Below, one piece after another: positions 1-64,000 of a stretch of DNA of 64,000 nucleotides (its first letter is position 1; every line of letters starts with the position of its first letter). This DNA is from Flavitalea plasmicola. GTDB lineage: Bacteria; Bacteroidota; Bacteroidia; Chitinophagales; Chitinophagaceae. The notes under the pieces were generated by a model that was not told the origin of the DNA, did no database searches, and was given only the letters and a program-made list of their open reading frames with translations. Location: contig NZ_JAUOTO010000004.1 in NCBI RefSeq assembly GCF_030546645.1, positions 806,001-870,000 of the forward strand. The letters run 5' to 3'. The translations under genes were made by a program, and so were the position numbers.

Positions 1-1931
1 TAACGCAATCCTATGACCGGCCCTGTCTTTACACGGCCCACCTGGAGATCGGCGAAGGGGGCAGCATTCCAGGTATGCAGCCATTGGGTCTTAGACTTTT
101 GAACGGTGACGAGTACGCTGTCAGGGAGCAGGGGCAACTGGGCGGTGGCCAGGTACACTTTATTTTCCGTCGTGGTCTGCTGCGATATGTTTACCATAAC
201 CTGGGCGCCGAGCCCGACGCCTATCCAATTCCCGATGTTATACCGGAAGTGTAAAGGCGTCACTTCGAAGCTGTTCTTTTTCACTGTTGTGGCGGTCTCT
301 CTTCCTATGATGAGGAATTTCAGCGCACCGAGGGCGGTATCGCTTTGCGTTCTCGTGATCCCGGTGGTTCCATTATCCTGCTGCAGGAGGCCCGCGAAGG
401 CTTCGATCTGGAAATAGGGGCGGGACGGTGAGAAAGGCGCCAGCACATATCCAATCTGTAATGAGCCATTAGTGGAATAATTGCCGTTCGAAGGTGAGTA
501 GACATAGCCTGCTACGATACCGGGGGAGATCCCTTTGATGAATTTTGCGGTGCTCCTGTTCGTTATGACTGGTTCGTTCTTATCGAAGACAATGGCCGCC
601 CGGGTGCTGAAAGGTATTTTTTTCGGCTTCTTTTTAAACCGGATGGAATATTCCACAAACCCTTTGGTAGAATCTTTGTCGGATACTCCTTCCTGCTGAA
701 GGCCTGGCAGATAGATATTGTTGAATATGAAATAAAGGCTATCTCCGGTGCGGACCGTATCGATGCAGCTTTGGCGGTTGTATGCTGAGTCGCACCAACT
801 GCAGACGGGGCTCATGGTCTTCAGCTGTACGGTGCTGCTATTGAGCTGGCGGGGGATGGCGACGCCAATGGATACTTTTTTCGCAGGTCCCCGGCCGGTG
901 TTCTGGAAGTGAACGGTGTAGGTCAGCTCTTTTTTCTTTCCCATAAAGCGGTAGTTGATCCGCCTGGGTTTTATCTGCATATAATTGGGGTCGTGGGACG
1001 TTACCACGGCCACCTCCAGTCTGTGAAGCTCCGGCGGAAAGGCCGGATCGTCGGGCACCATCATCGCAGTCAAGGCCACTGTGGCGTTGGTGTCCTGGAT
1101 CATGGTGGGCAGGGTATTGAGGTCCATGAATACGAACTTTTCCTCTCCGTTGGATATTGCGGGATAATGCAGGACGGTATGTTCCGAGTATTCTTTCTGA
1201 AGCATCTGCAGCATGGAATGTGCTTCGCCGGCATAGTTCGGGGCTTCGTCGTAGGTGATCTCGGGGCCGGATGGTTTAAAAGCTTCGTTGATAAAAGGAT
1301 TTTTTTTGTCCAGGGCGCACCAGGCGCCGGCAGGGGGGGAGAGTCTTGCCATCAGGGTGTTGAGGGGCAGGCTGTCTTCCTTATTGTAATATCTTTTATC
1401 CGCCAGGTCGAATCCTTTTTGTCCGAACTGCCGTTCGTTATAGAACAGAATGATGGTGCCTGAGAGGCTATCTTTCCGCTGGTTGCGATAACCCACCACC
1501 GCTACGAAATCTTCTCCTGGTCGTGGATTCCTGTTGATCTTCATTTCGATGTTGCCGCTGCCATGGAAGAAATGCGAAGCCCAGACATTGCCGCCGGCCT
1601 TCTTTCTTACTTTCACCGGGCGGGGACGCGTCGGAGGCGCTTTGCCATCGTCATAGTTGTTGGTGGCATATAGTCGTACCTGGTAGACGCCGGTGTCCCG
1701 GTAGGCGTAAAGCGGTTCTTTGTCAAAGCTGAAACGGCCGTCGCCCAGTTCCCAGAAATAGGTGTAGAAGGCTGCGGGAGCGCCGGCGATCTGTCGCAGG
1801 GGACGCAGCCTGGCGGTGAAATGCATGCTGTCGCCTGCTTCTTCTACCCGGATCTCGGGGGGGATGGAATCCTGGGCTCTGAGGGCGCAGGTTGCCAGCA
1901 GGAGGGCTATGACAAGGGAGGGTCTCAGCAT
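1..1931 (-). CDS. PKD-domain secreted/surface protein, C-terminus cut by window edge
   Basis: The reading frame is open from an ATG at 1931 down to base 1, giving at least 643 codons with no stop, so the C-terminus lies outside the window. The N-terminus is a signal peptide (residues 1-19, hydrophobic, ending ALRAQ). Residues about 50-95 carry a PKD-type fold signature: WELGDG at 60-65 followed by YRDTGVYQVRL at 77-87. The middle resembles repeated Ig-like beta domains. From about residue 480 there are alternating aromatic/polar strands of the kind seen in outer-membrane barrels (for example ISPGIVAGYVYSP), so a surface or outer-membrane location is inferred. No enzyme motif was recognised. 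It is transcribed on the same strand as the lipoprotein at 2049-3128 but a terminator hairpin separates them. Confidence 0.75.
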   Translation of the reverse strand, partial: MLRPSLVIALLLATCALRAQDSIPPEIRVEEAGDSMHFTARLRPLRQIAGAPAAFYTYFWELGDGRFSFDKEPLYAYRDTGVYQVRLYATNNYDDGKAPPTRPRPVKVRKKAGGNVWASHFFHGSGNIEMKINRNPRPGEDFVAVVGYRNQRKDSLSGTIILFYNERQFGQKGFDLADKRYYNKEDSLPLNTLMARLSPPAGAWCALDKKNPFINEAFKPSGPEITYDEAPNYAGEAHSMLQMLQKEYSEHTVLHYPAISNGEEKFVFMDLNTLPTMIQDTNATVALTAMMVPDDPAFPPELHRLEVAVVTSHDPNYMQIKPRRINYRFMGKKKELTYTVHFQNTGRGPAKKVSIGVAIPRQLNSSTVQLKTMSPVCSWCDSAYNRQSCIDTVRTGDSLYFIFNNIYLPGLQQEGVSDKDSTKGFVEYSIRFKKKPKKIPFSTRAAIVFDKNEPVITNRSTAKFIKGISPGIVAGYVYSPSNGNYSTNGSLQIGYVLAPFSPSRPYFQIEAFAGLLQQDNGTTGITRTQSDTALGALKFLIIGRETATTVKKNSFEVTPLHFRYNIGNWIGVGLGAQVMVNISQQTTTENKVYLATAQLPLLPDSVLVTVQKSKTQWLHTWNAAPFADLQVGRVKTGPVIGLR

Positions 1932-2000
1932 GGTGATAAATATAGATATGTTAACGGAAATGTATCAATTTCATTGTTGCTTCCAGGTGCTGTAATACGA

Positions 2001-2031
2001 ACAAAGACCCGGGCGAAGCCCGAGTCTTTGT
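2001..2031 (-). terminator. hairpin terminator after the lipoprotein gene
   Basis: Arms 2001-2014 and 2018-2031 pair over 14 positions with a single mismatch (2009/2023) around a GAA loop. The stem is GC-rich near the loop and ends in TCTTTGT on the minus strand. It lies 18 bases beyond the stop codon of the lipoprotein gene at 2049-3128. A long U-tract is missing, so termination is probable rather than certain. Confidence 0.6.
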
Positions 2032-2048
2032 CGAGGACCTATAGGCCG

Positions 2049-3128
2049 CTATTTGGTATTCATCGACAAGATCATGCTTGCCATGGTGCTTTCCGACACT
2101 TCCTGGGGGTCGAAAGTGAAGCTGGTGTAATTGTTGCCGCCCGTGGGAGCTGCAATGGTCACATCCTTCATATCCGCGTAGAACTTTCCATTGACACTGC
2201 TCATGGCAAGGAAGGTACCCTGCATGCCAATGGGCATGGAGTTCTGGTAGCTGTAGAAACCCTGGTAGCCTGCGGGTGCATTGAGGATGATGTCGTACAG
2301 CCTGATCACCGTATTCTGGTTGTGAGGCTTGAAGAACAGGATCGTCGGCTGATCGCCCTGGTAGCTCTGTTGTGTTTCAGCGTTGTAATGACTGCTGAAA
2401 TAACCCAGCACTGTGGTCTTGGGATCCGAAGGATTGCTGATGATCTGGTCGCAATTCCTCCATTGAACCAGGCTGTCGAGGGTGAAATTCAGGGTGCCAT
2501 CAGTACCATTGAAAAAGGCATAGCCGTGGGTAGTCAGCTGATCCCACACCACCCCTTTATTTACGGACATCTGTATTGAGAGGGTAACAGCCACATTCAG
2601 GTAGTCATACCCGCTGAGCGTGGTGGTGATGCTGGAGTCGCCGCTCCACATGGGTATTTCCTGGCCGTTGGGCTTGGCCCTGACGGCAACTTTTATCCCG
2701 CTGTCCTTTTTCAGCTGCAGGTCGTTATTACCCTGAACGGCTTTGACAAAGAACTCTCCATAAGACTGCAATAATTTACCGTCCCGGGTAAGGGTAGGTT
2801 TATTGCTCAGGATCATGTCGGCGACAGAATTGATCTCTTTGACGCTGACGGTGACGGCGCCAGACACTGAAACGCCGGCTTTCGTCTGGAAGGCGCCGCC
2901 GGGTATCGTATAGGTAGTGCCTGTAGACGAGGTGAGGACGCCGCCGGCAGCGGCATCGACCGTAAAGCTTTCGAATACGGGCCCATGTTCCTTCATGAAC
3001 GTAGCCATTGCCTGTCTGTCAGCATTGTTATTTTGCTGCGGAGCTGGCTGGTCGCTCTTTTTACAAGCGATGACGCTGAGGGCAGTAGCGGTAATCAATG
3101 CCAGGGAGTGTAGGGATGACTTTTGCAT
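2049..3128 (-). CDS. Secreted lipoprotein of unknown function
   Basis: This 359-residue protein starts with a lipoprotein signal peptide: hydrophobic residues 8-20 and a lipobox SVIAC, predicting acylation of Cys22, followed by a polar Lys/Gln/Asn linker. Residues about 60-135 (beginning GGVLTSSTGTTYTIPGGAF, with DMILSNKPTLTRDGKLL further on) resemble the beta-sandwich repeated in many Bacteroidota surface lipoproteins, in which an IPxxAF-type strand precedes a TVxVKE strand. That resemblance is recalled, not searched. No catalytic motif was seen. The gene is divergent from the sigma-factor gene at 3218-3778, and the hairpin at 2001-2031 closes it. An outer-membrane or periplasmic location is inferred. 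Confidence 0.75.
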   Translation of the reverse strand: MQKSSLHSLALITATALSVIACKKSDQPAPQQNNNADRQAMATFMKEHGPVFESFTVDAAAGGVLTSSTGTTYTIPGGAFQTKAGVSVSGAVTVSVKEINSVADMILSNKPTLTRDGKLLQSYGEFFVKAVQGNNDLQLKKDSGIKVAVRAKPNGQEIPMWSGDSSITTTLSGYDYLNVAVTLSIQMSVNKGVVWDQLTTHGYAFFNGTDGTLNFTLDSLVQWRNCDQIISNPSDPKTTVLGYFSSHYNAETQQSYQGDQPTILFFKPHNQNTVIRLYDIILNAPAGYQGFYSYQNSMPIGMQGTFLAMSSVNGKFYADMKDVTIAAPTGGNNYTSFTFDPQEVSESTMASMILSMNTK

Positions 3129-3217
3129 ATTCGGTGTTTTTGTTTGAGGTATATCAGCAATACCTGGCCTTTGTTACCCCTTTATTCTGTTTTTTTTCGA
3201 TATTCGCCAAAAACCTC

Positions 3218-3778
3218 GTGGCCATCCATCCTGACCAACGTTACCTTGAAGGTTTGCTAAATAATGATAATCAATTAATTGAAGAAGTCTATCGACTTTT
3301 TTCCCCTGGCGTCCGGATCTGGATCGTCCAAAACAGCGGTTCAGAGGATGACGCTGCGGATATTTTTCAGGAATCTCTTGTGGATATATACAACCAGGCA
3401 AAATATAAGGGCTTGGAGCTCACTTGTCCTTTTCAGCCTTTCTTATTATTGGTGTGCAAGCGGAAATGGCTGAATGAAGTAAAGAAAAGGGGGCTCAGGC
3501 CGGTAACAAAATCCTTCGATGCTTTATCTGATCATGGAGAGGATGTATTTGCTGCTGCTGAGCGGGTGGGAATGGAAGAAGAGAAGGCCCGCCTATTCTT
3601 ACAGCAATTTCAGCGATTGGGCGAGAAATGCAGGGAGATCCTCCGGCTGAGCCTGTCTGGAGACAGACAGGAGAAGATCGCAGAAGCACTGGGCGTCACA
3701 TACGGCTATCTCCGAAAGAAGAAATCGGAGTGTATGGCGACGCTGATGTCCTACGTATCCGAAAAATGGGTCGTCTGA
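3218..3778 (+). CDS. ECF-type RNA polymerase sigma factor
   Basis: A sigma-70 family factor of the small ECF class that would direct RNA polymerase to a specific promoter set. Region 2 lies at the N-terminus (YLEGLLNNDNQLIEEVYRLF, then EDDAADIFQESLVDIYNQ, the usual acidic -10-recognition helix). Region 4 is at the C-terminus, with a helix-turn-helix around EKIAEALGVTYGYLRKKKSE. The frame extends upstream to an ATG at 3098, but that start would overlap the divergent lipoprotein gene and add about 40 residues unlike any sigma factor. The GTG at 3218 gives a normal-length 186-residue protein and is preferred, with moderate certainty. The next gene, 18 bases downstream, encodes a membrane protein that is its likely anti-sigma partner. 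Confidence 0.8.
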   Translation: MAIHPDQRYLEGLLNNDNQLIEEVYRLFSPGVRIWIVQNSGSEDDAADIFQESLVDIYNQAKYKGLELTCPFQPFLLLVCKRKWLNEVKKRGLRPVTKSFDALSDHGEDVFAAAERVGMEEEKARLFLQQFQRLGEKCREILRLSLSGDRQEKIAEALGVTYGYLRKKKSECMATLMSYVSEKWVV

Positions 3779-3796
3779 AAATGAAAAAATCTTATT

Positions 3797-4615
3797 ATGG
3801 CAATCTATACGAACGAAGATATCATCCGCTATGTAGAGGGCGAGCTGTCTTCGGAAGAAAAGCAAAAAATGGAGGACGACCTGCGGGCCGATGTCTCGCT
3901 GGCGGCTGGCGTCGAGCTTTACCGGCAGCTGAAAGAGACGCTGGAGCAGCGCCTTCCTGCTGATGAAGGCGCTACGGCGATGCAACAAACGCTGCGGGAT
4001 ATGCGGGGAAAATATTTTGGCGGGGCTGCGGGAGGGGGCGCATCGGGCGGTGGAGCGGATGTTACGTCCCCATCCGGAGAGGAGCCAGGTGCGGGTGGAA
4101 AAGTAGTAAAGATGAAGGTCCGGGCAGATGTCTTCAGGAAATACGTAGTCGGTCTGGCTGCCGCGGCGGCCATCCTTTTTGCCGTGGTGATGCTGTGGCC
4201 TTCCGATTACCTGAATACTTATGGGAAGACACAGATGGTAGGGAGTGCGGAGCGAGGGGAAGGGAATGATTCATTGATGGAGCAGGCTTCGGCATATTTC
4301 AATGCGGGGGATTTTGAGAAAGCGCTGCCGCTGCTGGATCAGGCCTTCCGTAAAGACAGCACTAATCAAACGGCATTGTTTTACAGGGGGGTAGCTCTTT
4401 TGCATACGGGCGGTGTCGATGCGGCTCGTTCCGATCTGCTGAAAGTATATGCAGGGGGCAGTCTTTTCCAATATGAGGCGGCTTTTTACCTGGCGCTCAG
4501 CTATGCACAGCAGAAAAATAATGCGGTGGCAAAAGAGTGGCTGGATAAGATCCCGGCCGGCGCGCCCGGCGCGGATAAGGCAGCCGGGCTACGCAGGAAG
4601 CTGGGAGTAAATTGA
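3797..4615 (+). CDS. Membrane-anchored TPR protein, probable anti-sigma factor
   Basis: This 272-residue protein has three parts. The cytoplasmic N-terminus (residues 1-110) opens with NEDIIRYVEGELSSEEKQK, which resembles the short helical start of Bacteroidota anti-sigma proteins. A Gly-rich linker follows, then one transmembrane segment (about 118-137, VVGLAAAAAILFAVVML). The periplasmic C-terminus carries TPR-like helices: SLMEQASAYFNAGDFEKALP, then QTALFYRGVALLHTGGVDAA, then EAAFYLALSYAQQKN. The position directly behind an ECF sigma gene supports a role in holding that sigma factor inactive at the membrane and sensing an envelope signal through the TPR part. The role is inferred; no zinc-binding HxxxCxxC motif is present. 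Confidence 0.7.
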   Translation: MAIYTNEDIIRYVEGELSSEEKQKMEDDLRADVSLAAGVELYRQLKETLEQRLPADEGATAMQQTLRDMRGKYFGGAAGGGASGGGADVTSPSGEEPGAGGKVVKMKVRADVFRKYVVGLAAAAAILFAVVMLWPSDYLNTYGKTQMVGSAERGEGNDSLMEQASAYFNAGDFEKALPLLDQAFRKDSTNQTALFYRGVALLHTGGVDAARSDLLKVYAGGSLFQYEAAFYLALSYAQQKNNAVAKEWLDKIPAGAPGADKAAGLRRKLGVN

Positions 4616-4630
4616 TCGCACTAACCAATT

Positions 4631-6421
4631 TTATCTAAAGATCATTTTCCGGCTCTGTACGGGCAGGCCGTCGATGAGTAACGAGCAGATATAAGTACCT
4701 TTCACACCATAGCCGTGGCTATACATCACTTCATTTACACCTTTTTTTAATGGCAGTCTGATCCGCTGTACCACCCGGCCGTCGAGTGCGCTGATATTGA
4801 TCCAGGCCCGCCCGTTGTAAGTGTCCGTAGACGATATGACGGTGATCATCGTCGCCTCGTCGAAGGGATTGGGGCTGTTCTGCAACAGTTGGATGCCTTC
4901 ATAGGGAGATGGCGCTGTCAGTGTGGCTGACGTAGTGGAAGCCATCCCTTTAGCGGTAGCAGCGATAACCGTCCCTGTCGTCAGGGAGGTTTCGGCACCA
5001 AAGAAGCTTTCCAGATCGTTGGCATCCACTCCGGCGACGCTGACGAAAAAATTCGTGGCGCTGCCATAGGGTACTGTGATCGTGTCGGAAGTAGCTATGG
5101 CGGATGTTCCCGGCACGGTGTATACGCTGTCCCAGTCGTTGGTAGCCGATCTTACGGCTATCCGGAATGCGGGGTAAGCGCCATTCAGACGCACCCTTAG
5201 CCGATTGGAGCTGATGATCGCAGCGGATGCCGTAGGTGTGGATGGGCAGAGGGCTGCCATTGCCAGGGCATTGCCGTTGACGAGGGCATTCCTGGCCAGG
5301 TAATTAAGATCTACATACAGTGTATCTTCCACTCCGTCACCATCTGCATCAAGGCCCAGGATGTCCCTGGTGGAGTGTTGCCGGTCCACATAGCCCGGGG
5401 AGCTTGAGCTGGCATTGCCATTTTCGTTAGCCTCAACCAGGCGCGCCGCCGTGTATCCTCTTGCGCTGAATGGCTGATGATCGCCTCCTCTACCTGTTCG
5501 GTCTTCCGGCGTCATGATCCGGATGTCCGTAAACACGTTGACGAGGCCGCTTAGCTGCTCCTTGTATTCCAGCTTGATGTACCGGGCCCATTGTTTATGC
5601 GGGGAGTTAAAGCCCCCTAAAGAAAAGATCCGCAGCCCGATGCTGTCGATATTGCCAAAAGCCGGGCAACTGGGTGCTGAGGAGGTATGGCCGCAAAAGA
5701 TATTTCCCGATACGTCGTTGTTGCTAACCGCCTTGACCGGGATGCTATTATTCTTCAGATAAGTGGCGAAAGCGATGGACCCATATAATCCCTGCTCTTC
5801 GCCCGTGTTGAGAGAGAATACGATGGTATTCTTGAAAGTATACTGGCTTAATACTCTCGCCAGCTCCATAACCAATGCCACGCCGGAGGCGTCGTCGTCG
5901 GCTCCGAAGGCATTGCAGCTGATGTCGCATAGTCCTTCGCAACGGCTGTCAAGGTGCGCTTCGATCAGGACGATGGATTTATCTGTAGTCTGGTTGCCGG
6001 GCAATACGGCGATGACATTTTTGTGAGCGGATACGGAGCACATCGTCTGGGTGAATTGTAAAAAGCCCGCTTTAAGCCTGCCGCCATTGGCTGCGCCGTA
6101 TTGCAGGAATTTGGTATAAGCCCACTGGCGCGCCGCCCCGATGCCCCGGGTAGCGGACGTAGTAGTAGATCCCGAGTTCCTGTTCTGGAAGCTCCGCAGG
6201 GCTACCAGGTAGCTTTTCAGCGAGTCCGCCGAGATAAGGCTACGCAGACCTGCTGAAACGGAGTCGGGATGGCTCACCGACGCAGAGATGCTATATGTCG
6301 ATGGACTGTAATTACCTTTCAGCAGGTTGGTCAATTCTGTTGTGGAAGGGCTAATATTGGTTTGGGAATGTGCGAACGATCCTGTCATTGCCAGGACCAG
6401 CAATAGTAATACTGGTTTCAT
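4631..6421 (-). CDS. M28-family zinc peptidase with T9SS C-terminal sorting domain
   Basis: A 596-residue secreted metallopeptidase. Residues 1-20 are a signal peptide. The M28 (aminopeptidase Y/PSMA-like) zinc site is complete in the sequence: His156 in AHLDS, Asp176 in GADDDASG, Glu208/Glu209 in NTGEEQG, Asp236 in NNDVSG and His315 in GGDHQPF. A fibronectin-like stretch at about 390-490 follows, then a C-terminal T9SS type A domain that begins around ILLQNSPNPF (about 515 onward) and ends KGTYICSLLIDG...RKMIFR. Export through the outer membrane by T9SS and proteolysis of extracellular peptides are inferred. The gene is convergent with the TPR gene, 15 bases apart. Its promoter would lie in the 6422-6598 interval. 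Confidence 0.88.
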   Translation of the reverse strand: MKPVLLLLVLAMTGSFAHSQTNISPSTTELTNLLKGNYSPSTYSISASVSHPDSVSAGLRSLISADSLKSYLVALRSFQNRNSGSTTTSATRGIGAARQWAYTKFLQYGAANGGRLKAGFLQFTQTMCSVSAHKNVIAVLPGNQTTDKSIVLIEAHLDSRCEGLCDISCNAFGADDDASGVALVMELARVLSQYTFKNTIVFSLNTGEEQGLYGSIAFATYLKNNSIPVKAVSNNDVSGNIFCGHTSSAPSCPAFGNIDSIGLRIFSLGGFNSPHKQWARYIKLEYKEQLSGLVNVFTDIRIMTPEDRTGRGGDHQPFSARGYTAARLVEANENGNASSSSPGYVDRQHSTRDILGLDADGDGVEDTLYVDLNYLARNALVNGNALAMAALCPSTPTASAAIISSNRLRVRLNGAYPAFRIAVRSATNDWDSVYTVPGTSAIATSDTITVPYGSATNFFVSVAGVDANDLESFFGAETSLTTGTVIAATAKGMASTTSATLTAPSPYEGIQLLQNSPNPFDEATMITVISSTDTYNGRAWINISALDGRVVQRIRLPLKKGVNEVMYSHGYGVKGTYICSLLIDGLPVQSRKMIFR

Positions 6422-6598
6422 GGGAGTGCTTGGGTTTAGGTGTTTTTTAGAAAATAGGGGTTGTCAGCGTAGGATAAGTGCGATCGTAACGCCAAAATAG
6501 CCATAAATTCCATCGATGGCAGTCCACTTGCCTGTGATATAAGGCCTGTCCATGATCCCACTTAAGGGGATATTTCTATTAGTAAGACAAAATAAAAT
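6422..6598. other. Intergenic region between the M28 peptidase and the his promoter
   Basis: This is the left half of a 355-base gene-free interval. It should hold the minus-strand promoter of the peptidase gene, but no exact TAnnTTTG box was found there. A short inverted repeat (ATCCC/GGGAT, about 6555-6571) is present. No protein-coding signal was seen. Confidence 0.4.
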
Positions 6599-6629
6599 TT
6601 TGGACATTGGCTTTTGGCCTTTAATTTTG
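6599..6629 (+). promoter_or_regulatory. Promoter of the his operon
   Basis: TTTG at 6599-6602 (-33 element) and TAATTTTG at 6622-6629 (-7 element, exact TAnnTTTG) are 19 bases apart, matching the Bacteroidota housekeeping consensus in sequence and spacing. Transcription would start about 4-7 bases after 6629, only a few bases before the leader-peptide ATG at 6639. Confidence 0.8.
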
Positions 6630-6638
6630 GGCCTCGTT

Positions 6639-6689
6639 ATGAAAATGACAATACACCATCACCACCATCATTTTTTACCACAGGGGTAG
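6639..6689 (+). CDS. hisL: his operon leader peptide (six consecutive His codons)
   Basis: A 16-codon ORF reading MKMTIHHHHHHFLPQG, with six adjacent histidine codons (CAC CAT CAC CAC CAT CAT, 6654-6671) and a TAG stop at 6687. It sits between the his promoter and an intrinsic terminator immediately upstream of hisG. A run of codons for the pathway end product in front of its own operon is the hallmark of translational attenuation. Ribosome stalling at low histidyl-tRNA is expected to favour the anti-terminator. The ATG is at most about 6 bases from the predicted transcription start, so translation probably begins without a Shine-Dalgarno site. The symbol is used by analogy with enteric hisL; homology is not claimed. 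Confidence 0.9.
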   Translation: MKMTIHHHHHHFLPQG

Positions 6690-6762
6690 GCCGGTGATGT
6701 TTTGTACTATATAAAACAAACTAATTAAAGGGGCTTACCGGAAGGTGAGCCCCTAATTTTTT
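6657..6762 (+). promoter_or_regulatory. his attenuator: alternative RNA hairpins before hisG
   Basis: Three mutually exclusive pairings can be read directly. Segment 1, inside the His codons (CATCACC, 6657-6663), is complementary to segment 2 (GGTGATG, 6693-6699). Segment 2 (CCGGTGA, 6691-6697) is also complementary over 7 pairs, one of them G-U, to segment 3 (TTACCGG, 6735-6741). Segment 3 is part of the terminator stem, 6730-6739 with 6744-6753. A ribosome stalled on the His codons would mask segment 1, free segment 2 to capture segment 3 and so prevent termination. The pairings are seen; the regulatory outcome follows the known mechanism of his attenuators. Confidence 0.85.
6730..6762 (+). 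terminator. his attenuator terminator
   Basis: A 10-bp stem (6730-6739 with 6744-6753, one G-U pair) closed by a GGAA tetraloop is followed by a T-rich tract TAATTTTTT at 6754-6762. It ends 14 bases before the hisG start codon, so it must act as a conditional terminator and not as the end of an upstream gene. Confidence 0.9.
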
Positions 6763-6776
6763 AACCAACTATTGGC

Positions 6777-7631
6777 ATGAAGCTAAAAATCGCCATTCAG
6801 AAATCGGGACGACTCTACGATGATTCCGTCAAGCTCCTGAAGGACTGCGGCATCGACCTGAAGAACGGAGTCAACAAGCTCAGGACCGAATCGGATAATT
6901 TCCCCATGGAGATCTATTTCCTGCGGGACGACGATATTCCCCAGTACGTGGAGGACGCAGTTGCGGACATCGGTATCGTAGGAGAGAATGTGCTGTATGA
7001 GAATTGTAAGCAAGTGGACATTGTGGAGCACCTGGGCTTCGGCAAATGCCGCCTGTCGGTGGCCGTAGGCAGGGGAGAACAGTATACGGATGTCACTTAT
7101 CTGCAGGGCAAAAGGATCGCCACGACCTATCCGACCCTTGTGCGTCAATTCCTGGCGAAGAACAAGGTGGAGGCGGATATCCATGAGATCAGCGGGTCTG
7201 TCGAGATCGCGCCCGGAATCGGGCTGGCCAATGCCATCGTCGACCTGGTCAGCAGCGGCAGCACGCTTTTCATGAACGGGTTGAAGGAAGTGGAGACCGT
7301 CCTGCAATCCCAGGCGGTGCTCGTCAGGAATAAGAACCTGAGCGATGAGCAACAGACGATCCTGGATAAGTTCCTCTTCCGCATACGTGCGGTGAAGAGG
7401 GCGAGAAATACGAAATACATCCTGTTGAACGCTCCCAACGACAAGCTGAAGGATATCATTGCGCTGCTGCCGGGCATGAAGAGTCCGACAGTGCTACCGC
7501 TGGCTGAAGCAGGCTGGAGCAGCGTGCACAGCGTGCTGAATGAAAATGATTTCTGGGATATCATTGAGCGGCTGAAGGATGCGGGCGCCCAGGGCATCCT
7601 GGTGGTTCCTATTGAGAAGATGATCATTTAA
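6777..7631 (+). CDS. hisG: ATP phosphoribosyltransferase, long form
   Basis: First enzyme of histidine synthesis: it condenses ATP and PRPP to phosphoribosyl-ATP in the cytoplasm. At 284 residues it is the long, homohexameric HisG form with a C-terminal ACT-like regulatory domain (about residues 210-284), so it needs no HisZ subunit and should be feedback-inhibited by histidine. Recognisable parts are the N-terminal KIAIQKSGRLYDDSVKLL, the middle EIAPGIGLANAIVDLVSSG, where the PRPP-binding loop lies, and the C-terminal segment PTVLPLAEAGWSSVHSV. It begins 14 bases after the attenuator and is followed 9 bases later by hisD. Confidence 0.97.
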   Translation: MKLKIAIQKSGRLYDDSVKLLKDCGIDLKNGVNKLRTESDNFPMEIYFLRDDDIPQYVEDAVADIGIVGENVLYENCKQVDIVEHLGFGKCRLSVAVGRGEQYTDVTYLQGKRIATTYPTLVRQFLAKNKVEADIHEISGSVEIAPGIGLANAIVDLVSSGSTLFMNGLKEVETVLQSQAVLVRNKNLSDEQQTILDKFLFRIRAVKRARNTKYILLNAPNDKLKDIIALLPGMKSPTVLPLAEAGWSSVHSVLNENDFWDIIERLKDAGAQGILVVPIEKMII

Positions 7632-7640
7632 TACATCGAT

Positions 7641-8930
7641 ATGCAATTGATTGACATTAGTTCGTATGATACGCTTTCCCCGGCGCAGCGGCGGGAATGG
7701 CTGTCGCGGCCCGTGCTGGATACTACGGCGTTGGAGCAAAAGGTGGCCGATATCCTTTCGGCTGTGAAGCGAGGCGGAGACACTGCCGTCAAGGCGTTCT
7801 CCCTGCAGTTCGACAAGGTATCGCCGGAGCATCTGGAGGTCGGCAATGAAGAGATGGAAGCTGCGGTGGGGGCGGTCGGAGAGGAGCTGCAGCTGGCTAT
7901 CCGGCAGGCGCTGCGTCATATCCAGACCTTTCATAATATCCAGCGGCAGCCGGTGGAGGCTGTGGAGACCATGCCGGGGGTGCAATGCTGGCGGAAGTCG
8001 GTGGCTATTGAAAAAGTTGGGCTTTATATACCGGGGGGGACTGCGCCGTTGTTCTCCACCTTGCTTATGCTGGGCATACCTGCCAAGCTGGCCGGGTGCC
8101 GGGAGATCGTATTGTGCTCGCCTCCTGACCCGCAGGGACGCCTGCATCCTGCCATCCTGTATGCCGCAAAGCTGGTGGGAGTGACGAAGATCTATAAGGC
8201 AGGGGGTGTGCAGGCTATTGCCGCCATGGCCTATGGTACGGAGACCATCCCGGCCGTTTATAAGATCTTCGGGCCGGGTAATCAATATGTCACCTGCGCC
8301 AAACAGCTGATCCAGAAGGATGGTGTTGCCATTGATATGCCGGCAGGTCCCAGCGAAGTAGCTGTTTATGCCGATGACAGCGCTCATCCCGGATTCGTGG
8401 CTGCCGACCTTCTGTCGCAGGCAGAACATGGTCCGGACAGTCAGGTGGTGCTGGCCTGCCCTTCGCGCCAGGTGGCGGAGCGGGTGTTGGAAGCCGTACA
8501 GCAGCAGGTGATCCGGCTGCCCCGCGCCGAAGTGGCTACAAAAGCTTTGGCCTTCAGCCGGGCCTTTATTACCAGGGATGCGAAACAGGCCATGGAGATC
8601 CTGAATGAATATGCACCCGAGCATTTGATCCTGGCCTGCGACAACGCCGCCGAGCTGGCTGAAAAGGTCGTTAATGCCGGTTCCGTCTTCATCGGGCACT
8701 TCTCTCCGGAAAGCGCGGGGGATTATGCCAGCGGCACCAACCATGTGCTGCCTACCAACGGCTATGCGAGGGCCTACAGTGGTGTGAGCCTGGACAGCTT
8801 TGTAAAGAAGATCACATTTCAACAACTCACGCAGGAAGGCATTCGGGGCATCGGCCCTGCTGTCATACAGATGGCCGAGGCCGAGGGCTTGCGGGCGCAT
8901 GCCGATGCCGTGAGGGTAAGGGTGTCTTAA
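7641..8930 (+). CDS. hisD: Histidinol dehydrogenase
   Basis: Catalyses the last two steps of the pathway, histidinol to histidinal to histidine, using NAD+ and a zinc ion. The 429-residue length is typical. Family motifs are present in order: EKVGLYIPGGTAPLFSTLLM, then GPGNQYVTCAKQL, then the block DMPAGPSEVAVYAD...LLSQAEHG containing zinc/active-site Gln and His, then EYAPEHLIL (catalytic Glu-His) and GDYASGTNHVLPT. It follows hisG by 9 bases and precedes hisC by 10, so it is transcribed in the same operon. Confidence 0.97.
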   Translation: MQLIDISSYDTLSPAQRREWLSRPVLDTTALEQKVADILSAVKRGGDTAVKAFSLQFDKVSPEHLEVGNEEMEAAVGAVGEELQLAIRQALRHIQTFHNIQRQPVEAVETMPGVQCWRKSVAIEKVGLYIPGGTAPLFSTLLMLGIPAKLAGCREIVLCSPPDPQGRLHPAILYAAKLVGVTKIYKAGGVQAIAAMAYGTETIPAVYKIFGPGNQYVTCAKQLIQKDGVAIDMPAGPSEVAVYADDSAHPGFVAADLLSQAEHGPDSQVVLACPSRQVAERVLEAVQQQVIRLPRAEVATKALAFSRAFITRDAKQAMEILNEYAPEHLILACDNAAELAEKVVNAGSVFIGHFSPESAGDYASGTNHVLPTNGYARAYSGVSLDSFVKKITFQQLTQEGIRGIGPAVIQMAEAEGLRAHADAVRVRVS

Positions 8931-8940
8931 ATCATATAGT

Positions 8941-9993
8941 ATGTTTCAACTGGACAAATTATTAAGGGACAATATCCGGCAGCTGGTGCCATACTCCTCT
9001 GCCAGGGATGAATTCAAAGGGGAGGCACAGGTCTTCCTGGACGCCAACGAGAATAGCCTGGGATCACCGCTGACCCGGTGGTATAACCGATATCCCGACC
9101 CGCTGCAATGGAAATTGAAGGAAGCGCTCAGCAAAGTCAAGGGCGTTGAGCCGAAGCACATCTTCCTGGGCAACGGCAGCGATGAATGCATCGACGTCCT
9201 CTATCGGGCTTTTTGTGTACCGGGCAAGGACAATATCATAATCAACCCGCCCACTTATGGCATGTATGAGGTCAGCGCTCATATCAATGACATAGAGGTC
9301 CGGAGGGCCACGCTGCTGGATGATTTCCAGCTGGACCTTGTACACCTGGAGAACCTCGTGGATGAGAACACAAAGATCATCTGGATCTGCAGTCCGAACA
9401 ACCCAACGGCCAATTCCATGGACCGGCAGGATGTAGAGACGGTCCTGAACAATTTCCCCGGGCTGGTGGTCGTAGATGAGGCGTATATCAATTTTTCCCG
9501 CCATCGCAGCTTTATCCAGGAGCTGGCGGATTACCCGAACCTGGTCGTATTGCAGACGATGAGCAAGGCATGGGGGCTGGCGGGGCTTCGCCTGGGCATG
9601 GCATTTGCCAGTGAAGCCATTATCGATGTCTATAACAAGGTGAAACCTCCTTATAATATCAATCAGGCGACCCAGGAGCTTGCCTTGAAGGCATTGGAAG
9701 AGACCGGGCAGGTGAATGATATGATAAGGGCATTGGTGAGCATGCGGGAACAGATGCACAATCAGCTGGCTGAGCTCCCCGTGGTCAGGAAGATCTATCC
9801 CAGTGATGCCAATTTCCTCCTGGTCAAGGTCGTTGATGCAAGAGCCGTTTATCAGTACCTGTTGGACCAGGGCATCGTCGTTCGCGACCGGAGCAAAGTA
9901 GCGCTATGCGAAGGGTGTTTACGGATCACTGTCGGCACGGAGTCGGAGAACCGGAAATTGCTGGAAGCGTTAAGCCAATATCAGATAACCTAA
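8941..9993 (+). CDS. hisC: Histidinol-phosphate aminotransferase
   Basis: PLP-dependent class I/II aminotransferase that converts imidazole acetol phosphate to histidinol phosphate. At 350 residues it has the family length. Visible landmarks are DANENSLGSP near the N-terminus, GNGSDECIDVL, the SPNNPTAN segment, VVDEAYINF and the PLP-lysine motif SKAWGLAGLRLGM with Lys209. The C-terminal CLRITVGTESEN contains the phosphate-binding Arg. It closes the first his block; the next gene is unrelated to histidine and begins after a 70-base gap. Confidence 0.96.
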   Translation: MFQLDKLLRDNIRQLVPYSSARDEFKGEAQVFLDANENSLGSPLTRWYNRYPDPLQWKLKEALSKVKGVEPKHIFLGNGSDECIDVLYRAFCVPGKDNIIINPPTYGMYEVSAHINDIEVRRATLLDDFQLDLVHLENLVDENTKIIWICSPNNPTANSMDRQDVETVLNNFPGLVVVDEAYINFSRHRSFIQELADYPNLVVLQTMSKAWGLAGLRLGMAFASEAIIDVYNKVKPPYNINQATQELALKALEETGQVNDMIRALVSMREQMHNQLAELPVVRKIYPSDANFLLVKVVDARAVYQYLLDQGIVVRDRSKVALCEGCLRITVGTESENRKLLEALSQYQIT

Positions 9994-10063
9994 GGTAAAA
10001 ATTAGTGATTGTGCGCTCGATGCATTCGCGTAAATTACATTCATTATTCAACAGTGTCATTCC

Positions 10064-11434
10064 ATGAAACAGCCAACTAAAAAATCACCAACGTCTGAGC
10101 GAACCAACCGTGGGTCTCGGACGTCATTTCCGCACAAGACCCTGCACCTTGCCATGGGGTTGTGTATGATGGGACTTTTCGCATGCGCGGGGAATTCGGA
10201 TAAAGCACCGGCGCCGGCAGCAGGATCGACACCCGCTGCGGGGGCAGAGATCCCCAAGGACACCAGCATCAAGCTGCCGTCCGGATTTTCTGCAAGTATC
10301 GTTGCGGAAGGCTTGGGTAAAGCGCGTCATATAGTAATTGCTCCCAACGGCGTGGTCTTCGTAAAGCTCGAGCGGTTGAAGGATGGGAAGGGCATCTATC
10401 GTCTCCAGGACACGAATGGCGACGGGAAGCCTGACCAGGTCACAGGTTTCGGGAAATTCGGTGGTACGGGCATCGCCATAAAGAAAGGCTATCTCTATGC
10501 GTCTTCCAACGAAGATGTATACAGATTTAAGCTGGACGATAACTTCAATGTCACCAATCCGGACAATCCGGAGAAGATCGTCACGGGCCTGATCGATCGT
10601 CACCAGCATGAGTCGAAGTCCATCGCCCTGGATAATGACGGAAACCTATATGTGAATATCGGCGCCTATTCGAATTCCTGCCAGCTGCAGGACAGAACCA
10701 AAGGCTCGCCCGGCAGGCAGCCATGTCCTATATTGGATTCGGCCGGTGGTATCTGGCAGTTCAAAGCCGACCAGCCCGGACAGACCTATGGCACGGGCGT
10801 ACGATATGCCACCGGGCTCCGCAATGTAGTGGGGCTGGACTGGAACACGGCAACCAACACTTTGTTCGTGATGCAGCATGGAAGGGATCAACTGCACGAT
10901 CTTTTCCCCGACCTGTATGATACCAAACAAAGCGCTGAGCTGCCTGCGGAATGCATGTACGAGCTGCATAAGGGTTCCAATTGCGGGTGGCCTTACATCT
11001 ATTATGATGAATTCCAGCATAAGAAGATCCTGGCGCCCGAATACGGTGGTGATAGTAAGAAGACTGGCGCCGAAGATGCCCAGGACCCTGTAGTGGCATT
11101 TCCCGGTCACCTTGCTCCCAATGGTCTTTTATTTTATACAGGCAACCAGTTCCCCGAGAAATACAAGAATGGGGCTTTCGTTGCTTTTCATGGTTCCTGG
11201 AACAGGGCGCCCGAGCCCCAGAAGGGCTATTTTGTCGCGTTTGTACCGTTCAGCAATGGCAAGCCCAGCGGTGAATGGGAGGTTTTTGCGGACAATTTCT
11301 CCGGGGGGCCTGATAAGACGGCTTCCGGCAGGGCGACTTACCGGCCTTGTGGTCTGGCACAGGGGCCTGATGGGTCCATTTATGTGACGGATGATTCAAA
11401 GGGGAATGTTTGGAAGATCAGCTATAAGAAATAA
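10064..11434 (+). CDS. Sorbosone dehydrogenase-like (PQQ-type) lipoprotein
   Basis: A 456-residue protein with the six-bladed propeller of the glucose/sorbosone dehydrogenase family. Early blades read PSGFSASIVAEGLGKARHIV and LQDTNGDGKPDQVTGFG; later ones give RYATGLRNVVGLDW, FPGHLAPNGLLFYTG and the closing GLAQGPDGSIYVTDDSKGNVW. A lipobox-like LFAC (Cys at about residue 41) predicts membrane anchoring, although the 40-residue leader is long. Such enzymes oxidise sugars or aldoses and pass electrons to a cytochrome; the cytochrome c gene 1 base downstream fits that pairing. The substrate cannot be read from sequence. It interrupts hisC and hisB. A weak upstream promoter (ATTG at 10008-10011, TAAATTAC at 10031-10038) may exist. 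Confidence 0.85.
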   Translation: MKQPTKKSPTSERTNRGSRTSFPHKTLHLAMGLCMMGLFACAGNSDKAPAPAAGSTPAAGAEIPKDTSIKLPSGFSASIVAEGLGKARHIVIAPNGVVFVKLERLKDGKGIYRLQDTNGDGKPDQVTGFGKFGGTGIAIKKGYLYASSNEDVYRFKLDDNFNVTNPDNPEKIVTGLIDRHQHESKSIALDNDGNLYVNIGAYSNSCQLQDRTKGSPGRQPCPILDSAGGIWQFKADQPGQTYGTGVRYATGLRNVVGLDWNTATNTLFVMQHGRDQLHDLFPDLYDTKQSAELPAECMYELHKGSNCGWPYIYYDEFQHKKILAPEYGGDSKKTGAEDAQDPVVAFPGHLAPNGLLFYTGNQFPEKYKNGAFVAFHGSWNRAPEPQKGYFVAFVPFSNGKPSGEWEVFADNFSGGPDKTASGRATYRPCGLAQGPDGSIYVTDDSKGNVWKISYKK

Positions 11435-11435
11435 T

Positions 11436-11870
11436 ATGAACAGACTGTTTGTTATGGCCAGTACAGCGTTGCTGGCCTTTTTATTGATGTCGCAGACACA
11501 GAAGCCTGCTGCCAAAGGAGGTGCTTTGGCGGCTTCGATCGCGAGGGGTAAGGTTGTATATGAGTCGACATGCCAGCCTTGCCACATGGCGGATGGAGGG
11601 GGAGCACCGAATATGAATCCGCCGTTGTCCAGGACGAAATGGGTACTGGGGGACAAGGTTAAGCTGGCGCAGATCGTGTTGAAAGGTTTGCCCGGTGGTC
11701 AGATCGAAATTGACGGGGATACTTTTCACAATCCGATGCCGGCTCAGGAGAGTGTGCTCTCAGATCAGCAGATAGCGGATGTGCTGACGTTTGTCCGGAA
11801 TAATTTTGGGAATAAGGCGAGTGCGGTGACGGTGGCGGAGGTGAAGGCAAGCAGGGGGAGGATGAAGTAG
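11436..11870 (+). CDS. Class I c-type cytochrome
   Basis: A 144-residue secreted cytochrome with an N-terminal signal/anchor (MASTALLAFLLMS) and one haem-binding CxxCH motif, CQPCH at residues 46-50. A later NPMPAQ supplies a plausible distal methionine, and ADVLTFVRNNF matches the C-terminal helix of this fold. The frame extends upstream to 11391, but the ATG at 11436, one base after the TAA of the dehydrogenase gene, gives the signal peptide and implies translational coupling. It is the likely electron acceptor of the sorbosone dehydrogenase-like protein, acting in the periplasm. Confidence 0.9.
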   Translation: MNRLFVMASTALLAFLLMSQTQKPAAKGGALAASIARGKVVYESTCQPCHMADGGGAPNMNPPLSRTKWVLGDKVKLAQIVLKGLPGGQIEIDGDTFHNPMPAQESVLSDQQIADVLTFVRNNFGNKASAVTVAEVKASRGRMK

Positions 11871-11888
11871 GGGTTAAATATTTTACCG

Positions 11889-11896
11889 TAGGTTTG
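11889..11896 (+). promoter_or_regulatory. Candidate -7 element upstream of hisB
   Basis: TAGGTTTG matches TAnnTTTG exactly and lies 71 bases before the hisB start, in the 97-base gap after the cytochrome gene. No TTTG was found at the right distance for a -33 element, so an internal promoter that would uncouple hisB from the upstream dehydrogenase pair is possible but weak. Confidence 0.35.
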
Positions 11897-11967
11897 CCGA
11901 AACTTTGCTCATTCATGACACGAGCGCAAGCGACTGCATGACACCATTAAAAAGACAATAATTCGTC

Positions 11968-13107
11968 ATGAAAAGGATCCTGTTCATAGACCGCGACGGT
12001 ACGCTGATCAAAGAAGCGCCGCCTACTTACCAGATCGACTCATTCGACAAGCTTGAATTCTATCCCTATATGTTCGAATACATGGGACGCATTGCCCGTG
12101 AAATGGATTATGAGCTCCTGATGGTTACCAACCAGGACGGCCTGGGATCAAAGAGCTTCCCTGAAGAAACTTTCTGGCACGTCCAGCAATTCGTCATGAA
12201 AAGCCTGGAAGGCGAAGGCATTCATTTCACCGACGTATATATCGACAAGAGCCTTGCAAAGGACAATGTCCCCACCCGCAAACCGGGTACAGGCATGCTG
12301 ACAAAATACATCGACAACCCGGAGTACGACCTGGAGAACTCATTTGTCATCGGGGACAGGATCACGGATGTGCAGCTGGCAAAGAACCTGGGCTGCAGGG
12401 CTATCTGGCTGAACAACGAACCGGGGCTGGGCGGCGGAGAGGTCAGTGACAATGCAAAAGCGCTGAACGAAGTAGTGGCCCTGGAGACAAAGGATTGGAG
12501 CAAGATCTATGAGTTCCTGAAACTGGGCCTGAGAAGAGTGATCCATGAGCGCAATACCAACGAGACGCAGATAAAGATCGAATTGAACGTGGACGGCAGC
12601 GGTAAGGCTGCTATCGTCACAGGCCTGGGGTTCTTCGATCACATGTTGGAGCAGATAGCCCGGCATGGAAAGATGGACCTCACCATCCGCAGCAATGGCG
12701 ATCTGCACATCGACGAGCATCACACGATCGAAGATACGGGCATTGCGCTGGGAGAGGCGTTTGCCCAGGCGCTGGCGGACAAAAGGGGGATGGAGAGATA
12801 TGGGTTTGCCCTGCCGATGGATGAGGCTGACGCAAAAGTGCTGATCGACTTCGGGGGCAGGAGCTGGATCGTCTGGAATGCGGAGTTCAAAAGGGAGCAC
12901 ATCGGGGAAATGCCGACGGAAATGTTCTTCCACTTTTTCAAATCCTTCTCGGATGCAGCGAAATGTAACCTGAATATAGAATGCCGGGGAGAGAATGAGC
13001 ATCATAAGATCGAAGCCATTTTCAAGGCCTTTGCAAAAGCGATACGGATGGCGGTGAAAAGGGATCCGCTCAGCAACTACCTGCCCAGCACAAAAGGGGT
13101 ATTGTGA
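11968..13107 (+). CDS. hisB: Bifunctional histidinol-phosphatase / imidazoleglycerol-phosphate dehydratase
   Basis: A 379-residue fusion of two pathway enzymes. The N-terminal HAD phosphatase (about 1-165) has the nucleophile motif FIDRDGTL with Asp8 and Asp10, and a C-terminal HAD acidic motif [12 protein letters not shown]. The C-terminal IGP dehydratase (about 180-379) shows [23 protein letters not shown], the metal-binding [14 protein letters not shown] and [24 protein letters not shown]. It carries out steps 6 and 8 of histidine synthesis. It is separated from hisC by the dehydrogenase/cytochrome pair and followed after 73 bases by the trp leader. Confidence 0.97.
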
Positions 13108-13141
13108 GCATGTCCGGTTCATGCTGACCCACTAAAAAAAA

Positions 13142-13173
13142 TTTGGAGAATTCAACTCTCTGGCTCATATTTG
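13142..13173 (+). promoter_or_regulatory. Promoter of the trp operon
   Basis: TTTG at 13142-13145 and CATATTTG at 13166-13173 (7 of 8 matches to TAnnTTTG by fixed positions, C for T at the first) are separated by 20 bases. The -7 box ends 7 bases before the leader-peptide ATG at 13181, closely mirroring the his promoter arrangement. Confidence 0.65.
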
Positions 13174-13180
13174 CCGTGCA

Positions 13181-13243
13181 ATGACAAAACAATTCATCAA
13201 TAAAGTGTGGTGGTGGCATACAAACTCCAAGCGGGGCAAGTAA
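13181..13243 (+). CDS. trpL: trp operon leader peptide (three consecutive Trp codons)
   Basis: A 20-codon ORF with TGG TGG TGG at codons 10-12 (13208-13216) and a TAA stop at 13241. It lies between a promoter and an intrinsic terminator directly in front of trpE. Three adjacent codons for the rarest amino acid, placed 5' of the anthranilate synthase gene, identify it as an attenuation leader. The symbol is by analogy of function. Confidence 0.9.
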   Translation: MTKQFINKVWWWHTNSKRGK

Positions 13244-13299
13244 TGCTATTACTACATGTATTACCATATTGGGCCCCGGTATACCGGGGTTTTTTATTT
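13207..13299 (+). promoter_or_regulatory. trp attenuator: alternative RNA hairpins before trpE
   Basis: The Trp-codon segment 13207-13219 pairs without mismatch (four G-U pairs) with 13243-13255, just past the leader stop. The loop of that hairpin contains CGGGGC (13232-13237), complementary to GCCCCG (13273-13278), which overlaps the 5' arm of the terminator. A ribosome stalled on Trp codons would leave CGGGGC exposed and block the terminator. A ribosome reaching the stop at 13241 would cover it and allow termination. Complementarities are seen; the switching model is inference from the enteric trp paradigm. Confidence 0.8.
13274..13299 (+). terminator. trp attenuator terminator
   Basis: A perfect 16-base palindrome (13274-13289, six GC pairs around a TATA core) is followed by TTTTTT from 13290 and a further T-rich stretch to 13299. 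It ends about 60 bases before the trpE ATG and after the leader stop codon. Confidence 0.9.
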
Positions 13300-13359
13300 G
13301 TATGAAGCGAAGGGCCCCAGGTCCGTCATCTGGTGTAATCGTTGGACAATTAAATCATT

Positions 13360-14781
13360 ATGAAGAAAATAGAAATAAAAACCAACTGCCGCAGACTGCT
13401 TTCGGACATCTTTACGCCCGTGGGTATCTACCTGCGGCTGCGGGACCGGTTTCGGGATACCATCCTGTTGGAGAGCACGGATTATCACGTGGCGGAGAAC
13501 AGTTATTCCTTTATCTGCATCAATGCCATTGCCGGCATCGAGATCTCCGATACCCGGAACATTGAATTCAAGCTGCCAGGGCAGCCGCCTGAAAAGAAGC
13601 TTCTGACCAACTTGTCGGATACGCCCGGCCTCTTATGGGAGTTCATGCAGCGCTTTGACACAAAACCCGCCACCGAGAAGGCAGTGAGAGCCGTGCAAGG
13701 ACTTTTTGGCTATACGACCTTCGACGCTGTACAATTCTTTGATTCCATAAAACTGGATCATCACAACGATGCCGCGCGGATACCTTTGATGCGTTACCGG
13801 CTCTATCAATATGTGATCGCCATCAATCATTTCAAGGACGAGCTATACATCTGCGAGAATCAGATCGCGGGCCTGGAATCGGAAGTCGCCCTTGTCGAGT
13901 CGCTTATCAAGAGCAAGGATGTTCCCGTATACCCATTCCGGATAAAAGGAGAGGAGACCTCCAATATGAAGGATGAGGAATATATCGAGATCGTAAAGAA
14001 GGGCATCCGCAGCTGCCACAGGGGTGACGTTTTCCAGATCGTGCTGAGCCGCCGTTTCCAGCAGGGTTTTACGGGCGACGAATTCAATGTGTACAGGGCG
14101 CTGCGCAGCATCAATCCTTCACCCTACCTGTTCTTCTTCGATTATGGGGATTATAGGCTGATGGGCTCTTCTCCTGAGTCACAGCTGATCCTGCAGAACG
14201 GAGAGGCCATTGTACATCCGATAGCGGGGACGTTTAAAAGGAGCGGCGACGATGCGACGGATGAGTTGATGGCGGATAAATTACTGAAAGATGCAAAAGA
14301 GAATGCGGAGCATGTCATGCTGGTGGACCTCGCGCGCAATGACCTTAGCCGGAACTGCGATGAGGTGACGGTGGCGCATTACCGGGAGGTGCAATATTAC
14401 TCGCATGTGATCCACCTGGTCAGTGAAGTGCGGGGAAAATTGAGGGATGGCTATAATCCTTTCGAGCTGTTGGCCACTACTTTTCCTGCGGGCACGCTTA
14501 GCGGGGCCCCGAAATTCAAGGCCATGGAGCTGATAGATGAATATGAACCCACGCCCCGCAGCTATTATGGAGGGTGTATCGGGTTCATGGGCTTTGACGG
14601 CAGCTGCAATCATGCCATTATGATCCGGAGCCTGCTGAGCATGAACAATACCATGACCTACCAGGCGGGGGCCGGGGTGGTTGCCGCGAGCCAGCCGGAA
14701 AGCGAATTGCAGGAAGTGAACAATAAGCTGGGCGCTTTGAAAAAGGCCATTTTGTTCGCAGAAGACATTAGTCATCAATAA
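13360..14781 (+). CDS. trpE: Anthranilate synthase component I
   Basis: Chorismate-utilising enzyme that forms anthranilate with the TrpG glutaminase. The 473-residue length is typical of stand-alone TrpE. The N-terminal ILLESTDYH holds the LLES motif associated with tryptophan feedback binding. The catalytic domain shows RGDVFQIVLSRRF, MGSSPESQL, HPIAGTFKRSG, HVMLVDLARNDLSR, GTLSGAPKFKAMELIDEYEP and YYGGCIGF. It is the first structural gene behind the trp attenuator and is followed 18 bases later by trpG. Confidence 0.97.
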   Translation: MKKIEIKTNCRRLLSDIFTPVGIYLRLRDRFRDTILLESTDYHVAENSYSFICINAIAGIEISDTRNIEFKLPGQPPEKKLLTNLSDTPGLLWEFMQRFDTKPATEKAVRAVQGLFGYTTFDAVQFFDSIKLDHHNDAARIPLMRYRLYQYVIAINHFKDELYICENQIAGLESEVALVESLIKSKDVPVYPFRIKGEETSNMKDEEYIEIVKKGIRSCHRGDVFQIVLSRRFQQGFTGDEFNVYRALRSINPSPYLFFFDYGDYRLMGSSPESQLILQNGEAIVHPIAGTFKRSGDDATDELMADKLLKDAKENAEHVMLVDLARNDLSRNCDEVTVAHYREVQYYSHVIHLVSEVRGKLRDGYNPFELLATTFPAGTLSGAPKFKAMELIDEYEPTPRSYYGGCIGFMGFDGSCNHAIMIRSLLSMNNTMTYQAGAGVVAASQPESELQEVNNKLGALKKAILFAEDISHQ

Positions 14782-14799
14782 CTATTTAAATCCAGTACA

Positions 14800-15369
14800 G
14801 TGCCGAAGATCCTTGTATTTGATAATTACGACTCGTTTACCTACAATCTGGTGCACCTGGTGGAGAAGCTGCTTCATCAGAAAGTGGAAGTGCATCGCAA
14901 TGATAAGATCCCTCTGGAGAAAGTGAAAGACTTTGACAAGATCATTCTTTCTCCCGGTCCGGGCATTCCGGAAGAGGCGGGATTGCTGCTGCCGTTGATA
15001 AAGGAATATGCCGCCAGCAAATCCATCCTGGGGGTATGCCTGGGACACCAGGCCATTGGAGAGGCTTTTGGCGGAAAGCTGACGAATCTCAGCACGGTGT
15101 ATCATGGCGTGGCCACGCCCGTGAAGATCATAAAGACGGGGGGATTGTTTGAAGGGATGTCCGGGGAACTGGAGGCAGGCCGTTATCACAGTTGGGTTAT
15201 CAGCGAGGAAGGTTTTCCTGAGGACCTGGAGGTGACGGCGCGGGATGAGAACAACTATATCATGGCGCTGCGGCATAAGAGCCTTGACGTGCAGGGAGTA
15301 CAGTTCCATCCGGAGAGCGTATTAACCCCCAAAGGGGAGCAAATATTGAAAAACTGGTTGAAAGTATAG
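14800..15369 (+). CDS. trpG: Anthranilate synthase component II (glutamine amidotransferase)
   Basis: Class I glutaminase that supplies ammonia to TrpE. It is 189 residues and not fused to TrpD. The triad is visible: Cys80 in LGVCLGHQ, and the His and Glu in VQFHPES near the C-terminus. The N-terminal ILVFDNYDSFTYNLV and the oxyanion segment LSPGPGIP are standard. The start is a GTG at 14800; no in-frame ATG is nearby that keeps the conserved N-terminus. The sequence is close to PabA, but the position between trpE and trpD supports TrpG. Confidence 0.95.
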   Translation: MPKILVFDNYDSFTYNLVHLVEKLLHQKVEVHRNDKIPLEKVKDFDKIILSPGPGIPEEAGLLLPLIKEYAASKSILGVCLGHQAIGEAFGGKLTNLSTVYHGVATPVKIIKTGGLFEGMSGELEAGRYHSWVISEEGFPEDLEVTARDENNYIMALRHKSLDVQGVQFHPESVLTPKGEQILKNWLKV

Positions 15370-15371
15370 AT

Positions 15372-16364
15372 ATGAAAAAGATCTTACAATATTTATTCGA
15401 GCACAAGACCCTTTCCAGGCAACAGGCCAGGGAAGTACTGACCAATATAGCCGGGGGAAGCTACAATGACAGCGAGATCACCGCTTTTATTACGGTGTTC
15501 CTCATGCGCAGCATTACCATCGACGAGCTGCAGGGCTTCCGGGACGCTTTGCTGGACCTTTGCGTACGGGTGGATCTGGACGGGCATGACACCATCGACA
15601 TCGTGGGTACGGGCGGCGACGGGAAGAACACTTTCAATATATCCACGCTGGCCTGCTTTATCGTGGCCGGCACTGGTCAGAAAGTGGCGAAACATGGTAA
15701 TTACGGAGCTTCCAGCATCAGCGGCGCTTCCAATGTCATGGAGCAGCTGGGATATAAGTTCAAGAATGACTCCGCAAGACTGAAGCAGGAGGTGGAGGCG
15801 GCGGGCATCTGTTTCCTGCATGCGCCCATGTTCCACCCGGCACTGAAGACGGTAGGACCTATCCGTAAGAACCTGGGCGTCCGCACTTTTTTCAATATGT
15901 TGGGCCCCATGGTGAACCCAGCAGGCCCCCGTTTTCAGCTGGTAGGCGTCTATAACCTGGAAATGGCCAGGATCTATAATTATCTGCTACAGCAGACGGA
16001 AGGCTATTACACCATCATCCATGGACTGGATGGATACGATGAGATCTCTCTCACGGGTGATACCAAGGTCATCACCCACCTGGGAGAAAAGATCATGACG
16101 CCGGAAGAATTGGGCAAACGAATGGTAAATGCTACCGATATTTACGGGGGGAATTCCATAGAGGAGGCGGCTAAACTTTTCACCAGGATCCTGAAGGTAG
16201 AAGGCACGTGGGCCCAGAATGCGGTGGTGCTAGCTAATGCGGCCATGGCATTATATTCCACCGGGGGGTTCGGCAAGTACGACGATGCTTATGCCGCGGC
16301 AGTGGATAGCCTGGAAAGCGGGAAGGCCTATGATTCATTGAAAAAATTAATTGCATTACAATAG
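15372..16364 (+). CDS. trpD: Anthranilate phosphoribosyltransferase
   Basis: Transfers phosphoribose from PRPP to anthranilate. At 330 residues it has the normal length. The PRPP-binding signature DIVGTGGDGKNTFNISTLAC is intact, followed by KVAKHGNYGASSISGASNVM, then FMPHP-region equivalent HAPMFHPALKTVGPIRKNLG and FNMLGPMVNPAGP. It begins 2 bases after the trpG stop, so translational coupling is likely. It competes with HisG for PRPP, which is relevant to its place within the his cluster. Confidence 0.97.
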   Translation: MKKILQYLFEHKTLSRQQAREVLTNIAGGSYNDSEITAFITVFLMRSITIDELQGFRDALLDLCVRVDLDGHDTIDIVGTGGDGKNTFNISTLACFIVAGTGQKVAKHGNYGASSISGASNVMEQLGYKFKNDSARLKQEVEAAGICFLHAPMFHPALKTVGPIRKNLGVRTFFNMLGPMVNPAGPRFQLVGVYNLEMARIYNYLLQQTEGYYTIIHGLDGYDEISLTGDTKVITHLGEKIMTPEELGKRMVNATDIYGGNSIEEAAKLFTRILKVEGTWAQNAVVLANAAMALYSTGGFGKYDDAYAAAVDSLESGKAYDSLKKLIALQ

Positions 16365-16366
16365 GT

Positions 16367-17152
16367 ATGAATATCCTGGATAAAATAATTCAGCACAAAC
16401 GGACGGAAGTGGCCAGGCGGCAGGAGGAAGTTTCGGTGGAAATGCTTAGGGGAAGGCCTTTGTTTGGCCGCAAAACGCTGTCTTTGAAAGAGGTTTTGAA
16501 GGATGCGCGCAAAACAGGCATTATCGCTGAATTTAAAAGAAGGTCTCCCTCGAAAGGGGTGATAAATGACCAGGTGGATGTGGAGGATGTGACGAAAAAG
16601 TATACGGCAGCCGGCGCCTCCTGCTTATCCGTGCTGACCGACGAAACTTTTTTTGGAGGGGGCGACGAAGATCTGCGGAAAGCCCGTGTCAATGAGATCC
16701 CCATCCTGCGAAAGGATTTTATCATCGATGAATACCAGATCACGGAGGCGAAGGCCATCGGTGCGGACGTGATCCTGCTGATAGCGGCTTGTCTGACGCC
16801 GGAAGCCGTGAAAAGACTGGCTGTATTTGCCAGGGGATTGGGATTGGAGGTGTTATTAGAGATCCACAACGAGGCAGAGCTGGAGCATATCTGTGAAGAG
16901 ACGGAGCTGGTGGGGGTGAACAACCGCGACCTGAAGACCTTCACGGTGGATATACAGCGCAGCATCGATCTGAGCATGAAGATACCCAAGGGAAAGACGC
17001 TGATCGCAGAGAGCGGTATCAGCAAGATCGAGACGATCCTCCATATGAAGAACGCCGGGTTCACCGGATTTCTCATCGGGGAGAATTTTATGAAAGAAAA
17101 AGACCCAGGCGCCGCTTTCGGTGAATTTGTAAGCGCGCTGAAGGGAAACTAA
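16367..17152 (+). CDS. trpC: Indole-3-glycerol-phosphate synthase
   Basis: TIM-barrel enzyme that closes the indole ring from the rearranged carboxyphenylamino-ribulose phosphate. The 261 residues make a stand-alone TrpC, not fused to TrpF. Motifs are IIAEFKRRSPSKGVI (catalytic Lys and substrate phosphate contacts), CLSVLTDETFFGG, LRKDFIIDEYQI, GVNNRDLKTF and IAESGI. It starts 2 bases after trpD ends. A 65-base gap follows before trpF. Confidence 0.97.
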   Translation: MNILDKIIQHKRTEVARRQEEVSVEMLRGRPLFGRKTLSLKEVLKDARKTGIIAEFKRRSPSKGVINDQVDVEDVTKKYTAAGASCLSVLTDETFFGGGDEDLRKARVNEIPILRKDFIIDEYQITEAKAIGADVILLIAACLTPEAVKRLAVFARGLGLEVLLEIHNEAELEHICEETELVGVNNRDLKTFTVDIQRSIDLSMKIPKGKTLIAESGISKIETILHMKNAGFTGFLIGENFMKEKDPGAAFGEFVSALKGN

Positions 17153-17217
17153 CAAAGCTAACGAATATGTTTTTGCCTCATCCATTCACCAGTTAAAGTT
17201 ACAATGGGGGACACTGT

Positions 17218-17859
17218 ATGAGAGTAAAAGTCTGCGGGATGACCGAGATCGACCAGGTTAAGCAATTGGACGCCATGGGCGTGGATTTTGCGGGGTTTAT
17301 CTTCTACCCCAAGTCACCCCGGTATGTAGTCCGTCATCTGACGGGAGAGCAGGTGAAAAAGGCAAAGCTGCGGCTTGGTAAGGTAGGTGTCTTTGTCAAT
17401 GCCACCTATGACGAGGTCATGAAGCAGGTGGATAGTTATGGCCTGGACATGGTGCAACTGCACGGGGATGAGACCCCTCGTTTTTGCGAGCAGCTGTCGA
17501 ACTATATTACGGTGATCAAAGTATTCCGGCTGGGTGAGGATGACCCTATCGATTGGCTGATACGTCCCTACCAGGATTCCTGCGATATGTTCCTTTTCGA
17601 TACGGAAGGCGTGGGATATGGGGGTACGGGCAAGAAGTTCAACTGGAGCACGTTGAAATCCGCCCACATTGACAAGCTATTCTTTTTAAGCGGCGGCATT
17701 GAGCCCGGAGACGCGGAAAAGCTGAAGGTATTCGCCAGGGAGCCTGTTGCCAGGAAAATGTTCTCTATCGACATCAACAGCAAGTTTGAGACAAGCGCCG
17801 GCGTGAAGGACCTGAAGAAGATAAGGACATTACTTGACAGCCTGAAGAACAATGGCTAA
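17218..17859 (+). CDS. trpF: Phosphoribosylanthranilate isomerase
   Basis: TIM-barrel isomerase acting between TrpD and TrpC. The N-terminal motif [12 protein letters not shown] holds the catalytic Cys, and a catalytic Asp is expected in [32 protein letters not shown] is the phosphate-binding loop. The 213 residues match the family. As a separate trpF gene is present, the nearby HisA need not be a dual-function PriA enzyme. It is followed 11 bases later by trpB. Confidence 0.95.
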
Positions 17860-17870
17860 AAAATATTATT

Positions 17871-19063
<1,193 letters not shown>

Positions 19064-19067
<4 letters not shown>

Positions 19068-19837
19068 GCAGAATAACAGACCTTTTCAGAAAGAAGAACC
19101 AGCGCGTGCTGAACGTCTATTGTACGGCCGGTTATCCCCGGCTCAACAGCACAATGGAAGTGATGAAGGCCCTGCAGGACAATGGGGCCGATATGATCGA
19201 GCTGGGCATGCCCTACAGCGATCCGCTGGCGGACGGCCCGGTGATACAGGCCAGCGGCAGCAAGGCATTGGAGAACGGCATGTCCATCTCCACCCTGTTC
19301 GGACAGCTAAAGGAGCTCCGGACGACCATCCGGCTGCCTGTGCTGCTGATGGGCTATATGAACCCCGTCCTGCAGTACGGCTTCGAAAAATTCTGTGCAG
19401 CGGCATCGGCGGTAGGGATCGACGGTCTTATCCTGCCCGACCTCCCGATCTATGAGTTCGAAACCGAGTATGGCCCGGTGATCAAAAAGTATGGGCTGGA
19501 TTTTGTATTTCTCATTACGCCCGAGACTTTCCCCGAGCGGATAGCTAAAGTAGACTCCCTGAGCTCCGGGTTCCTCTATGCCGTATCCTCCTCTTCCACT
19601 ACGGGAAAGGACAAGGATTTGAATGGGCAGCGGGCATACTTCGAAAAGCTCCATGAGATGCGACTGAGGAACCCTGTGCTGGTGGGATTCGGGATCAAGG
19701 ATAAAAATACTTTTGAGACCACTTGTAAATATACCAATGGGGCCATCATCGGAACCGCCTATATCAAAGCATTGGAAAATGCCAAAGACATCAATGCTGC
19801 TACGGCGGCCTTTTTAAAACCTATCCTGGGGGCATGA
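19064..19837 (+). CDS. trpA: Tryptophan synthase alpha chain
   Basis: Cleaves indole-3-glycerol phosphate to indole, which is channelled to TrpB. From the ATG at 19064 the protein is 257 residues. Catalytic residues are Glu46 in [15 protein letters not shown] and Asp57 at the end of that motif. [22 protein letters not shown] and [10 protein letters not shown] match the family. A longer in-frame start at 18998 would lie inside trpB and is rejected in favour of the ATGA overlap. The stop is followed after one base by hisH, joining the trp block directly to the second his block. Confidence 0.96.
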
Positions 19838-19838
19838 T

Positions 19839-20429
19839 ATGAACACCGTCATCATCAAATACAATGCAGGTAACATTCAATCGGTGCTGTATGCGCTGGA
19901 GCGGATCGGGCAAGAGGCTGTCGTGACGGATGATCCGGACCAGATCCGCAGTGCCGGTAAGGTCATTTTCCCGGGGGTGGGAGAAGCCAGCACGGCCATG
20001 GAATATCTCAAAGGCAGGGGGCTGGACAAGCTGTTAAAAGAGTTGAATCAGCCTGTGCTGGGTATCTGCCTGGGCATGCAGCTCATGTGCAGCTACAGTG
20101 AGGAGAACGATACGGACTGCCTGGGCATCTTCGAAGAAAAGGTGAAAAAGTTCTCCGGGGGAGAGGGTCTGAAGGTTCCGCAAATCGGCTGGAACAATAT
20201 CTATGACCTGAAGACCCCGCTGTTCGATGGACTGAAGGAGAATAGCTTTTGCTATTTCGTGCACGGCTATTATGCCGACCTGGGCAGGCATACCATTGCG
20301 ACGACCAGCTATGGCTTGCCGTATAGCTCAGGACTGCACAGAGACAATTTTTATGGCGTGCAGTTCCACCCGGAGAAATCGGCGGCGGTGGGGGAACAAA
20401 TATTAAAGAATTTTTTAGAAAATATTTAA
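19839..20429 (+). CDS. hisH: Imidazole glycerol phosphate synthase, glutaminase subunit
   Basis: Class I glutamine amidotransferase subunit that delivers ammonia to HisF. Length 196. The nucleophile is Cys77 in VLGICLGMQLMC; the His/Glu pair is in GVQFHPEKS near the C-terminus. FPGVGEASTAM provides the oxyanion region. It begins one base after the trpA stop codon, with no terminator or promoter between. Its expression must therefore come from the trp transcript unless an internal promoter lies within trpA. Confidence 0.96.
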   Translation: MNTVIIKYNAGNIQSVLYALERIGQEAVVTDDPDQIRSAGKVIFPGVGEASTAMEYLKGRGLDKLLKELNQPVLGICLGMQLMCSYSEENDTDCLGIFEEKVKKFSGGEGLKVPQIGWNNIYDLKTPLFDGLKENSFCYFVHGYYADLGRHTIATTSYGLPYSSGLHRDNFYGVQFHPEKSAAVGEQILKNFLENI

Positions 20430-20440
20430 GCGATAAGGAA

Positions 20441-21172
20441 GTGGAGATCATACCGGCAATAGACATCATCGATGGCAAGTGCGTTCGTCTCACACAGGGG
20501 GACTATGCACAGAAAAAAGTATATAACGAACATCCCCTGGAAGTGGCCAGGGCCTTCGAGGATGCCGGTCTGCAGCGGCTGCACCTGGTGGACCTGGATG
20601 GCGCGAAGGCAGGCGCCGTTAGGAACTGGAAGGTGCTGGAAGCACTGGCTGGCAAGACAGGACTGGTCATCGACTTTGGAGGCGGTATAAAGACGGCAGC
20701 CGATGTGGATATTATTTTTAACTCGGGTGCTGCGCTGGCTACTATCGGAAGTCTTGCGGTAAAGGAGCCGGAAGTTTTTGTGGGGTTTCTGGAGCAATAC
20801 GGCGCAGAACGTTTTTTCCTGGGAGCCGATGTAAAAAATGAAAAGATCGCCGTGGGGGGGTGGCTGGAAACCACTGATAAATGGGTCTATGATTTCATTG
20901 AAGACTATTCAGGAAAGGGCATCCGGCAGGTGTTTTGCACGGATGTGAGCAAGGATGGCCTGTTGCAGGGGCCTTCGCTGGACCTGTATAAGAACATCGT
21001 CGGCAAGTTCCCTCAGCTGCATTTCATCGCCAGCGGGGGCGTCAGCGAGCTGGATGATGTTCACAGGCTGGAGGAGGCCGGGTGCAAGGGGGTAATCATC
21101 GGGAAGGCGATCTATGAAGGGCGCATTACGTTGCAGGAACTTTCCAGGGTCGCATTAACAACTAAAAAATAA
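20441..21172 (+). CDS. hisA: ProFAR isomerase (phosphoribosylformimino-AICAR-P isomerase)
   Basis: TIM-barrel isomerase, step 4 of the histidine pathway. 243 residues from a GTG start at 20441, chosen because the conserved N-terminus EIIPAIDIIDGKCVRLTQGD follows it at once. Catalytic Asp8 is in that motif, and the second acidic residue is in VFCTDVSKDG. DFGGGIKTAADV and IASGGVSELDD are the phosphate-binding loops. It lies 11 bases after hisH and 3 bases before hisF. Confidence 0.96.
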   Translation: MEIIPAIDIIDGKCVRLTQGDYAQKKVYNEHPLEVARAFEDAGLQRLHLVDLDGAKAGAVRNWKVLEALAGKTGLVIDFGGGIKTAADVDIIFNSGAALATIGSLAVKEPEVFVGFLEQYGAERFFLGADVKNEKIAVGGWLETTDKWVYDFIEDYSGKGIRQVFCTDVSKDGLLQGPSLDLYKNIVGKFPQLHFIASGGVSELDDVHRLEEAGCKGVIIGKAIYEGRITLQELSRVALTTKK

Positions 21173-21175
21173 CCC

Positions 21176-21934
21176 GTGCTGACAAAAAGGATCATACCCT
21201 GTCTCGATATCAAAGACGGCCGGACCGTCAAAGGGGTGAATTTTGAAAATATCCGGGATGCAGGCGACCCCGTGGAGCTGGGCGCGCTGTATGCGCAGCA
21301 GGGTGCTGATGAGCTGGTATTCCTGGACATCACCGCCACCAATGAAAAACGAAAGACGCTGAGAGAGCTTGTGAACCGGATCGCGCACCATATCAATATT
21401 CCGTTTACGGTAGGGGGAGGGATCAGCAGTGTGGAGGATGTAAGCCTGCTGCTGCAAAACGGTGCGGATAAGATCTCCGTAAATACGTCCGCCTACCGCC
21501 GGCCGGAGCTTATCAACGAGCTGGCCAGGGAGTTCGGCAGCCAATGCGTGGTATTGGCCATCGATACCAAAAAGGAAGCAGATGGGCGGTGGTATGTATA
21601 CCTCAATGGGGGGAGGGTGAAGACGGATATGCTTTGTGCGGACTGGGCCCGGCAGGGAGTAGACAGGGGAGCTGGAGAGATCCTGCTGACATCTATGAAC
21701 AATGACGGCACCAAAAAAGGTTTTGCGCTGGATATTACCCGGGAGCTGGCGGGCGCGCTGCCTGTTCCAGTGATCGCTTCCGGCGGAGGGGGAACAATGG
21801 AGCATTTTGTGGATGTCCTGGGCGAAGGAAAGGCGGACGCGGCCCTGGCTGCCAGCATCTTCCATTTTAAGGAAATCACAATTCCGGAATTAAAAGGATA
21901 TTTGCAGGATCAACATATTGCAGTAAGATATTAG
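21176..21934 (+). CDS. hisF: Imidazole glycerol phosphate synthase, cyclase subunit
   Basis: Cyclase half of the HisH-HisF complex, producing IGP and AICAR. 252 residues from a GTG start at 21176. Asp11 is in [17 protein letters not shown]; the second catalytic Asp is in [35 protein letters not shown] and [12 protein letters not shown] are the usual barrel motifs. It has a GTG start like hisA, with the CCC trinucleotide as spacer. Confidence 0.97.
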
Positions 21935-21950
21935 CGATAAGATACCAGAT

Positions 21951-22550
21951 ATGAACGTAGATTTTGGAAAATACGGGGATGGGCTGGTTCCGGCCATTAT
22001 ACAGGACGCCACCACGCAAAAAGTGCTGATGCTGGGATTCATGAACCAGGAAGCGCTGGATAAGACTGAAAAGGAAGGGAAGGTCACCTTTTTCAGCCGG
22101 AGCAAGGGGCGGCTATGGACCAAAGGGGAGGAGAGCGGCAATTACCTCCTTCTGAAAAGCCTCGCCCTGGACTGTGATCGTGATACTTTACTGATCAAGG
22201 CGGAACCGCTGGGGCCTGTATGCCATACGGGAGCTGATACCTGCTGGGACGAGAAGAACCATAACGAGGATTTTCTCACCTGTCTGGAGGAGATCATACA
22301 GCAGCGCCGTCAGCAGGCCGATCCGTCCGGATCTTATGTGGCAAGCCTTTTTCATAAAGGGATCAACAAAATAGCCCAGAAAGTGGGAGAGGAGGCGGTA
22401 GAGCTGGTGATCGAAGCAAAAGATCAGGATGAAGGTCTGTTCCTGAACGAGGCGGCCGACCTGCTTTTTCACTATTTGATCTTATTAAACGCAAAAGGTT
22501 ATAATTTGCAGGACGTGACGGATATCTTAAAAGAAAGACATAAAAAATAA
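21951..22550 (+). CDS. hisIE: Bifunctional phosphoribosyl-AMP cyclohydrolase / phosphoribosyl-ATP pyrophosphatase
   Basis: A fusion of the second and third pathway steps (199 residues). The N-terminal HisI domain (about 1-105) contains TTQKVLMLGFMNQEAL, FFSRSKGRLWTKGEESGN and the metal-binding CHTGADTCW. The C-terminal HisE domain (about 110-199) contains GINKIAQKVGEEAVELVIEA and NEAADLLFHYLILL. With it the complete set of histidine enzymes is present in the window. The next gene begins 7 bases downstream. Confidence 0.97.
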   Translation: MNVDFGKYGDGLVPAIIQDATTQKVLMLGFMNQEALDKTEKEGKVTFFSRSKGRLWTKGEESGNYLLLKSLALDCDRDTLLIKAEPLGPVCHTGADTCWDEKNHNEDFLTCLEEIIQQRRQQADPSGSYVASLFHKGINKIAQKVGEEAVELVIEAKDQDEGLFLNEAADLLFHYLILLNAKGYNLQDVTDILKERHKK

Positions 22551-22557
22551 TTATTAT

Positions 22558-23655
22558 ATGAAGAGGTTTTTTGGAATATTGGGGCTGTTGCCGCTGCTCA
22601 CTTTCGGCCAGGAAAAGAAGGATGCTCAATTCATCATCACGGGTGATGTCAAAGGATTGGCGGAAAATGAGCTGGTGTTCCTTACGGATGTATCCAACCC
22701 CGCCGATACGCTGTCACAGGGACATGCAAAAGGCGGCCATTTTGTGCTGAACGGGCATGTTCAGGAGCCTAATCTGTTCGAGCTGAACCTGGGCAGCGCT
22801 AAGAATAAGGCGCCCCTCTTCATGGGGAATGACAATATCAGTGTTACCGGGGCAATCGAAGATCTGAAGGGGCTGGTGACGAAGGGGTCTGCTTCCAACG
22901 ATGATTTTCAACAGTTCCAGAAGGAGTTCAATCCTTATTTCACCCGGATCAACGGCGTCATGCAGCTGGCTAATTCGCCGGCAGGTGCGAAAAGCAAGGA
23001 TTCCCTCTTCAAAGTATATAAGAGCGTCGCGGATTCGACGCTGATGCAGCTGGACCATTTTATTGCCGCTAAAAAGTCGTCCTATGTTTCGCCGTTTGTG
23101 TTGGTAGTGTTGAACCAGCTTTCGGAGGATGTGACAGCGCAGGAAAAAAGGCTTACTTCCCTTTCTCCTGAGGTGCAGAAAGGATACTATGGGCAATACC
23201 TGAAAAAGCAGATCGACGAAGCGAAGATCGGGGCGGTGGGGTCCGAGGCGATCGATTTCTCTCAAAGCGATACTGCCGGCAAGGCTGTGACCCTTTCCTC
23301 GTTTAAGGGAAAGTATGTGCTGGTGGATTTCTGGGCCAGCTGGTGCGGACCTTGCCGGATGGAAAACCCCAATGTAGTCAGTACGTATAAAAAATTCAAG
23401 GATAAGAATTTCACGGTATTAGGCGTGTCCCTGGACAAGGCAAAGGAACCCTGGGTCAAGGCCATTAAGGACGATGGCCTGTCCTGGACGCAGGTGAGCG
23501 ATCTGAAGTACTGGTACAATGAGGTGGCCGTGAAATATCACATTCAAAGCATTCCCCAGAATTACCTCATAGATCCCAGCGGCAAAATAGTCGCCCGTAA
23601 CCTTCGTGGTCCGGACTTGCAGGCCAAGCTCTGCGAGCTGTTGGGATGTAATTAG
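22558..23655 (+). CDS. TlpA-like thioredoxin-fold protein with N-terminal DUF4369-type domain
   Basis: A 365-residue exported protein. After a short signal peptide (ending TFGQ), residues about 25-110 form a DUF4369-like beta domain (IITGDVKGLAENELVFL, then GHFVLNGHV). A helical middle follows, and a thioredoxin domain from about 230 carries the redox motif WCGPC in VDFWASWCGPCRMENPN. Bacteroidota proteins of this architecture are periplasmic disulfide or cytochrome-maturation factors. The function here is not fixed. It starts 7 bases after hisIE, so it probably lies on the his/trp transcript even though it has no role in amino-acid synthesis; a haem or thiol link to the cytochrome c gene of the cluster is speculative. 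Confidence 0.85.
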   Translation: MKRFFGILGLLPLLTFGQEKKDAQFIITGDVKGLAENELVFLTDVSNPADTLSQGHAKGGHFVLNGHVQEPNLFELNLGSAKNKAPLFMGNDNISVTGAIEDLKGLVTKGSASNDDFQQFQKEFNPYFTRINGVMQLANSPAGAKSKDSLFKVYKSVADSTLMQLDHFIAAKKSSYVSPFVLVVLNQLSEDVTAQEKRLTSLSPEVQKGYYGQYLKKQIDEAKIGAVGSEAIDFSQSDTAGKAVTLSSFKGKYVLVDFWASWCGPCRMENPNVVSTYKKFKDKNFTVLGVSLDKAKEPWVKAIKDDGLSWTQVSDLKYWYNEVAVKYHIQSIPQNYLIDPSGKIVARNLRGPDLQAKLCELLGCN

Positions 23656-23659
23656 AAGA

Positions 23660-23674
23660 AGGGCTATGCGCCCT
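23660..23674. terminator. Small hairpin between convergent genes
   Basis: AGGGC (23660-23664) and GCCCT (23670-23674) form a 5-bp stem between the TlpA-like gene and the convergent DUF2911 gene, only 22 bases apart. Weak; it could act in either direction. Confidence 0.35.
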
Positions 23675-23677
23675 CCT

Positions 23678-24781
23678 TTAATTGATATCCTTGCCTTCCT
23701 GCAGCATTTTCAGGGATTTGTCGATATTGTCCTTATTCAGCTTATCGGGCGCCTGTGGCTGCGCTTTCTGTATAAAAGCTATTGCCTTTTTGTAGTCTCC
23801 CATGGCGGACCAAGCCCGGGCCATGCCCATATTCGTGGTGAATTCATTGGGATGCCGGTCGTAGTTCAGCTTGAAGACGTCAAACGCTTCTTTGGATCTT
23901 TTCTGGGTCAGCAGCATGCGGGCATATTGATGGACATCTGCTACCTGGCCCAGCGGCAGTGCCTCCTTCATGATGGCATCGGCTTCGGAGGATTTCCCCT
24001 GTAGGGCAAGGACCTGCGCCTTGGTGGACAGCGTCTGGAAATTCTTCTGTCCGATGAAAGTTCCGCTGATGGCCGTGTTGGACCAGTCCAGGGCTTCGTC
24101 CAGATTTGTATTGTGCTGAATGCAGAACTGTGCCGCCGTCACCCAGGCGTTCCAGGTGAATCCCTTGTCGCTGCGCAGCTCCCTGCGGAAGGATGCTAAT
24201 TGCGTCTGTATATAATCGGTCTCCACTTTAAAGGGGATAGAAACCTTTTCCCATTCCAAAGCGATGGTAGCGGAGCTTTCCTTCTGGTCTTTAAACTCAT
24301 AGCGCAGCCATTCCACGCTGTTGTCCAGTGCAACGGGCTTTACTTTCACCTGCAGCGCGTCCTCTTTGGGATCGTAAAAAAAGCTGCCCCAGGAAGTATA
24401 ATTCCTGGAGAAGATCAGCGTGCATTCGGCGGGGTCATAAGCAATGAATAATGCGTATTTCCCGGCGGGGAGCGTTTGTCCTTCGATCTTTACATCCGTG
24501 TTGAATTCAATGGTGGTGTTCTCGTTGGCGCCGGCTCTCCAGGGAGCTGCCTTGCTCGTGCCAAATCCCTGGTCCGTGTAGCCCGTGGCGACCAGCTTTC
24601 CCCAGATCTGTCCTTCCCTGCCTTTTACGCCGGGGCGGTTGTAAGTGATCGTCACGTTTGTAATGCCGACCCATTCGCTGACCGAGGCTTTTTTATTTCC
24701 GCCATTGGGGAGCATTGTCAATTGAGCATGTGTAACGGAAAAAATTCCGAAGTGGAGTAGTACCAGCAGCATGTATTTCAT
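23678..24781 (-). CDS. DUF2911 protein with TPR-like C-terminus
   Basis: A 367-residue exported protein. The ATG at 24781 gives a clean signal peptide (MKYMLLVLLHFGIFSVTHAQ); the frame runs further upstream but that part is not protein-like. Residues about 28-165 are the DUF2911 domain (VTITYNRPGVKGREGQIWG, APWRAGANENTTIEF, LPAGKYALFIAYD, WLRYEFKDQ). The C-terminal half has TPR-like helix pairs (SSEADAIMKEALPLG, RSKEAFDVFKLNYDRHP, GDYKKAIAFIQKAQ). Periplasmic location is inferred; biochemical role unknown. An exact TAnnTTTG box lies 36 bases upstream. Confidence 0.85.
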   Translation of the reverse strand: MKYMLLVLLHFGIFSVTHAQLTMLPNGGNKKASVSEWVGITNVTITYNRPGVKGREGQIWGKLVATGYTDQGFGTSKAAPWRAGANENTTIEFNTDVKIEGQTLPAGKYALFIAYDPAECTLIFSRNYTSWGSFFYDPKEDALQVKVKPVALDNSVEWLRYEFKDQKESSATIALEWEKVSIPFKVETDYIQTQLASFRRELRSDKGFTWNAWVTAAQFCIQHNTNLDEALDWSNTAISGTFIGQKNFQTLSTKAQVLALQGKSSEADAIMKEALPLGQVADVHQYARMLLTQKRSKEAFDVFKLNYDRHPNEFTTNMGMARAWSAMGDYKKAIAFIQKAQPQAPDKLNKDNIDKSLKMLQEGKDIN

Positions 24782-24817
24782 ATTCGAGCGTTTTGGTGTT
24801 AACAATGTGTAGCTATC

Positions 24818-24825
24818 CAAATATA
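24818..24825 (-). promoter_or_regulatory. -7 promoter element of the DUF2911 gene
   Basis: On the minus strand the bases read TATATTTG, an exact TAnnTTTG match, 36 bases before the start codon at 24781. No clear TTTG was found 19-20 bases further upstream. Confidence 0.5.
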
Positions 24826-24935
24826 AAATAGTTGCAGCGCCGGGAGAAGACTTTTGTACCGAAGTGGGACATTTCGGATATAAAGTTGGAGAATCCGGGA
24901 TAAATGGTCGTCGTTTATCAGCGTATACGCATTCT

Positions 24936-25652
24936 TTATTGTAGTTGCCGTTTGTACAGCTGTATCGTATTCTCATATCCCAGGTAAAGGGCATCACTGA
25001 TCAGGGCGTGGCCAATGGATACTTCTGCCAATCCGGGAATATTATGCGCGAAAAAGGCCAGGTTCTGCAAGTCCAGATCATGACCGGCATTGAGCCCCAG
25101 TCCCAGTTCGGCGGCCCGTATGGCGGCGGCACGATACGGTGCTATGGCCTTTTCCCTGTCCGTATGAAATCCGTGGGCATAAGCCTCGGTATACAGCTCG
25201 ATACGGTCAGTACCTGTTGCCGCCGCACCTTCCACCATGGGTATGACCGGATCCACGAAAAGGGAGACCCGGATGCCTGCTGCCTTGAATTTTCCCACGA
25301 TCTCCACGAGGTAATCTTTATGACGGATGGTGTCCCATCCATGGTTGGAAGTGATCTGTCCCAATGCGTCCGGGACCAGGGTCACCTGGTGAGGACGGAC
25401 GTCCAGCACCAGGTCTACGAATTTCTGTTCCTGGGAATTGCCTTCGATGTTGAATTCAGTCGTTATGATCTTTTTGATCTCATAAACGTCCTGGTAACGG
25501 ATATGCCGTTCGTCGGGACGGGGATGTACAGTCACTCCGTCTGCGCCAAAAAGCTGTGCGTCGATGGCTGCCTTCACCACGTCCGGGTTATTGCCTCCCC
25601 GGCTGTTGCGCAAGGTGGCGAACTTGTTGATATTCACAGAAAGCTTAGTCAT
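24936..25652 (-). CDS. pdxJ: Pyridoxine 5'-phosphate synthase
   Basis: TIM-barrel enzyme that makes pyridoxine phosphate from deoxyxylulose phosphate and an amino-acetone phosphate in the DXP-dependent vitamin B6 pathway. 238 residues with the family start [17 protein letters not shown], then [16 protein letters not shown] (catalytic His), [41 protein letters not shown] and [14 protein letters not shown] -7 box ends only 4 bases before its ATG, suggesting a leaderless message. PLP is the cofactor of HisC and TrpB encoded nearby, but a shared transcript is excluded by orientation. Confidence 0.96.
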
Positions 25653-25656
25653 ACCT

Positions 25657-25664
25657 CAAAGGTA
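25657..25664 (-). promoter_or_regulatory. -7 promoter element of pdxJ, adjacent to the start codon
   Basis: The minus strand reads TACCTTTG (exact TAnnTTTG), then four bases, then the pdxJ ATG. Transcription starting the usual few bases downstream would begin at or next to the start codon. Confidence 0.6.
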
Positions 25665-25730
25665 AAATGAAAAAAATTTACGGAAGGATACTCGTTTATA
25701 TCGGGCGAAAAACTATCTTTACCTAAGTTC

Positions 25731-25746
25731 ATATGTCTGAACATAT
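25731..25746. promoter_or_regulatory. Candidate operator before the hexose operon
   Basis: ATATGT (25731-25736) and ACATAT (25741-25746) form a perfect inverted repeat with a 4-base spacer. It lies just after a near-consensus -7 box (TATCTTTA, 25714-25721) and 6 bases before the ROK kinase ATG, a position suited to a repressor. The regulator is unknown. Confidence 0.45.
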
Positions 25747-25752
25747 AGAAAA

Positions 25753-26688
25753 ATGGAAAATTACTTCGCAGGCATTGATTTAGGGGGTACCCGTGTGAAG
25801 ATCGGATTGGTGAGCGGGGGCGCGGTAGTGGCTAAAAAGGTCATCGCTGCCCGGCCGGAGGGGGGATTGGCTGCCGGATTGCAGGTCGTAAAGGAGGAGA
25901 TAGACGCTATGCTGGCCGCCCGTGGCGCCGTCTTATCCGGAGCGGGTCTGGCTTTTCCCGGTCTGGTGGATCCAGTCCGGAAGCGGATATTATCCACGAA
26001 TAAAGCATATGCAGATGCCCGGGAGCTTGACCTGGAAGCCTGGGCAAAGCGTGCCTGGGGGGTGCCTTTTTTCATGGATAATGATGCCAGGATGGCCACT
26101 GTGGGAGAATGGAAATATGGAGCTGGGCGGGATACGGAGGACCTGGTGGTCATGACCATTGGAACGGGCATCGGCACTTCGGCTATCATCGAAGGCAAGC
26201 TGCTGCGGGGCCGTCATTTCCAGGCCGGGATCCTGGGCGGGCATTTGTCCATCAAATATGACGGAAGGCCCTGTAATTGCGGAAACATTGGCTGTGTGGA
26301 AGCATACGGCTCAACCTGGAGCCTGGAAGGTACGGTGAAAAGATCCCCGGACTATGCAGCCAGTATGTTGTCGAAGGCCGGGACGATCGATATGGCCGCC
26401 ATTTTTGATGCGGCCGGGGCAGGGGACAAGCTGGCTATTCATGTCCGACAGCAATGCCTGGACAGCTGGTCGGCGGGTGTCATTAACCTGATCCATGCGT
26501 ATGACCCCGAAGTAGTGGTGTTGGGGGGTGGTGTGATGCACCGCGCCGACGAGGTACTGCCGTATGTGACGGAGAAAGTGCTGCCACATGTCTGGTGTCC
26601 CTGGGGAAGGGTACAGATAAGAGCTACACAATTATTAAGCGACGCAGGTATATTAGGAGTTGTGCATTGCCTGCAGCACAAGGTATAA
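25753..26688 (+). CDS. ROK-family sugar kinase (probable glucokinase)
   Basis: A 311-residue ROK-fold kinase that phosphorylates a hexose with ATP. The ATP phosphate loop is FAGIDLGGTRVKIGLV at the N-terminus; ALSGAGLAFPGLVDP and FFMDNDARMA (catalytic Asp) follow; MTIGTGIGTSAIIEGKL completes the active site. The ROK zinc-binding motif is present as CNCGNIGCVEAYGS. No N-terminal helix-turn-helix is present, so it is an enzyme and not a NagC-type regulator. First gene of a tight three-gene set (6 and 17 base gaps) with a mannose-6-phosphate isomerase-like protein and a sugar porter, which supports glucose or mannose phosphorylation. Confidence 0.9.
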   Translation: MENYFAGIDLGGTRVKIGLVSGGAVVAKKVIAARPEGGLAAGLQVVKEEIDAMLAARGAVLSGAGLAFPGLVDPVRKRILSTNKAYADARELDLEAWAKRAWGVPFFMDNDARMATVGEWKYGAGRDTEDLVVMTIGTGIGTSAIIEGKLLRGRHFQAGILGGHLSIKYDGRPCNCGNIGCVEAYGSTWSLEGTVKRSPDYAASMLSKAGTIDMAAIFDAAGAGDKLAIHVRQQCLDSWSAGVINLIHAYDPEVVVLGGGVMHRADEVLPYVTEKVLPHVWCPWGRVQIRATQLLSDAGILGVVHCLQHKV

Positions 26689-26694
26689 TGAGCT

Positions 26695-28452
26695 ATGATA
26701 TCAAATTATGATAAAGGCCCTTTTATCAGGGTCAGGGAAGATGCGGCAGAATGTTGGGAAGGTTGGAATGAGACTTGTCGGATCATCAGTGAGAAGATCG
26801 ATCGTTTGCCCGGGAAGAAAAAGGTTGTTGCCATGGAATGCTACCAGGGCGTTGATGACGAGGAGGTGCTGGTCCGGCTACAGGAAGGGGTAAAAGGGAT
26901 GTTTCATTTGTCCAAGGCTTGCATGCTGCCGGAAGAAAAGCTGAGGCCCATGCTGCATCCTGATGTTACGGACGATGAAGTGTTTGGTCGCATCACCCGG
27001 CTCGAGCTGCGGGACCTTTTCGACGGGGAAGCCATCGGTGCCATGCGGGGAAAGATCGATGGTAAGAAAGAGGGGGTGATCATCGTATATGGCCCAGGCG
27101 CTGCGCTGGTGGTTCCGGAGGCGCACCTGGTGGTATATTTCGACATGCCGCGATGGGAAGGCCAGCTGCGTTTCCGACGTAATGAAGTGGCCAATCTTGG
27201 CTTTACGGATAAGAATGCCAAAGCGGCTCTGCAATACAAGCAAGCGTTTTTTGTCGACTGGCGGGTATGTGACAGGCACAAGAAGATGTTGATGGACAGA
27301 TGGGACCTGGTGGTGGACACGACTATACGCGAACAGCCAAAGCTGGTGACGGGAGCTGCGTTGAATAAAGCCTATGGTCAGGCCGTGTCGCAGCCTTTCC
27401 GGCTGGTGCCATTCTTCGATCCCGGTCCCTGGGGAGGGCAATGGATGAAGCAGCATTGCGGGCTCGATGGTGCACAGGCGAATTATGCCTGGTGTTTCGA
27501 CTGTGTGCCGGAGGAAAATTCGCTGCTGCTGCGATTCAATGACATACTTTTCGAAACGCCGGGTATCAATCTTGTATTCGCACAGTCGCGTAAATTGCTG
27601 GGAGATGCCGTACAGGCGAGATTTGGGGATGAATTTCCTATACGGTTTGACTTCCTGGACACGATGGGTGGGGGGAACCTAAGCTTGCAGGTGCATCCTA
27701 CCACGGAATACATCCGGGAGCATTTCGGAATGCAGTATACCCAGGATGAAAGTTATTACATGCTGGATGCAGGAGACGATGCCTGTGTATACCTGGGACT
27801 GAAGGATGGCATTTCTCCCGCAGCGATGATCTGCGAACTGGAGGAAGCGCAGGACAGCAGCACTTGTTTTGATGCAGAAAAATATGTCGCCAGGTGGCCC
27901 GTAAAGAAACACGATCATGTATTGATACCTGCAGGCACCGTCCATTGTTCCGGTAGGAACAGCATGGTGCTGGAGATCAGCGCCACTCCTTATATTTTTA
28001 CATTCAAGCTTTGGGATTGGGGAAGAATGGGGTTGGACGGCAAGCCACGTCCCATCAATATCGGTCATGGCAAGCATGTCATCGACTGGACCATGACCCC
28101 GGAGCGAACAAAGAAGGAGCTGATCAATACGGTGGAGACGGTGGCGGAAGGCGAAGGTTGGAGAGAAGAGCGTACGGGGCTGCATGAAAGAGAGTTCATA
28201 GAGACGCGCCGGCATTGGTTCACAGATACGGTGGTTCATCAGACGAATGGCAGCGTGCATGTGCTGAACCTGGTGGAAGGGCGGGAGGTGCTGGTGGAGA
28301 GCCCTTCCGGCGCGTTCGAGCCGTTTGTGGTGCATTATGCAGAGACCTTTGTCGTGCCGGAGTTCGTGAAGGAATACAGTGTTACGCCGTATGGGGAGAG
28401 CGCAGGAAAGCAATGCGCCACCATGAAGGCTTATGTACGGAAAAATCCCTAA
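26695..28452 (+). CDS. Mannose-6-phosphate isomerase-like protein with extra N-terminal domain
   Basis: A 585-residue protein. The C-terminal half (about 245-585) resembles class I phosphomannose isomerase: LDTMGGGNLSLQVHPTTEYI holds zinc-site residues, HDHVLIPAGTVHCSGRNSMV resembles the second cupin metal motif, and KLWDWGRMGLDGKPRP follows. The first about 235 residues are additional; GVIIVYGPGAALVVPEAHLV and VVYFDMPRWEGQLRFRRNE there recall P-loop nucleotide-kinase folds but no GxxxxGK Walker A is present. Interconversion of mannose-6-P and fructose-6-P is inferred from the C-terminus and the ROK kinase and sugar-porter neighbours. The role of the N-terminal part is unknown. Confidence 0.8.
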   Translation: MISNYDKGPFIRVREDAAECWEGWNETCRIISEKIDRLPGKKKVVAMECYQGVDDEEVLVRLQEGVKGMFHLSKACMLPEEKLRPMLHPDVTDDEVFGRITRLELRDLFDGEAIGAMRGKIDGKKEGVIIVYGPGAALVVPEAHLVVYFDMPRWEGQLRFRRNEVANLGFTDKNAKAALQYKQAFFVDWRVCDRHKKMLMDRWDLVVDTTIREQPKLVTGAALNKAYGQAVSQPFRLVPFFDPGPWGGQWMKQHCGLDGAQANYAWCFDCVPEENSLLLRFNDILFETPGINLVFAQSRKLLGDAVQARFGDEFPIRFDFLDTMGGGNLSLQVHPTTEYIREHFGMQYTQDESYYMLDAGDDACVYLGLKDGISPAAMICELEEAQDSSTCFDAEKYVARWPVKKHDHVLIPAGTVHCSGRNSMVLEISATPYIFTFKLWDWGRMGLDGKPRPINIGHGKHVIDWTMTPERTKKELINTVETVAEGEGWREERTGLHEREFIETRRHWFTDTVVHQTNGSVHVLNLVEGREVLVESPSGAFEPFVVHYAETFVVPEFVKEYSVTPYGESAGKQCATMKAYVRKNP

Positions 28453-28469
28453 AACATCATTTTCGCCAT

Positions 28470-29816
28470 ATGAATTTTGCTGCAAGAACCAATTACATAT
28501 GCATGACCGTAGCCCTTGGCGGATTGCTGTTCGGCTTTGACACGGCTGTTATTTCAGGGGCCATCGGATTAATTAAAGCACAATTTTCCCTGGGTACGGT
28601 GCAGGAAGGCTGGCTGGTGAGCAGCGGACTGGCGGGATGTATCATCGGTGTGCTGGTCACTGGCGTCCTGAGCGACCGCATCGGCCGCAAGCGGACCGTT
28701 CTCCTTGCGGCAGGGATGTTCCTGCTATCCGCCATTGGCTGCGCTTTTGCGGCCGATGTCGACTGGCTGATCGCTGCCCGTATTGTTGGCGGTGTAGGTG
28801 TAGGAATGGCTTCCGTCATATCTCCCATGCTGATAGCGGAGTTCGCGCCGGCCGACAGCAGGGGGCGGATGATCGCTTATTATCAGCTGGCGATCACGGT
28901 GGGTATCCTGCTGGCATATCTATCCAATGCATTGTTCCTTTCATTGGGAGCGGGTGGTTTTTCAAATGAGATCTGGAGGCCGATGTTCCTGGTGATGGCT
29001 GCGCCTTCCCTGCTATTCCTTCTCCTTTTATTCAAAGTGCCCGAGAGTCCCCGCTGGCTGATATCCATCAGGGAGCATGTAAAGGCGCGCGCCGTGCTCG
29101 GCACCATCAGGCCGGAGCGGGTGGCGGACAAAGAGCTGGCGGATATGGAAGAGGCAGCCCGCAAGGCATCCGCGAAAAAAATATCCTTGCTGGAAGGCCC
29201 TTTGCGTCTGCCCCTGCTGATAGGGATCGTGCTGGCCGTGTTCCAGCAGTTCTCAGGTATCAATGCCATCATCTATTATGGACCCAGCATTTTTGAAGCG
29301 GCTGGGATAGGGGGCAGCAATGCGCTGATCTTCCAGGTGATCGTCGGCGCGATCAATGTACTTTTTACTATTGTCGCATTACTGTGGTCCGATAAATACG
29401 GTCGTAAATTCCTGCTCATCACCGGGCTCAGTGGAATCATCTTCTCTCTTGTTTTCTGTGGTGTGCTTTTTTACACCGGAAAGACGCACGGGCTGCTGCT
29501 GCTGGTCCTCATGTTGATGTTCATCGCCTGCTTTGCTTTTTCATTGGGACCAGTGACCTGGATCATCATCAACGAGATCTTTCCTACAGCCATACGGGTG
29601 AAAGCCGTGTCCATCTGTACCCTGGCATTGTGGATCGCCGTCTGGATGGTGGGGCAGTTCTTTCCCTGGATGCTGGAAAAGGCTGGTGCGGCCGTCACAT
29701 TCTGGATCTTTGCCGGGTGCAGCATCGTTAATTTCTTTTTCAGCTGGAGGGTTGTAAAGGAAACGAAGGGCAAGACGCTGGAGGAGATGGAGACAGTATT
29801 TATTGCTCCCCATTAG
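28470..29816 (+). CDS. MFS sugar porter (sugar:H+ symporter type)
   Basis: A 448-residue inner-membrane transporter with about twelve hydrophobic segments. Sugar-porter signatures are present: LLFGFDTAVISGAIG in helix 1, DRIGRKRTVLL after helix 2, VPESPRWL at the end of helix 6, FQQFSGINAIIYYGPSIFE in helix 7, DKYGRKFLL, and PVTWIIINEIFP near helix 10. These place it with XylE/GlcP-type symporters. The ATG at 28470 was chosen because it begins directly before helix 1; a longer frame would start inside the upstream gene. Substrate is probably a hexose, given the kinase and isomerase genes before it. Confidence 0.92.
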   Translation: MNFAARTNYICMTVALGGLLFGFDTAVISGAIGLIKAQFSLGTVQEGWLVSSGLAGCIIGVLVTGVLSDRIGRKRTVLLAAGMFLLSAIGCAFAADVDWLIAARIVGGVGVGMASVISPMLIAEFAPADSRGRMIAYYQLAITVGILLAYLSNALFLSLGAGGFSNEIWRPMFLVMAAPSLLFLLLLFKVPESPRWLISIREHVKARAVLGTIRPERVADKELADMEEAARKASAKKISLLEGPLRLPLLIGIVLAVFQQFSGINAIIYYGPSIFEAAGIGGSNALIFQVIVGAINVLFTIVALLWSDKYGRKFLLITGLSGIIFSLVFCGVLFYTGKTHGLLLLVLMLMFIACFAFSLGPVTWIIINEIFPTAIRVKAVSICTLALWIAVWMVGQFFPWMLEKAGAAVTFWIFAGCSIVNFFFSWRVVKETKGKTLEEMETVFIAPH

Positions 29817-29830
29817 ACGGAATGGCTACA

Positions 29831-29860
29831 AACAGAAAAGAGCACCGAAGTGCTCCTGTT
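29831..29860. terminator. Hairpin between the sugar porter and a convergent small gene
   Basis: GAGCAC (29840-29845) and GTGCTC (29850-29855) pair around CGAA. The stem can be extended across an AAAA bulge by AACAG (29831-29835) with CTGTT (29856-29860). There is only a short T-run, so efficiency is uncertain; it could serve both converging genes. Confidence 0.5.
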
Positions 29861-29887
29861 TCCTGTCGTCGAAGGCTGCTCATATCT

Positions 29888-30154
29888 TTATTGCTTAACA
29901 AGCATGGTCTTGTAGATGGTGTCTCCCGTGGGATCTTTAATATCCAGCTGGTAGGAGCCCAATTGCAGGGACTGCAGGTCACCCAGGGGGATCTTATTCA
30001 CTCCTTTTTCAAGTCCGGCGCCGAGCATCCGGATGATCCTGTTGTCTTTCAGGTTGGCGAGCAGAATAATGCAATCTCTATCTTCTGCGCAGGTGAGCTC
30101 AATCTCTATAAAACGGTCGAATGGGTTCGGATATACCGAGACGGCTGTGGACAT
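29888..30154 (-). CDS. Small protein consisting only of a T9SS-type sorting domain
   Basis: An 88-residue protein that is almost entirely a type A T9SS C-terminal domain: VYPNPFDRFIEIELT at the start, then RIIRMLGAGLEKGVNKIPLG, and the closing LQLGSYQLDIKDPTGDTIYKTMLVKQ pattern (given here only in part by its key residues Gly-Ser-Tyr, Thr-Ile-Tyr-Lys and Val-Lys-Gln). No signal peptide is visible before it, so on its own it could not enter the periplasm. It may be the remnant of a larger secreted protein, or a start further upstream may be missed. The upstream frame closes soon, and no fused passenger domain is seen in the adjoining 300 bases. Confidence 0.6.
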   Translation of the reverse strand: MSTAVSVYPNPFDRFIEIELTCAEDRDCIILLANLKDNRIIRMLGAGLEKGVNKIPLGDLQSLQLGSYQLDIKDPTGDTIYKTMLVKQ

Positions 30155-30162
30155 AGCTAAAA

Positions 30163-30291
30163 TTAATATTGGTCACGATTAACCTTTGTGATGACCCGCA
30201 GGGGTATCAGCGCCGGCATTTTCTGGTGGCTGGTTTTAGAAGTAACAAGCTGGCGGATGAAGGTTTCGATTAGTTGGAAGAGCGTGTTCAT
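30163..30291 (-). CDS. Possible 42-residue ORF upstream of the T9SS-domain ORF
   Basis: An ATG at 30291 opens a 42-codon frame ending TAA at 30163, 8 bases before the start of the T9SS-domain gene. The product is basic, with an N-terminal amphipathic stretch (NTLFQLIETFIRQLV), and resembles nothing recognised. The spacing is operon-like, but nothing else proves that it is expressed. Confidence 0.25.
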   Translation of the reverse strand: MNTLFQLIETFIRQLVTSKTSHQKMPALIPLRVITKVNRDQY

Positions 30292-30473
30292 GGTAACGGT
30301 TTAAGTAGGTAGAGGCCATAATTCGGCCAAAAATTCAACTATCTGTTAACCAGCTTCTTATTGACCGCAAAGGAAATGATTTTATCCCGGAATGGGAAAA
30401 ATATGTTGAATCTGGGAATAAATTGCGTATTACTACGATGCGAAACTGCGGAAAACACGTAGTTGGCGAGAGG
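30292..30473. other. Intergenic region before the T9SS-domain small gene
   Basis: With the ORF above, this is part of a 319-base stretch without an assured gene. It follows the 3' end of the minus-strand TonB receptor gene. No terminator hairpin, promoter box or conserved coding frame was identified in it. Confidence 0.35.
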
Positions 30474-32954
30474 TCAAAACCGTCCGACCAGTTTCAGGTT
30501 GAGCATTCTGGGGGTAAGGCGGTTGGGCATTGCATAGGTGGTGTTGGAGAAATCCTTAATCAGCATATAGGAGATGGTATTGGCCCTGTCGATGAGGTTG
30601 AAAACTTCCAGGGTGGCCCAGATATTTTCGAAATTGCGGAAGGGACTATGGCTCCTGCGATTGCTTTTTTCGCTGTCCAGCAGCAGGGCGCTGAAGCCTA
30701 TATCGATACGGATATAGGGGGGGATGGTCAGGGCGTTGCGATAGCGCAGGTTGCCGGGGATATTGAAAGGCAGATCGCTGCCGTAGAGAAAATTTAGAAA
30801 AGCTTTCAGGTTTTTGTTGGTAGCCAGGTAGTCCTGCATATACAGTCCGAATGTGAAGAGGCGATCGGAAGGTCGTCTTACCCAACCAGCTTTGGTCCGC
30901 ATGCTGTCCACTGGCTGTTGCTGTGCATTCAGCGTATAGGTGTAGTAGGAAGTGTCGATCCTTTCCTTTGTTCTCATAAACCCGATGCTTACCCAGCTTT
31001 CGGCGTCTTTTACCAATTCGCCAAACAGGCGGGACTCTATGCCGGCGGCATAGGCTTGGGCCTTATTCTCTCCGAAATATTGGATATGGACGTTATTGAT
31101 GTCGTATGGGTCTATCCGTGACATCTGTTTGTAATAGGCTTCTGTCGTCCACCTGAAAGGCCGCAAGCCCAGCTTGAAATTCTTTTCGATGCCTGCGACC
31201 ACCTGCCAGCTGCGTTGTGCTTTCAGGTCTTTGTTGAGGGAGCCATCGGGCCGGAGCATTTCCCGGAAGAAAGGTGGCTGGTCGTAGATGCCGAGGGCGG
31301 CCCTGTACACGATGTCCTTTCGTGCGTGCCTGGGTTTCCAGGAGAGGCCCAGCCGGGGGGATAGCAGCAGTTCCTTGTTCAGCGTATTGTAGTTGTACCG
31401 CAGGCCGCCCTGGATAGTAAAGCCGCCGGGGTCATTGAAGAGGATATTGTCCTGTATGAAGCCCGTGAGGCGCGTGATGGAAAAGTCGTCCTTCGATTTG
31501 GCGGCATTGCTGACGGAGGGCTGACCAGGAACATACGGTAGTGCATAGCCTGCGGAGTCCTGGTATTGCCATTCATTCAGCTGATCGTGCACGATCTGCC
31601 GCTCAGCGCTGACACCCCATTGAATAAAGTGTTTGTCCAGGGTGAGGTAGCCTTTATGTGTGGCATTCCAGACGGCGATGTTCAGCCTGTCGCGGGCATA
31701 GTTCTGGTAGACGCCGGCGCCCAGCGGATTGGTGATGAGTCCGAAGGTGGAGCTGCTTTTATCGAAGTCGCGTTCTCCGAACAGGTAAGCGCCTGTGATA
31801 TCATAAGATTGCCGTTCGTTGTCGCCAAACCGGGAGGCCATCCATTTCAGGCGGAGGTTCTTTCTCACCTGTTGGGTAAGGGAAAGCCCCAGCATATTCG
31901 TCTGATAGCGGTCCTGCTCCTGTCCGTCAAAATAGATATCGAGTCCCAGGTTGGATGCATAAAAAGGGGAGAATACCGAGGAGGTCAGCTGGCTGGATTG
32001 GGGGATGAGATGGAATTTGGTTTGTGAAAAGGTTCCCATCAGCTCAAGCTGGCTTTTGCTGTTCAGCTGGTAGGTCAGCAGCGCCTGGATATCGGCGGAG
32101 GAAGGGGCATAGTTACCTTTTGTTTCCTGGTTGCTGAGCAGGGTACGGTTGGTGCGGCTGCGTACGCCCAGGAGGTAAGTGAATTTTTTATGGGCGCCAG
32201 TCCCTTCCAGGTGGAGGCCTTGCTCCAGCAGGCCAAGGTAAACAGAGCCGCCGAACGCCGTTGGCTTCCTGTATTGTATGTCCAGGGCAGAGGACATTTT
32301 ATCGCCATATTTGGCCTGGAACCCGCCTGTGTAAAAGCTGACGCTGCGGGTCATTTCCGGGTTGATGAAGCTCAGTCCTTCCTGTTGGGCATTATTGACC
32401 AGGTAGGGCCTGAAGACTTCGAAGTCATTCACGTAAATGAGGTTTTCGTCGTAATTGCCGCCCCGCACGGAATATTGGGAGGTAAGCTCATTATTTGACC
32501 CGACGAAGATCTTTAACAGGCTTTCTATGCCGCCAATAGGCGCGGGGATATTGATGGCGTTCTTGGGATTGATCTTCACCAGCCCTGATTCCCTGCTCTC
32601 ACGCTGGTCCGAGATGACTACCTCCTGCAGCTGGCGGGCGCCTCTTTCCAGGCGGACCACTATCTTTTCCTCCTCGTTCTCATTCAGCAGGAAGTTGCGT
32701 TGTTCGGTCTTAAAGCCTGCATAGGTAAATACCAGTGCAAAGGCCTTATCGGCGGGTACTTTTATACGGAACGCGCCGGAGTCATTGGTCAGCACGCCGG
32801 ATTGTCTGCCCAGGATCATTACGGAGGTTCCAGCCAGGGGATGCTCGTTCTCGTCCAACAGCCGCCCCGATATATAGGCCGATCTTTTTTGTGCCAGTGC
32901 GGACTGGAAAAACAGCAGGGAAGGGATAAGCAGGACAGCGAGTACAATTCTCAA
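30474..32954 (-). CDS. TonB-dependent outer-membrane receptor
   Basis: An 826-residue outer-membrane protein. Residues 1-21 are a signal peptide. Residues about 25-110 are a carboxypeptidase-regulatory-like domain (ISGRLLDENEHPLAGTSVMI, GAFRIKVPADKAFALVFTYA). The plug follows (about 115-230; SLLKIFVGSNNELTSQYSVR, GGNYDENLIYVNDFEVFRPY), then a beta-barrel ending in an aromatic residue (LKLVGRF, C-terminal Phe). No SusD-like partner is adjacent, and the extra SusC domain is not evident, so it is better called a general TonB receptor than a SusC. The ligand is unknown. Confidence 0.92.
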   Translation of the reverse strand: MRIVLAVLLIPSLLFFQSALAQKRSAYISGRLLDENEHPLAGTSVMILGRQSGVLTNDSGAFRIKVPADKAFALVFTYAGFKTEQRNFLLNENEEEKIVVRLERGARQLQEVVISDQRESRESGLVKINPKNAINIPAPIGGIESLLKIFVGSNNELTSQYSVRGGNYDENLIYVNDFEVFRPYLVNNAQQEGLSFINPEMTRSVSFYTGGFQAKYGDKMSSALDIQYRKPTAFGGSVYLGLLEQGLHLEGTGAHKKFTYLLGVRSRTNRTLLSNQETKGNYAPSSADIQALLTYQLNSKSQLELMGTFSQTKFHLIPQSSQLTSSVFSPFYASNLGLDIYFDGQEQDRYQTNMLGLSLTQQVRKNLRLKWMASRFGDNERQSYDITGAYLFGERDFDKSSSTFGLITNPLGAGVYQNYARDRLNIAVWNATHKGYLTLDKHFIQWGVSAERQIVHDQLNEWQYQDSAGYALPYVPGQPSVSNAAKSKDDFSITRLTGFIQDNILFNDPGGFTIQGGLRYNYNTLNKELLLSPRLGLSWKPRHARKDIVYRAALGIYDQPPFFREMLRPDGSLNKDLKAQRSWQVVAGIEKNFKLGLRPFRWTTEAYYKQMSRIDPYDINNVHIQYFGENKAQAYAAGIESRLFGELVKDAESWVSIGFMRTKERIDTSYYTYTLNAQQQPVDSMRTKAGWVRRPSDRLFTFGLYMQDYLATNKNLKAFLNFLYGSDLPFNIPGNLRYRNALTIPPYIRIDIGFSALLLDSEKSNRRSHSPFRNFENIWATLEVFNLIDRANTISYMLIKDFSNTTYAMPNRLTPRMLNLKLVGRF

Positions 32955-32999
32955 TGAAAAAAGCGTTTAAGATGACCGAAATTATGTTTATTTAGCACT

Positions 33000-33911
33000 A
33001 TGAACAAACCCTTGTTGTTTTTATGTTGCCTGGCGGTAGCGGGATCCTGCCGGAACACGGGCTCTCACCCCATCCCAACTGTGACGATGGACACCGTCAC
33101 TTCCGACAAATCAGCTGTCATGTCAGCGACGATCGCCCTGGACACTTCCATGATGGCGCTGAAGACGTTCCAGACCCTTTCGCTGGAGGATGCCATCAGC
33201 CAGGTGTGGAAATTCGATGATGCCGACAAGACCCATTGGAACAAGATATTCTGGGACACTGTCACTGATACCCGGCAGTATCCCGAGTTAGCTCTTTTCC
33301 GCGATCATTCCGCCCTCCTGAACCCCCGCTGCGGATTGAAGATCGGGACATGGAACCTGGACAAGGAGAACGGCGAGATGAGCCTTCTCTGGAAAGACGG
33401 CTCTGCCGACCTTTTTATTGTGCGGCAGAGGGCCCTCAGGCAAATGGAGCTTGCCTGGCACAGGGGGGGTGACCTGGCACTTGTCCGACTCAAGTCGGAT
33501 GCCATCGTACATAAACATGTGGAGGAGGACCCGTATTACCCTTCCAATGTCAAATGGATGGTCAGGCCGGCAGCCAAAGAAACGCGTGAGCAGCTGCGAC
33601 ACAGGATAAAGGCTTGCGTGCACTGGTATGCGCTTTTTTTCATGGATAATCACAACAGGCAGGAGACCGAGATCTCTTTCAGCGGGCTGCCTTCGTGTTT
33701 CGAGTGGTATAATGGAGGGATTGGGATGCAATCGAGGTCGGGGTTGGATAAAAAATGGCAGGCCTGCTTTTATTCCGAGGACCAGGCTTACACGGCTTAT
33801 GATATCATTGCCGGCGAATTAGGGAAGCATGAGCTGAAATGGCCACAGCATCCTACCAGTTGGGTGAAACAAACCGGGGAAGTATTGCAGCAGCTGACCA
33901 ATAAATTTTAA
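33000..33911 (+). CDS. Lipoprotein of unknown function
   Basis: A 303-residue protein with a lipoprotein signal peptide and lipobox (VAGSC, Cys17). The mature part is rich in Trp and charged residues. Segments such as LEDAISQVWKFDDADKTHWN and ALFRDHSALLNPRCGLKIG have no match that I recognise. It is divergent from the TonB receptor (45-base gap) and ends 2 bases from the convergent rpe gene. A near-consensus -7 box (TATGTTTA) sits about 9 bases before the ATG. Function not called. Confidence 0.7.
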   Translation: MNKPLLFLCCLAVAGSCRNTGSHPIPTVTMDTVTSDKSAVMSATIALDTSMMALKTFQTLSLEDAISQVWKFDDADKTHWNKIFWDTVTDTRQYPELALFRDHSALLNPRCGLKIGTWNLDKENGEMSLLWKDGSADLFIVRQRALRQMELAWHRGGDLALVRLKSDAIVHKHVEEDPYYPSNVKWMVRPAAKETREQLRHRIKACVHWYALFFMDNHNRQETEISFSGLPSCFEWYNGGIGMQSRSGLDKKWQACFYSEDQAYTAYDIIAGELGKHELKWPQHPTSWVKQTGEVLQQLTNKF

Positions 33912-33913
33912 TG

Positions 33914-34564
33914 TCACACAGCGTTCTTCAGCGCTTTTATCGTTGCTTTCGGATCGGCTGAACGGAAGACATTGCTGCCGGCTACCAGGACGTCGGCGCC
34001 AGCCCGCAGTATAGACCCCGCGTTTTCCGTTGTTACGCCGCCATCGATCTGGATCAGCGTAGGCAATCCTCTTTCGTGGATCATTTTTTTAAGATTGCGG
34101 ATCTTTTGGAAAGTGTGCGGTATGAATGACTGGCCGCCAAAGCCCGGATTGACACTCATGATCAGCACCATGTCCAGGTCCTGGAGGATATCGTTCAGCA
34201 GCTCCACCGGGGAATGAGGGTTCAGGGCTACGGCGGCCTGCATGCCCAGCTGTTTTATCTGCTGGATATTCCGGTGCAGATGACGGCAGGCTTCCAGGTG
34301 GACGGTGAGCCGGTCGGCCCCTGCTTTCCTAAAGGCTTCGGTGAATTTCTCCGGCTCTTCAATCATCAGGTGAACGTCACAGACCTTGGTCGTTGCCTTG
34401 CGGATCTGTTCGATCACCGGAAGGCCAAAGCTGATATTGGGCACAAACCGCCCATCCATTACGTCCAGGTGAAACCAGTCGGCCTGGCTTTCATTCAGCA
34501 TTTTACATTCTTCTTCCAGACGGAGAAAATTGGAGGCTAGTAAGGAAGGTGCTATTATCGCCAT
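33914..34564 (-). CDS. rpe: Ribulose-phosphate 3-epimerase
   Basis: Interconverts ribulose-5-P and xylulose-5-P in the pentose phosphate pathway, which supplies ribose-5-P for PRPP. 216 residues, TIM barrel. Motifs: IIAPSLLASNFLRLEEE, DWFHLDVMDGRFVPNISFG (metal and catalytic Asp), DVHLMIEEPEKF (His), VLIMSVNPGFGGQSF and IQIDGGVTTENAGSILRAGA (second Asp). It is separated by 21 bases from the upstream TPR lipoprotein gene, so it is probably co-transcribed. Confidence 0.96.
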   Translation of the reverse strand: MAIIAPSLLASNFLRLEEECKMLNESQADWFHLDVMDGRFVPNISFGLPVIEQIRKATTKVCDVHLMIEEPEKFTEAFRKAGADRLTVHLEACRHLHRNIQQIKQLGMQAAVALNPHSPVELLNDILQDLDMVLIMSVNPGFGGQSFIPHTFQKIRNLKKMIHERGLPTLIQIDGGVTTENAGSILRAGADVLVAGSNVFRSADPKATIKALKNAV

Positions 34565-34585
34565 GTTTTTTTTATTTAAGGCGTT

Positions 34586-35590
34586 CTATTTAAGACGTTT
34601 TATTCCTTCGCGGGCTTCTGTAAAGTCTTTGTCCAGCGCCAGCGCCTGCTGATAGTATAAGATGGCGTCATCTTTGTGCCCGGTGGCTTCGAAGCATCGT
34701 CCGAGCCAAAAATACCCGTCGGGGAAAGTATTGGAGACCTTCACGGTCATCTGGAATGCTTCGCCGGCCTCTGTATATTTTTTCTCATGAAAGAGTACGA
34801 TGCCTTTTTCAAGATGGGCGTCCGTAAATTTCCAGTCGCGACGGATGCAGGAATCAAACTGGGCGATGGCCTGTTTGTATTGTCCTGTATTGGAATAATA
34901 AATGCCTTTGATAAACAGGGGGTCTATCAGCTCGTGGGTGCTATCCTTTCGTAAAATGGCGTCGCATAGTTCAATGGCCGCGCTGTTCCTGTTCTCAGCG
35001 TAGAGGTGGGCCAGTTCCAGGGCATAGGTCCTGACAGGCTGCAGCGCATATGCTTTCCGGAGAGCCTCCAGCGCGGAGGCCGTATCCTGGGCCCTTTCCA
35101 ATAAAAGACCCTTTTCATACCAGGCTTCGAAGTCCAGCGAATCCGCAAGCAACATATCGTTGTAGAGCTGTAAGGCTTGCTTTGTCAGACCTGCCTGCTG
35201 GTAGAGATCTCCCAGCATATTGGAGAAATTGGCATTGCCGGGAAATTTTATCCGGCATTCCTGCAGCAGGCGGATGGCTTTTTGAGGCTGGCCGATGATA
35301 TTGAGGGTAGCCGCGTAGCGCAGTCCCGTAGGCTCGTCAGGGTGGAGCTGCCATGCTTTTAAAAAATCGGCTGCTGCCAGTTCGTGCAGGTTGTTCCTGG
35401 ATAAGAGTTCCGCTCTCCTGTAATACAAGCCTGCCTTATCGATGTTGCCGGACTGGTGAATGCTGTCTGTGATGGCAGCGTAGGGCGGCTTTTTCAGGAC
35501 AGTGGATTCCCCCTCCTTTCCATTGCTGTCATGTCCATTACAGGCTGCCGCCATCAGGCCGACGATCAGTAGCAGACTTAATTTGTTCAT
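34586..35590 (-). CDS. TPR-repeat lipoprotein
   Basis: A 334-residue protein with a lipobox (MAAAC, Cys17) and then consecutive tetratricopeptide repeats from about residue 50 to the end: YYRRAELLSRNNLHELAAAD, LNIIGQPQKAIRLLQECRIK, LGDLYQQAGLTKQALQLYND, KGIYYSNTGQYKQAIAQFDS, KGIVLFHEKKYTEAGEAFQM and GHKDDAILYYQQALALDKDF. Such proteins are protein-protein scaffolds; the partner is unknown. The ATG lies within a perfect inverted repeat and 4 bases after an exact -7 promoter box. Confidence 0.88.
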   Translation of the reverse strand: MNKLSLLLIVGLMAAACNGHDSNGKEGESTVLKKPPYAAITDSIHQSGNIDKAGLYYRRAELLSRNNLHELAAADFLKAWQLHPDEPTGLRYAATLNIIGQPQKAIRLLQECRIKFPGNANFSNMLGDLYQQAGLTKQALQLYNDMLLADSLDFEAWYEKGLLLERAQDTASALEALRKAYALQPVRTYALELAHLYAENRNSAAIELCDAILRKDSTHELIDPLFIKGIYYSNTGQYKQAIAQFDSCIRRDWKFTDAHLEKGIVLFHEKKYTEAGEAFQMTVKVSNTFPDGYFWLGRCFEATGHKDDAILYYQQALALDKDFTEAREGIKRLK

Positions 35591-35602
35591 GGAACAAATT
35601 TA
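35580..35602 (-). promoter_or_regulatory. -7 box and inverted repeat over the start of the TPR lipoprotein gene
   Basis: The minus strand at 35602-35595 reads TAAATTTG, an exact TAnnTTTG, ending 4 bases before the ATG. The arms AATTTGTTC (35580-35588) and GAACAAATT (35592-35600) are perfectly inverted around 3 bases that include two bases of the start codon. The repeat could be an operator or an RNA hairpin that hides the start codon. Confidence 0.5.
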
Positions 35603-35941
35603 CACTTATTGCTCCAATACCGTACATGTTTGCGTACGACCATTACCGATGCCAGTGATCGTGCCGACGTCGTTCATCTTCACTGTGCTGTTCGTCAGCG
35701 GCAACGCATTGTTGGATCTTTATATCAGGAGTAGTGACGGCTTTGCTGAAGGTGGATGAGATGTTTGCCGTACCGCCGTGAATGTGCCGGTGAAGTGAAT
35801 AATCGCGGTGTAAGATGTTGGTAGTCAATCTTAAGGGGTTTATACTGCTATTAATTCCTCCCCGGTCCCGGAAATTTTTCCCATCCGGTCATCGCGTTGT
35901 AGCTTTGGGCCCGTTTCCAAAATCTAAAAAAATCTAATTGC
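35603..35941. other. Gene-free stretch, possibly a decayed gene
   Basis: No convincing gene was found. On the minus strand a frame between about 35800 and 35605 reads like protein with one internal stop (segments RSNNALPLTNSTVKMNDVG and TITGIGNG), which could be the wreck of a surface-protein domain. The signal is too short to name. Confidence 0.3.
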
Positions 35942-36403
35942 ATGTACACCGGACTTTTGCATTTACACAGCTTTCTGCGATGGATCATTTTGTTGCTGCT
36001 GGTCATAGCTATTCTTATGAGTTTATCGGGCATGACGGGTAAAAAGCCATTTAGCGCAGGCCAGAAGAAGACGGGCCTCTTCCTGATGATCGCGGCGCAT
36101 ACGGAGCTGCTGGTAGGGTTGTACCAGTGGATCTTTGGTCCCTGGGGGATAAAGAATCTCAGCAATATGGGGATGGGGGCGGCTATGAAGGATCATACGG
36201 CCCGTTTTTACGGGGTGGAGCATATAGTGGCGATGCTCATTGCCATTGTGCTGATCACCATTGGGCGGGGCGTTTCCAAGAAAAGCATTCCGGATACGGT
36301 AAAACAAAAGAAGACATTCTGGTTTTTCCTTGTGGCGCTGGTGATCATCCTGGTGTCGATACCCTGGCCTTTCAGGGAGGGGATTGCGCGGCCCTGGTTC
36401 TAA
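35942..36403 (+). CDS. Four-helix membrane protein, cytochrome b-like
   Basis: A 153-residue inner-membrane protein with four predicted transmembrane segments (about 12-30, 46-66, 92-110, 122-140). Histidines lie at membrane positions, including HLHSFLRW at the N-terminus, AAHTELLVG in helix 2 and GVEHIVAML in helix 3. They could ligate haem, and related Bacteroidota proteins are often labelled cytochrome b. Haem binding is not proven by the sequence. A strong terminator follows 8 bases after the stop. Confidence 0.75.
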   Translation: MYTGLLHLHSFLRWIILLLLVIAILMSLSGMTGKKPFSAGQKKTGLFLMIAAHTELLVGLYQWIFGPWGIKNLSNMGMGAAMKDHTARFYGVEHIVAMLIAIVLITIGRGVSKKSIPDTVKQKKTFWFFLVALVIILVSIPWPFREGIARPWF

Positions 36404-36411
36404 TAAATGAA

Positions 36412-36446
36412 GCCGCCGCGGGGAGTACCCGCGGCGGCAATTTTTT
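36412..36446 (+). terminator. Strong intrinsic terminator
   Basis: A perfect 11-bp GC-rich stem (36412-36422 with 36428-36438) with a 5-base loop is followed by AA and TTTTTT at 36441-36446. It terminates the four-helix membrane protein gene. Confidence 0.92.
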
Positions 36447-36599
36447 GTCAGGGCCAACGATCTTCAGGCTAATTCAAGCGATCATAAAGTCATCATTCGG
36501 ACGGATTTAACTATTCCAGGATTTGCCCAGGCAGGTTGTTCTTTCGGATGATTGGATTGCACTACTACATTCTTTTTGGTTGTCGGATAACAAATGCCG

Positions 36600-36812
36600 G
36601 TTTTTCGAATAGCGATTCGGATCGTTTGGTTTTTCGGATCTGGATCTGGATGGTTTTCGGATCTTTGGACGTCGTTGGTTTTTTCTGGATCTGGATCGGG
36701 TTTTTCGGAACTTTGGATCTTTTGGTTTTTTCGGATCTGGATCTGGGTTTGGGTTTTCTTCGGTCTTTGGATCTTGGTTCGGTTTTTCTGGATCTGGGAT
36801 CGTTTTGTTTGC
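36600..36812. repeat. Low-complexity GGATC-rich degenerate tandem repeat
   Basis: About 210 bases in which the plus strand is almost free of C outside a recurring core, TCGGATCTGGATCTGG or close variants, separated by T-runs. GGATC occurs 12 times. It lies between a terminator (36446) and the end of the minus-strand LytTR gene (36922), that is between two converging genes. ORFs through it on either strand are compositional artefacts. Within the 518-base gap 36404-36921 no gene is supported. Confidence 0.75.
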
Positions 36813-36921
36813 TGATACAAAGATGTAAAATCCGCGGAGACGTAAAGACTTTTTTCGACCAATATTCAGTTCTGCCCGACGAAAGAAAGATTTGCCCGAT
36901 GAACGTAAAGCGACCGGGAAT

Positions 36922-37629
36922 TTATAGGATATTCAGCCTGGCGGCCAGATCCTCTTTATGCCCTTTTCCTACAGGAATGGCGTTCCCTTGTACGTATATC
37001 GTATTGCCTCTTATATCATCGATCTTGTTGATATTGATTATATAGGACCTATGCACTTTTATGAATGATGGTCCTGCCAGCTTTTCTTCCATGCTTTTCA
37101 GGGTGCTGTACGTGATATAGGTTTTACCCGGCGTGACGAACTTCACATAATCCCGCATGCTTTCCATAAACAGGATATCGTCCTTTTTTAGCCTTACCAG
37201 CTTATCATCGGATTTTATAAAGAGGAAATCCATGTCGGCGGACGGCGCGGTGGTGGTCGTGGCGGGTGATGTCACCGGCTGGGCCTGGACCTTTTGGACG
37301 GATTCCAGGAAGCGTTTGTAGGTAAAAGGTTTTTTCAGATAGTCATTGACATTGTATTGGAAGGCATCGAATGCGTATTCGGTCTTGGAGGTGGTGAGTA
37401 TGATCTTAGGAGAGTAGGTTAGGCTGTCCAGGAGCTGGAACCCATTGGCGCCTGGCATCTCTACGTCCAGGAAGATGAGGTCGGGCTTCTCCTGGTCGAG
37501 GAATTCCAGTGCATCGGCCACATTGAGGAAATGTCCTTTTACGTCGACAAGACCGCTTTTCTCACAGAATTTCTTGAGAAAGTCGGCTGCGATCTGGATG
37601 TCTTCAACTATTATGCAAGAGGTCTTCAT
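36922..37629 (-). CDS. LytTR-type DNA-binding response regulator
   Basis: A 235-residue two-component response regulator. The receiver domain (about 1-120) has the acidic pair Glu9/Asp10 (VED), the phosphoacceptor Asp55 in LIFLDVEMPG, Thr in IILTTSK and Lys in YLKKPF. A Thr/Pro-rich linker leads to a LytTR DNA-binding domain (about 138-235) with KKDDILFMESMRDYVKFV, SFIKVHRSYIININKID and GNAIPVGKGHKEDL. It would act as a transcription factor, activated by phosphotransfer from the kinase/HPt pair encoded next door. Confidence 0.95.
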   Translation of the reverse strand: MKTSCIIVEDIQIAADFLKKFCEKSGLVDVKGHFLNVADALEFLDQEKPDLIFLDVEMPGANGFQLLDSLTYSPKIILTTSKTEYAFDAFQYNVNDYLKKPFTYKRFLESVQKVQAQPVTSPATTTTAPSADMDFLFIKSDDKLVRLKKDDILFMESMRDYVKFVTPGKTYITYSTLKSMEEKLAGPSFIKVHRSYIININKIDDIRGNTIYVQGNAIPVGKGHKEDLAARLNIL

Positions 37630-37655
37630 TGGTACATTGGGATTTGGGCAGGGGG

Positions 37656-38048
37656 CTAAACCTGTCCTTCGTTGAACCTTTTTAGCCTGCTATATTCATT
37701 TTCGATGATCTGCTGCGCCTCCTGCTTTTTCCTGGTCAGCATGCCGTAATCAGCCTGCAGCGCTTCCGCCGTATTCAGCGCGCATTTATTCTCGAATTCC
37801 TGGCAAAGTTCCTGCAGGTCGGTGAAGCCTACGTAGCCGAACAAAGTCTTGCAGGTGTGGATATTCGTCCCCAGCAGCGACATGTTCTTTTGCTGGTAAG
37901 ATGACTGCACTTTTTCCCAATAAGCCGGCAGGTCCCGTAAGAAGTCTTCGAACACCGTCTCTGCGTAGATAGTATCACCTTCGAACAATTCCTCCAGGAA
38001 TGCGGCATTCAGGCTTTCGTGGAAAGAAAATATTGTGCTCGGTTTCAT
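37656..38048 (-). CDS. HPt (histidine phosphotransfer) protein
   Basis: A 130-residue, mostly helical protein with an HPt-like motif NIHTCKTLFGYVGF, in which His64 is the expected phosphorylation site and the small residues four to seven positions later pack the helix. DLQELCQEFENKC forms the next helix. It would relay phosphate between the receiver domain of the hybrid kinase and the LytTR regulator. It is 26 bases upstream of the regulator gene on the same strand and divergent from the kinase block, making a complete local phosphorelay. Confidence 0.82.
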   Translation of the reverse strand: MKPSTIFSFHESLNAAFLEELFEGDTIYAETVFEDFLRDLPAYWEKVQSSYQQKNMSLLGTNIHTCKTLFGYVGFTDLQELCQEFENKCALNTAEALQADYGMLTRKKQEAQQIIENEYSRLKRFNEGQV

Positions 38049-38084
38049 CAGGTAACAATTTTTTTATTTTGAAGACGTTAAGAG

Positions 38085-38111
38085 TATATATGTATGAAAA
38101 ACACATACATA
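38085..38111. promoter_or_regulatory. Candidate operator in the phosphorelay divergent region
   Basis: TATGTATG (38089-38096) and CATACATA (38104-38111) form a perfect 8-bp inverted repeat with a 7-base spacer, midway between the divergent HPt and small membrane protein genes. It is a candidate binding site for the local LytTR regulator; that assignment is inference. Confidence 0.4.
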
Positions 38112-38184
38112 CATTCAAAAACGCGTTCAGGTCCATATCCATACGAGAAATACCTGCAATTATTGTTTCAAAATCCAGTTTGTT

Positions 38185-38625
38185 ATGAAAAAAATTAGAC
38201 CCCTATCCCTCCTGTTGATCGCTTTTGTTATTGTATACAGCCCACCTGTTTTCAGCCAGTCACAATGCAATCTTTTACAGGCAAATGTATCTGCGCCTGA
38301 CAACCATTCTTCCAGCATGGGCTATTGGTTCGGCGTAATGGAGCTGCCTTTCCTTTTTATTTCCGTGTTCTTTGCTTTTATGACAGCCTATGCCCTGCGG
38401 GGAGGCAAATTTGGAAAGGGCATGACTTTTATGGCCTGGGGCTTCCTGGTGATGGCTGTCGGTCATCTTCATATGCAGATAGAGCATTATTACGGGTTCA
38501 ACCTGTTTAAGACGGTCCTTGGGCAGCTGAGCGGATCGATCGCCTGGTTTATCGCATTGATCGTCACCTGGGGTTTGTCTGGATTAGGTTTCTACTCGAT
38601 CTATAGGGCGAGTAAAGGCGCATAG
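38185..38625 (+). CDS. Small membrane protein beside a hybrid kinase
   Basis: A 146-residue protein with a signal peptide (cleavage near VFSQ, residue 25) and three further hydrophobic segments (about 47-70, 80-98, 113-135). The loop MAVGHLHMQIEHYYGFNLF carries several His and Tyr residues. No family is recognised. The hybrid kinase gene begins 19 bases after its stop, and the kinase itself has no transmembrane segment, so this protein may be its membrane partner or sensor. That role is inferred from position only. Confidence 0.6.
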   Translation: MKKIRPLSLLLIAFVIVYSPPVFSQSQCNLLQANVSAPDNHSSSMGYWFGVMELPFLFISVFFAFMTAYALRGGKFGKGMTFMAWGFLVMAVGHLHMQIEHYYGFNLFKTVLGQLSGSIAWFIALIVTWGLSGLGFYSIYRASKGA

Positions 38626-38644
38626 GGCTTAGTCTGTTTCGTCC

Positions 38645-40954
38645 ATGCTGAAAAACTTCCTGAAAACAAAAAAGAAGAAGGCCATCCGGCACAGCCAGGA
38701 TGGGCGTTCGCATTTGTATAAGATGCTGTTCGGGTATCTTATATCCTGTATCCCTGCATCTGCCAGCGCTCCCCAACTGATCCAGCTGGGGCTGAAGGTT
38801 TCAGGGAAAAAAGTGGGAGAGGTCTTCAATATCTATCTTCTTTTCGAGAAATACCTCACGACATTCGAGTCGGAACGGTTCAACCGGGGGACGCTGCGTG
38901 AAAGCATCCGCCAGCGTTTCCCCGCCATTTTGCAGGAGGCGATCTTCAATATTCTATTCGTATCGGAAACTGAGCAGAAGAATACCCTGGCCATCGAGTT
39001 CCTGCGTTCTTTTCTTCTGGCTGTCGGCGACAAATTTGGCCGCGCCGGGGAAGGTTATGTGGAAAAGAAGCTGAACGAGCTGACCACGATGCAGGAGAAG
39101 ATCCGTGAAGTGGAGATCTTTAGAAAGCTGCAGTTCCTCAGCTTTGAGGTCTTCCAGTTCGTCGGAGGCAATTATGGCGAGGCGTTGGCGGGAAAGATCT
39201 TTGAAAAGACCTATGAAGCTTTTTCCAGTTCTTATAAAGAGCTGGAGTCTTTTCCCTATATGCTTACGCTGATACCGAAGGAGATAGTCGATAGAGAGCA
39301 CCTGGGTATATTCACGCAGGCGCAGATCGAGCAGGTGTTCCTGGAAAAGCTGGCGGAGTCAGAGCAGCTCAACATTGCGTTGGACCAGAAGATAAAAGAG
39401 AATGAGCAGACGCAAAAGTTGCTGCGGAAGAACGAGATCATGCTCAGCGGCGTGATCTCTTCGGCGCTGGACGCCATTGTGCTGATAGGGGGGGCGGGCC
39501 ATATCATACACTGGAACAAGGCGGCGACCGAGATCTTCGGATATATTGAAAGCGAGGTGAAGGGCCGTACGTTGATGGAGACCATCATCCCCCTGGCATA
39601 TCAATATTCCACCTGGAATGGCTTCAAGGGGTTTGCGGGCGAGAACAACGATTCTTTTGTCAATCAGCGGATAGAGCTTACGGCGATCAGGAAGAACAAA
39701 GAGGAATTTCCCATTGAGCTAACCATCACGGGTATCCGTGATGAGAACGAGTTCTATTACAGTGTTTTTATCAGGGATATTTCTTTACGTCGTCAGCGGG
39801 AGGAGGAGCTGGTTCAAATGAAAGAGAAGGCGGAGCAGGCCGCCAAGGCCAAGTCGCAATTCCTCAGCGTCATGAGCCATGAGCTCCGGACACCGCTGAA
39901 TGCCGTCATCGGCATCACGCATCTGATGCTGCAAAGCCAACCGCGTGAAGATCAGCAGGAAGACCTGCGCACCCTACAATTCTCCGGGGAGAGTTTGCTG
40001 CACATTATCAATGATATACTGGATTTCACGAAGCTGGACTCAGGGAAGATCGAGCTATCGGCCATTGATTTCAACCTGCGGGAGCTTACGCAGAGCCTTT
40101 ACCAGTCATTTACGTATAAGGCAAAGGAAAAAAACATCGTCTTTGACGTGGAATACGACGAGAAGATGCCCTTCATGGTCAAGGGGGACAATTTCAGACT
40201 TTCACAGGTGTTGAACAACCTGATCAGCAATGCCATTAAATTCACGAAGGAGGGTTCTGTAAAATTGAAAATATCCCTGGTGGAGGAAAAGGGTGGAGAC
40301 TATGACACGAAGTTCTCCGTCGTGGATACGGGCATCGGCATTCCCATAGATAAGCAGGGTAAGGTCTTCGAGCAGTTTACCCAGGCGGACAGCAATACCA
40401 CCCGGCTATACGGAGGTACGGGCCTGGGGCTTTCCATATCGGCAAAGCTGGTGGAACTGATGGGCAGCGTTATCCATGTAGAAAGCGAGGTAGGGAAAGG
40501 ATCTGATTTTCGTTTCAGCATTGTCCTGCAACGTGCCAGCGTCGTCGAGGCGGAGACTCCCGCGCAGAAACCCACGGGAAAGGGCAACGAGCAGTTCAGG
40601 AACAAACTCATCCTACTGGCGGAAGACAATACGTTCAATGCAAATATTGCCCGCCGGTTTATCACAGGCTGGGGCGCGGAAATTGATGTGGTAGCAGATG
40701 GCTGGCAGGCGATTGAATTCGTCAGCCGCAAGAAGTATGACCTGATCCTCATGGACGTGCAGATGCCGCAGCTGGATGGTTTCGCCTGTACGAAGAAGAT
40801 CCGCAAGCATTTTAAGGATATTCCTATCATAGCCGTCACGGCCTCTCCTAAAAATGAGATACAGCAGGATATCCTGGCCTGCGGGATGAACGATTTTGTC
40901 AGCAAGCCTTTCAAGCCGAACGAGCTGCGCAGCAAGATCATGGAATATCTCTAG
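38645..40954 (+). CDS. Hybrid sensor histidine kinase with PAS and receiver domains
   Basis: A 769-residue soluble sensor. Residues 1-240 are a mostly helical domain that I cannot assign (FGYLISCIPASASAPQLIQ, then EAIFNILFVSE); it is similar in length to haem-NO-binding-type sensors but no diagnostic residues were confirmed. A coiled-coil at about 240-265 leads to a PAS domain (about 268-385, DAIVLIGGAGHIIHWNKAA, FGYIESEVKGRTLMETI). HisKA has His412 in MSHELRTPLNAVIG. The ATPase follows (NNLISNAIKFTKEGS, DTGIGIP, GGTGLGLSISAKLVELMGS). A C-terminal receiver has Asp704 in LILMDVQMPQLDGF. It feeds the HPt protein and LytTR regulator encoded upstream. Confidence 0.93.
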   Translation: MLKNFLKTKKKKAIRHSQDGRSHLYKMLFGYLISCIPASASAPQLIQLGLKVSGKKVGEVFNIYLLFEKYLTTFESERFNRGTLRESIRQRFPAILQEAIFNILFVSETEQKNTLAIEFLRSFLLAVGDKFGRAGEGYVEKKLNELTTMQEKIREVEIFRKLQFLSFEVFQFVGGNYGEALAGKIFEKTYEAFSSSYKELESFPYMLTLIPKEIVDREHLGIFTQAQIEQVFLEKLAESEQLNIALDQKIKENEQTQKLLRKNEIMLSGVISSALDAIVLIGGAGHIIHWNKAATEIFGYIESEVKGRTLMETIIPLAYQYSTWNGFKGFAGENNDSFVNQRIELTAIRKNKEEFPIELTITGIRDENEFYYSVFIRDISLRRQREEELVQMKEKAEQAAKAKSQFLSVMSHELRTPLNAVIGITHLMLQSQPREDQQEDLRTLQFSGESLLHIINDILDFTKLDSGKIELSAIDFNLRELTQSLYQSFTYKAKEKNIVFDVEYDEKMPFMVKGDNFRLSQVLNNLISNAIKFTKEGSVKLKISLVEEKGGDYDTKFSVVDTGIGIPIDKQGKVFEQFTQADSNTTRLYGGTGLGLSISAKLVELMGSVIHVESEVGKGSDFRFSIVLQRASVVEAETPAQKPTGKGNEQFRNKLILLAEDNTFNANIARRFITGWGAEIDVVADGWQAIEFVSRKKYDLILMDVQMPQLDGFACTKKIRKHFKDIPIIAVTASPKNEIQQDILACGMNDFVSKPFKPNELRSKIMEYL

Positions 40955-41457
40955 CCCCGCCGTCCCAGTTCTATGACCTCACAATCCCGCATATTTTTTC
41001 CATCGATGGTGAAGCGGACAAGCGTCCGCACCTTATGCCATCCCTGATTGCCGGCGGCGCCAGGGTTCATGTGCAGGCATTGGAGCTTATCGTCATACAT
41101 GATCTTCAGGATATGGGAGTGGCCGCAGATGAAAAGCCCCGGAGGGTCAGCGGTCAGCTCTTTTTTCAGCGCAGGGTTATAGCGGGGGGGATAACCGCCG
41201 ATGTGTATCATATAGACCTTCACTTCTTCGGAAGTCCACCGGAGCTTTTCCGGATAGAGACTCCTGATATCCTGTCCGTCGATGTTGCCATAGACGCCCC
41301 GCAGGGGTTTGAAGGCTGACAGTCGTTGGGCCAGCTGAGCGTTGCCGAAATCGCCGGCATGCCATATTTCATCGCATGTTTCGAAATGGCGGAAGACGTT
41401 GTCGTCCAGAAAATGGTGGGTGTCCGATAGGAGGCCGATGCGCAGCATAAGTATCAA
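40951..41457 (-). CDS. YfcE-type metallophosphoesterase
   Basis: A 168-residue calcineurin-like phosphoesterase of the small YfcE/MJ0936 class. The two-metal site motifs are in order: GLLSDTHHF (Asp, His), EIWHAGDFG (Asp), VYGNIDGQDI (Asn), MIHIGGYPP (His) and FICGHSHI (His, His). NPGAAGNQGWHKV near the C-terminus is also typical. The start may be Met1 or Met4. It overlaps the convergent kinase gene by 4 bases. Cyclic or artificial phosphodiesters are the usual substrates; the physiological one is unknown. Confidence 0.9.
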   Translation of the reverse strand: MILMLRIGLLSDTHHFLDDNVFRHFETCDEIWHAGDFGNAQLAQRLSAFKPLRGVYGNIDGQDIRSLYPEKLRWTSEEVKVYMIHIGGYPPRYNPALKKELTADPPGLFICGHSHILKIMYDDKLQCLHMNPGAAGNQGWHKVRTLVRFTIDGKNMRDCEVIELGRRG

Positions 41458-41492
41458 ATGCTATTGATTTCCGCGTGTAAATTAAGATTTAT

Positions 41493-41500
41493 TACCTTTG
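41493..41500 (+). promoter_or_regulatory. -7 promoter element upstream of hmgA
   Basis: TACCTTTG matches TAnnTTTG exactly, 16 bases before a small aromatic-rich ORF and 154 bases before hmgA. A TTTG at the right upstream distance was not found. Confidence 0.5.
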
Positions 41501-41516
41501 GGCCAACGAGAAGCCT

Positions 41517-41606
41517 ATGCCATTCTTCCGCAATTTTACTTACTGGATAGACAAGCGCAGCTGGAAATACTATTTCCTGATGGTGGCGTTGGAGATGGGG
41601 AGGTGA
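41517..41606 (+). CDS. Possible small ORF rich in aromatic residues before hmgA
   Basis: A 29-codon ORF begins MPFFRNFTYW and ends VALEMGR; of its residues 4 are Phe, 3 Tyr and 2 Trp. It lies 16 bases after an exact -7 box and 48 bases before hmgA, which degrades the Phe/Tyr catabolite homogentisate. It may be a regulatory leader peptide or a genuine small protein; coincidence cannot be excluded. No terminator hairpin was found between it and hmgA. Confidence 0.35.
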   Translation: MPFFRNFTYWIDKRSWKYYFLMVALEMGR

Positions 41607-41654
41607 AATCAGCAGCCGATCGCACCATCTATTTCCTCATTTCAAAATTATTTT

Positions 41655-42812
41655 ATGCCGCATTATCATCAATTGGGATCGATCCCCCATAAACGCCATA
41701 CGCAATTCCGTCAACCTAATGGCGCACTGTATGCCGAGCAGCTGTTTTCCACCGAAGGTTTTTCCAATGATTATTCCCTTATGTATCATTGTCATCCTCC
41801 CACCGAGATCATCCACGTCGACGAACCGTATGACGCCGTGCCCCGGATCGCCGAAGAGAAAATGCTGAAGCATCGCAGCTTTGAAGGGTTCAGTATCCGT
41901 CCGGAGAAGGATTTTCTCCAAAGCCGCAGGCCTGTCCTGGTGAACAACGACTGTCACATCGTGCTGGCAGCCCCCCAGGAGAGCATGAAAGGCTATTTCT
42001 ACAAGAACGCGGACGCGGACGAGATGATCTTTGTGCATAAAGGCAGCGGGATGCTGAAGACCATGTATGGCGACCTTACTTTCGATTATGGGGACTACCT
42101 GGTAATTCCCAGGGGGACTATTTACCAGATAAGCTTCAATGATACGGATAACAGGCTGTTCATTCTCGAGTCTTTCAGTCCCATCCGTTATCCCAAAAAA
42201 TATTTAAGCCGTTATGGCCAGCTGCTGGAGCATTCTCCCTATTGTGAGCGTGATATCCGGCCTCCGCATGGCCTGGAGACCCATAATGTAAAAGGGGATT
42301 TTATTATCCGTACAAAAAAGAAAGGACGTGTCTATGGCATTCACTACGGTCACCATCCTTTCGATGTGGTGGGGTGGGATGGCTGTTGCTATCCATTTGC
42401 ATTCAGCATACATGATTTCGAGCCCATCACCGGTCGTGTCCATCAGCCGCCTCCCGTGCACCAGACATTCGAGGGAAATAACTTCGTGGTGTGCTCATTT
42501 TGTCCCCGCCTGTTTGATTATCATCCCCAATCGATACCGGCGCCCTACAATCACAGCAATATCGACAGTGATGAGGTGCTGTATTATGTGGACGGTGATT
42601 TCATGAGCCGGAAAAATGTCACGAAGGGGATGATCACCCTTCACCCCAGTGGTATTCCTCATGGGCCGCATCCCGGGGCAGTGGAACGGAGCATAGGCGC
42701 CAGGGAGACGAAGGAGCTGGCTGTTATGGTGGATACATTTCATCCGTTGATGTTGACGGTGGATGCGCTGGAGATAGAAAATCCAGGTTATACGATGAGT
42801 TGGGCGGAGTAA
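41655..42812 (+). CDS. hmgA: Homogentisate 1,2-dioxygenase
   Basis: Opens the ring of homogentisate to maleylacetoacetate in tyrosine and phenylalanine catabolism, using Fe(II). The 385-residue length fits the short bacterial form. The cupin iron ligands are in TLHPSGIPHGPHPG; the middle contains VVGWDGCCYPFAFSIHDFEP and GRVHQPPPVHQTFEGNNFVV, characteristic of the family. N-terminal YHQLGSIPHKRHTQFR is also usual for this family. No fumarylacetoacetase or hppD gene is next to it; the downstream gene is an amidohydrolase after 30 bases. Confidence 0.93.
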   Translation: MPHYHQLGSIPHKRHTQFRQPNGALYAEQLFSTEGFSNDYSLMYHCHPPTEIIHVDEPYDAVPRIAEEKMLKHRSFEGFSIRPEKDFLQSRRPVLVNNDCHIVLAAPQESMKGYFYKNADADEMIFVHKGSGMLKTMYGDLTFDYGDYLVIPRGTIYQISFNDTDNRLFILESFSPIRYPKKYLSRYGQLLEHSPYCERDIRPPHGLETHNVKGDFIIRTKKKGRVYGIHYGHHPFDVVGWDGCCYPFAFSIHDFEPITGRVHQPPPVHQTFEGNNFVVCSFCPRLFDYHPQSIPAPYNHSNIDSDEVLYYVDGDFMSRKNVTKGMITLHPSGIPHGPHPGAVERSIGARETKELAVMVDTFHPLMLTVDALEIENPGYTMSWAE

Positions 42813-42842
42813 TTACTACATTACGATACTAAACATTATACT

Positions 42843-44483
42843 ATGACTTTCAGGACGACCGTCTCATCTATCCTGTTCCTTATCCTTATGGCAGCCTGCC
42901 ATTCCCGGCAGTCCGCCGACCTCATTGTCCATCATGGGCTTGTCTATACTATGGACAGCGTTTTCAGCAAAATGGAAGCCTTTGCCGTGAAAGATGGAAA
43001 GATCCTGGCGGCAGGAAAGGACAAGGACATACTCGATGCTTATCAAGCGCGGGAGGTGGTGGATGCGGGGGGCAAGGCCATATATCCCGGTCTTATCGAC
43101 GCCCATGCGCATTTTGCAGGCTATGGCCAGAGCTTATTTGCCGTCAATCTTTTTGGCAGCGCCAGCATGGAAGAAGTGGTGCAGCGGGTGCAAAAGTTTG
43201 CCGCCAGCCATCCTAACCTGGCCTGGATCACGGGGCGTGGCTGGGACCAGAATAAGTTCCCCGGAAAAGCATTCCCCGACAATACAAGGCTGAATGCGGT
43301 ATTTGCAAACATCCCTGTCATGCTGGAAAGGGTGGACGGGCATGCCGCGATCGCCAATGCGAAGGCCCTGGAGCTGGCAGGCGTCAAACCAGGCCGACAA
43401 TTGACAGGCGGTACGGTGGAGACCAAGAATGGCCGGCTCACCGGGATACTGATCGACAATGCCCAGGGGCTGGTGTGGCAGCAGATCCCGCCCCTGTCGT
43501 CCGCAGACTTTACGGAGCGGCTGCTGGCGGCTGAAAAGAATTGCTTTGCGCAGGGCCTCACCACGGTGACGGATTGCGGGCTGAGCCGGCGGGAGATCGA
43601 AGGCATCGATTCTTTACAGCGGGCCGGGAAATTGCATATGCGGATCTACGTTATGTTGAGCGACACAAGGGAAAACCTGGAGTACTATTTGCCTAAGGGG
43701 CCGTATAAGACCGACCGGATATATGTAAAAGGCGTAAAGGCTTATGCAGACGGAGCTTTGGGCAGCCGCGGCGCCTGCCTGCTGCAGCCTTATGATGACA
43801 GACCGGGATGGCGTGGCTTTTTGCTGAACGATCCGGCGCACTATGATTCGCTGGCGCGTGAGGTGGCGGGAACGGATTTTCAACTGTGTACCCATGCCAT
43901 TGGCGATTCGGCCAACAGGTTGATACTGACCGTTTACAACAAATACCTGTCCGGGAAGAACGACAAGCGGTGGAGGATCGAGCATGCCCAGGTGATCAAT
44001 GAAAGGGACTTCGACCTGTTTGGAAAAGCATCCATCATCCCTTCCGTACAGCCTACCCATGCCACCAGCGACATGTACTGGGCGGGTGAAAGGCTGGGGG
44101 GCCCGCGGTTGAAAGGCGGCTATGCCTTGAAACAGCTGCTTGCTCAGAATGGATGGATCCCCCTGGGGACGGATTTCCCTGTGGAGGATATCAGCCCTTT
44201 TAAGACCTTCCTGGCCGCCGTTTTTCGGGTGGATGCCCGGGGCTGGCCGGCGGGTGGATTTCAGCCCGAAAATGCCCTGAGCCGGGAGGAGGCTATCCGG
44301 GGCATGACCCTTTGGGCGGCACGTGCGGATTGTCTGGAAAAGGAGGTCGGCAGCCTGGAAGCCGGCAAAAAAGCTGATTTTATCATCCTGGATAAGGATC
44401 TTATGAAGATCCCACAGGAAGAGGTGTTGCAGACGAAAGTCGAGGCTACCTACTCGGGTGGCGTTAAAGTTCACTCATTATAA
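42843..44483 (+). CDS. YtcJ-type amidohydrolase lipoprotein
   Basis: A 546-residue metal-dependent hydrolase of amidohydrolase family 3. The N-terminus has a lipobox (LMAAC), predicting a membrane-anchored form. The fold starts with LIVHHGLVYTMD and GKAIYPGLIDAHAHFAGYG, containing the HxH metal site. TTVTDCGLSRREIEG, the Lys-region VKGVKAYADGALGSRGA, LCTHAIGDSANR, RIEHAQVINERD, GTDFPVEDISPF and GKKADFIILDKD follow in the usual order. Homologues act on amide or N-formyl bonds; the substrate is not predictable. Confidence 0.9.
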   Translation: MTFRTTVSSILFLILMAACHSRQSADLIVHHGLVYTMDSVFSKMEAFAVKDGKILAAGKDKDILDAYQAREVVDAGGKAIYPGLIDAHAHFAGYGQSLFAVNLFGSASMEEVVQRVQKFAASHPNLAWITGRGWDQNKFPGKAFPDNTRLNAVFANIPVMLERVDGHAAIANAKALELAGVKPGRQLTGGTVETKNGRLTGILIDNAQGLVWQQIPPLSSADFTERLLAAEKNCFAQGLTTVTDCGLSRREIEGIDSLQRAGKLHMRIYVMLSDTRENLEYYLPKGPYKTDRIYVKGVKAYADGALGSRGACLLQPYDDRPGWRGFLLNDPAHYDSLAREVAGTDFQLCTHAIGDSANRLILTVYNKYLSGKNDKRWRIEHAQVINERDFDLFGKASIIPSVQPTHATSDMYWAGERLGGPRLKGGYALKQLLAQNGWIPLGTDFPVEDISPFKTFLAAVFRVDARGWPAGGFQPENALSREEAIRGMTLWAARADCLEKEVGSLEAGKKADFIILDKDLMKIPQEEVLQTKVEATYSGGVKVHSL

Positions 44484-44540
44484 TGTAAGTGATTCCCATG
44501 CCTGGGCCCATTCCTTATCTTTATCGTAAAAGGATGAACT

Positions 44541-45536
44541 ATGGAATACAGGCAATTAGGTGAATCGGGCCTTTCAGCCTCTGCTATTACGTTCGGCGCC
44601 TGGGCCATTGGCGGCTGGATGTGGGGTGGCGCGGAAAGGAAGGATGCTGTGGACGCTATTCGTGCGTCTTATGATCAGGGAGTGACTTCCATCGACACTG
44701 CGCCTATTTATGGGCAGGGACTTAGCGAGGAGATCGTGGGGGAAGCTTTGACAGGCATTCCCCGGGATAAGGTGCAGATCATGACGAAGTATGGCATGCG
44801 CTGGGATGAGAAAAAGGGGGAGTTTGGTTTTCGCAGCCAGGACAATGACGGAAGGCCATTGGAGGTGTATAAATATGCAGGCAAGGACAGCATCGTAAAA
44901 GAGTGTGAAGATAGCCTCAGGCGGCTGCGGACGGATCATATCGACCTGTACCAGATACACTGGCCGGATAGTACCACGCCAGTTGAGGAGACGATGGAGG
45001 CTGTGGGGCAGCTGCTGAAGCAGGGGAAGATCAGGGCGGCGGGTGTCAGCAACTATAATGTGGAGCTGATGGAAAGGGCGGAAAAGACCCTGAGCCTCGC
45101 TTCCGACCAGGTGCCTTTCAGCATGGTGAACCGGGGGATCGAGAAGGACCTGGTGCCCTGGTGTATCCGGAATAAGAAGGCGATACTGGCCTACAGTCCC
45201 TTACAGCGTGGACTGCTGACGGGCAAGATCCGGCCGGGGCATTTATTTGGGGAAGGGGACACCCGGGCGGGGAGCAAATTCTACAAGCCTGAGAATGTGA
45301 TGCGTATCAATGCTTTCCTGGATCAGTTGCGGTCCATGGCGGAAGCCAGGTCGGCTTCGCTGGCGCAGCTGGTGATCCGGTGGACGCTGGAAAGGCCGGG
45401 CATTACGATCGCGCTGGTGGGGGCGAGGGATGCGACACAGGCGGTGCAGAACGCCAGAGCCATCGATGTAAAGCTATCGCCCGAAGAGATCCTTTTCATT
45501 AACAGACACTTGGAGGGATTGGAGCTCGTGGATTAA
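44541..45536 (+). CDS. Aldo/keto reductase
   Basis: A 331-residue NADPH-dependent oxidoreductase with the AKR TIM barrel. Catalytic residues are visible: Asp and Tyr in SIDTAPIYGQGLSEEIVGE, Lys in QIMTKYG, and His in DLYQIHWPD. The cofactor segment is IRAAGVSNYN and the C-terminal block is TIALVGARDATQAVQNA. It resembles the AKR11/YhdN group of general stress reductases. Substrate unknown. It stands 57 bases after the amidohydrolase gene, with a T-rich A/T box (TATCTTTA) between that could be a promoter. Confidence 0.92.
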   Translation: MEYRQLGESGLSASAITFGAWAIGGWMWGGAERKDAVDAIRASYDQGVTSIDTAPIYGQGLSEEIVGEALTGIPRDKVQIMTKYGMRWDEKKGEFGFRSQDNDGRPLEVYKYAGKDSIVKECEDSLRRLRTDHIDLYQIHWPDSTTPVEETMEAVGQLLKQGKIRAAGVSNYNVELMERAEKTLSLASDQVPFSMVNRGIEKDLVPWCIRNKKAILAYSPLQRGLLTGKIRPGHLFGEGDTRAGSKFYKPENVMRINAFLDQLRSMAEARSASLAQLVIRWTLERPGITIALVGARDATQAVQNARAIDVKLSPEEILFINRHLEGLELVD

Positions 45537-45598
45537 AAGTCCTTGGCTTTTCGTTCCAAAAAGTGTAAATTCGATACTAACTAAAAAACGTTTGCCGT

Positions 45599-46012
45599 AT
45601 GATCAGATTTCATGAACTTAAAGTCGGAGACTATGTGCTGGCCGAATTCGAAGGACAGCGTTCAGAGGGTGAGGTCATTGAATTGAATGGGGCGGATAGA
45701 ATGGCCTGTGTGCAGACCAGTGTGCAGGACTTTTGGTATACCCCGGATCAGCTGTTCCCTATTTCATTGGATGACAACCAGTTAATGCAGTTGGGCTTTG
45801 AAAAGGAAGTGTACGGGAACGGAGTAAAGTATAAAAGGGGGCCTTTCCGCATTGTGTTGGCGCATGAAAATGATTTCTCTCACTTCGAAATGTGGTACAG
45901 AGAAGACCGCCGACATATCACCCAGCCGCTTTATGTTCATGAGTTACAGAATCATTACCGCCAGATGACGAAGGTGGAATTGGTTCGCTCCCAAGGGATC
46001 CAGACCTCTTAA
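45599..46012 (+). CDS. Conserved hypothetical protein
   Basis: A 137-residue soluble protein with an SH3-like start (FHELKVGDYVLAEFEGQRSE, then GEVIELNGADRMACVQT) and a C-terminal aromatic segment (FEMWYREDRRHITQPLYVHE). Its length and position just before the ribosomal cluster suggest a conserved housekeeping protein, but I do not recognise the family. A -7-like box (AACGTTTG, 45587-45594) ends 4 bases before the ATG, so a leaderless message is possible. Confidence 0.65.
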   Translation: MIRFHELKVGDYVLAEFEGQRSEGEVIELNGADRMACVQTSVQDFWYTPDQLFPISLDDNQLMQLGFEKEVYGNGVKYKRGPFRIVLAHENDFSHFEMWYREDRRHITQPLYVHELQNHYRQMTKVELVRSQGIQTS

Positions 46013-46128
46013 AAGTCGGTGTTTCAGGGATTTATACATTTTTATATCAAAACGATTCATATATGAGGCCGCCGGCCGAGTATTGAAAAAGAGAGTTTTG
46101 CGTCAAAAAATTATGTTTTTTGCAATTT

Positions 46129-46159
46129 TTTGACACAAACAAAATTATTCCTATCTTTG
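46129..46159 (+). promoter_or_regulatory. Promoter of the infA-ribosomal protein operon
   Basis: TTTG (46129-46132) and TATCTTTG (46152-46159, exact TAnnTTTG) are 19 bases apart, a full consensus promoter, 16 bases before the infA start codon. Confidence 0.85.
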
Positions 46160-46175
46160 CGCTCCCAAAATCTGT

Positions 46176-46394
46176 ATGGCTAAACAAGCACTCATTAAAC
46201 AAGATGGTACGATCATAGAAGCCCTATCCAATGCTATGTTCAAGGTGAAGCTGGAGAATGGGCATGAAATTCTGGCCACCATCTCTGGGAAAATGAGAAT
46301 GAACTATATCCGCATTCTGCCGGGTGACAAGGTGGGAGTGGAGATGAGCCCTTATGATTTGACAAGAGGTAGAATTATTTTCAGGTATAAATAA
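46176..46394 (+). CDS. infA: Translation initiation factor IF-1
   Basis: A 72-residue OB-fold protein that binds the 30S A site during initiation. Motifs [40 protein letters not shown] and [12 protein letters not shown] are those of bacterial IF-1. It is first in the operon, directly behind a strong promoter, and is followed after 6 bases by rpmJ. Confidence 0.98.
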
Positions 46395-46400
46395 ATTAAC

Positions 46401-46517
46401 ATGAAAGTTCGTGCATCCATTAAGAAGCGCAGCGCCGATTGCAAGATCGTGAGGAGGAAGGGGAAGCTGTATGTCATCAACAAGAAAAATCCTCGTTTTA
46501 AGCAAAGACAAGGTTAA
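46401..46517 (+). CDS. rpmJ: 50S ribosomal protein L36
   Basis: A 38-residue basic protein beginning [20 protein letters not shown] and ending NPRFKQRQG, the L36 signature. Only one cysteine (Cys14) is present, so the zinc ribbon of C-type L36 is absent; this looks like the zinc-free form. Located by direct reading, since it is very short. It sits between infA and rpsM as in other bacteria. Confidence 0.95.
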
Positions 46518-46546
46518 TTTAAATTTAAAACAGAAATAGATAGTAT

Positions 46547-46927
46547 ATGGCTCGTATTGCCGGTGTAGACTTACCAAAAAACAAAAGAGGGGAGATCGGA
46601 CTTACCTATATTTTCGGTATTGGCCGCAGCACTGCCCAGTACATTCTTACTAAGGCCGGGATCAGCCTGGATAAGAAAGTACATGAGTGGAATGATGATG
46701 AGCTGAATGCCATCCGTAATACCATCACCAACGAGTTCAAGGTCGAAGGTGCCCTTCGTTCGGAAGTTCAGATGAATATCAAGCGTTTGCTGGATATCGC
46801 CTGCTACCGTGGATTGCGTCATCGTAAAGGTCTTCCCGTTCGTGGTCAGCGTACCAGGACCAACAGCCGTACCCGTAAGGGCAAACGTAAGACGGTGGCC
46901 GGTAAGAAGAAAGTAGCCAAGAAATAG
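46547..46927 (+). CDS. rpsM: 30S ribosomal protein S13
   Basis: A 126-residue head protein of the 30S subunit. It shows [34 protein letters not shown], the middle [20 protein letters not shown] and the basic tail [16 protein letters not shown]. It is followed by a 290-base insert-like spacer before rpsK, unusually long for this operon. Confidence 0.98.
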
Positions 46928-47003
46928 CTACAAGCTATGAGCTGCAAGCTACAAGCCGGGATATACTTAGATGTCCAACTTGTGGCTTGAAGCTTGTAGC
47001 TTG
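46927..47003 (+). repeat. Long imperfect inverted repeat A (GCTACAAG/CTTGTAGC type)
   Basis: Arms 46931-46955 and 46979-47003 pair over 25 positions with 21 matches. The arms are built of short repeats AGCTACAAG and AGCTTGTAG. A T-run (TTTTTT, 47008-47013) follows, so the structure may also act as a terminator after rpsM. It directly abuts the rpsM stop codon. A second copy lies at 47085-47170. Confidence 0.85.
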
Positions 47004-47027
47004 ACGCTTTTTTATATTGCACCATTA

Positions 47028-47076
47028 GTCGGACCTGCTGCGGATACCCGGTGCAGGAGGAGAGTAGGTCCGGGCG
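47028..47076 (+). repeat. Hairpin segment between the two repeat copies
   Basis: GGACCT (47031-47036) and AGGTCC (47065-47070) are perfectly inverted and enclose CTGC/GCAG. The segment is compact and GC-rich, unlike the flanking repeat copies, and has no coding frame. It resembles the core of a small structured RNA or insertion element, but no family is recognised. Confidence 0.5.
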
Positions 47077-47084
47077 ACCAGAGC

Positions 47085-47170
47085 AGCTACAAGTTATTAG
47101 CTGCAAGCTACAAGTGGAATATTTATACAGACCCTGACTTGTAGCTTGAGGCTTGAAGCTTGCGGCTTAC
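47085..47170 (+). repeat. Long imperfect inverted repeat B (second copy)
   Basis: Left arm 47085-47114 and right arm 47138-47170 match repeat A at most positions (left arms 27 of 30 alike). Together A and B flank an 80-base centre between rpsM and rpsK. Such AGCTACAAG-type repeats look like a dispersed intergenic family; other copies would be expected elsewhere in the genome. Confidence 0.85.
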
Positions 47171-47217
47171 AAAGGCGCTGATTTTAAAAATTAAAGATTA
47201 CCTATCATCAGATCAAC

Positions 47218-47622
47218 ATGGCAAAAGCACAAGCACCCAGCGCAAAGGCCGCTGCGAAGAAAAGGATCGTAAAAGTTGACGTTTATGGCGATGCACATAT
47301 CAGCGCCAGCTTCAACAACATAATCATCAGCATTACCAACAAGAACGGACAGGTGATCTCCTGGAGCAGCGCCGGTAAAATGGGCTTCAAAGGCTCCAAG
47401 AAGAATACGCCGTATGCCGCTCAGATGGCATCTTCCGATGCCGCCAAGACAGCATTGGACGCCGGTCTGAAGAAAGTGGACGTTTTCGTGAAAGGACCCG
47501 GGTCTGGTCGTGAAAGCGCCATCCGCGCCTTGTCCAACAATGGCATCGAGGTAGTGATGATCAAGGATGTGACGCCTCTGCCGCACAATGGCTGCCGTCC
47601 TCCCAAGAAACGTAGGGTTTAG
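47218..47622 (+). CDS. rpsK: 30S ribosomal protein S11
   Basis: A 134-residue platform protein of the 30S subunit. Key segments: [76 protein letters not shown], and the C-terminal [17 protein letters not shown]. It follows the repeat insertion by 47 bases. Confidence 0.98.
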
Positions 47623-47630
47623 TAATGCGA

Positions 47631-47661
47631 GACCGCCATCCCATAATTATTTGGGGCGGTC
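47631..47661 (+). promoter_or_regulatory. Hairpin after rpsK
   Basis: GACCGCC (47631-47637) and GGCGGTC (47655-47661) form a 7-bp stem with inner CCC/GGG pairs. There is no T-tract, so a processing or regulatory role is likelier than termination. Confidence 0.5.
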
Positions 47662-47685
47662 CCGGTGTATATATCATACAAGCTG

Positions 47686-47723
47686 GGTAAGATTCAATTT
47701 TAAGATTTTTAGACAATCTTACC
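47686..47723 (+). promoter_or_regulatory. Inverted repeat upstream of rpsD
   Basis: GGTAAGATT (47686-47694) and AATCTTACC (47715-47723) are perfectly inverted with a 20-base AT-rich loop, 30 bases before rpsD. In an operon whose S4 protein is the autoregulator in other bacteria, this is a candidate control structure; direct evidence is absent. Confidence 0.5.
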
Positions 47724-47752
47724 TGGGAACTTAAAAATCTAACAATTAAATT

Positions 47753-48358
47753 ATGGCACGTTACAGAGGTCCAAAGACCAGAATCTGCCGCATTTTCGGC
47801 GAGCCCATCTTAGGCAATGGAAAGTATTTAACGAAGAACAGCAATCCTCCCGGTCAGCATGGTGCTACCAAGAAGCGTAAGGCTCCAGGAGAATACGCAT
47901 TGCAGCTGAAGGAAAAGCAAAAGGCTAAATACACGTACGGCGTATTGGAGCGCCAGTTCCGCAAAACATTCGACGAAGCTGTCCGTCGCAAAGGCGTTAC
48001 GGGTGAGAACCTGATCAAGCTGCTGGAAGCACGCCTGGACAACACGGTATACCGTCTTGGTGTAGCTCCTTCCCGGCCGGCCGCCCGTCAGCTGGTGACG
48101 CACAAGCATATCACTGTCAATGGCGAGATCGTCAACGTCCCTTCTTTCCAGCTGAGACCCGGCGATGTCATCGGCATCAAGGGTACCACTCAGGGTAACA
48201 CCGGCATTACCAGCCAGATCCGTGGCAAGAATGCAAAATTCAATTGGCTGGACTGGACAGAAGCTGAGTTCAAAGGCACTTTCATCGCTTATCCTGAAAG
48301 GGAAAGCGTGCCGGAGAACATTAAGGAGCAGTTGATTGTTGAATTGTATTCCAAGTAA
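47753..48358 (+). CDS. rpsD: 30S ribosomal protein S4
   Basis: A 201-residue primary rRNA-binding protein. It contains the N-terminal ARYRGPKTRICRIFGEPI, the central RLDNTVYRLGVAPSRPAARQ and the S4 domain HKHITVNGEIVNVPSFQLRP. No zinc-binding CxxCx12CxxC cluster is present in the N-terminus, so it is the zinc-free form. It lies between rpsK and rpoA, the usual order. Confidence 0.98.
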   Translation: MARYRGPKTRICRIFGEPILGNGKYLTKNSNPPGQHGATKKRKAPGEYALQLKEKQKAKYTYGVLERQFRKTFDEAVRRKGVTGENLIKLLEARLDNTVYRLGVAPSRPAARQLVTHKHITVNGEIVNVPSFQLRPGDVIGIKGTTQGNTGITSQIRGKNAKFNWLDWTEAEFKGTFIAYPERESVPENIKEQLIVELYSK

Positions 48359-48386
48359 TCGTTAAACGTAAATCGTAAATTTAAAT

Positions 48387-49382
48387 ATGGCCATTTTAAA
48401 TTTCCAGAAACCAGACAAAATCATTCTTCAAAAAGCGACTGATTTTGAAGCTCAATTCGAATTCCGTCCTTTAGAGCCGGGCTATGGTGTCACCATTGGT
48501 AATGCCTTGCGCAGGGTATTACTGAGCTCTCTCGAAGGTTACGCGATCGTAGGGGTGAAGATCGAAGGAGCCGACCACGAATTCGCCACGCTGAAGGGTG
48601 TGACGGAAGACGTGGTAGAGATCATCCTCAACCTGAAGCAAGTTCGGTTCAAAAAGAAAGTTGAACACGAAGTTAGCCAGGAAAAGATCACTCTGAGCCT
48701 GAAGAACAGAACCGAATTCACCGCCGGCACTCTGGGAGAAGCTACTCCCAGCTTCGAGGTGATGAACCCGGGTCTGCTTATCTGTACCCTGGATTCTTCT
48801 GCCAAGCTGGACATCGAGATCACCATCGGCAAGGGCCGTGGCTATGTCCCTGCAGAAGACAACAAACCTAAAGATGCTCCCTTCGGTTATATTCCGACGG
48901 ACGCTATCTTCACGCCCATCAAGAACGTGAAGTACTCCATCGAGAACACCCGCGTAGAACAACGCACCGACTTTGAAAAGCTGATCATGGAAGTATCCAC
49001 CGATGGTACCATCCATCCGGAAGAAGCCGTTAAACAAGCTTCCCGCATCCTGATCCAGCATTTGATGATCATCACGGACGAGAACATCACTTTCGACAAC
49101 AAGGAAGAGAAGAAGGAAGACCTGGTAGACGAACAGACGCTGCAGCTGCGCAAGATCCTGAAGACACCCCTGGAAGATCTCGATCTTTCCGTACGTGCCT
49201 TCAACTGTCTGAAAGCGGCCAAGATCAACAGCCTTAGCGAGCTGGTGACCTACGAGCAGGAAGACCTGATGAAGTTCCGCAATTTCGGCCAGAAATCCCT
49301 GGCTGAGATCGAGCAGGTGCTCGGCGAAAGAGGTTTGCACTTCGGTATGGACCTGGGCAAGCTGAAAGTGGATGATGAATAA
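48387..49382 (+). CDS. rpoA: RNA polymerase alpha subunit
   Basis: A 331-residue subunit that nucleates the polymerase core. The N-terminal assembly domain has EPGYGVTIGNALRRVLLSSL and GVTEDVVEIILNLKQVRF; the linker is acidic (about 225-250, KEEKKEDLVDEQ); the C-terminal DNA/activator-binding domain has DLDLSVRAFNCLKAAKINSL and EDLMKFRNFGQKSLAEIEQV. Followed by two terminator-like hairpins before rplQ. Confidence 0.98.
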   Translation: MAILNFQKPDKIILQKATDFEAQFEFRPLEPGYGVTIGNALRRVLLSSLEGYAIVGVKIEGADHEFATLKGVTEDVVEIILNLKQVRFKKKVEHEVSQEKITLSLKNRTEFTAGTLGEATPSFEVMNPGLLICTLDSSAKLDIEITIGKGRGYVPAEDNKPKDAPFGYIPTDAIFTPIKNVKYSIENTRVEQRTDFEKLIMEVSTDGTIHPEEAVKQASRILIQHLMIITDENITFDNKEEKKEDLVDEQTLQLRKILKTPLEDLDLSVRAFNCLKAAKINSLSELVTYEQEDLMKFRNFGQKSLAEIEQVLGERGLHFGMDLGKLKVDDE

Positions 49383-49397
49383 TTTTTGAAACAATAG

Positions 49398-49434
49398 CCG
49401 GCTTCTCCCTCAAGGAGTGAGCCGGTTTCTTTTT
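49398..49434 (+). terminator. Terminator-like hairpin after rpoA
   Basis: CCGGCT (49398-49403) pairs with AGCCGG (49420-49425), with inner CTCC/GGAG pairs, followed by TTTCTTTTT (49426-49434). It lies between rpoA and rplQ, which are normally one transcript. Confidence 0.8.
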
Positions 49435-49468
49435 AGCCGCCAAGGGCGGATTGTCCGAAGGACAGGCA

Positions 49469-49501
49469 TTAGCGCAATTGCCGGGGATGCGCTAATTTTT
49501 T
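49469..49501 (+). terminator. Second terminator-like hairpin before rplQ
   Basis: TTAGCGCA (49469-49476) and TGCGCTAA (49488-49495) form a perfect 8-bp stem with an 11-base loop, followed directly by TTTTTT. With the hairpin at 49398 it makes a double barrier 76 bases before rplQ. Confidence 0.8.
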
Positions 49502-49577
49502 CAAAAGCGGATCCCCGGCACATTTTTAATACAGCCTTATAATTCCTGACACGGTATAAGGTTTAAAACAATAAGTC

Positions 49578-50123
49578 ATGCGTCACGGAGACAAAATCAA
49601 CAATCTGGGCAGGACTGCCTCGCACCGCAAAGCGCTGCTGAACAACCTCGCCATCCAGCTGATCGCTCATAAGAGGATCGTTACCACTCTCGCCAAGGCC
49701 AAATCATTGAGGAAGTTCGTCGAGCCTCTGATCACCAAAGCGAAGGAAAACACCACCCATCAACGCCGGGTCGTATTCAGCTATCTGCAGGATAAGGAAG
49801 CTATCGTGGAATTGTTCGGGAACATTGCTGAAAAAGTGGCCGGCCGTCCCGGTGGTTATACCCGCATCATCAAGCTGGGCGCCCGTGTAGGGGACAACGC
49901 AGAAACCGCGCTGATCGAGCTGGTGGACTTCAACGATATTTACGGTAAGGGTAAAGGCGAAGCAAAAGATACTACCGCCGCCAAGAAGACCCGCCGCGCA
50001 GGTGGCAGCCGCAAGAAAGGCGCTCCGAAGGCTGAAGCCGGGGAAGCAACCGAAGGCGCTGCTGAAGCAGCTCCGGCTGAAGCTCCCAAAAAAGAAAAGA
50101 AAGAGAAAAAAGCAGCTGAATAA
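49578..50123 (+). CDS. rplQ: 50S ribosomal protein L17 with extended C-terminus
   Basis: A 181-residue protein. The first about 120 residues are L17: [60 protein letters not shown] and [20 protein letters not shown]. The last about 55 residues are a low-complexity Lys/Ala/Glu tail ([20 protein letters not shown] and further EKKEKKAAE) that is longer than in most bacteria. Alpha operon position. A bidirectional terminator follows 17 bases later. Confidence 0.97.
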
Positions 50124-50140
50124 ATTGTTTAATTCTTTAC

Positions 50141-50175
50141 ATAAAAAAGGCCGTCTCAGACGGCCTTTTTTATGT
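50141..50175 (+). terminator. Intrinsic terminator after rplQ
   Basis: GGCCGTC (50150-50156) and GACGGCC (50160-50166) around a TCA loop, flanked by AAAAAA and TTTTTT, form an almost perfectly symmetrical, bidirectional-type terminator that ends the ribosomal operon. Confidence 0.95.
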
Positions 50176-50183
50176 AGTTTTGC
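50176..50183 (+). promoter_or_regulatory. -7 promoter element of carA
   Basis: TAGTTTTG matches TAnnTTTG exactly and lies 15 bases before the carA ATG, abutting the T-tract of the rplQ terminator. No -33 TTTG was seen within the terminator stem. Confidence 0.5.
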
Positions 50184-50198
50184 AAAATTTTGTACAAC

Positions 50199-51284
50199 AT
50201 GGCTATCCTGTTACTCGAAGATGGTTCCGTTCATTATGGCAAAGCATTCGGCAAGAGAGGCACTACCTCCGGCGAGATCTGCTTCAATACAGGTATGACA
50301 GGCTACCAGGAAGTGTTCACAGACCCCAGCTACTATGGGCAGGTGCTGATCATGAACAGTGTGCACATCGGTAATTACGGGGTAAAGGACGGCGATATCG
50401 AGTCCGATGGCGTTAAGATCAAAGGGCTTATCGGACGTAATCTGGAAGAGCAATTTTCCCGCATACAAGCCAAGGGATCACTGGACGAATATCTCAAGGC
50501 AAACAATATCGTTTGCATCGAAGGTGTAGATACCCGTGCCCTGGTGGCTCATGTCCGAGTGAAAGGCGCCATGAATTGCATCATCTCCTCCGAAATAACG
50601 GATATCGATCAGCTGAAAGCGATGCTTGCCCAAACCCCTTCCATGGATGGGTTGGAACTGGCCTCCGCCGTCAGCACAGAGACCGAATATGAACTGGGTG
50701 ATCCCGGGGCCGATATCCGCATAGCGGTGATGGACTATGGCGTTAAACAGCATATCCTCCAATGTATGGTGGAAAGGGGCGCATTTGTGAAAGTGTTTCC
50801 TGCCAGGACGTCTTTGGAAAAGGTCCGTGCCTTCCACCCGCATGGTTATTTTCTTTCCAATGGCCCCGGCGACCCGGCTCCCATGGACTATGCCATCCCC
50901 ACTGTCAAGGAGATCCTGAAAGATAAGAAACCCCTGTTCGGTATTTGCTTAGGGCATCAGCTGCTGGCCCTCGCCAACGATATCCCTACGTTCAAGATGC
51001 ACCATGGGCACAGGGGGCTCAATCACCCCGTGAAGAACCTCGTCACCGGCAGATGCGAGATCACCACCCAGAACCACGGTTTTGGCGTAGATCCGGCTGC
51101 CGTGCGGAAAGCGTCCAATATCGAGATCACCCACGTCAACCTCAACGATGAATCCATCGAAGGCATCCGCCTGAAGGACAGGCCAGCCTTTTCCGTTCAA
51201 TACCACCCGGAAGCTACTCCCGGCCCCCATGACAGCCGCTATCTCTTCGACGACTTTATCGAGCTGATCAAAAAGCACAAATAA
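50199..51284 (+). CDS. carA: Carbamoyl-phosphate synthase small subunit
   Basis: Glutaminase subunit that feeds ammonia to CarB for pyrimidine and arginine synthesis. From the ATG at 50199 the protein is 361 residues; an upstream TTG frame adds three residues and is less likely. N-terminal LLLEDGSVHYGKAFG and TSGEICFNTGMTGYQEVFTD mark the CarA domain; the glutaminase has LFGICLGHQLLALAND with the Cys nucleophile and the His/Glu pair in VQYHPEATPGPHD. Stop and aroQ start overlap as TAATG. The large-subunit carB gene is not in the window. Confidence 0.97.
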   Translation: MAILLLEDGSVHYGKAFGKRGTTSGEICFNTGMTGYQEVFTDPSYYGQVLIMNSVHIGNYGVKDGDIESDGVKIKGLIGRNLEEQFSRIQAKGSLDEYLKANNIVCIEGVDTRALVAHVRVKGAMNCIISSEITDIDQLKAMLAQTPSMDGLELASAVSTETEYELGDPGADIRIAVMDYGVKQHILQCMVERGAFVKVFPARTSLEKVRAFHPHGYFLSNGPGDPAPMDYAIPTVKEILKDKKPLFGICLGHQLLALANDIPTFKMHHGHRGLNHPVKNLVTGRCEITTQNHGFGVDPAAVRKASNIEITHVNLNDESIEGIRLKDRPAFSVQYHPEATPGPHDSRYLFDDFIELIKKHK

Positions 51285-51697
51285 TGAACATAGCCATCAT
51301 CAACGGTCCCAACCTCAATCTCCTCGGTACCCGGGAACCGGACGTGTACGGCAGCAAGACCTTCGAACAGTATTTTGAAGAGCTGCGAAAGCTATTTCCT
51401 GCCGTGGAGTTCAGCTATTTTCAAAGCAATATAGAAGGGGAGCTTATAGACCAGCTGCAGAAGGTGGGGTTCTCCTATGACGGCATTATCATCAACCCCG
51501 GCGGATATACGCATACGTCGGTGGCGATTGGGGATGCCATAGCGGCTATCACCACGCCTGTGATAGAGGTGCATATCAGCAATGTCCATGCGAGGGAAGC
51601 GTTCAGGCAGCTGTCGCATGTTTCGGCGAAGGCCAGGGGGACTATTGTGGGGTTGGGTTTACGGGGTTATGAGCTGGCTGTGAGGTACTTTTTATAG
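51284..51697 (+). CDS. aroQ: Type II 3-dehydroquinate dehydratase
   Basis: Converts 3-dehydroquinate to 3-dehydroshikimate in the shikimate pathway that leads to chorismate, the TrpE substrate. 137 residues of flavodoxin-like fold. Motifs: IINGPNLNLLGTREPDVYG (catalytic Tyr and Arg), FQSNIEGELIDQLQ, IINPGGYTHTSVAI, VEVHISNVHAREAFR and AKARGTIVGLGLRGYELAV. The first base overlaps the carA stop codon, so the two are translationally coupled. Confidence 0.96.
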   Translation: MNIAIINGPNLNLLGTREPDVYGSKTFEQYFEELRKLFPAVEFSYFQSNIEGELIDQLQKVGFSYDGIIINPGGYTHTSVAIGDAIAAITTPVIEVHISNVHAREAFRQLSHVSAKARGTIVGLGLRGYELAVRYFL

Positions 51698-51734
51698 CGA
51701 CGAGCTGTGCGCTTCGAGCTTTGAGCCAGGGTTG

Positions 51735-52439
51735 TCATAGCCATACTCTCATCATTAGCGCAAACCCTGTATCCTGCCTGGGATTGTCCGTCTTCCGGAT
51801 GATATGAAGCCCATTGGCGCTCCATACCCGGAAAACCTCTCCTTTCTTGTGGGCGATGACCTCATGCTCGATCTGCGGCACCATCACTCCCCTTGCGATC
51901 CATCCCAGGTCGCCACCTCCTTCTCCTCCCATCGAATAGGTCTTTGCCAGCTGCTCGAAGCTGGCGCTGCTGTCCTTTAGTTTGCGAAGAATGGTGTTGC
52001 CCAGCGAATCCGCGATGCGATAGCGGAAAACGGAGGTATCAATGAATATCTGGCTGATGTGATAGAATTGATTAGGCGCCTTGGTAAGCAGCTGCACGAG
52101 GAACTTATTGCCTTTGTCCCCATAGGGGCCATATACCTTTTTTTCCTTGCCGGTGTAGGCAAGGCTATCAGCAAGGCTGCTAAAGCCCCTGGTCCTGGTG
52201 ACTACGACCGTATCGATCCTGAACTTCTTTTGAAGGATCTGTTTGGCATACAGCAATGGATTGGGGGACTGTTCCAGGGCCGTTTTCAGCTGGGGGATGG
52301 TGAATTTTTTGGCTTCGGCCTGCATTTGGCCAATGACCTTGGCCTCCTGCTCCGGGGTAAGCTTCTGGCCCTGGGGTTGTTGACCGAATGTTATCATGCT
52401 ACCCATCAGCAGGCAAGTCAGTATAAGGAAGTTGTTCAT
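51735..52439 (-). CDS. Parvulin-type peptidylprolyl isomerase-like exported protein
   Basis: A 234-residue exported protein. Residues 1-20 are a signal peptide (ITFGQ). A linker with Lys/Glu follows, and the C-terminal part is a PPIC-type domain (about 130-225): YHISQIFIDTSV, DSSASFEQLAKTYSMGGEGG and GDLGWIARGVMVPQIEHEVI, followed by KKGEVFRVWSANGLHIIRKT. The pattern is that of SurA/PrsA-like foldases, helping outer-membrane protein folding. Catalytic proof cannot be given by sequence. Confidence 0.85.
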   Translation of the reverse strand: MNNFLILTCLLMGSMITFGQQPQGQKLTPEQEAKVIGQMQAEAKKFTIPQLKTALEQSPNPLLYAKQILQKKFRIDTVVVTRTRGFSSLADSLAYTGKEKKVYGPYGDKGNKFLVQLLTKAPNQFYHISQIFIDTSVFRYRIADSLGNTILRKLKDSSASFEQLAKTYSMGGEGGGDLGWIARGVMVPQIEHEVIAHKKGEVFRVWSANGLHIIRKTDNPRQDTGFALMMRVWL

Positions 52440-52523
52440 ACCGGAAAGTTAAGGGTTGGATCATAAATTGGAACGATTTTCGTTCTTTTTTAAGGCAGGG
52501 ACGGTTGCTGTCCCGTAAAAACA

Positions 52524-53195
52524 ATGGTTATGCGGTGGACATTCTTTCTTTTCTCACTGATTATCTTACAGATACATCCAGGAAAGGGCTATGCCCAATG
52601 CAAGGATTTTACCATCAGCCCCAAGGGGGATACCATTAATTGCACAGATAACCAGGATAAGAAGCAGGGCAAATGGGTCAACCACATTGACGAGCTGCGG
52701 GGCGAGCCGGGCTATGAAGAAGAAGGCCTATATAAGGATGGGCGTAAAGAGGGTACCTGGAGGCTGTATAGCCTGCAGGGCGACCTGATAGGGGTGGAGT
52801 TCTACAAATGGGGCAATAAGGACGGCGTGTGCCAGTATTTCGGCATCAATGGTACACTGCTGCGGGAAGAGAGCTGGAGGGCCCTCAACCCGAATAAGGC
52901 ATATGACACACTCACTATAGAGGATATCGACCACCTGGACAAATACAAGACGGTGATCGTAAAGAACGAGGGCGTAGCCATCAAGGACGGCACCTGGAAA
53001 TTTTATGATCCCTCCACCGGCATGGTCCAGCGTACAGAAACTTATACGTTAGGCAAACACGAGACCGCCAAATCCACGCAAGCCACTGCGGATGCCAAGG
53101 CTTCAAAGACGGCTACCAAGCCCAAGGAAGTCCTCGAGTTCGAGAAGAAAATTGGAAAGAAAAAAGTAAAAGTGCAGGACGGCAGCACTTTCTAA
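52524..53195 (+). CDS. Exported MORN-type repeat protein
   Basis: A 223-residue protein with a signal peptide (Met1 or Met3 start; cleavage near GYAQC). Repeats of the MORN_2 type are seen: KKQGKWVNHID, GYEEEGLYKDGRKEGTWRLY, WGNKDGVCQYFGINGTLLRE and IKDGTWKFYDPSTGMVQRTE. The C-terminus is Lys-rich (ASKTATKPKEVLEFEKKIGK). The repeats are shared with proteins often mislabelled YwqK antitoxins; no toxin gene is next to it. Function unknown. Confidence 0.78.
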   Translation: MVMRWTFFLFSLIILQIHPGKGYAQCKDFTISPKGDTINCTDNQDKKQGKWVNHIDELRGEPGYEEEGLYKDGRKEGTWRLYSLQGDLIGVEFYKWGNKDGVCQYFGINGTLLREESWRALNPNKAYDTLTIEDIDHLDKYKTVIVKNEGVAIKDGTWKFYDPSTGMVQRTETYTLGKHETAKSTQATADAKASKTATKPKEVLEFEKKIGKKKVKVQDGSTF

Positions 53196-53280
53196 CCAAT
53201 AAAGTCTACAGGTTAATTTCGGCCTATAGTTTATTAAAAACCGTAAACCTGACATTTATTCTTTCCAATACTTTTATCAA

Positions 53281-55674
53281 ATGGTAAAAAGTATTCTCCG
53301 GCCATTGACTGAACTGGCCTTCTTTTTCTTACCCCTCGCTGCGAATGCCCAGGATTATCCCATCCAGCCCGTAGCTTTCACAAGGGTGCATCTCTCCGAC
53401 AATTTCTGGGAGCCCAAGTTGCAGGTGAATGCCCGTATGACCATCCCCTATGTGCTGAATAAATGCCGGGAGACCGGCAGGATCGATAATTTCCTGATGG
53501 CGGCAGGAAAGAAAAAGCCCGGCAAGCTCACCGATTTTCCATTTGACGACACGGACCTGTATAAAGTCATAGAAGGCGCTTCCTACAGCCTGCAAGCAAG
53601 CCCTGATGCGCAGCTCTCGGCGCAGCTGGACACGCTCATCGGCATTATTGCCGCGGCGCAGGAGCCGGATGGCTACCTGTATACTTTCAGAACTTCCCAT
53701 CCGGAGCATCCTCATGAATGGATCGGGGCGAAGCGTTGGGAAAAAGAAGAAGACCTCAGTCATGAATTGTACAATGCAGGACATTTGTACGAATCCGCCG
53801 TCGCTCATTACCAGGCAACGGGAAAAAAGACGTTGTTGAACATCGCTCTCAAAAATGCCGACCTGCTGGTGAAGGACTTCGGCTATGGTAAGGTACAGGT
53901 ATATCCCGGCCATCAGATCGTGGAGATCGGGTTGGTGAAGCTGTACAGGGTGACGGGGCAAAAAAAATACCTGGATCTTGCGAAGTTCTTCCTGGATGTA
54001 CGCGGACCGGGCGGCGACGCTTATAACCAGGCGAATAAGAAAGTGGTAGACCAGCATGAGGCGGAGGGGCACGCAGTGCGTGCGGCATATATGTACACCG
54101 GGATGGCCGATGTGGCCGCATTGACAGGAGACAAAAAATACCTGGATGCCATCGACGATATCTGGCGTGATGTGGTTTATTCGAAATTGTATATCACCGG
54201 CGGTATTGGCGCCACGGGCAACGGAGAAGCTTTCGGCGACGCGTATGACCTGCCCAATATGTCTGCTTATGCGGAGACATGCGCGGCCATCGCCAATGTT
54301 TACTGGAACAGCCGGATGTACCTTCTCCATGGCGATGCAAAATATGTGGACGTGCTGGAGAGGACCTTGTACAATGGTCTTTTGTCGGGAGTATCGTTGA
54401 CGGGAACCCGGTTTTTCTACCCCAACCCATTGGCTTCGCTCGGACAGCATCAGCGCAGCGCCTGGTTCAGCTGTGCCTGCTGTATCTCCAACGTCGCACG
54501 TTTCCTGCCTTCGGTGCCGGGATATGTCTATGCGCAGAATGGGGACGATCTATTTGTAAATCTGTTCATGAGCAACAGGGCGGAGATTGCGCTGGCTTCG
54601 GGAAAGGTGGTCCTTACGCAGAAGACCGCTTATCCCTGGGAGGGCAGGATCGAGATAGGCATCGACCCTGGCCGGAGCGGCCGGGTCATATTGCATATAC
54701 GCATTCCAGGCTGGGCGCAGGATCAGCCTATCCCGGGCGGTCTGTACAAGTTTGCTTCCAATCAGGGGGCGGCTATTCCCATCAGCATCAATGGCAATAA
54801 GATCAGTTACCGGATGGACAAAGGGTATGCGGTATTAGACCGTACCTGGAAAAAAGGGGATAAGGTAGTGATCGATCTGCCGATGGATGTACGGAAAGTA
54901 CTGGCGAGTGACAGCGTAAAAGCCGATAGGAACAGGTTTGCCCTGCAACGCGGCCCCATCGTGTATTGCCTGGAAGGGAAGGATCAGCAGGACAGCACGG
55001 TACAAAGTATTGTCGTGGACAGATCGGCGGACGTCAGCAGCGGTTATACTGCCGATAAGCTGGGAGGCATCGTTCAGCTGACGGCCGAAGGCAATACCTC
55101 GGCGCGGCAGGAAGGCAGCGAAGAGATCATCACGAAGAGAGAAACCGTGAAAGCCATTCCTTATTATTCCTGGAACAACCGGGGGCCGGGCGAGATGGAA
55201 GTGTGGATCCCCTATAAATCTTCTGCAGCCCTGCCTAAGCCTGCTCCTACCATCGCCAGTAAAAGCGCCGTCTCCTCATCCGTACAAGGCAGGCTGATGT
55301 TGAAAGCGCTGAATGACCAGTATGATCCTGCGGACTCCAGGGACAACAGCGCGAGTTATTTGCATTGGTGGCCGAAGAAGAATACCACCGAGTGGGTGCA
55401 ATATGATTTTGACACAACCTATACTATCTCTTCATCCAATGTGTACTGGTTTGACGATGGCCCCTGGGGGGGCTGCAGGATCCCCGCATCCTGGCGGCTG
55501 CTGTATAAGAAAGACGGTGAGTGGGTGCCAGTGCAGAACACTACGCCGTACGAGACTGTAAAAGACAGGTATAATACAGTACAGTTCCAGCCTGTGACCA
55601 CCAGGGCGTTGCGATTGGAAGTGCGGCTACCGGGGGATTTTGCTTCCGGCATTCATGAATGGATCGTAAAATGA
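53281..55674 (+). CDS. GH127-family beta-L-arabinofuranosidase with C-terminal beta domain
   Basis: A 797-residue exported glycosidase. A signal peptide ends near ANAQ. The GH127 (DUF1680) catalytic domain has VHLSDNFWEPKLQVNARMTI, KLTDFPFDDTDLYKVIEGAS, LYTFRTSHPEHPHEW, HELYNAGHLYESAVAHYQAT and ITGGIGATGNGEAFGDAYDL. The CxCC zinc/nucleophile motif is Cys398-Ala-Cys400-Cys401 in WFSCACCISNVARF. The last about 110 residues (ADSRDNSASYLHWWPKK, SSNVYWFDDGPWGGCRIP) look like a carbohydrate-binding, discoidin-like domain. Its stop overlaps the start of the GH51 gene, suggesting joint action on arabinan-type polysaccharide. Confidence 0.9.
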   Translation: MVKSILRPLTELAFFFLPLAANAQDYPIQPVAFTRVHLSDNFWEPKLQVNARMTIPYVLNKCRETGRIDNFLMAAGKKKPGKLTDFPFDDTDLYKVIEGASYSLQASPDAQLSAQLDTLIGIIAAAQEPDGYLYTFRTSHPEHPHEWIGAKRWEKEEDLSHELYNAGHLYESAVAHYQATGKKTLLNIALKNADLLVKDFGYGKVQVYPGHQIVEIGLVKLYRVTGQKKYLDLAKFFLDVRGPGGDAYNQANKKVVDQHEAEGHAVRAAYMYTGMADVAALTGDKKYLDAIDDIWRDVVYSKLYITGGIGATGNGEAFGDAYDLPNMSAYAETCAAIANVYWNSRMYLLHGDAKYVDVLERTLYNGLLSGVSLTGTRFFYPNPLASLGQHQRSAWFSCACCISNVARFLPSVPGYVYAQNGDDLFVNLFMSNRAEIALASGKVVLTQKTAYPWEGRIEIGIDPGRSGRVILHIRIPGWAQDQPIPGGLYKFASNQGAAIPISINGNKISYRMDKGYAVLDRTWKKGDKVVIDLPMDVRKVLASDSVKADRNRFALQRGPIVYCLEGKDQQDSTVQSIVVDRSADVSSGYTADKLGGIVQLTAEGNTSARQEGSEEIITKRETVKAIPYYSWNNRGPGEMEVWIPYKSSAALPKPAPTIASKSAVSSSVQGRLMLKALNDQYDPADSRDNSASYLHWWPKKNTTEWVQYDFDTTYTISSSNVYWFDDGPWGGCRIPASWRLLYKKDGEWVPVQNTTPYETVKDRYNTVQFQPVTTRALRLEVRLPGDFASGIHEWIVK

Positions 55675-58265
55675 TGCGTATACTTTTTATATTTCCATTG
55701 ATCGCCTGCGCGCTGGCCGCGCGGCCGCAGCAAGTTCCGGACAAGGCCGTGATCACCATCGATGGAGCAAAACCCGGCGCAGCTGTATCACCTACGTTGC
55801 ATGGGATATTCTTCGAGGAGATCAGCCATGCGGGAGAGGGAGGCTTATATGCGGAGCTGATCCAGAACAGAGGGTTCGAGGAAGTGCGCCTACCTCCCGG
55901 AACACACCAGGAGGGGACGTACATCGTTCCTGAAAGGACCCCGCATTTCTCGATCCCCAACAATGGGGTCAGCGACTGGAAAATGGAGTGGCCGCTGAAG
56001 AGCGAATGGCCGGCCTGGTCGATGCGGTCGGCAGGAAGCACGGAGATGCAGCTTTCGCTTGACACAGAGCGGCCGTTGAATACCGCTACGCCACATTCAT
56101 TAAAGGTGAAAATACGCAAGCATGATCCCAAAGGCAAAGCCGATCTGCTGAATGAAGGGTTCTGGGGTATCAATACCGTCGAGGGAGAGAAGTACCATCT
56201 TAGTTTTTATGTAAGGACTGCGGGAATGTACAAGGGGCCACTGACTGTATCGCTACAGTCAGCCGACGGCGGGGTACTGGCGGGAAATACCTTTACGGTA
56301 TTGAAGGACGAGGGATGGCATAAGTACAGCTGCACCCTGACGGCCCGGAAAAGCGATCCCAAGGCGAAATTCGTACTGACCTTTGGCGGTGCGGGCACAC
56401 TGTGGCTGGACTTTGTATCTCTTTTTCCCGAGGCCACCTTTCTTCGCCGGACAAACGGCCTGCGGAGGGACCTTGCGCAATATATTGCGGATCTGAAGCC
56501 GGCATTTATCAGGTGGCCGGGAGGATGTTTTGTAGAAGGCATCGACATTCAAAGTGCGCCTGACTGGGAGAAAACCATAGGTCCCGTCGAAGGAAGACCC
56601 GGTACTTACAGTCCCTGGGGATATTGGACGAGCGATGGGTTCGGATATCACGAATACCTGCAATTTTGCGAGGATATTCATGCGGCGGCCCTGTATGTGT
56701 TCAATGTGGGGGTTTCCTGTGATTTCAGGAGCGGTACTTTTATTCCGGACGATAGTCTCGGGCCTACGATACAGCATGCATTGGACGCCATCGAATATGC
56801 CATCGGGCCTGTCAGCAGCAAGTGGGGTAGGGTACGGGCGGCCAATGGGCATCCTGCGCCTTTTCCCCTGAAATATGTGGAGGTGGGCAATGAGCAATCG
56901 GGCTCCCGCTATGCCATACGTTATAATTGGTTCTACGATGCCATCCACGAGAAATATCCTTCCGTACAGATCATTGCCAGCATGGGTATCGGCGATGTCA
57001 ACAAGCATACATTAGACAGCATGCAACATGTGGAACTGGCAGACGAGCATGCATACAAAGCGGCCTGGTGGGCAATGACGCATTATGATCATTTCGACCG
57101 CTATCCCCGTGGCGGCTGGAATATGTATGTAGGGGAATATGCCACGAATGGCGGAGTGGGCAGGGGCAATATGACAGCCTCGCTCAGCGACGCGGTGTAT
57201 ATCATGAGCATGGAGAAGAATGCAGACCTGGTGAAGATGAGCAGCTATGCACCATTGCTGGTGAATGTCAATGATGTGGACTGGCCGGTGAACCTTATCA
57301 ATTTCGATGCGGGCGGCAGCTTTGCCCGGATATCCTACTATGTTATTAAAATGATGAATGATCACCGTGCGGATGTCAATCTTTCTACAGAAGTGCGGGT
57401 GATGCCGCCGGCCGTGCAAACGCCACCGTTCGAGGGCGGCATTGGCCTGGCCACCTGGGATACGCACACCGAGTACAAAGATGTAAAGGTCGTCCAGGAT
57501 GGGAAGACCGTCTATCAAAGTGACTTTATACATCATCCGGAGGAATGGCAGCTGCTGAGAGGAAAATGGGAAGTGGGAGCTGACAGCGGCCTGGCCGAGA
57601 CGGCCGATGGGCCGCAGCGCCTGGCGCTCCTGAAGGACAAGTCCTTCAGCGCGTATACGCTTACACTGAAAGCGCGGAAGCTGGACGGGTACAATGCCTT
57701 CGTCATTCCCTTCGCAGTAAAGGATAGCAATACTTTTCTACGGGCGCATATCGGCAGCTATGTGAATGTCAACTGTGTTTTCGAGCGTGTCACCAATGGT
57801 TTCGATGTTTCGGATGTGACCTCGCAGAAAAGGCTGGCCAGGCCTATCGAAAAAGACCGCTGGTATGACATCCGGCTGGAAATGGGCATGGATAAAGTGG
57901 ATTGCTACCTGGATGACACGCTGATCATGTCTTACAAGCAACCTCCTACTTTGTTTGCGCTGTCGGGCCGGGATAAAAGGAATGGCGACGTCATCGTCAA
58001 AGTGGTCAATGCATCTGCCGTTCCTTGTGAGGCCACATTATTATTGAATGACTTTCCTAAGCCGGCCGGCTCCGTGAAGGTGACGACGCTCAGCGCGCCT
58101 TCCGGGGAAGCGGAGAATTCCTTTGCCCAGCCTGTTCAGTATATACCGCATGAAAGCACGCTCTCTGACTTTTTTGCTCCGTCAGGACAAGGCGACGCGG
58201 GCAAGCTCACTTTACAACCTTTCTCTATCTCTGTTCTACGGATCGCGATGGCCGAAAAAAAATAG
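55671..58265 (+). CDS. GH51-family alpha-L-arabinofuranosidase
   Basis: An 864-residue exported glycosidase starting at the ATG that overlaps the preceding stop (55671-55674). A signal peptide (about 1-20) precedes an N-terminal CBM-like region with SPTLHGIFFEEISHAGEGGL. The GH51 TIM barrel contains FIRWPGGCFVEGIDI, the acid/base Glu408 in VEVGNEQSGS and the nucleophile Glu489 in YVGEYATNGG, then GNMTASLSDAVYIMSMEKNA. A laminin-G-like insert (about 625-770) and a C-terminal beta domain follow. Together with GH127 it would release arabinose from plant or bacterial arabinans. No SusCD pair or regulator is adjacent. Confidence 0.92.
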   Translation: MMRILFIFPLIACALAARPQQVPDKAVITIDGAKPGAAVSPTLHGIFFEEISHAGEGGLYAELIQNRGFEEVRLPPGTHQEGTYIVPERTPHFSIPNNGVSDWKMEWPLKSEWPAWSMRSAGSTEMQLSLDTERPLNTATPHSLKVKIRKHDPKGKADLLNEGFWGINTVEGEKYHLSFYVRTAGMYKGPLTVSLQSADGGVLAGNTFTVLKDEGWHKYSCTLTARKSDPKAKFVLTFGGAGTLWLDFVSLFPEATFLRRTNGLRRDLAQYIADLKPAFIRWPGGCFVEGIDIQSAPDWEKTIGPVEGRPGTYSPWGYWTSDGFGYHEYLQFCEDIHAAALYVFNVGVSCDFRSGTFIPDDSLGPTIQHALDAIEYAIGPVSSKWGRVRAANGHPAPFPLKYVEVGNEQSGSRYAIRYNWFYDAIHEKYPSVQIIASMGIGDVNKHTLDSMQHVELADEHAYKAAWWAMTHYDHFDRYPRGGWNMYVGEYATNGGVGRGNMTASLSDAVYIMSMEKNADLVKMSSYAPLLVNVNDVDWPVNLINFDAGGSFARISYYVIKMMNDHRADVNLSTEVRVMPPAVQTPPFEGGIGLATWDTHTEYKDVKVVQDGKTVYQSDFIHHPEEWQLLRGKWEVGADSGLAETADGPQRLALLKDKSFSAYTLTLKARKLDGYNAFVIPFAVKDSNTFLRAHIGSYVNVNCVFERVTNGFDVSDVTSQKRLARPIEKDRWYDIRLEMGMDKVDCYLDDTLIMSYKQPPTLFALSGRDKRNGDVIVKVVNASAVPCEATLLLNDFPKPAGSVKVTTLSAPSGEAENSFAQPVQYIPHESTLSDFFAPSGQGDAGKLTLQPFSISVLRIAMAEKK

Positions 58266-58306
58266 CCGGGGTAAAATATAATTACAGGCTCTACCTGCAA
58301 GTTAAA

Positions 58307-58334
58307 GAAAAAGGCCCCTCGCGGGGCCTTTTTC
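58307..58334. terminator. Bidirectional terminator between convergent genes
   Basis: GGCCCC (58313-58318) and GGGGCC (58323-58328) around TCGC, flanked by AAAAA and TTTTT runs, lie between the GH51 gene (+) and the M1 peptidase gene (-). Confidence 0.92.
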
Positions 58335-60710
58335 TTAGAATGCTTTTTTATCCTTCTGCGTCTGCTGCATCGGATTATTCGTCTGTGGGATGCTTCGAAG
58401 CAACTGCTGCTTCGCTTTATATACCTGGAACTTGCTTTCCGTCTTCACGGCAGGCCAGCTATTATTGCTTTCGTCTATGTCGGCCGTCTCGCGGTTGGGA
58501 TCCAATTTAACGCTCTCCACTTCCTTGTCCTTGATGAACAGCTTGGTCAGGTGACTTTCATTCTTGCGCCATACCTGGGCGGGAATGCGTTCGACCTCCT
58601 TGGTGCCATCCTTATAGGTCCATTCCAGGATGATGGGCATCACCAGGCCGCCCTTGTTGCTGAATTGTAACTCATAGAATTGTTTCGAGCTCAGCAGGGT
58701 TTTCGCGGAATCGTCCAGGGGCTGATCGTACTGTACGATATGCTGTGGATATTTTGTCGTGTCGTAGGGGATCAGGCCGCGGGAATATTTCCAATAGAAG
58801 TCATGCAGGGATGTGTCTGCATCCACCGCGAATTTGATGTTCTTATCGTTGCGGTTTTTTTCTTTGGAGACATCCTGGGGGAATTTACCATCCGGCATGG
58901 GCTTATCGATGCTTTTCATGATGGTAGTATCCACTTTGGCCACCGGATGGGCGAGGTCGGGTGTGAAATGTTTGACGCTATCGATGGAAATATCCACGGC
59001 GTCGATGCCATAGAACCATCCGCGCCAGAACCAGTCGAGGTTTTCTGCGCTGGCATCATTCATGGTCCTGAACAGGTCGGCGGGCGTAGGATGTTTGAAG
59101 GCCCAGCGGCGTGCATATTCCTTGAATGCATAATCGAATAATTCCCGGCCCATGATCGTCTCACGGAGCATATTAAGACCGGTCGCGGGTTTGGTATAGG
59201 CGTTGGGGCCGAATTGGACGATGTTCTCGGAATTCGTCATAATGGGTTCCAGCTGATCTTTCGGCAGCTTCATGTAATCCACGATAGCCCAAGCCGGGCC
59301 CTTGCCGCGGACAGGGAACTTATTGTCCCATAGTTCTTCCGTCAGATACTCCACGAATGAGTTGAGCCCTTCATCCATCCAGGACCACTGACGCTCGTCG
59401 CTATTGATGATCATGGGGAAGAAGTTGTGACCTACTTCATGGATGACCACGCCCAGCATGCCATATTTGGTGGCTTCGCTGTAGGTGCCGTCCTTTTCAG
59501 CCCTGCCATAGTTGAAACAGATCATTGGGTATTCCATACCGTTGGATGCTTCCACGCTCTGGGCCACAGGATAGGGGAAAGGGATGGTAAAATGAGAATA
59601 GGTCTTGATGGTGTGGGCTACGGCCTTGGTGGAGAAGCGACGATAGATGGGGTAGGCCTCTTTGCCATAATAGCTCATGCACATCACTTTTTTCCCTTCC
59701 ACGTAGGCGGGCATTGCGTCCATCACGAATCTTCTGGAGGAGCCCCAGGCGAAGTCCCGTACGTTGTCGGCCTTGAAGATCCAGGTTTTCATCTGCTTGT
59801 TCTTTTTGACCTCGGAAGCCTTGGCTTCAGCCAGCGTAACGATCTCTATGGGTTCTTTGGCAGTCTGCGCCTGCTGCCACCGGGTGAATTGCGCCGGCGT
59901 GAGCACCTGCTGGTAGTTCTGACATTCGCCTGTGGCGCCGATGACATGATCGGCGGGCACCGTCATCTGCACTTTGAAGTTGCCGAAGGTCAGTGCGAAT
60001 TCACCACGGCCGGTGAACTGGTTGTTCTGCCATCCCTGGAAGTCGCTGTATACGCAAAGACGGGGATACCATTGGGCCATGGTGAAGAGGTAGTTGCCAT
60101 CTTCGGGAAAATATTCGAAGCCGCCCCGGCCGCCGTACTTCATGCGATCCGATATATGGTAGTTCCAATCGATCTTAAAGATGAACTTCTGGCCGGGCTT
60201 TAATGTTGCCGGAAGCTCCACCCGCATCATGGTCTTATTGATCATGTATTTGAGGGACGCGCCCAGCGCGTCGGTGATCTTCACGATATTGTCCCCGAAG
60301 TCATTGCTCTGCTTCATCCTGACGGTACGATCCACCATCTGGTCGCTGATCATGTTCGGCATGGTACTGCCGTCCTGGTAATTGGCGTTGTTTTTGGCGC
60401 TGTGCTCGTTCTCATCCAGTTGGAGCCATAGGTAGGTCAGCTCATCGGGAGAGTTGTTGAAGTAAGTGATCGTTTCCGAACCGGTGAGCCATTGTTTGTC
60501 CTCATCCAGCGTGGCCTTGATGTCATAGTCAGCCCGTTGCTGCCAGTATTTTGGACCGGGAGCGCCGCTGGCGGTGCGGTATTCATTCGGCGTGGGCAGC
60601 ATGGTGCCCAGGGCTTCGAACTTATTACCGTGATTGGAAGCAGGATTGTTCTGGGCCATGGCGGCGCCGGTGGCGGCGAGACCCAGGAACAATAGCAGTT
60701 CATTTCTCAT
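58335..60710 (-). CDS. M1-family metallopeptidase
   Basis: A 791-residue exported aminopeptidase of the gluzincin M1 family. Signal peptide to residue 20 (AAMAQ). The zinc site is the HExxH motif HEVGH at 424-428 with the third ligand Glu447 in WSWMDEGLNSFVEYL. The substrate-binding GMEYPM (about 391-396) resembles the GAMEN-type exopeptidase loop. The N-terminal domain includes ITYFNNSPDELTYLWLQLDE. The C-terminal beta region contains GGLVMPIILEWTYKDGTKEV. No T9SS domain is seen. It follows the HupE-like gene by 31 bases. Confidence 0.92.
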   Translation of the reverse strand: MRNELLLFLGLAATGAAMAQNNPASNHGNKFEALGTMLPTPNEYRTASGAPGPKYWQQRADYDIKATLDEDKQWLTGSETITYFNNSPDELTYLWLQLDENEHSAKNNANYQDGSTMPNMISDQMVDRTVRMKQSNDFGDNIVKITDALGASLKYMINKTMMRVELPATLKPGQKFIFKIDWNYHISDRMKYGGRGGFEYFPEDGNYLFTMAQWYPRLCVYSDFQGWQNNQFTGRGEFALTFGNFKVQMTVPADHVIGATGECQNYQQVLTPAQFTRWQQAQTAKEPIEIVTLAEAKASEVKKNKQMKTWIFKADNVRDFAWGSSRRFVMDAMPAYVEGKKVMCMSYYGKEAYPIYRRFSTKAVAHTIKTYSHFTIPFPYPVAQSVEASNGMEYPMICFNYGRAEKDGTYSEATKYGMLGVVIHEVGHNFFPMIINSDERQWSWMDEGLNSFVEYLTEELWDNKFPVRGKGPAWAIVDYMKLPKDQLEPIMTNSENIVQFGPNAYTKPATGLNMLRETIMGRELFDYAFKEYARRWAFKHPTPADLFRTMNDASAENLDWFWRGWFYGIDAVDISIDSVKHFTPDLAHPVAKVDTTIMKSIDKPMPDGKFPQDVSKEKNRNDKNIKFAVDADTSLHDFYWKYSRGLIPYDTTKYPQHIVQYDQPLDDSAKTLLSSKQFYELQFSNKGGLVMPIILEWTYKDGTKEVERIPAQVWRKNESHLTKLFIKDKEVESVKLDPNRETADIDESNNSWPAVKTESKFQVYKAKQQLLRSIPQTNNPMQQTQKDKKAF

Positions 60711-60741
60711 GATGTGTGTTTATTTTTGGTTTTTACTCGAA

Positions 60742-61326
60742 TTATTCAGGCCAGCGCGACCAGGCCATCTGGAGGCTCCATGCCAGCACTACTACGGACG
60801 CGATGCGCACCCACCAGATCCGCCGGATCTTCAAAAGTTGCACGAAAATAAAGGAAATCAGCAGGAAAAGAGCGACCAACAGCAGCTGGGCCGCCTCGAT
60901 ACCCAGGTTGAAAGCCAGCAGATGCAAGACCAGTCCTGCTCTGCCTTCCAGGCTGAGCAAAGTGCTGCCGAAGGCAAGACCGTGGATCAGCCCGAAGAAA
61001 AGGGCGAAAAAATAGATCAGGGGCAGCCTGGCCGGATGCTCCATCTGTCCACGACCCTGGAGCAGGTTGTTAATGGCCGTGACGACGATGGTGATGGGAA
61101 TAAGGAATTCGATCCAGCGGGTGGCAAAATGCACGGAGCCGGTGGCGCTGAGGGCAAGGGTGATGGAATGACCGACGGTAAAAGCTGTCACCAATACCAC
61201 TACCCTTCGCCAATCCCTTAGCTGGTACCGCAGGCACAGCGCACCTACGAAGAGGATATGGTCCATGGCTTCCCAAGCGAGGATGTGGTGTGTACCTATC
61301 CCAAAATATATATTAAATTCATTCAT
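60742..61326 (-). CDS. HupE/UreJ-like membrane protein
   Basis: A 194-residue inner-membrane protein with about six hydrophobic segments. Histidine-rich positions include GIGTHHILAWEAMDHILFVG at the N-terminus and AFTVGHSITLALS and FGLIHGLAFGSTL, the layout of HupE/UreJ-type proteins linked to metal (nickel or other) handling. Metal transport is inferred, not shown. It lies on the minus strand with the M1 peptidase gene and is divergent from the DUF6702 gene by 51 bases. These three genes together look like a conserved set, perhaps delivering metal to the zinc peptidase. Confidence 0.82.
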   Translation of the reverse strand: MNEFNIYFGIGTHHILAWEAMDHILFVGALCLRYQLRDWRRVVVLVTAFTVGHSITLALSATGSVHFATRWIEFLIPITIVVTAINNLLQGRGQMEHPARLPLIYFFALFFGLIHGLAFGSTLLSLEGRAGLVLHLLAFNLGIEAAQLLLVALFLLISFIFVQLLKIRRIWWVRIASVVVLAWSLQMAWSRWPE

Positions 61327-61377
61327 CCGGCAATCAAAATTATCCAGACTTTTGTACCATAAAAATTTACTTTTTAA

Positions 61378-61854
61378 ATGGCTGCATCCCTATTTAAATG
61401 GTTGATATTCTTAACACACCCCCTGTATATCACCGTCACCGAGATCAATCACAATCCTAAGGACAAGACCCTGGAGATCAGCTGCAAGATGTTCACCAAC
61501 GATTTCGAGGCTGTCCTGGAAAAACAGGCGCATGCGAAGGTGGACCTATCGGACGTGAAGAACAAGGCCGCCACGGACAAGCTGATCGCCGACTATATAC
61601 AGCGGCACTTACTGTTGAAGTTAGACGGGCGCGCAGCTGTCCTGCACTTCGTTGGCAGCGAGAAGGAAGCTGACGGCACCTGGAGCTATTTTCAGGTGAA
61701 TGATATTCCCACCGTCAAGAGGATAGACGTCAGCAATAGTCTGTTGTATGACAATTTCAACCAGGAGATCAATATTATGCATGCTTCCGCAGGAGGTGTA
61801 AAGAAGAGCACCCGCCTGGATTATCCGGCTGCTGCGGCTGTTTTTGAATTCTAG
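61378..61854 (+). CDS. DUF6702-family exported protein
   Basis: A 158-residue protein with an N-terminal hydrophobic segment (FKWLIFLTHPLYITV) and a compact alpha/beta domain: TEINHNPKDKTLEISCKMFT, NDFEAVLEKQAHAKVDL, DYIQRHLLLKLDGRAAVLHF and INIMHASAGGVKKSTRLD. The architecture fits the DUF6702 family, members of which occur next to HupE-like and M1 peptidase genes. Biochemical role unknown. Its end overlaps the convergent CNNM-CBS gene by 4 bases. Confidence 0.78.
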   Translation: MAASLFKWLIFLTHPLYITVTEINHNPKDKTLEISCKMFTNDFEAVLEKQAHAKVDLSDVKNKAATDKLIADYIQRHLLLKLDGRAAVLHFVGSEKEADGTWSYFQVNDIPTVKRIDVSNSLLYDNFNQEINIMHASAGGVKKSTRLDYPAAAAVFEF

Positions 61855-63161
61855 TTCTCCTCTTCCTCTTTTACCTCGCTTTTAAGCTCCTCGGAAAGGT
61901 TCACGAGCACTTTGTCGATGCGTTGGGCATCCATATCCACGACCTCGAAGGTAAACCCTCTCCATTCCAGCTTTTCGCCGATGGTGGGTATGCGCTCCAA
62001 CTGGTTGAGTATAAATCCTGCCAACGTATCAAACTCATGGTCTCCTTCATTCATCCATGTAGTCTTGTGGAAGCGGGTGAGGAAGTCGTAGAAAGGTATC
62101 TGGGCATCCACCAGGAAGCTGCCGTCTTCCCGTGCGGTGATCTCATAATCCGGGATATCGGGCTGAGCGATGTCTCCAATGATGGCTTCCAGGATGTCGT
62201 TCAATGTAATGAGCCCCTGCAGGCTGCCATATTCATCCACGATGAAGCAGCAGTGGATCCTGGACTGCTTGAATTTTTCCAGTACTACATATGCGGAATT
62301 ATTCTCAGGGATGAAAAGGGCCGGGGTCATGATGTCCTTGAACAGGACAGAATCATCCGTCACGTAGAGGTCCTTGATCGACACGACACCTTTGATATTA
62401 TCAATGGCTCCGTCACAGATGGGGTAGACGGAATGGGGTTCTTTGATGATCTTTTCCTTGATGGTCTCTTCATTTTCATTCAGGTCGAACCAAATGATAT
62501 CGCTGCGGTGAGTCATGAGGGAGGTGATATTCCTATCGCCCAGGTGGAAGACACGTTCGATGATCTCCTGTTCCGCTTCTTCAATGGTGCCTTGTTCGGT
62601 ACCTTCATGGATAATGGCCTTGATCTCGTCTTCTGTCACTGCGCTGTCCCGGGAAGGGGTAATGGGGAAAAACCTGAAAAAAAGATTGCTGGATGTATTC
62701 AGCAGCCATACGATAGGATGCGTGACAAGAGACAGTATCCTTACGGGCCTGGCTACGAGCCGGGCGATCTGCTCTGCCCGCAGGAGCCCGATGCGTTTGG
62801 GGATCAGCTCTCCAAATATGATGGACAGCAGCGTAACGGAGATAAGGATAAGCGCAGTGGAGATATTGGCTGCATAGGGCCGGAGATAGGAGATCTTTTC
62901 CAGGTAGGGCTGGAGGTCGGCGGAAAATTTTTCCCCCGAGTAGAAGCCTACGAGGACGGCGACAAGCGTAATCCCGATCTGAGCGGTGGATAAGAAGAGT
63001 TCGGGGTTTTCCGCCAGTCTGAGTGCGGCTTTGGCTTTGTCGTCTCCCTTGTCCGCCAGTTGTTCCAGCCGGCTTTTTCGCGCTGACACCAGCGCGATCT
63101 CCGCCATGACGAACAATCCGTTCAATATGATCAGGAAAAACAGGATAAATATCTCAAGCAT
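61851..63161 (-). CDS. CNNM/CorC-type membrane protein with CBS domains (hemolysin-family)
   Basis: A 436-residue protein. The N-terminal CNNM domain (about 1-190) has four hydrophobic segments and the family signature GLFVMAEIALVSARKSRLEQ; then STAQIGITLVAVLVGFYSG and FGELIPKRIGLLRAE. A pair of CBS domains (about 210-330) contains MTHRSDIIWFDLNENEETI and [21 protein letters not shown] CorC/HlyC C-terminal domain (about 340-425) contains SFLVDAQIPFYDFLTRF. Members transport or regulate Mg2+/Co2+ or similar cations; the hemolysin name is historical. Its start overlaps the end of the PAP2 gene by 8 bases. Confidence 0.93.
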   Translation of the reverse strand: MLEIFILFFLIILNGLFVMAEIALVSARKSRLEQLADKGDDKAKAALRLAENPELFLSTAQIGITLVAVLVGFYSGEKFSADLQPYLEKISYLRPYAANISTALILISVTLLSIIFGELIPKRIGLLRAEQIARLVARPVRILSLVTHPIVWLLNTSSNLFFRFFPITPSRDSAVTEDEIKAIIHEGTEQGTIEEAEQEIIERVFHLGDRNITSLMTHRSDIIWFDLNENEETIKEKIIKEPHSVYPICDGAIDNIKGVVSIKDLYVTDDSVLFKDIMTPALFIPENNSAYVVLEKFKQSRIHCCFIVDEYGSLQGLITLNDILEAIIGDIAQPDIPDYEITAREDGSFLVDAQIPFYDFLTRFHKTTWMNEGDHEFDTLAGFILNQLERIPTIGEKLEWRGFTFEVVDMDAQRIDKVLVNLSEELKSEVKEEEEN

Positions 63162-63780
63162 GTTGATGATTATAGGGTTGTAAATTGAGGGGACCGGATT
63201 GCCACCGGAACAGACGGCTGGTGATGATTCCTATCAGGCTGCCCAGCAAAGCGCCTGCCGTCACGTCCACCGGAAAATGCACCCCTACATACACCTGTGC
63301 ATAAGCGACTAAAGCAGCCCAGATGAATACCGCCCCCCACCACCGGCCTGTGTGCCGCAAGGTGAGAAAAATGAACCATGCCATTGCAAAATGATTGCAG
63401 GCATGGGAAGATGTGAAGCTGGAGCTCTGCGGGCAGTAATGGACCAGGATACGTATATTGTCAGCCAATTCGGGATTATGACAGGGGCGTAGCCGGAAAA
63501 TGAAGCTTTTTACCAGGTTGCTGCTGACCTGGTCCCCGATGGCCACCGTCAGAACGAACATCAACGCCCACCGCCAGCCTTTTGCGCCGAAATTGAGGAT
63601 AATGAACACCAGGAGAAAAAGATAGATGGGCATCCAGAATTCCATTTCCCGCAGGAAAGGAAAGACAAGGTCACCGGCATGGCCTGCCCAGTCCTGGTTT
63701 ATTTTTGTGAAAAGCCAATGATCCGCCTGTACGATCTTTTGTATGAAGCCCGGATGACTGTTACTGTCAAGTAAAATCAT
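63154..63780 (-). CDS. PAP2-family phosphatase
   Basis: A 208-residue membrane phosphatase with about six hydrophobic segments. The three PAP2 active-site motifs are visible: KSFIFRLRPCHNPE (Lys and Arg-Pro), SSFTSSHACNHFAMAW (His) and VYVGVHFPVDVTAGA (His, Asp). Such proteins dephosphorylate membrane lipids such as phosphatidate or undecaprenyl pyrophosphate; the substrate is not called. It precedes and overlaps the CNNM gene, suggesting coupled translation. Confidence 0.92.
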   Translation of the reverse strand: MILLDSNSHPGFIQKIVQADHWLFTKINQDWAGHAGDLVFPFLREMEFWMPIYLFLLVFIILNFGAKGWRWALMFVLTVAIGDQVSSNLVKSFIFRLRPCHNPELADNIRILVHYCPQSSSFTSSHACNHFAMAWFIFLTLRHTGRWWGAVFIWAALVAYAQVYVGVHFPVDVTAGALLGSLIGIITSRLFRWQSGPLNLQPYNHQHA

Positions 63781-63842
63781 GGTTTCCTGAATAATTGCCC
63801 TAATTTTACGCCCATTTAATAAAAAGATAACTCCGGAAAGTC

Positions 63843-64000
63843 ATGGGAACAAAGGCAGGAATAAAGATACCAAAATTGATCCGTTTGATTTTTGCGATGG
63901 GGATTATTTTTTTATTGATCATGAGCTTGTTGCGTCTTTTTCTCTTCATTTCTTTTAACAAACAGGGCCATTCTTTTTCGGATCTCCTGCCAGCCTTTGG
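63843..64000 (+). CDS. Start of a probable LTA-synthase/sulfatase-type membrane protein (truncated)
   Basis: An ATG at 63843 opens a frame that runs off the right edge after 52 codons. It begins with a short basic stretch and a transmembrane helix (LIFAMGIIFLLIMSLLRLFL), then FLFISFNKQGHSFSDLLPAF. This start resembles membrane-anchored alkaline-phosphatase-superfamily proteins (LTA synthase-like), but too little is visible for a firm call. Confidence 0.55.
   Translation, partial: MGTKAGIKIPKLIRLIFAMGIIFLLIMSLLRLFLFISFNKQGHSFSDLLPAF

What the first reader, a model, noticed from the sequence alone, without database searches (positions are those of the whole stretch)
6639..23655. Complete trp operon nested inside the his operon, making hisH-A-F-IE potentially tryptophan-controlled
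Order seen: hisG-D-C, two unrelated genes, hisB, trp leader and terminator, trpE-G-D-C-F-B-A, then hisH-A-F-IE. trpA and hisH are one base apart with no visible terminator or promoter. If there is no internal promoter, the second half of histidine synthesis depends on read-through of the Trp attenuator, so two pathways that both consume PRPP (HisG, TrpD) are tied in one transcript with two amino-acid sensors in series. This arrangement is not the standard contiguous his operon I know for Bacteroidota.
Basis: partly seen in the sequence, partly recalled or inferred. Interest (0 to 1): 0.85.

Follow-up and report, generated by a model that had tools for sequence, protein, structure and literature searches.

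The report
Tryptophan-histidine hybrid operon with dual-codon attenuator
In many bacteria of one environmental family, half of the histidine genes sit at the end of the tryptophan operon behind its tryptophan-sensing switch, and that switch carries a histidine codon next to its tryptophan codons that is kept far more faithfully when the histidine genes are attached, which suggests that one switch reads two amino acids.

Summary
In detail: hisGDC-[2 genes]-hisB-trpL-trpEGDCFBA-hisHAFIE, with trpA and hisH one base apart. It is not unique: of 134 sampled genomes of the same family, 130 were informative and 91 have hisH downstream of trp. The layout is in print for two species (Del Duca 2021). 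What changes the reading is the regulation. The trp leader has its own recurrent Bacteroidota-type promoter motif, found before hisH in only 4% of linked loci (shuffled 2%). The predicted units are therefore P-hisL-hisGDC..B and P-trpL-trpEGDCFBA-hisHAFIE, rather than one transcript with two sensors in series. The trp leader reads WWWH: a His codon directly follows the Trp codons, at about the last codon where a stalled ribosome would leave the antiterminator arm free. It is kept in 108 of 112 leaders with attached hisH and in 20 of 37 without; its loss rate is about 27-fold lower when attached (p about 1e-5). I propose a bivalent Trp/His attenuator. Against it: the codon's third base lies in an RNA stem that shows compensatory changes, His codons also occur in unlinked leaders (common in one other family), and no expression was measured.

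The parts
6599..6629 (+). predicted his promoter: TTTG, 19 nt, TAATTTTG
   Evidence: motif match; motif consensus recalled
6639..6689 (+). his leader peptide MKMTIHHHHHHFLPQG, no Trp codon
   Evidence: sequence; similar H-rich leaders before hisG in relatives
6729..6754 (+). terminator-like hairpin of the his leader, followed by T run
6777..7631 (+). hisG
   Evidence: NCBIfam
7641..8930 (+). hisD
   Evidence: NCBIfam
8941..9993 (+). hisC
   Evidence: NCBIfam
10064..11434 (+). alien gene 1: sorbosone-dehydrogenase/PVC-heme-protein-like
   Evidence: weak NCBIfam match below cut-off; conserved place
11436..11870 (+). alien gene 2: c-type cytochrome
   Evidence: weak NCBIfam match below cut-off; conserved place; start codon not established
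11968..13107 (+). hisB (bifunctional)
   Evidence: NCBIfam
13142..13173 (+). predicted trp promoter: TTTG, 20 nt, CATATTTG (first base off the TAnnTTTG consensus)
13181..13243 (+). trp leader peptide MTKQFINKVWWWHTNSKRGK
13208..13216 (+). three Trp codons
13217..13219 (+). His codon CAT that follows the Trp codons
   Evidence: conservation:
13232..13237 (+). antiterminator arm CGGGGC (within codons R18-G19)
   Evidence: duplex with the terminator 5' arm
13271..13292 (+). trp attenuator terminator hairpin; its GCCCCG (13273-13278) can pair with 13232-13237
13360..14781 (+). trpE
   Evidence: best hit trpE, below equivalog cut-off
14800..15369 (+). trpG
15372..16364 (+). trpD
16367..17152 (+). 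trpC
17218..17859 (+). trpF
   Evidence: best hit trpF, below cut-off
17871..19067 (+). trpB
19064..19837 (+). trpA, overlaps trpB stop
19839..20429 (+). hisH, one base after trpA
20441..21172 (+). hisA
21176..21934 (+). hisF
21951..22550 (+). hisIE
22558..23655 (+). TlpA/ResA-like protein that also follows trpA directly where hisHAFIE is absent

Best explanation
A hybrid operon, trpL-trpEGDCFBA-hisHAFIE, is transcribed from its own promoter just upstream of the trp leader and governed by a ribosome-mediated attenuator. When Trp is short the ribosome stalls on the Trp codons, the arm CGGGGC stays free, pairs with GCCCCG of the terminator and transcription runs on into trp and hisHAFIE. The next codon is His; a ribosome starved for His would stall there with its leading edge at about 13229-13230, still short of the arm at 13232, so the same antiterminator should form. 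The leader would thus read Trp and His, and hisHAFIE could be raised on His starvation together with hisGDC, which has its own six-His leader. Shown by sequence: gene order, leaders, terminator, antiterminator complementarity, promoter-motif distribution, conservation of the His codon. Inferred: promoter and attenuator activity, co-transcription, and the His response. Mechanism recalled from E. coli: ribosome footprint, and relief of trp termination by Arg starvation through the Arg codon that follows the Trp codons.
For: Promoter motif before trpE in 54% of 112 and before hisG in 11 of 19 linked loci, before hisH in 4% of 113, shuffled 2-4%; -7 element ends 5-8 nt before the leader ATG in 99 of 147. 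Terminators in 146 of 149 leaders examined; antiterminator duplex of -7 kcal/mol or better in 100 of 105 linked leaders, in 97 of these 100 starting 10-15 nt from the first base of the His codon, 68 of 100 at 13-15 nt. His codon: 108 of 112 linked, 20 of 37 unlinked leaders, Fisher 5e-9 without tree correction (4 linked leaders read by eye). Loss rate 2.47 unlinked against 0.092 linked, LRT p 1e-5; family tips only p 2.5e-5; without a deep clade that may never have been linked p 3.7e-4. Parsimony: 7-9 losses in 6.3-6.6 units of unlinked branch length, 2 in 23.0-23.6 linked. Two linked leaders (L162, L173) have shrunk to one Trp codon yet keep the His codon after it. Deep linked branches keep His while the next residues vary. 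Outside the family, leaders read directly: His in 5 of 6 linked, 7 of 34 unlinked, Fisher 0.006.
Against: No expression data. Only one His codon, against six in the his leader. The third base of the His codon is paired in 95 of 100 linked leaders with covariation (CAT-A 83, CAC-G 9, CAT-G 3), and the 4 linked Gln leaders (2 events) keep a CAA-T pair, so RNA structure alone may hold this codon. Other leader positions are also better kept when linked: Asn two codons on 7-fold (p 2e-4), tail length p 0.02, Thr p 0.04, so part of the signal is general decay of unlinked leaders. In family f36 His is in 16 of 22 linked and in at least 17 of 35 unlinked leaders, Fisher 0.10. One linked outgroup (L226) has no His. 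CTMC tests of this kind can be inflated by few events.
Confidence: 0.52

Rival explanations
1. RNA-only: a plain Trp attenuator. The codon CAY is kept because its bases belong to the stem that the Trp codons form with the stretch just after the leader stop codon; hisHAFIE is Trp-controlled and any His response is incidental.
For: Third base paired in 95 of 100 linked leaders with compensatory pairs; linked Gln leaders keep the pair by CAA-T, 4 of 4; Y to R costs a median 1.75 kcal/mol in linked and in unlinked leaders; WWWH also in unlinked leaders, at least 17 of 35 in f36.
Against: The same stem is present in unlinked leaders with the same cost, yet unlinked lineages changed CAY to a purine 17-fold more often (p 6e-4) and in 9 of 10 purine-ended unlinked leaders the pair is simply lost. 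RNA alone does not say why attachment of hisH should matter. Even if right, stalling at His should still free the arm.
Confidence: 0.3
2. One reading: one long transcript from the his promoter, with His and Trp attenuators in series and hisHAFIE dependent on both.
For: Same strand, no strong terminator scored between hisB and the trp leader; short gaps.
Against: Own promoter motif before the trp leader; 29 of 70 linked loci have no hisB upstream; gaps of 1-3 kb between hisB and trpE in many nested loci.
Confidence: 0.1
3. hisHAFIE has its own weak internal promoter within trpB-trpA and is largely uncoupled from the attenuator.
For: Internal promoters exist in the his and trp operons of enterobacteria (recalled); the motif occurs upstream of trpB in 10% of 113 linked loci against 1% shuffled.
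Against: None in the window before hisH and only 4% of 113 family-wide. Motif scans miss degenerate promoters.
Confidence: 0.08

Closest known systems
trp genes inside the his operon of Thermoflavifilum thermophilum and Filimonas lacunae (Del Duca et al. 2021, PMC8305728)
   Same: Same interruption of the his order by trp genes; short intergenic gaps noted by the authors
   Different: They report two species and no regulation in the sections read (3.2.6, 3.2.7; a term search of the text found no 'leader'). Here: family-wide survey, own promoter, attenuator, His codon
E. coli trp attenuator (trpL, recalled)
   Same: Leader peptide with tandem Trp codons, terminator and antiterminator
   Different: Genes of a second amino acid lie downstream; the codon after the Trp codons is His where E. 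coli has Arg; no match to Rfam leader families; the leader ATG lies within a few nt of the predicted start site
Multivalent attenuators: thr (Thr/Ile) and ilv (Leu/Val/Ile) operons of enterobacteria (recalled)
   Same: One leader with codons for more than one amino acid
   Different: Those amino acids share pathways; Trp and His share only PRPP use and, here, an operon
Bacillus subtilis aro supraoperon with hisC downstream of trp (recalled)
   Same: A his gene within a trp transcription unit
   Different: hisC there also serves aromatic transamination, and control is by TRAP protein rather than a leader peptide

Membership tests
ribosome-mediated trp attenuator | short leader ORF with tandem Trp codons before trpE | tested here: met
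ribosome-mediated trp attenuator | intrinsic terminator between leader ORF and trpE | tested here: met
ribosome-mediated trp attenuator | alternative antiterminator pairing whose arm is covered when the ribosome reaches the stop codon | tested here: met
   complementarity and distance only
ribosome-mediated trp attenuator | expression rises on Trp starvation | not testable with these tools
   needs an experiment
Rfam amino-acid leader families | covariance-model match at gathering score | tested here: not met
   no match in the window
bivalent (multi-amino-acid) attenuator | leader codons for two amino acids whose biosynthetic genes lie downstream | tested here: met
   three Trp codons and one His codon; trp and hisHAFIE downstream
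bivalent (multi-amino-acid) attenuator | second codon kept by selection for sensing | tested here: inconclusive
   strong association with attached hisH but RNA pairing at the same base and weak signal in f36
bivalent (multi-amino-acid) attenuator | derepression on starvation for either amino acid | not testable with these tools
   needs an experiment
trp-in-his hybrid operon (Del Duca 2021) | trp genes between hisB and hisH on one strand with short gaps | tested here: met

The most novel reading that the evidence does not exclude
A dedicated bivalent Trp/His attenuator: after the trp operon became fused to hisHAFIE, the leader kept a His codon at the last position where a stall still frees the antiterminator, so that one RNA switch serves two unrelated amino-acid pathways, and the codon decays once hisHAFIE leaves.
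Probability: 0.42. Interest if true: 0.75.

Novelty: new variant of a known kind. Interest (0 to 1): 0.6.

Why it matters
If true, operon fusion between unrelated pathways was followed by rewiring of an existing attenuator through a single codon, with a natural series of gains and losses in one family that makes the idea directly testable. It also shows a conserved case in which half a pathway is placed under another amino acid's switch, and it warns that metabolic models of these bacteria should not treat his genes as one His-controlled unit.

Tried and rejected
Rfam search of the window gave nothing at gathering score. A sigma-70 scan found promoter-like sites at the shuffled rate (19 against 17.6), so I used the Bacteroidota motif (consensus recalled). 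I at first took the His codon as a clean mark of his linkage; one search showed it in at least 17 of 35 unlinked leaders of family f36, and searches showed RNA pairing at its third base, so the claim was lowered. In some searches the outgroup L226 was coded as unlinked; one search showed trpA-hisH there and repeats the all-tip test with this corrected (p 1e-5). In one search one of the unlinked losses (L232) lies outside the family. Paper searches for a Trp/His attenuator or a trp attenuator of this family (listings only) gave no report of one beyond Del Duca; most subscription journals are not held, and the E. coli Arg-codon precedent was not found there and is recalled.

Rows dropped. Family survey: 139 of 195 genomes had a TrpB match; 134 stretches were fetched, leaving out the window's own genome and four with partial matches or a match at a contig end. 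Leaders: of 214 loci, 40 had no usable trpE upstream and 21 were dropped because their last 150 bases upstream of trpE were identical to those of another locus, leaving 153 plus the window; L038 was dropped because the trpE hit picked was remote from the trp operon; 4 leaders of unknown linkage are not in the 112 and 37 (L047, first flagged for its short contig, was counted as unlinked because its trpA is followed by the TlpA-like gene). Class and order survey: 60 loci, 18 without a readable leader, 3 of unknown linkage (L217, L219, L223) left out of the 34.
Full report
The window lies at 806001-870000 of contig 14 of an 8.7-Mb genome. Its closest named relatives by TrpA are uncultured Chitinophagaceae (87%, L002) and Puia dinghuensis (75%, L007).

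Observation. All gene calls hold. hisG-D-C are followed by two alien genes, hisB, the trp leader, trpE-G-D-C-F-B-A and hisH-A-F-IE, then a TlpA/ResA-like gene. The trp genes occur once: the only strong TrpB match in the genome is this one.

How common is it? I searched 195 genomes of the family with TrpB (139 matched), fetched about 20 kb around trpB from 134 (shorter at contig ends) and mapped the genes. Of 130 informative loci, 91 have hisH downstream of trp, 89 of them within 300 nt of the trpA match end; 42 are nested with hisB upstream; 27 show hisGDC, hisB, trp and hisHAFI in one stretch. Among 70 linked loci with at least 9.5 kb upstream, 29 have no hisB there: hisHAFIE has stayed with trp after the rest of his left. 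Among the loci without hisH that have a recognised gene after trpA, the TlpA-like gene is that next gene in 35 of 36, so most unlinked cases look like loss of hisHAFIE from a linked ancestor; hisH is elsewhere in 42 of 45 such genomes searched, though two of those best hits are only 41% identical and may be paralogues. Outside the family, nesting is seen in L233 (another family), hisB-trpE without trpA-hisH in L222, and trpA-hisH without hisB in L226. Del Duca et al. 2021 (PMC8305728; abstract, passages and sections 3.2.6-3.2.7 seen) describe the interruption in two species and suggest one operon.

Promoters. The motif TTTG-N17-22-[TC]AnnT[TC]TG is present before hisG in 11 of 19 linked loci and before trpE in 54% of 112, but before hisH in 4% of 113 and before hisB in 4% of 52; mono-shuffled controls give 1-4%. 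The highest other value is 10% before trpB. The strict consensus TAnnTTTG is rare before trpE (4%) and commoner before hisG (47%). With a looser pattern the -7 element ends 5-8 nt before the leader ATG in 99 of 147 leaders, so the leader peptide would start within a few bases of the transcript end.

Attenuator. A terminator was found in 146 of 149 leaders examined (a few picks, such as L106, look wrong). The G-rich stretch in the last codons of the leader pairs with the terminator's 5' arm at -7 kcal/mol or better in 100 of 105 linked and 29 of 41 other leaders. In the window the arm is 13232-13237 and the His codon starts at 13217. With the usual E. coli footprint (recalled; edge 12-13 nt from the first base of the A-site codon) a stall at His leaves the arm free, and a stall one codon later begins to cover it. 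Stem prediction also shows the Trp-His codons paired with the bases just after the stop codon.

The His codon. After the Trp run the next residue is His in 108 of 112 leaders with attached hisH (89 CAT and 15 CAC among the 104 found by script, plus 4 read by eye; the 4 exceptions are CAA, Gln) and in 20 of 37 without. On a tree of concatenated Trp proteins (171 tips, 2121 columns) the loss rate is 2.47 unlinked against 0.092 linked, p 1e-5; family tips only, p 2.5e-5; leaving out a deep clade that may never have been linked, p 3.7e-4. Controls at other leader features: Thr at the next codon 3-fold (p 0.04), Asn 7-fold (p 2e-4), Ser/Leu 4-fold (p 0.06), third Trp 3-fold (p 0.28), tail of at least six residues 13-fold (p 0.02). 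The His codon has the largest ratio (28-fold in the same call) and, among the residues tested, the lowest loss rate in linked operons (0.09, against 0.21 for the third Trp and 0.39-0.69 for the others), but it is not alone. Third-base change from pyrimidine to purine in CAN codons is 17-fold more frequent when unlinked (p 6e-4).

RNA structure as a confounder. In 100 linked His leaders the third base is paired in 95: CAT-A 83, CAC-G 9, CAT-G 3; changing it to a purine costs a median 1.75 kcal/mol, and swapping the pyrimidines costs a median 2.1. The four linked Gln leaders, two events, keep a CAA-T pair, which is true compensation. In unlinked leaders the cost is the same, yet 9 of 10 purine-ended codons have lost the pair. 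So the stem matters, and I cannot separate codon from stem by sequence alone.

Other families. In directly read leaders outside the family His follows the Trp run in 5 of 6 linked and 7 of 34 unlinked. In f36, where linkage was judged only from positions of trpE and hisH on one contig and strand (7.1-11.6 kb apart; the DNA between was not read), His is in 16 of 22 linked (4 other residues, 2 without a leader found) and in at least 17 of 35 unlinked (only the exact three-Trp-His pattern was sought there), Fisher 0.10. This is the main result against a strict link.

Verdict. The hybrid operon with its own promoter and Trp attenuator is well supported by sequence; dual Trp/His sensing is the reading I favour, at about even odds. 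It would solve the problem that nesting creates: without it, a His-starved, Trp-replete cell could raise hisGDC through its own six-His leader but not hisHAFIE.

Noticed in passing
6622-6689 and 13166-13243: Both leader peptides start within about 7-9 nt of the predicted -7 element, so the leader ORFs may be translated from nearly leaderless transcripts; the spacing recurs in the family.
   Followed up: partly
10064-11870: A sorbosone-dehydrogenase-like gene and a c-type cytochrome sit between hisC and hisB; both were recognised with hisB upstream of trp in 22 of the 134 family loci.
   Followed up: partly
22558-23655: A TlpA/ResA-like gene follows hisIE here and follows trpA directly in 35 of 36 loci that lack hisH and have a recognised next gene, so it marks the old end of the hybrid operon.
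   Followed up: partly
L162 and L173, upstream of trpE: Linked trp leaders reduced to a single Trp codon that is still followed by His.
   Followed up: partly
L222 and L226: Relatives outside the family with half-linkages: hisDCB before trpE without hisH after (L222), and trpA-hisH-hisA-hisG-hisD (L226), which bear on how the fusion arose.
   Followed up: no
4631-6421, minus strand: Divergent aminopeptidase-like gene with a weak type IX secretion sorting-domain match, just below its cut-off.
   Followed up: no
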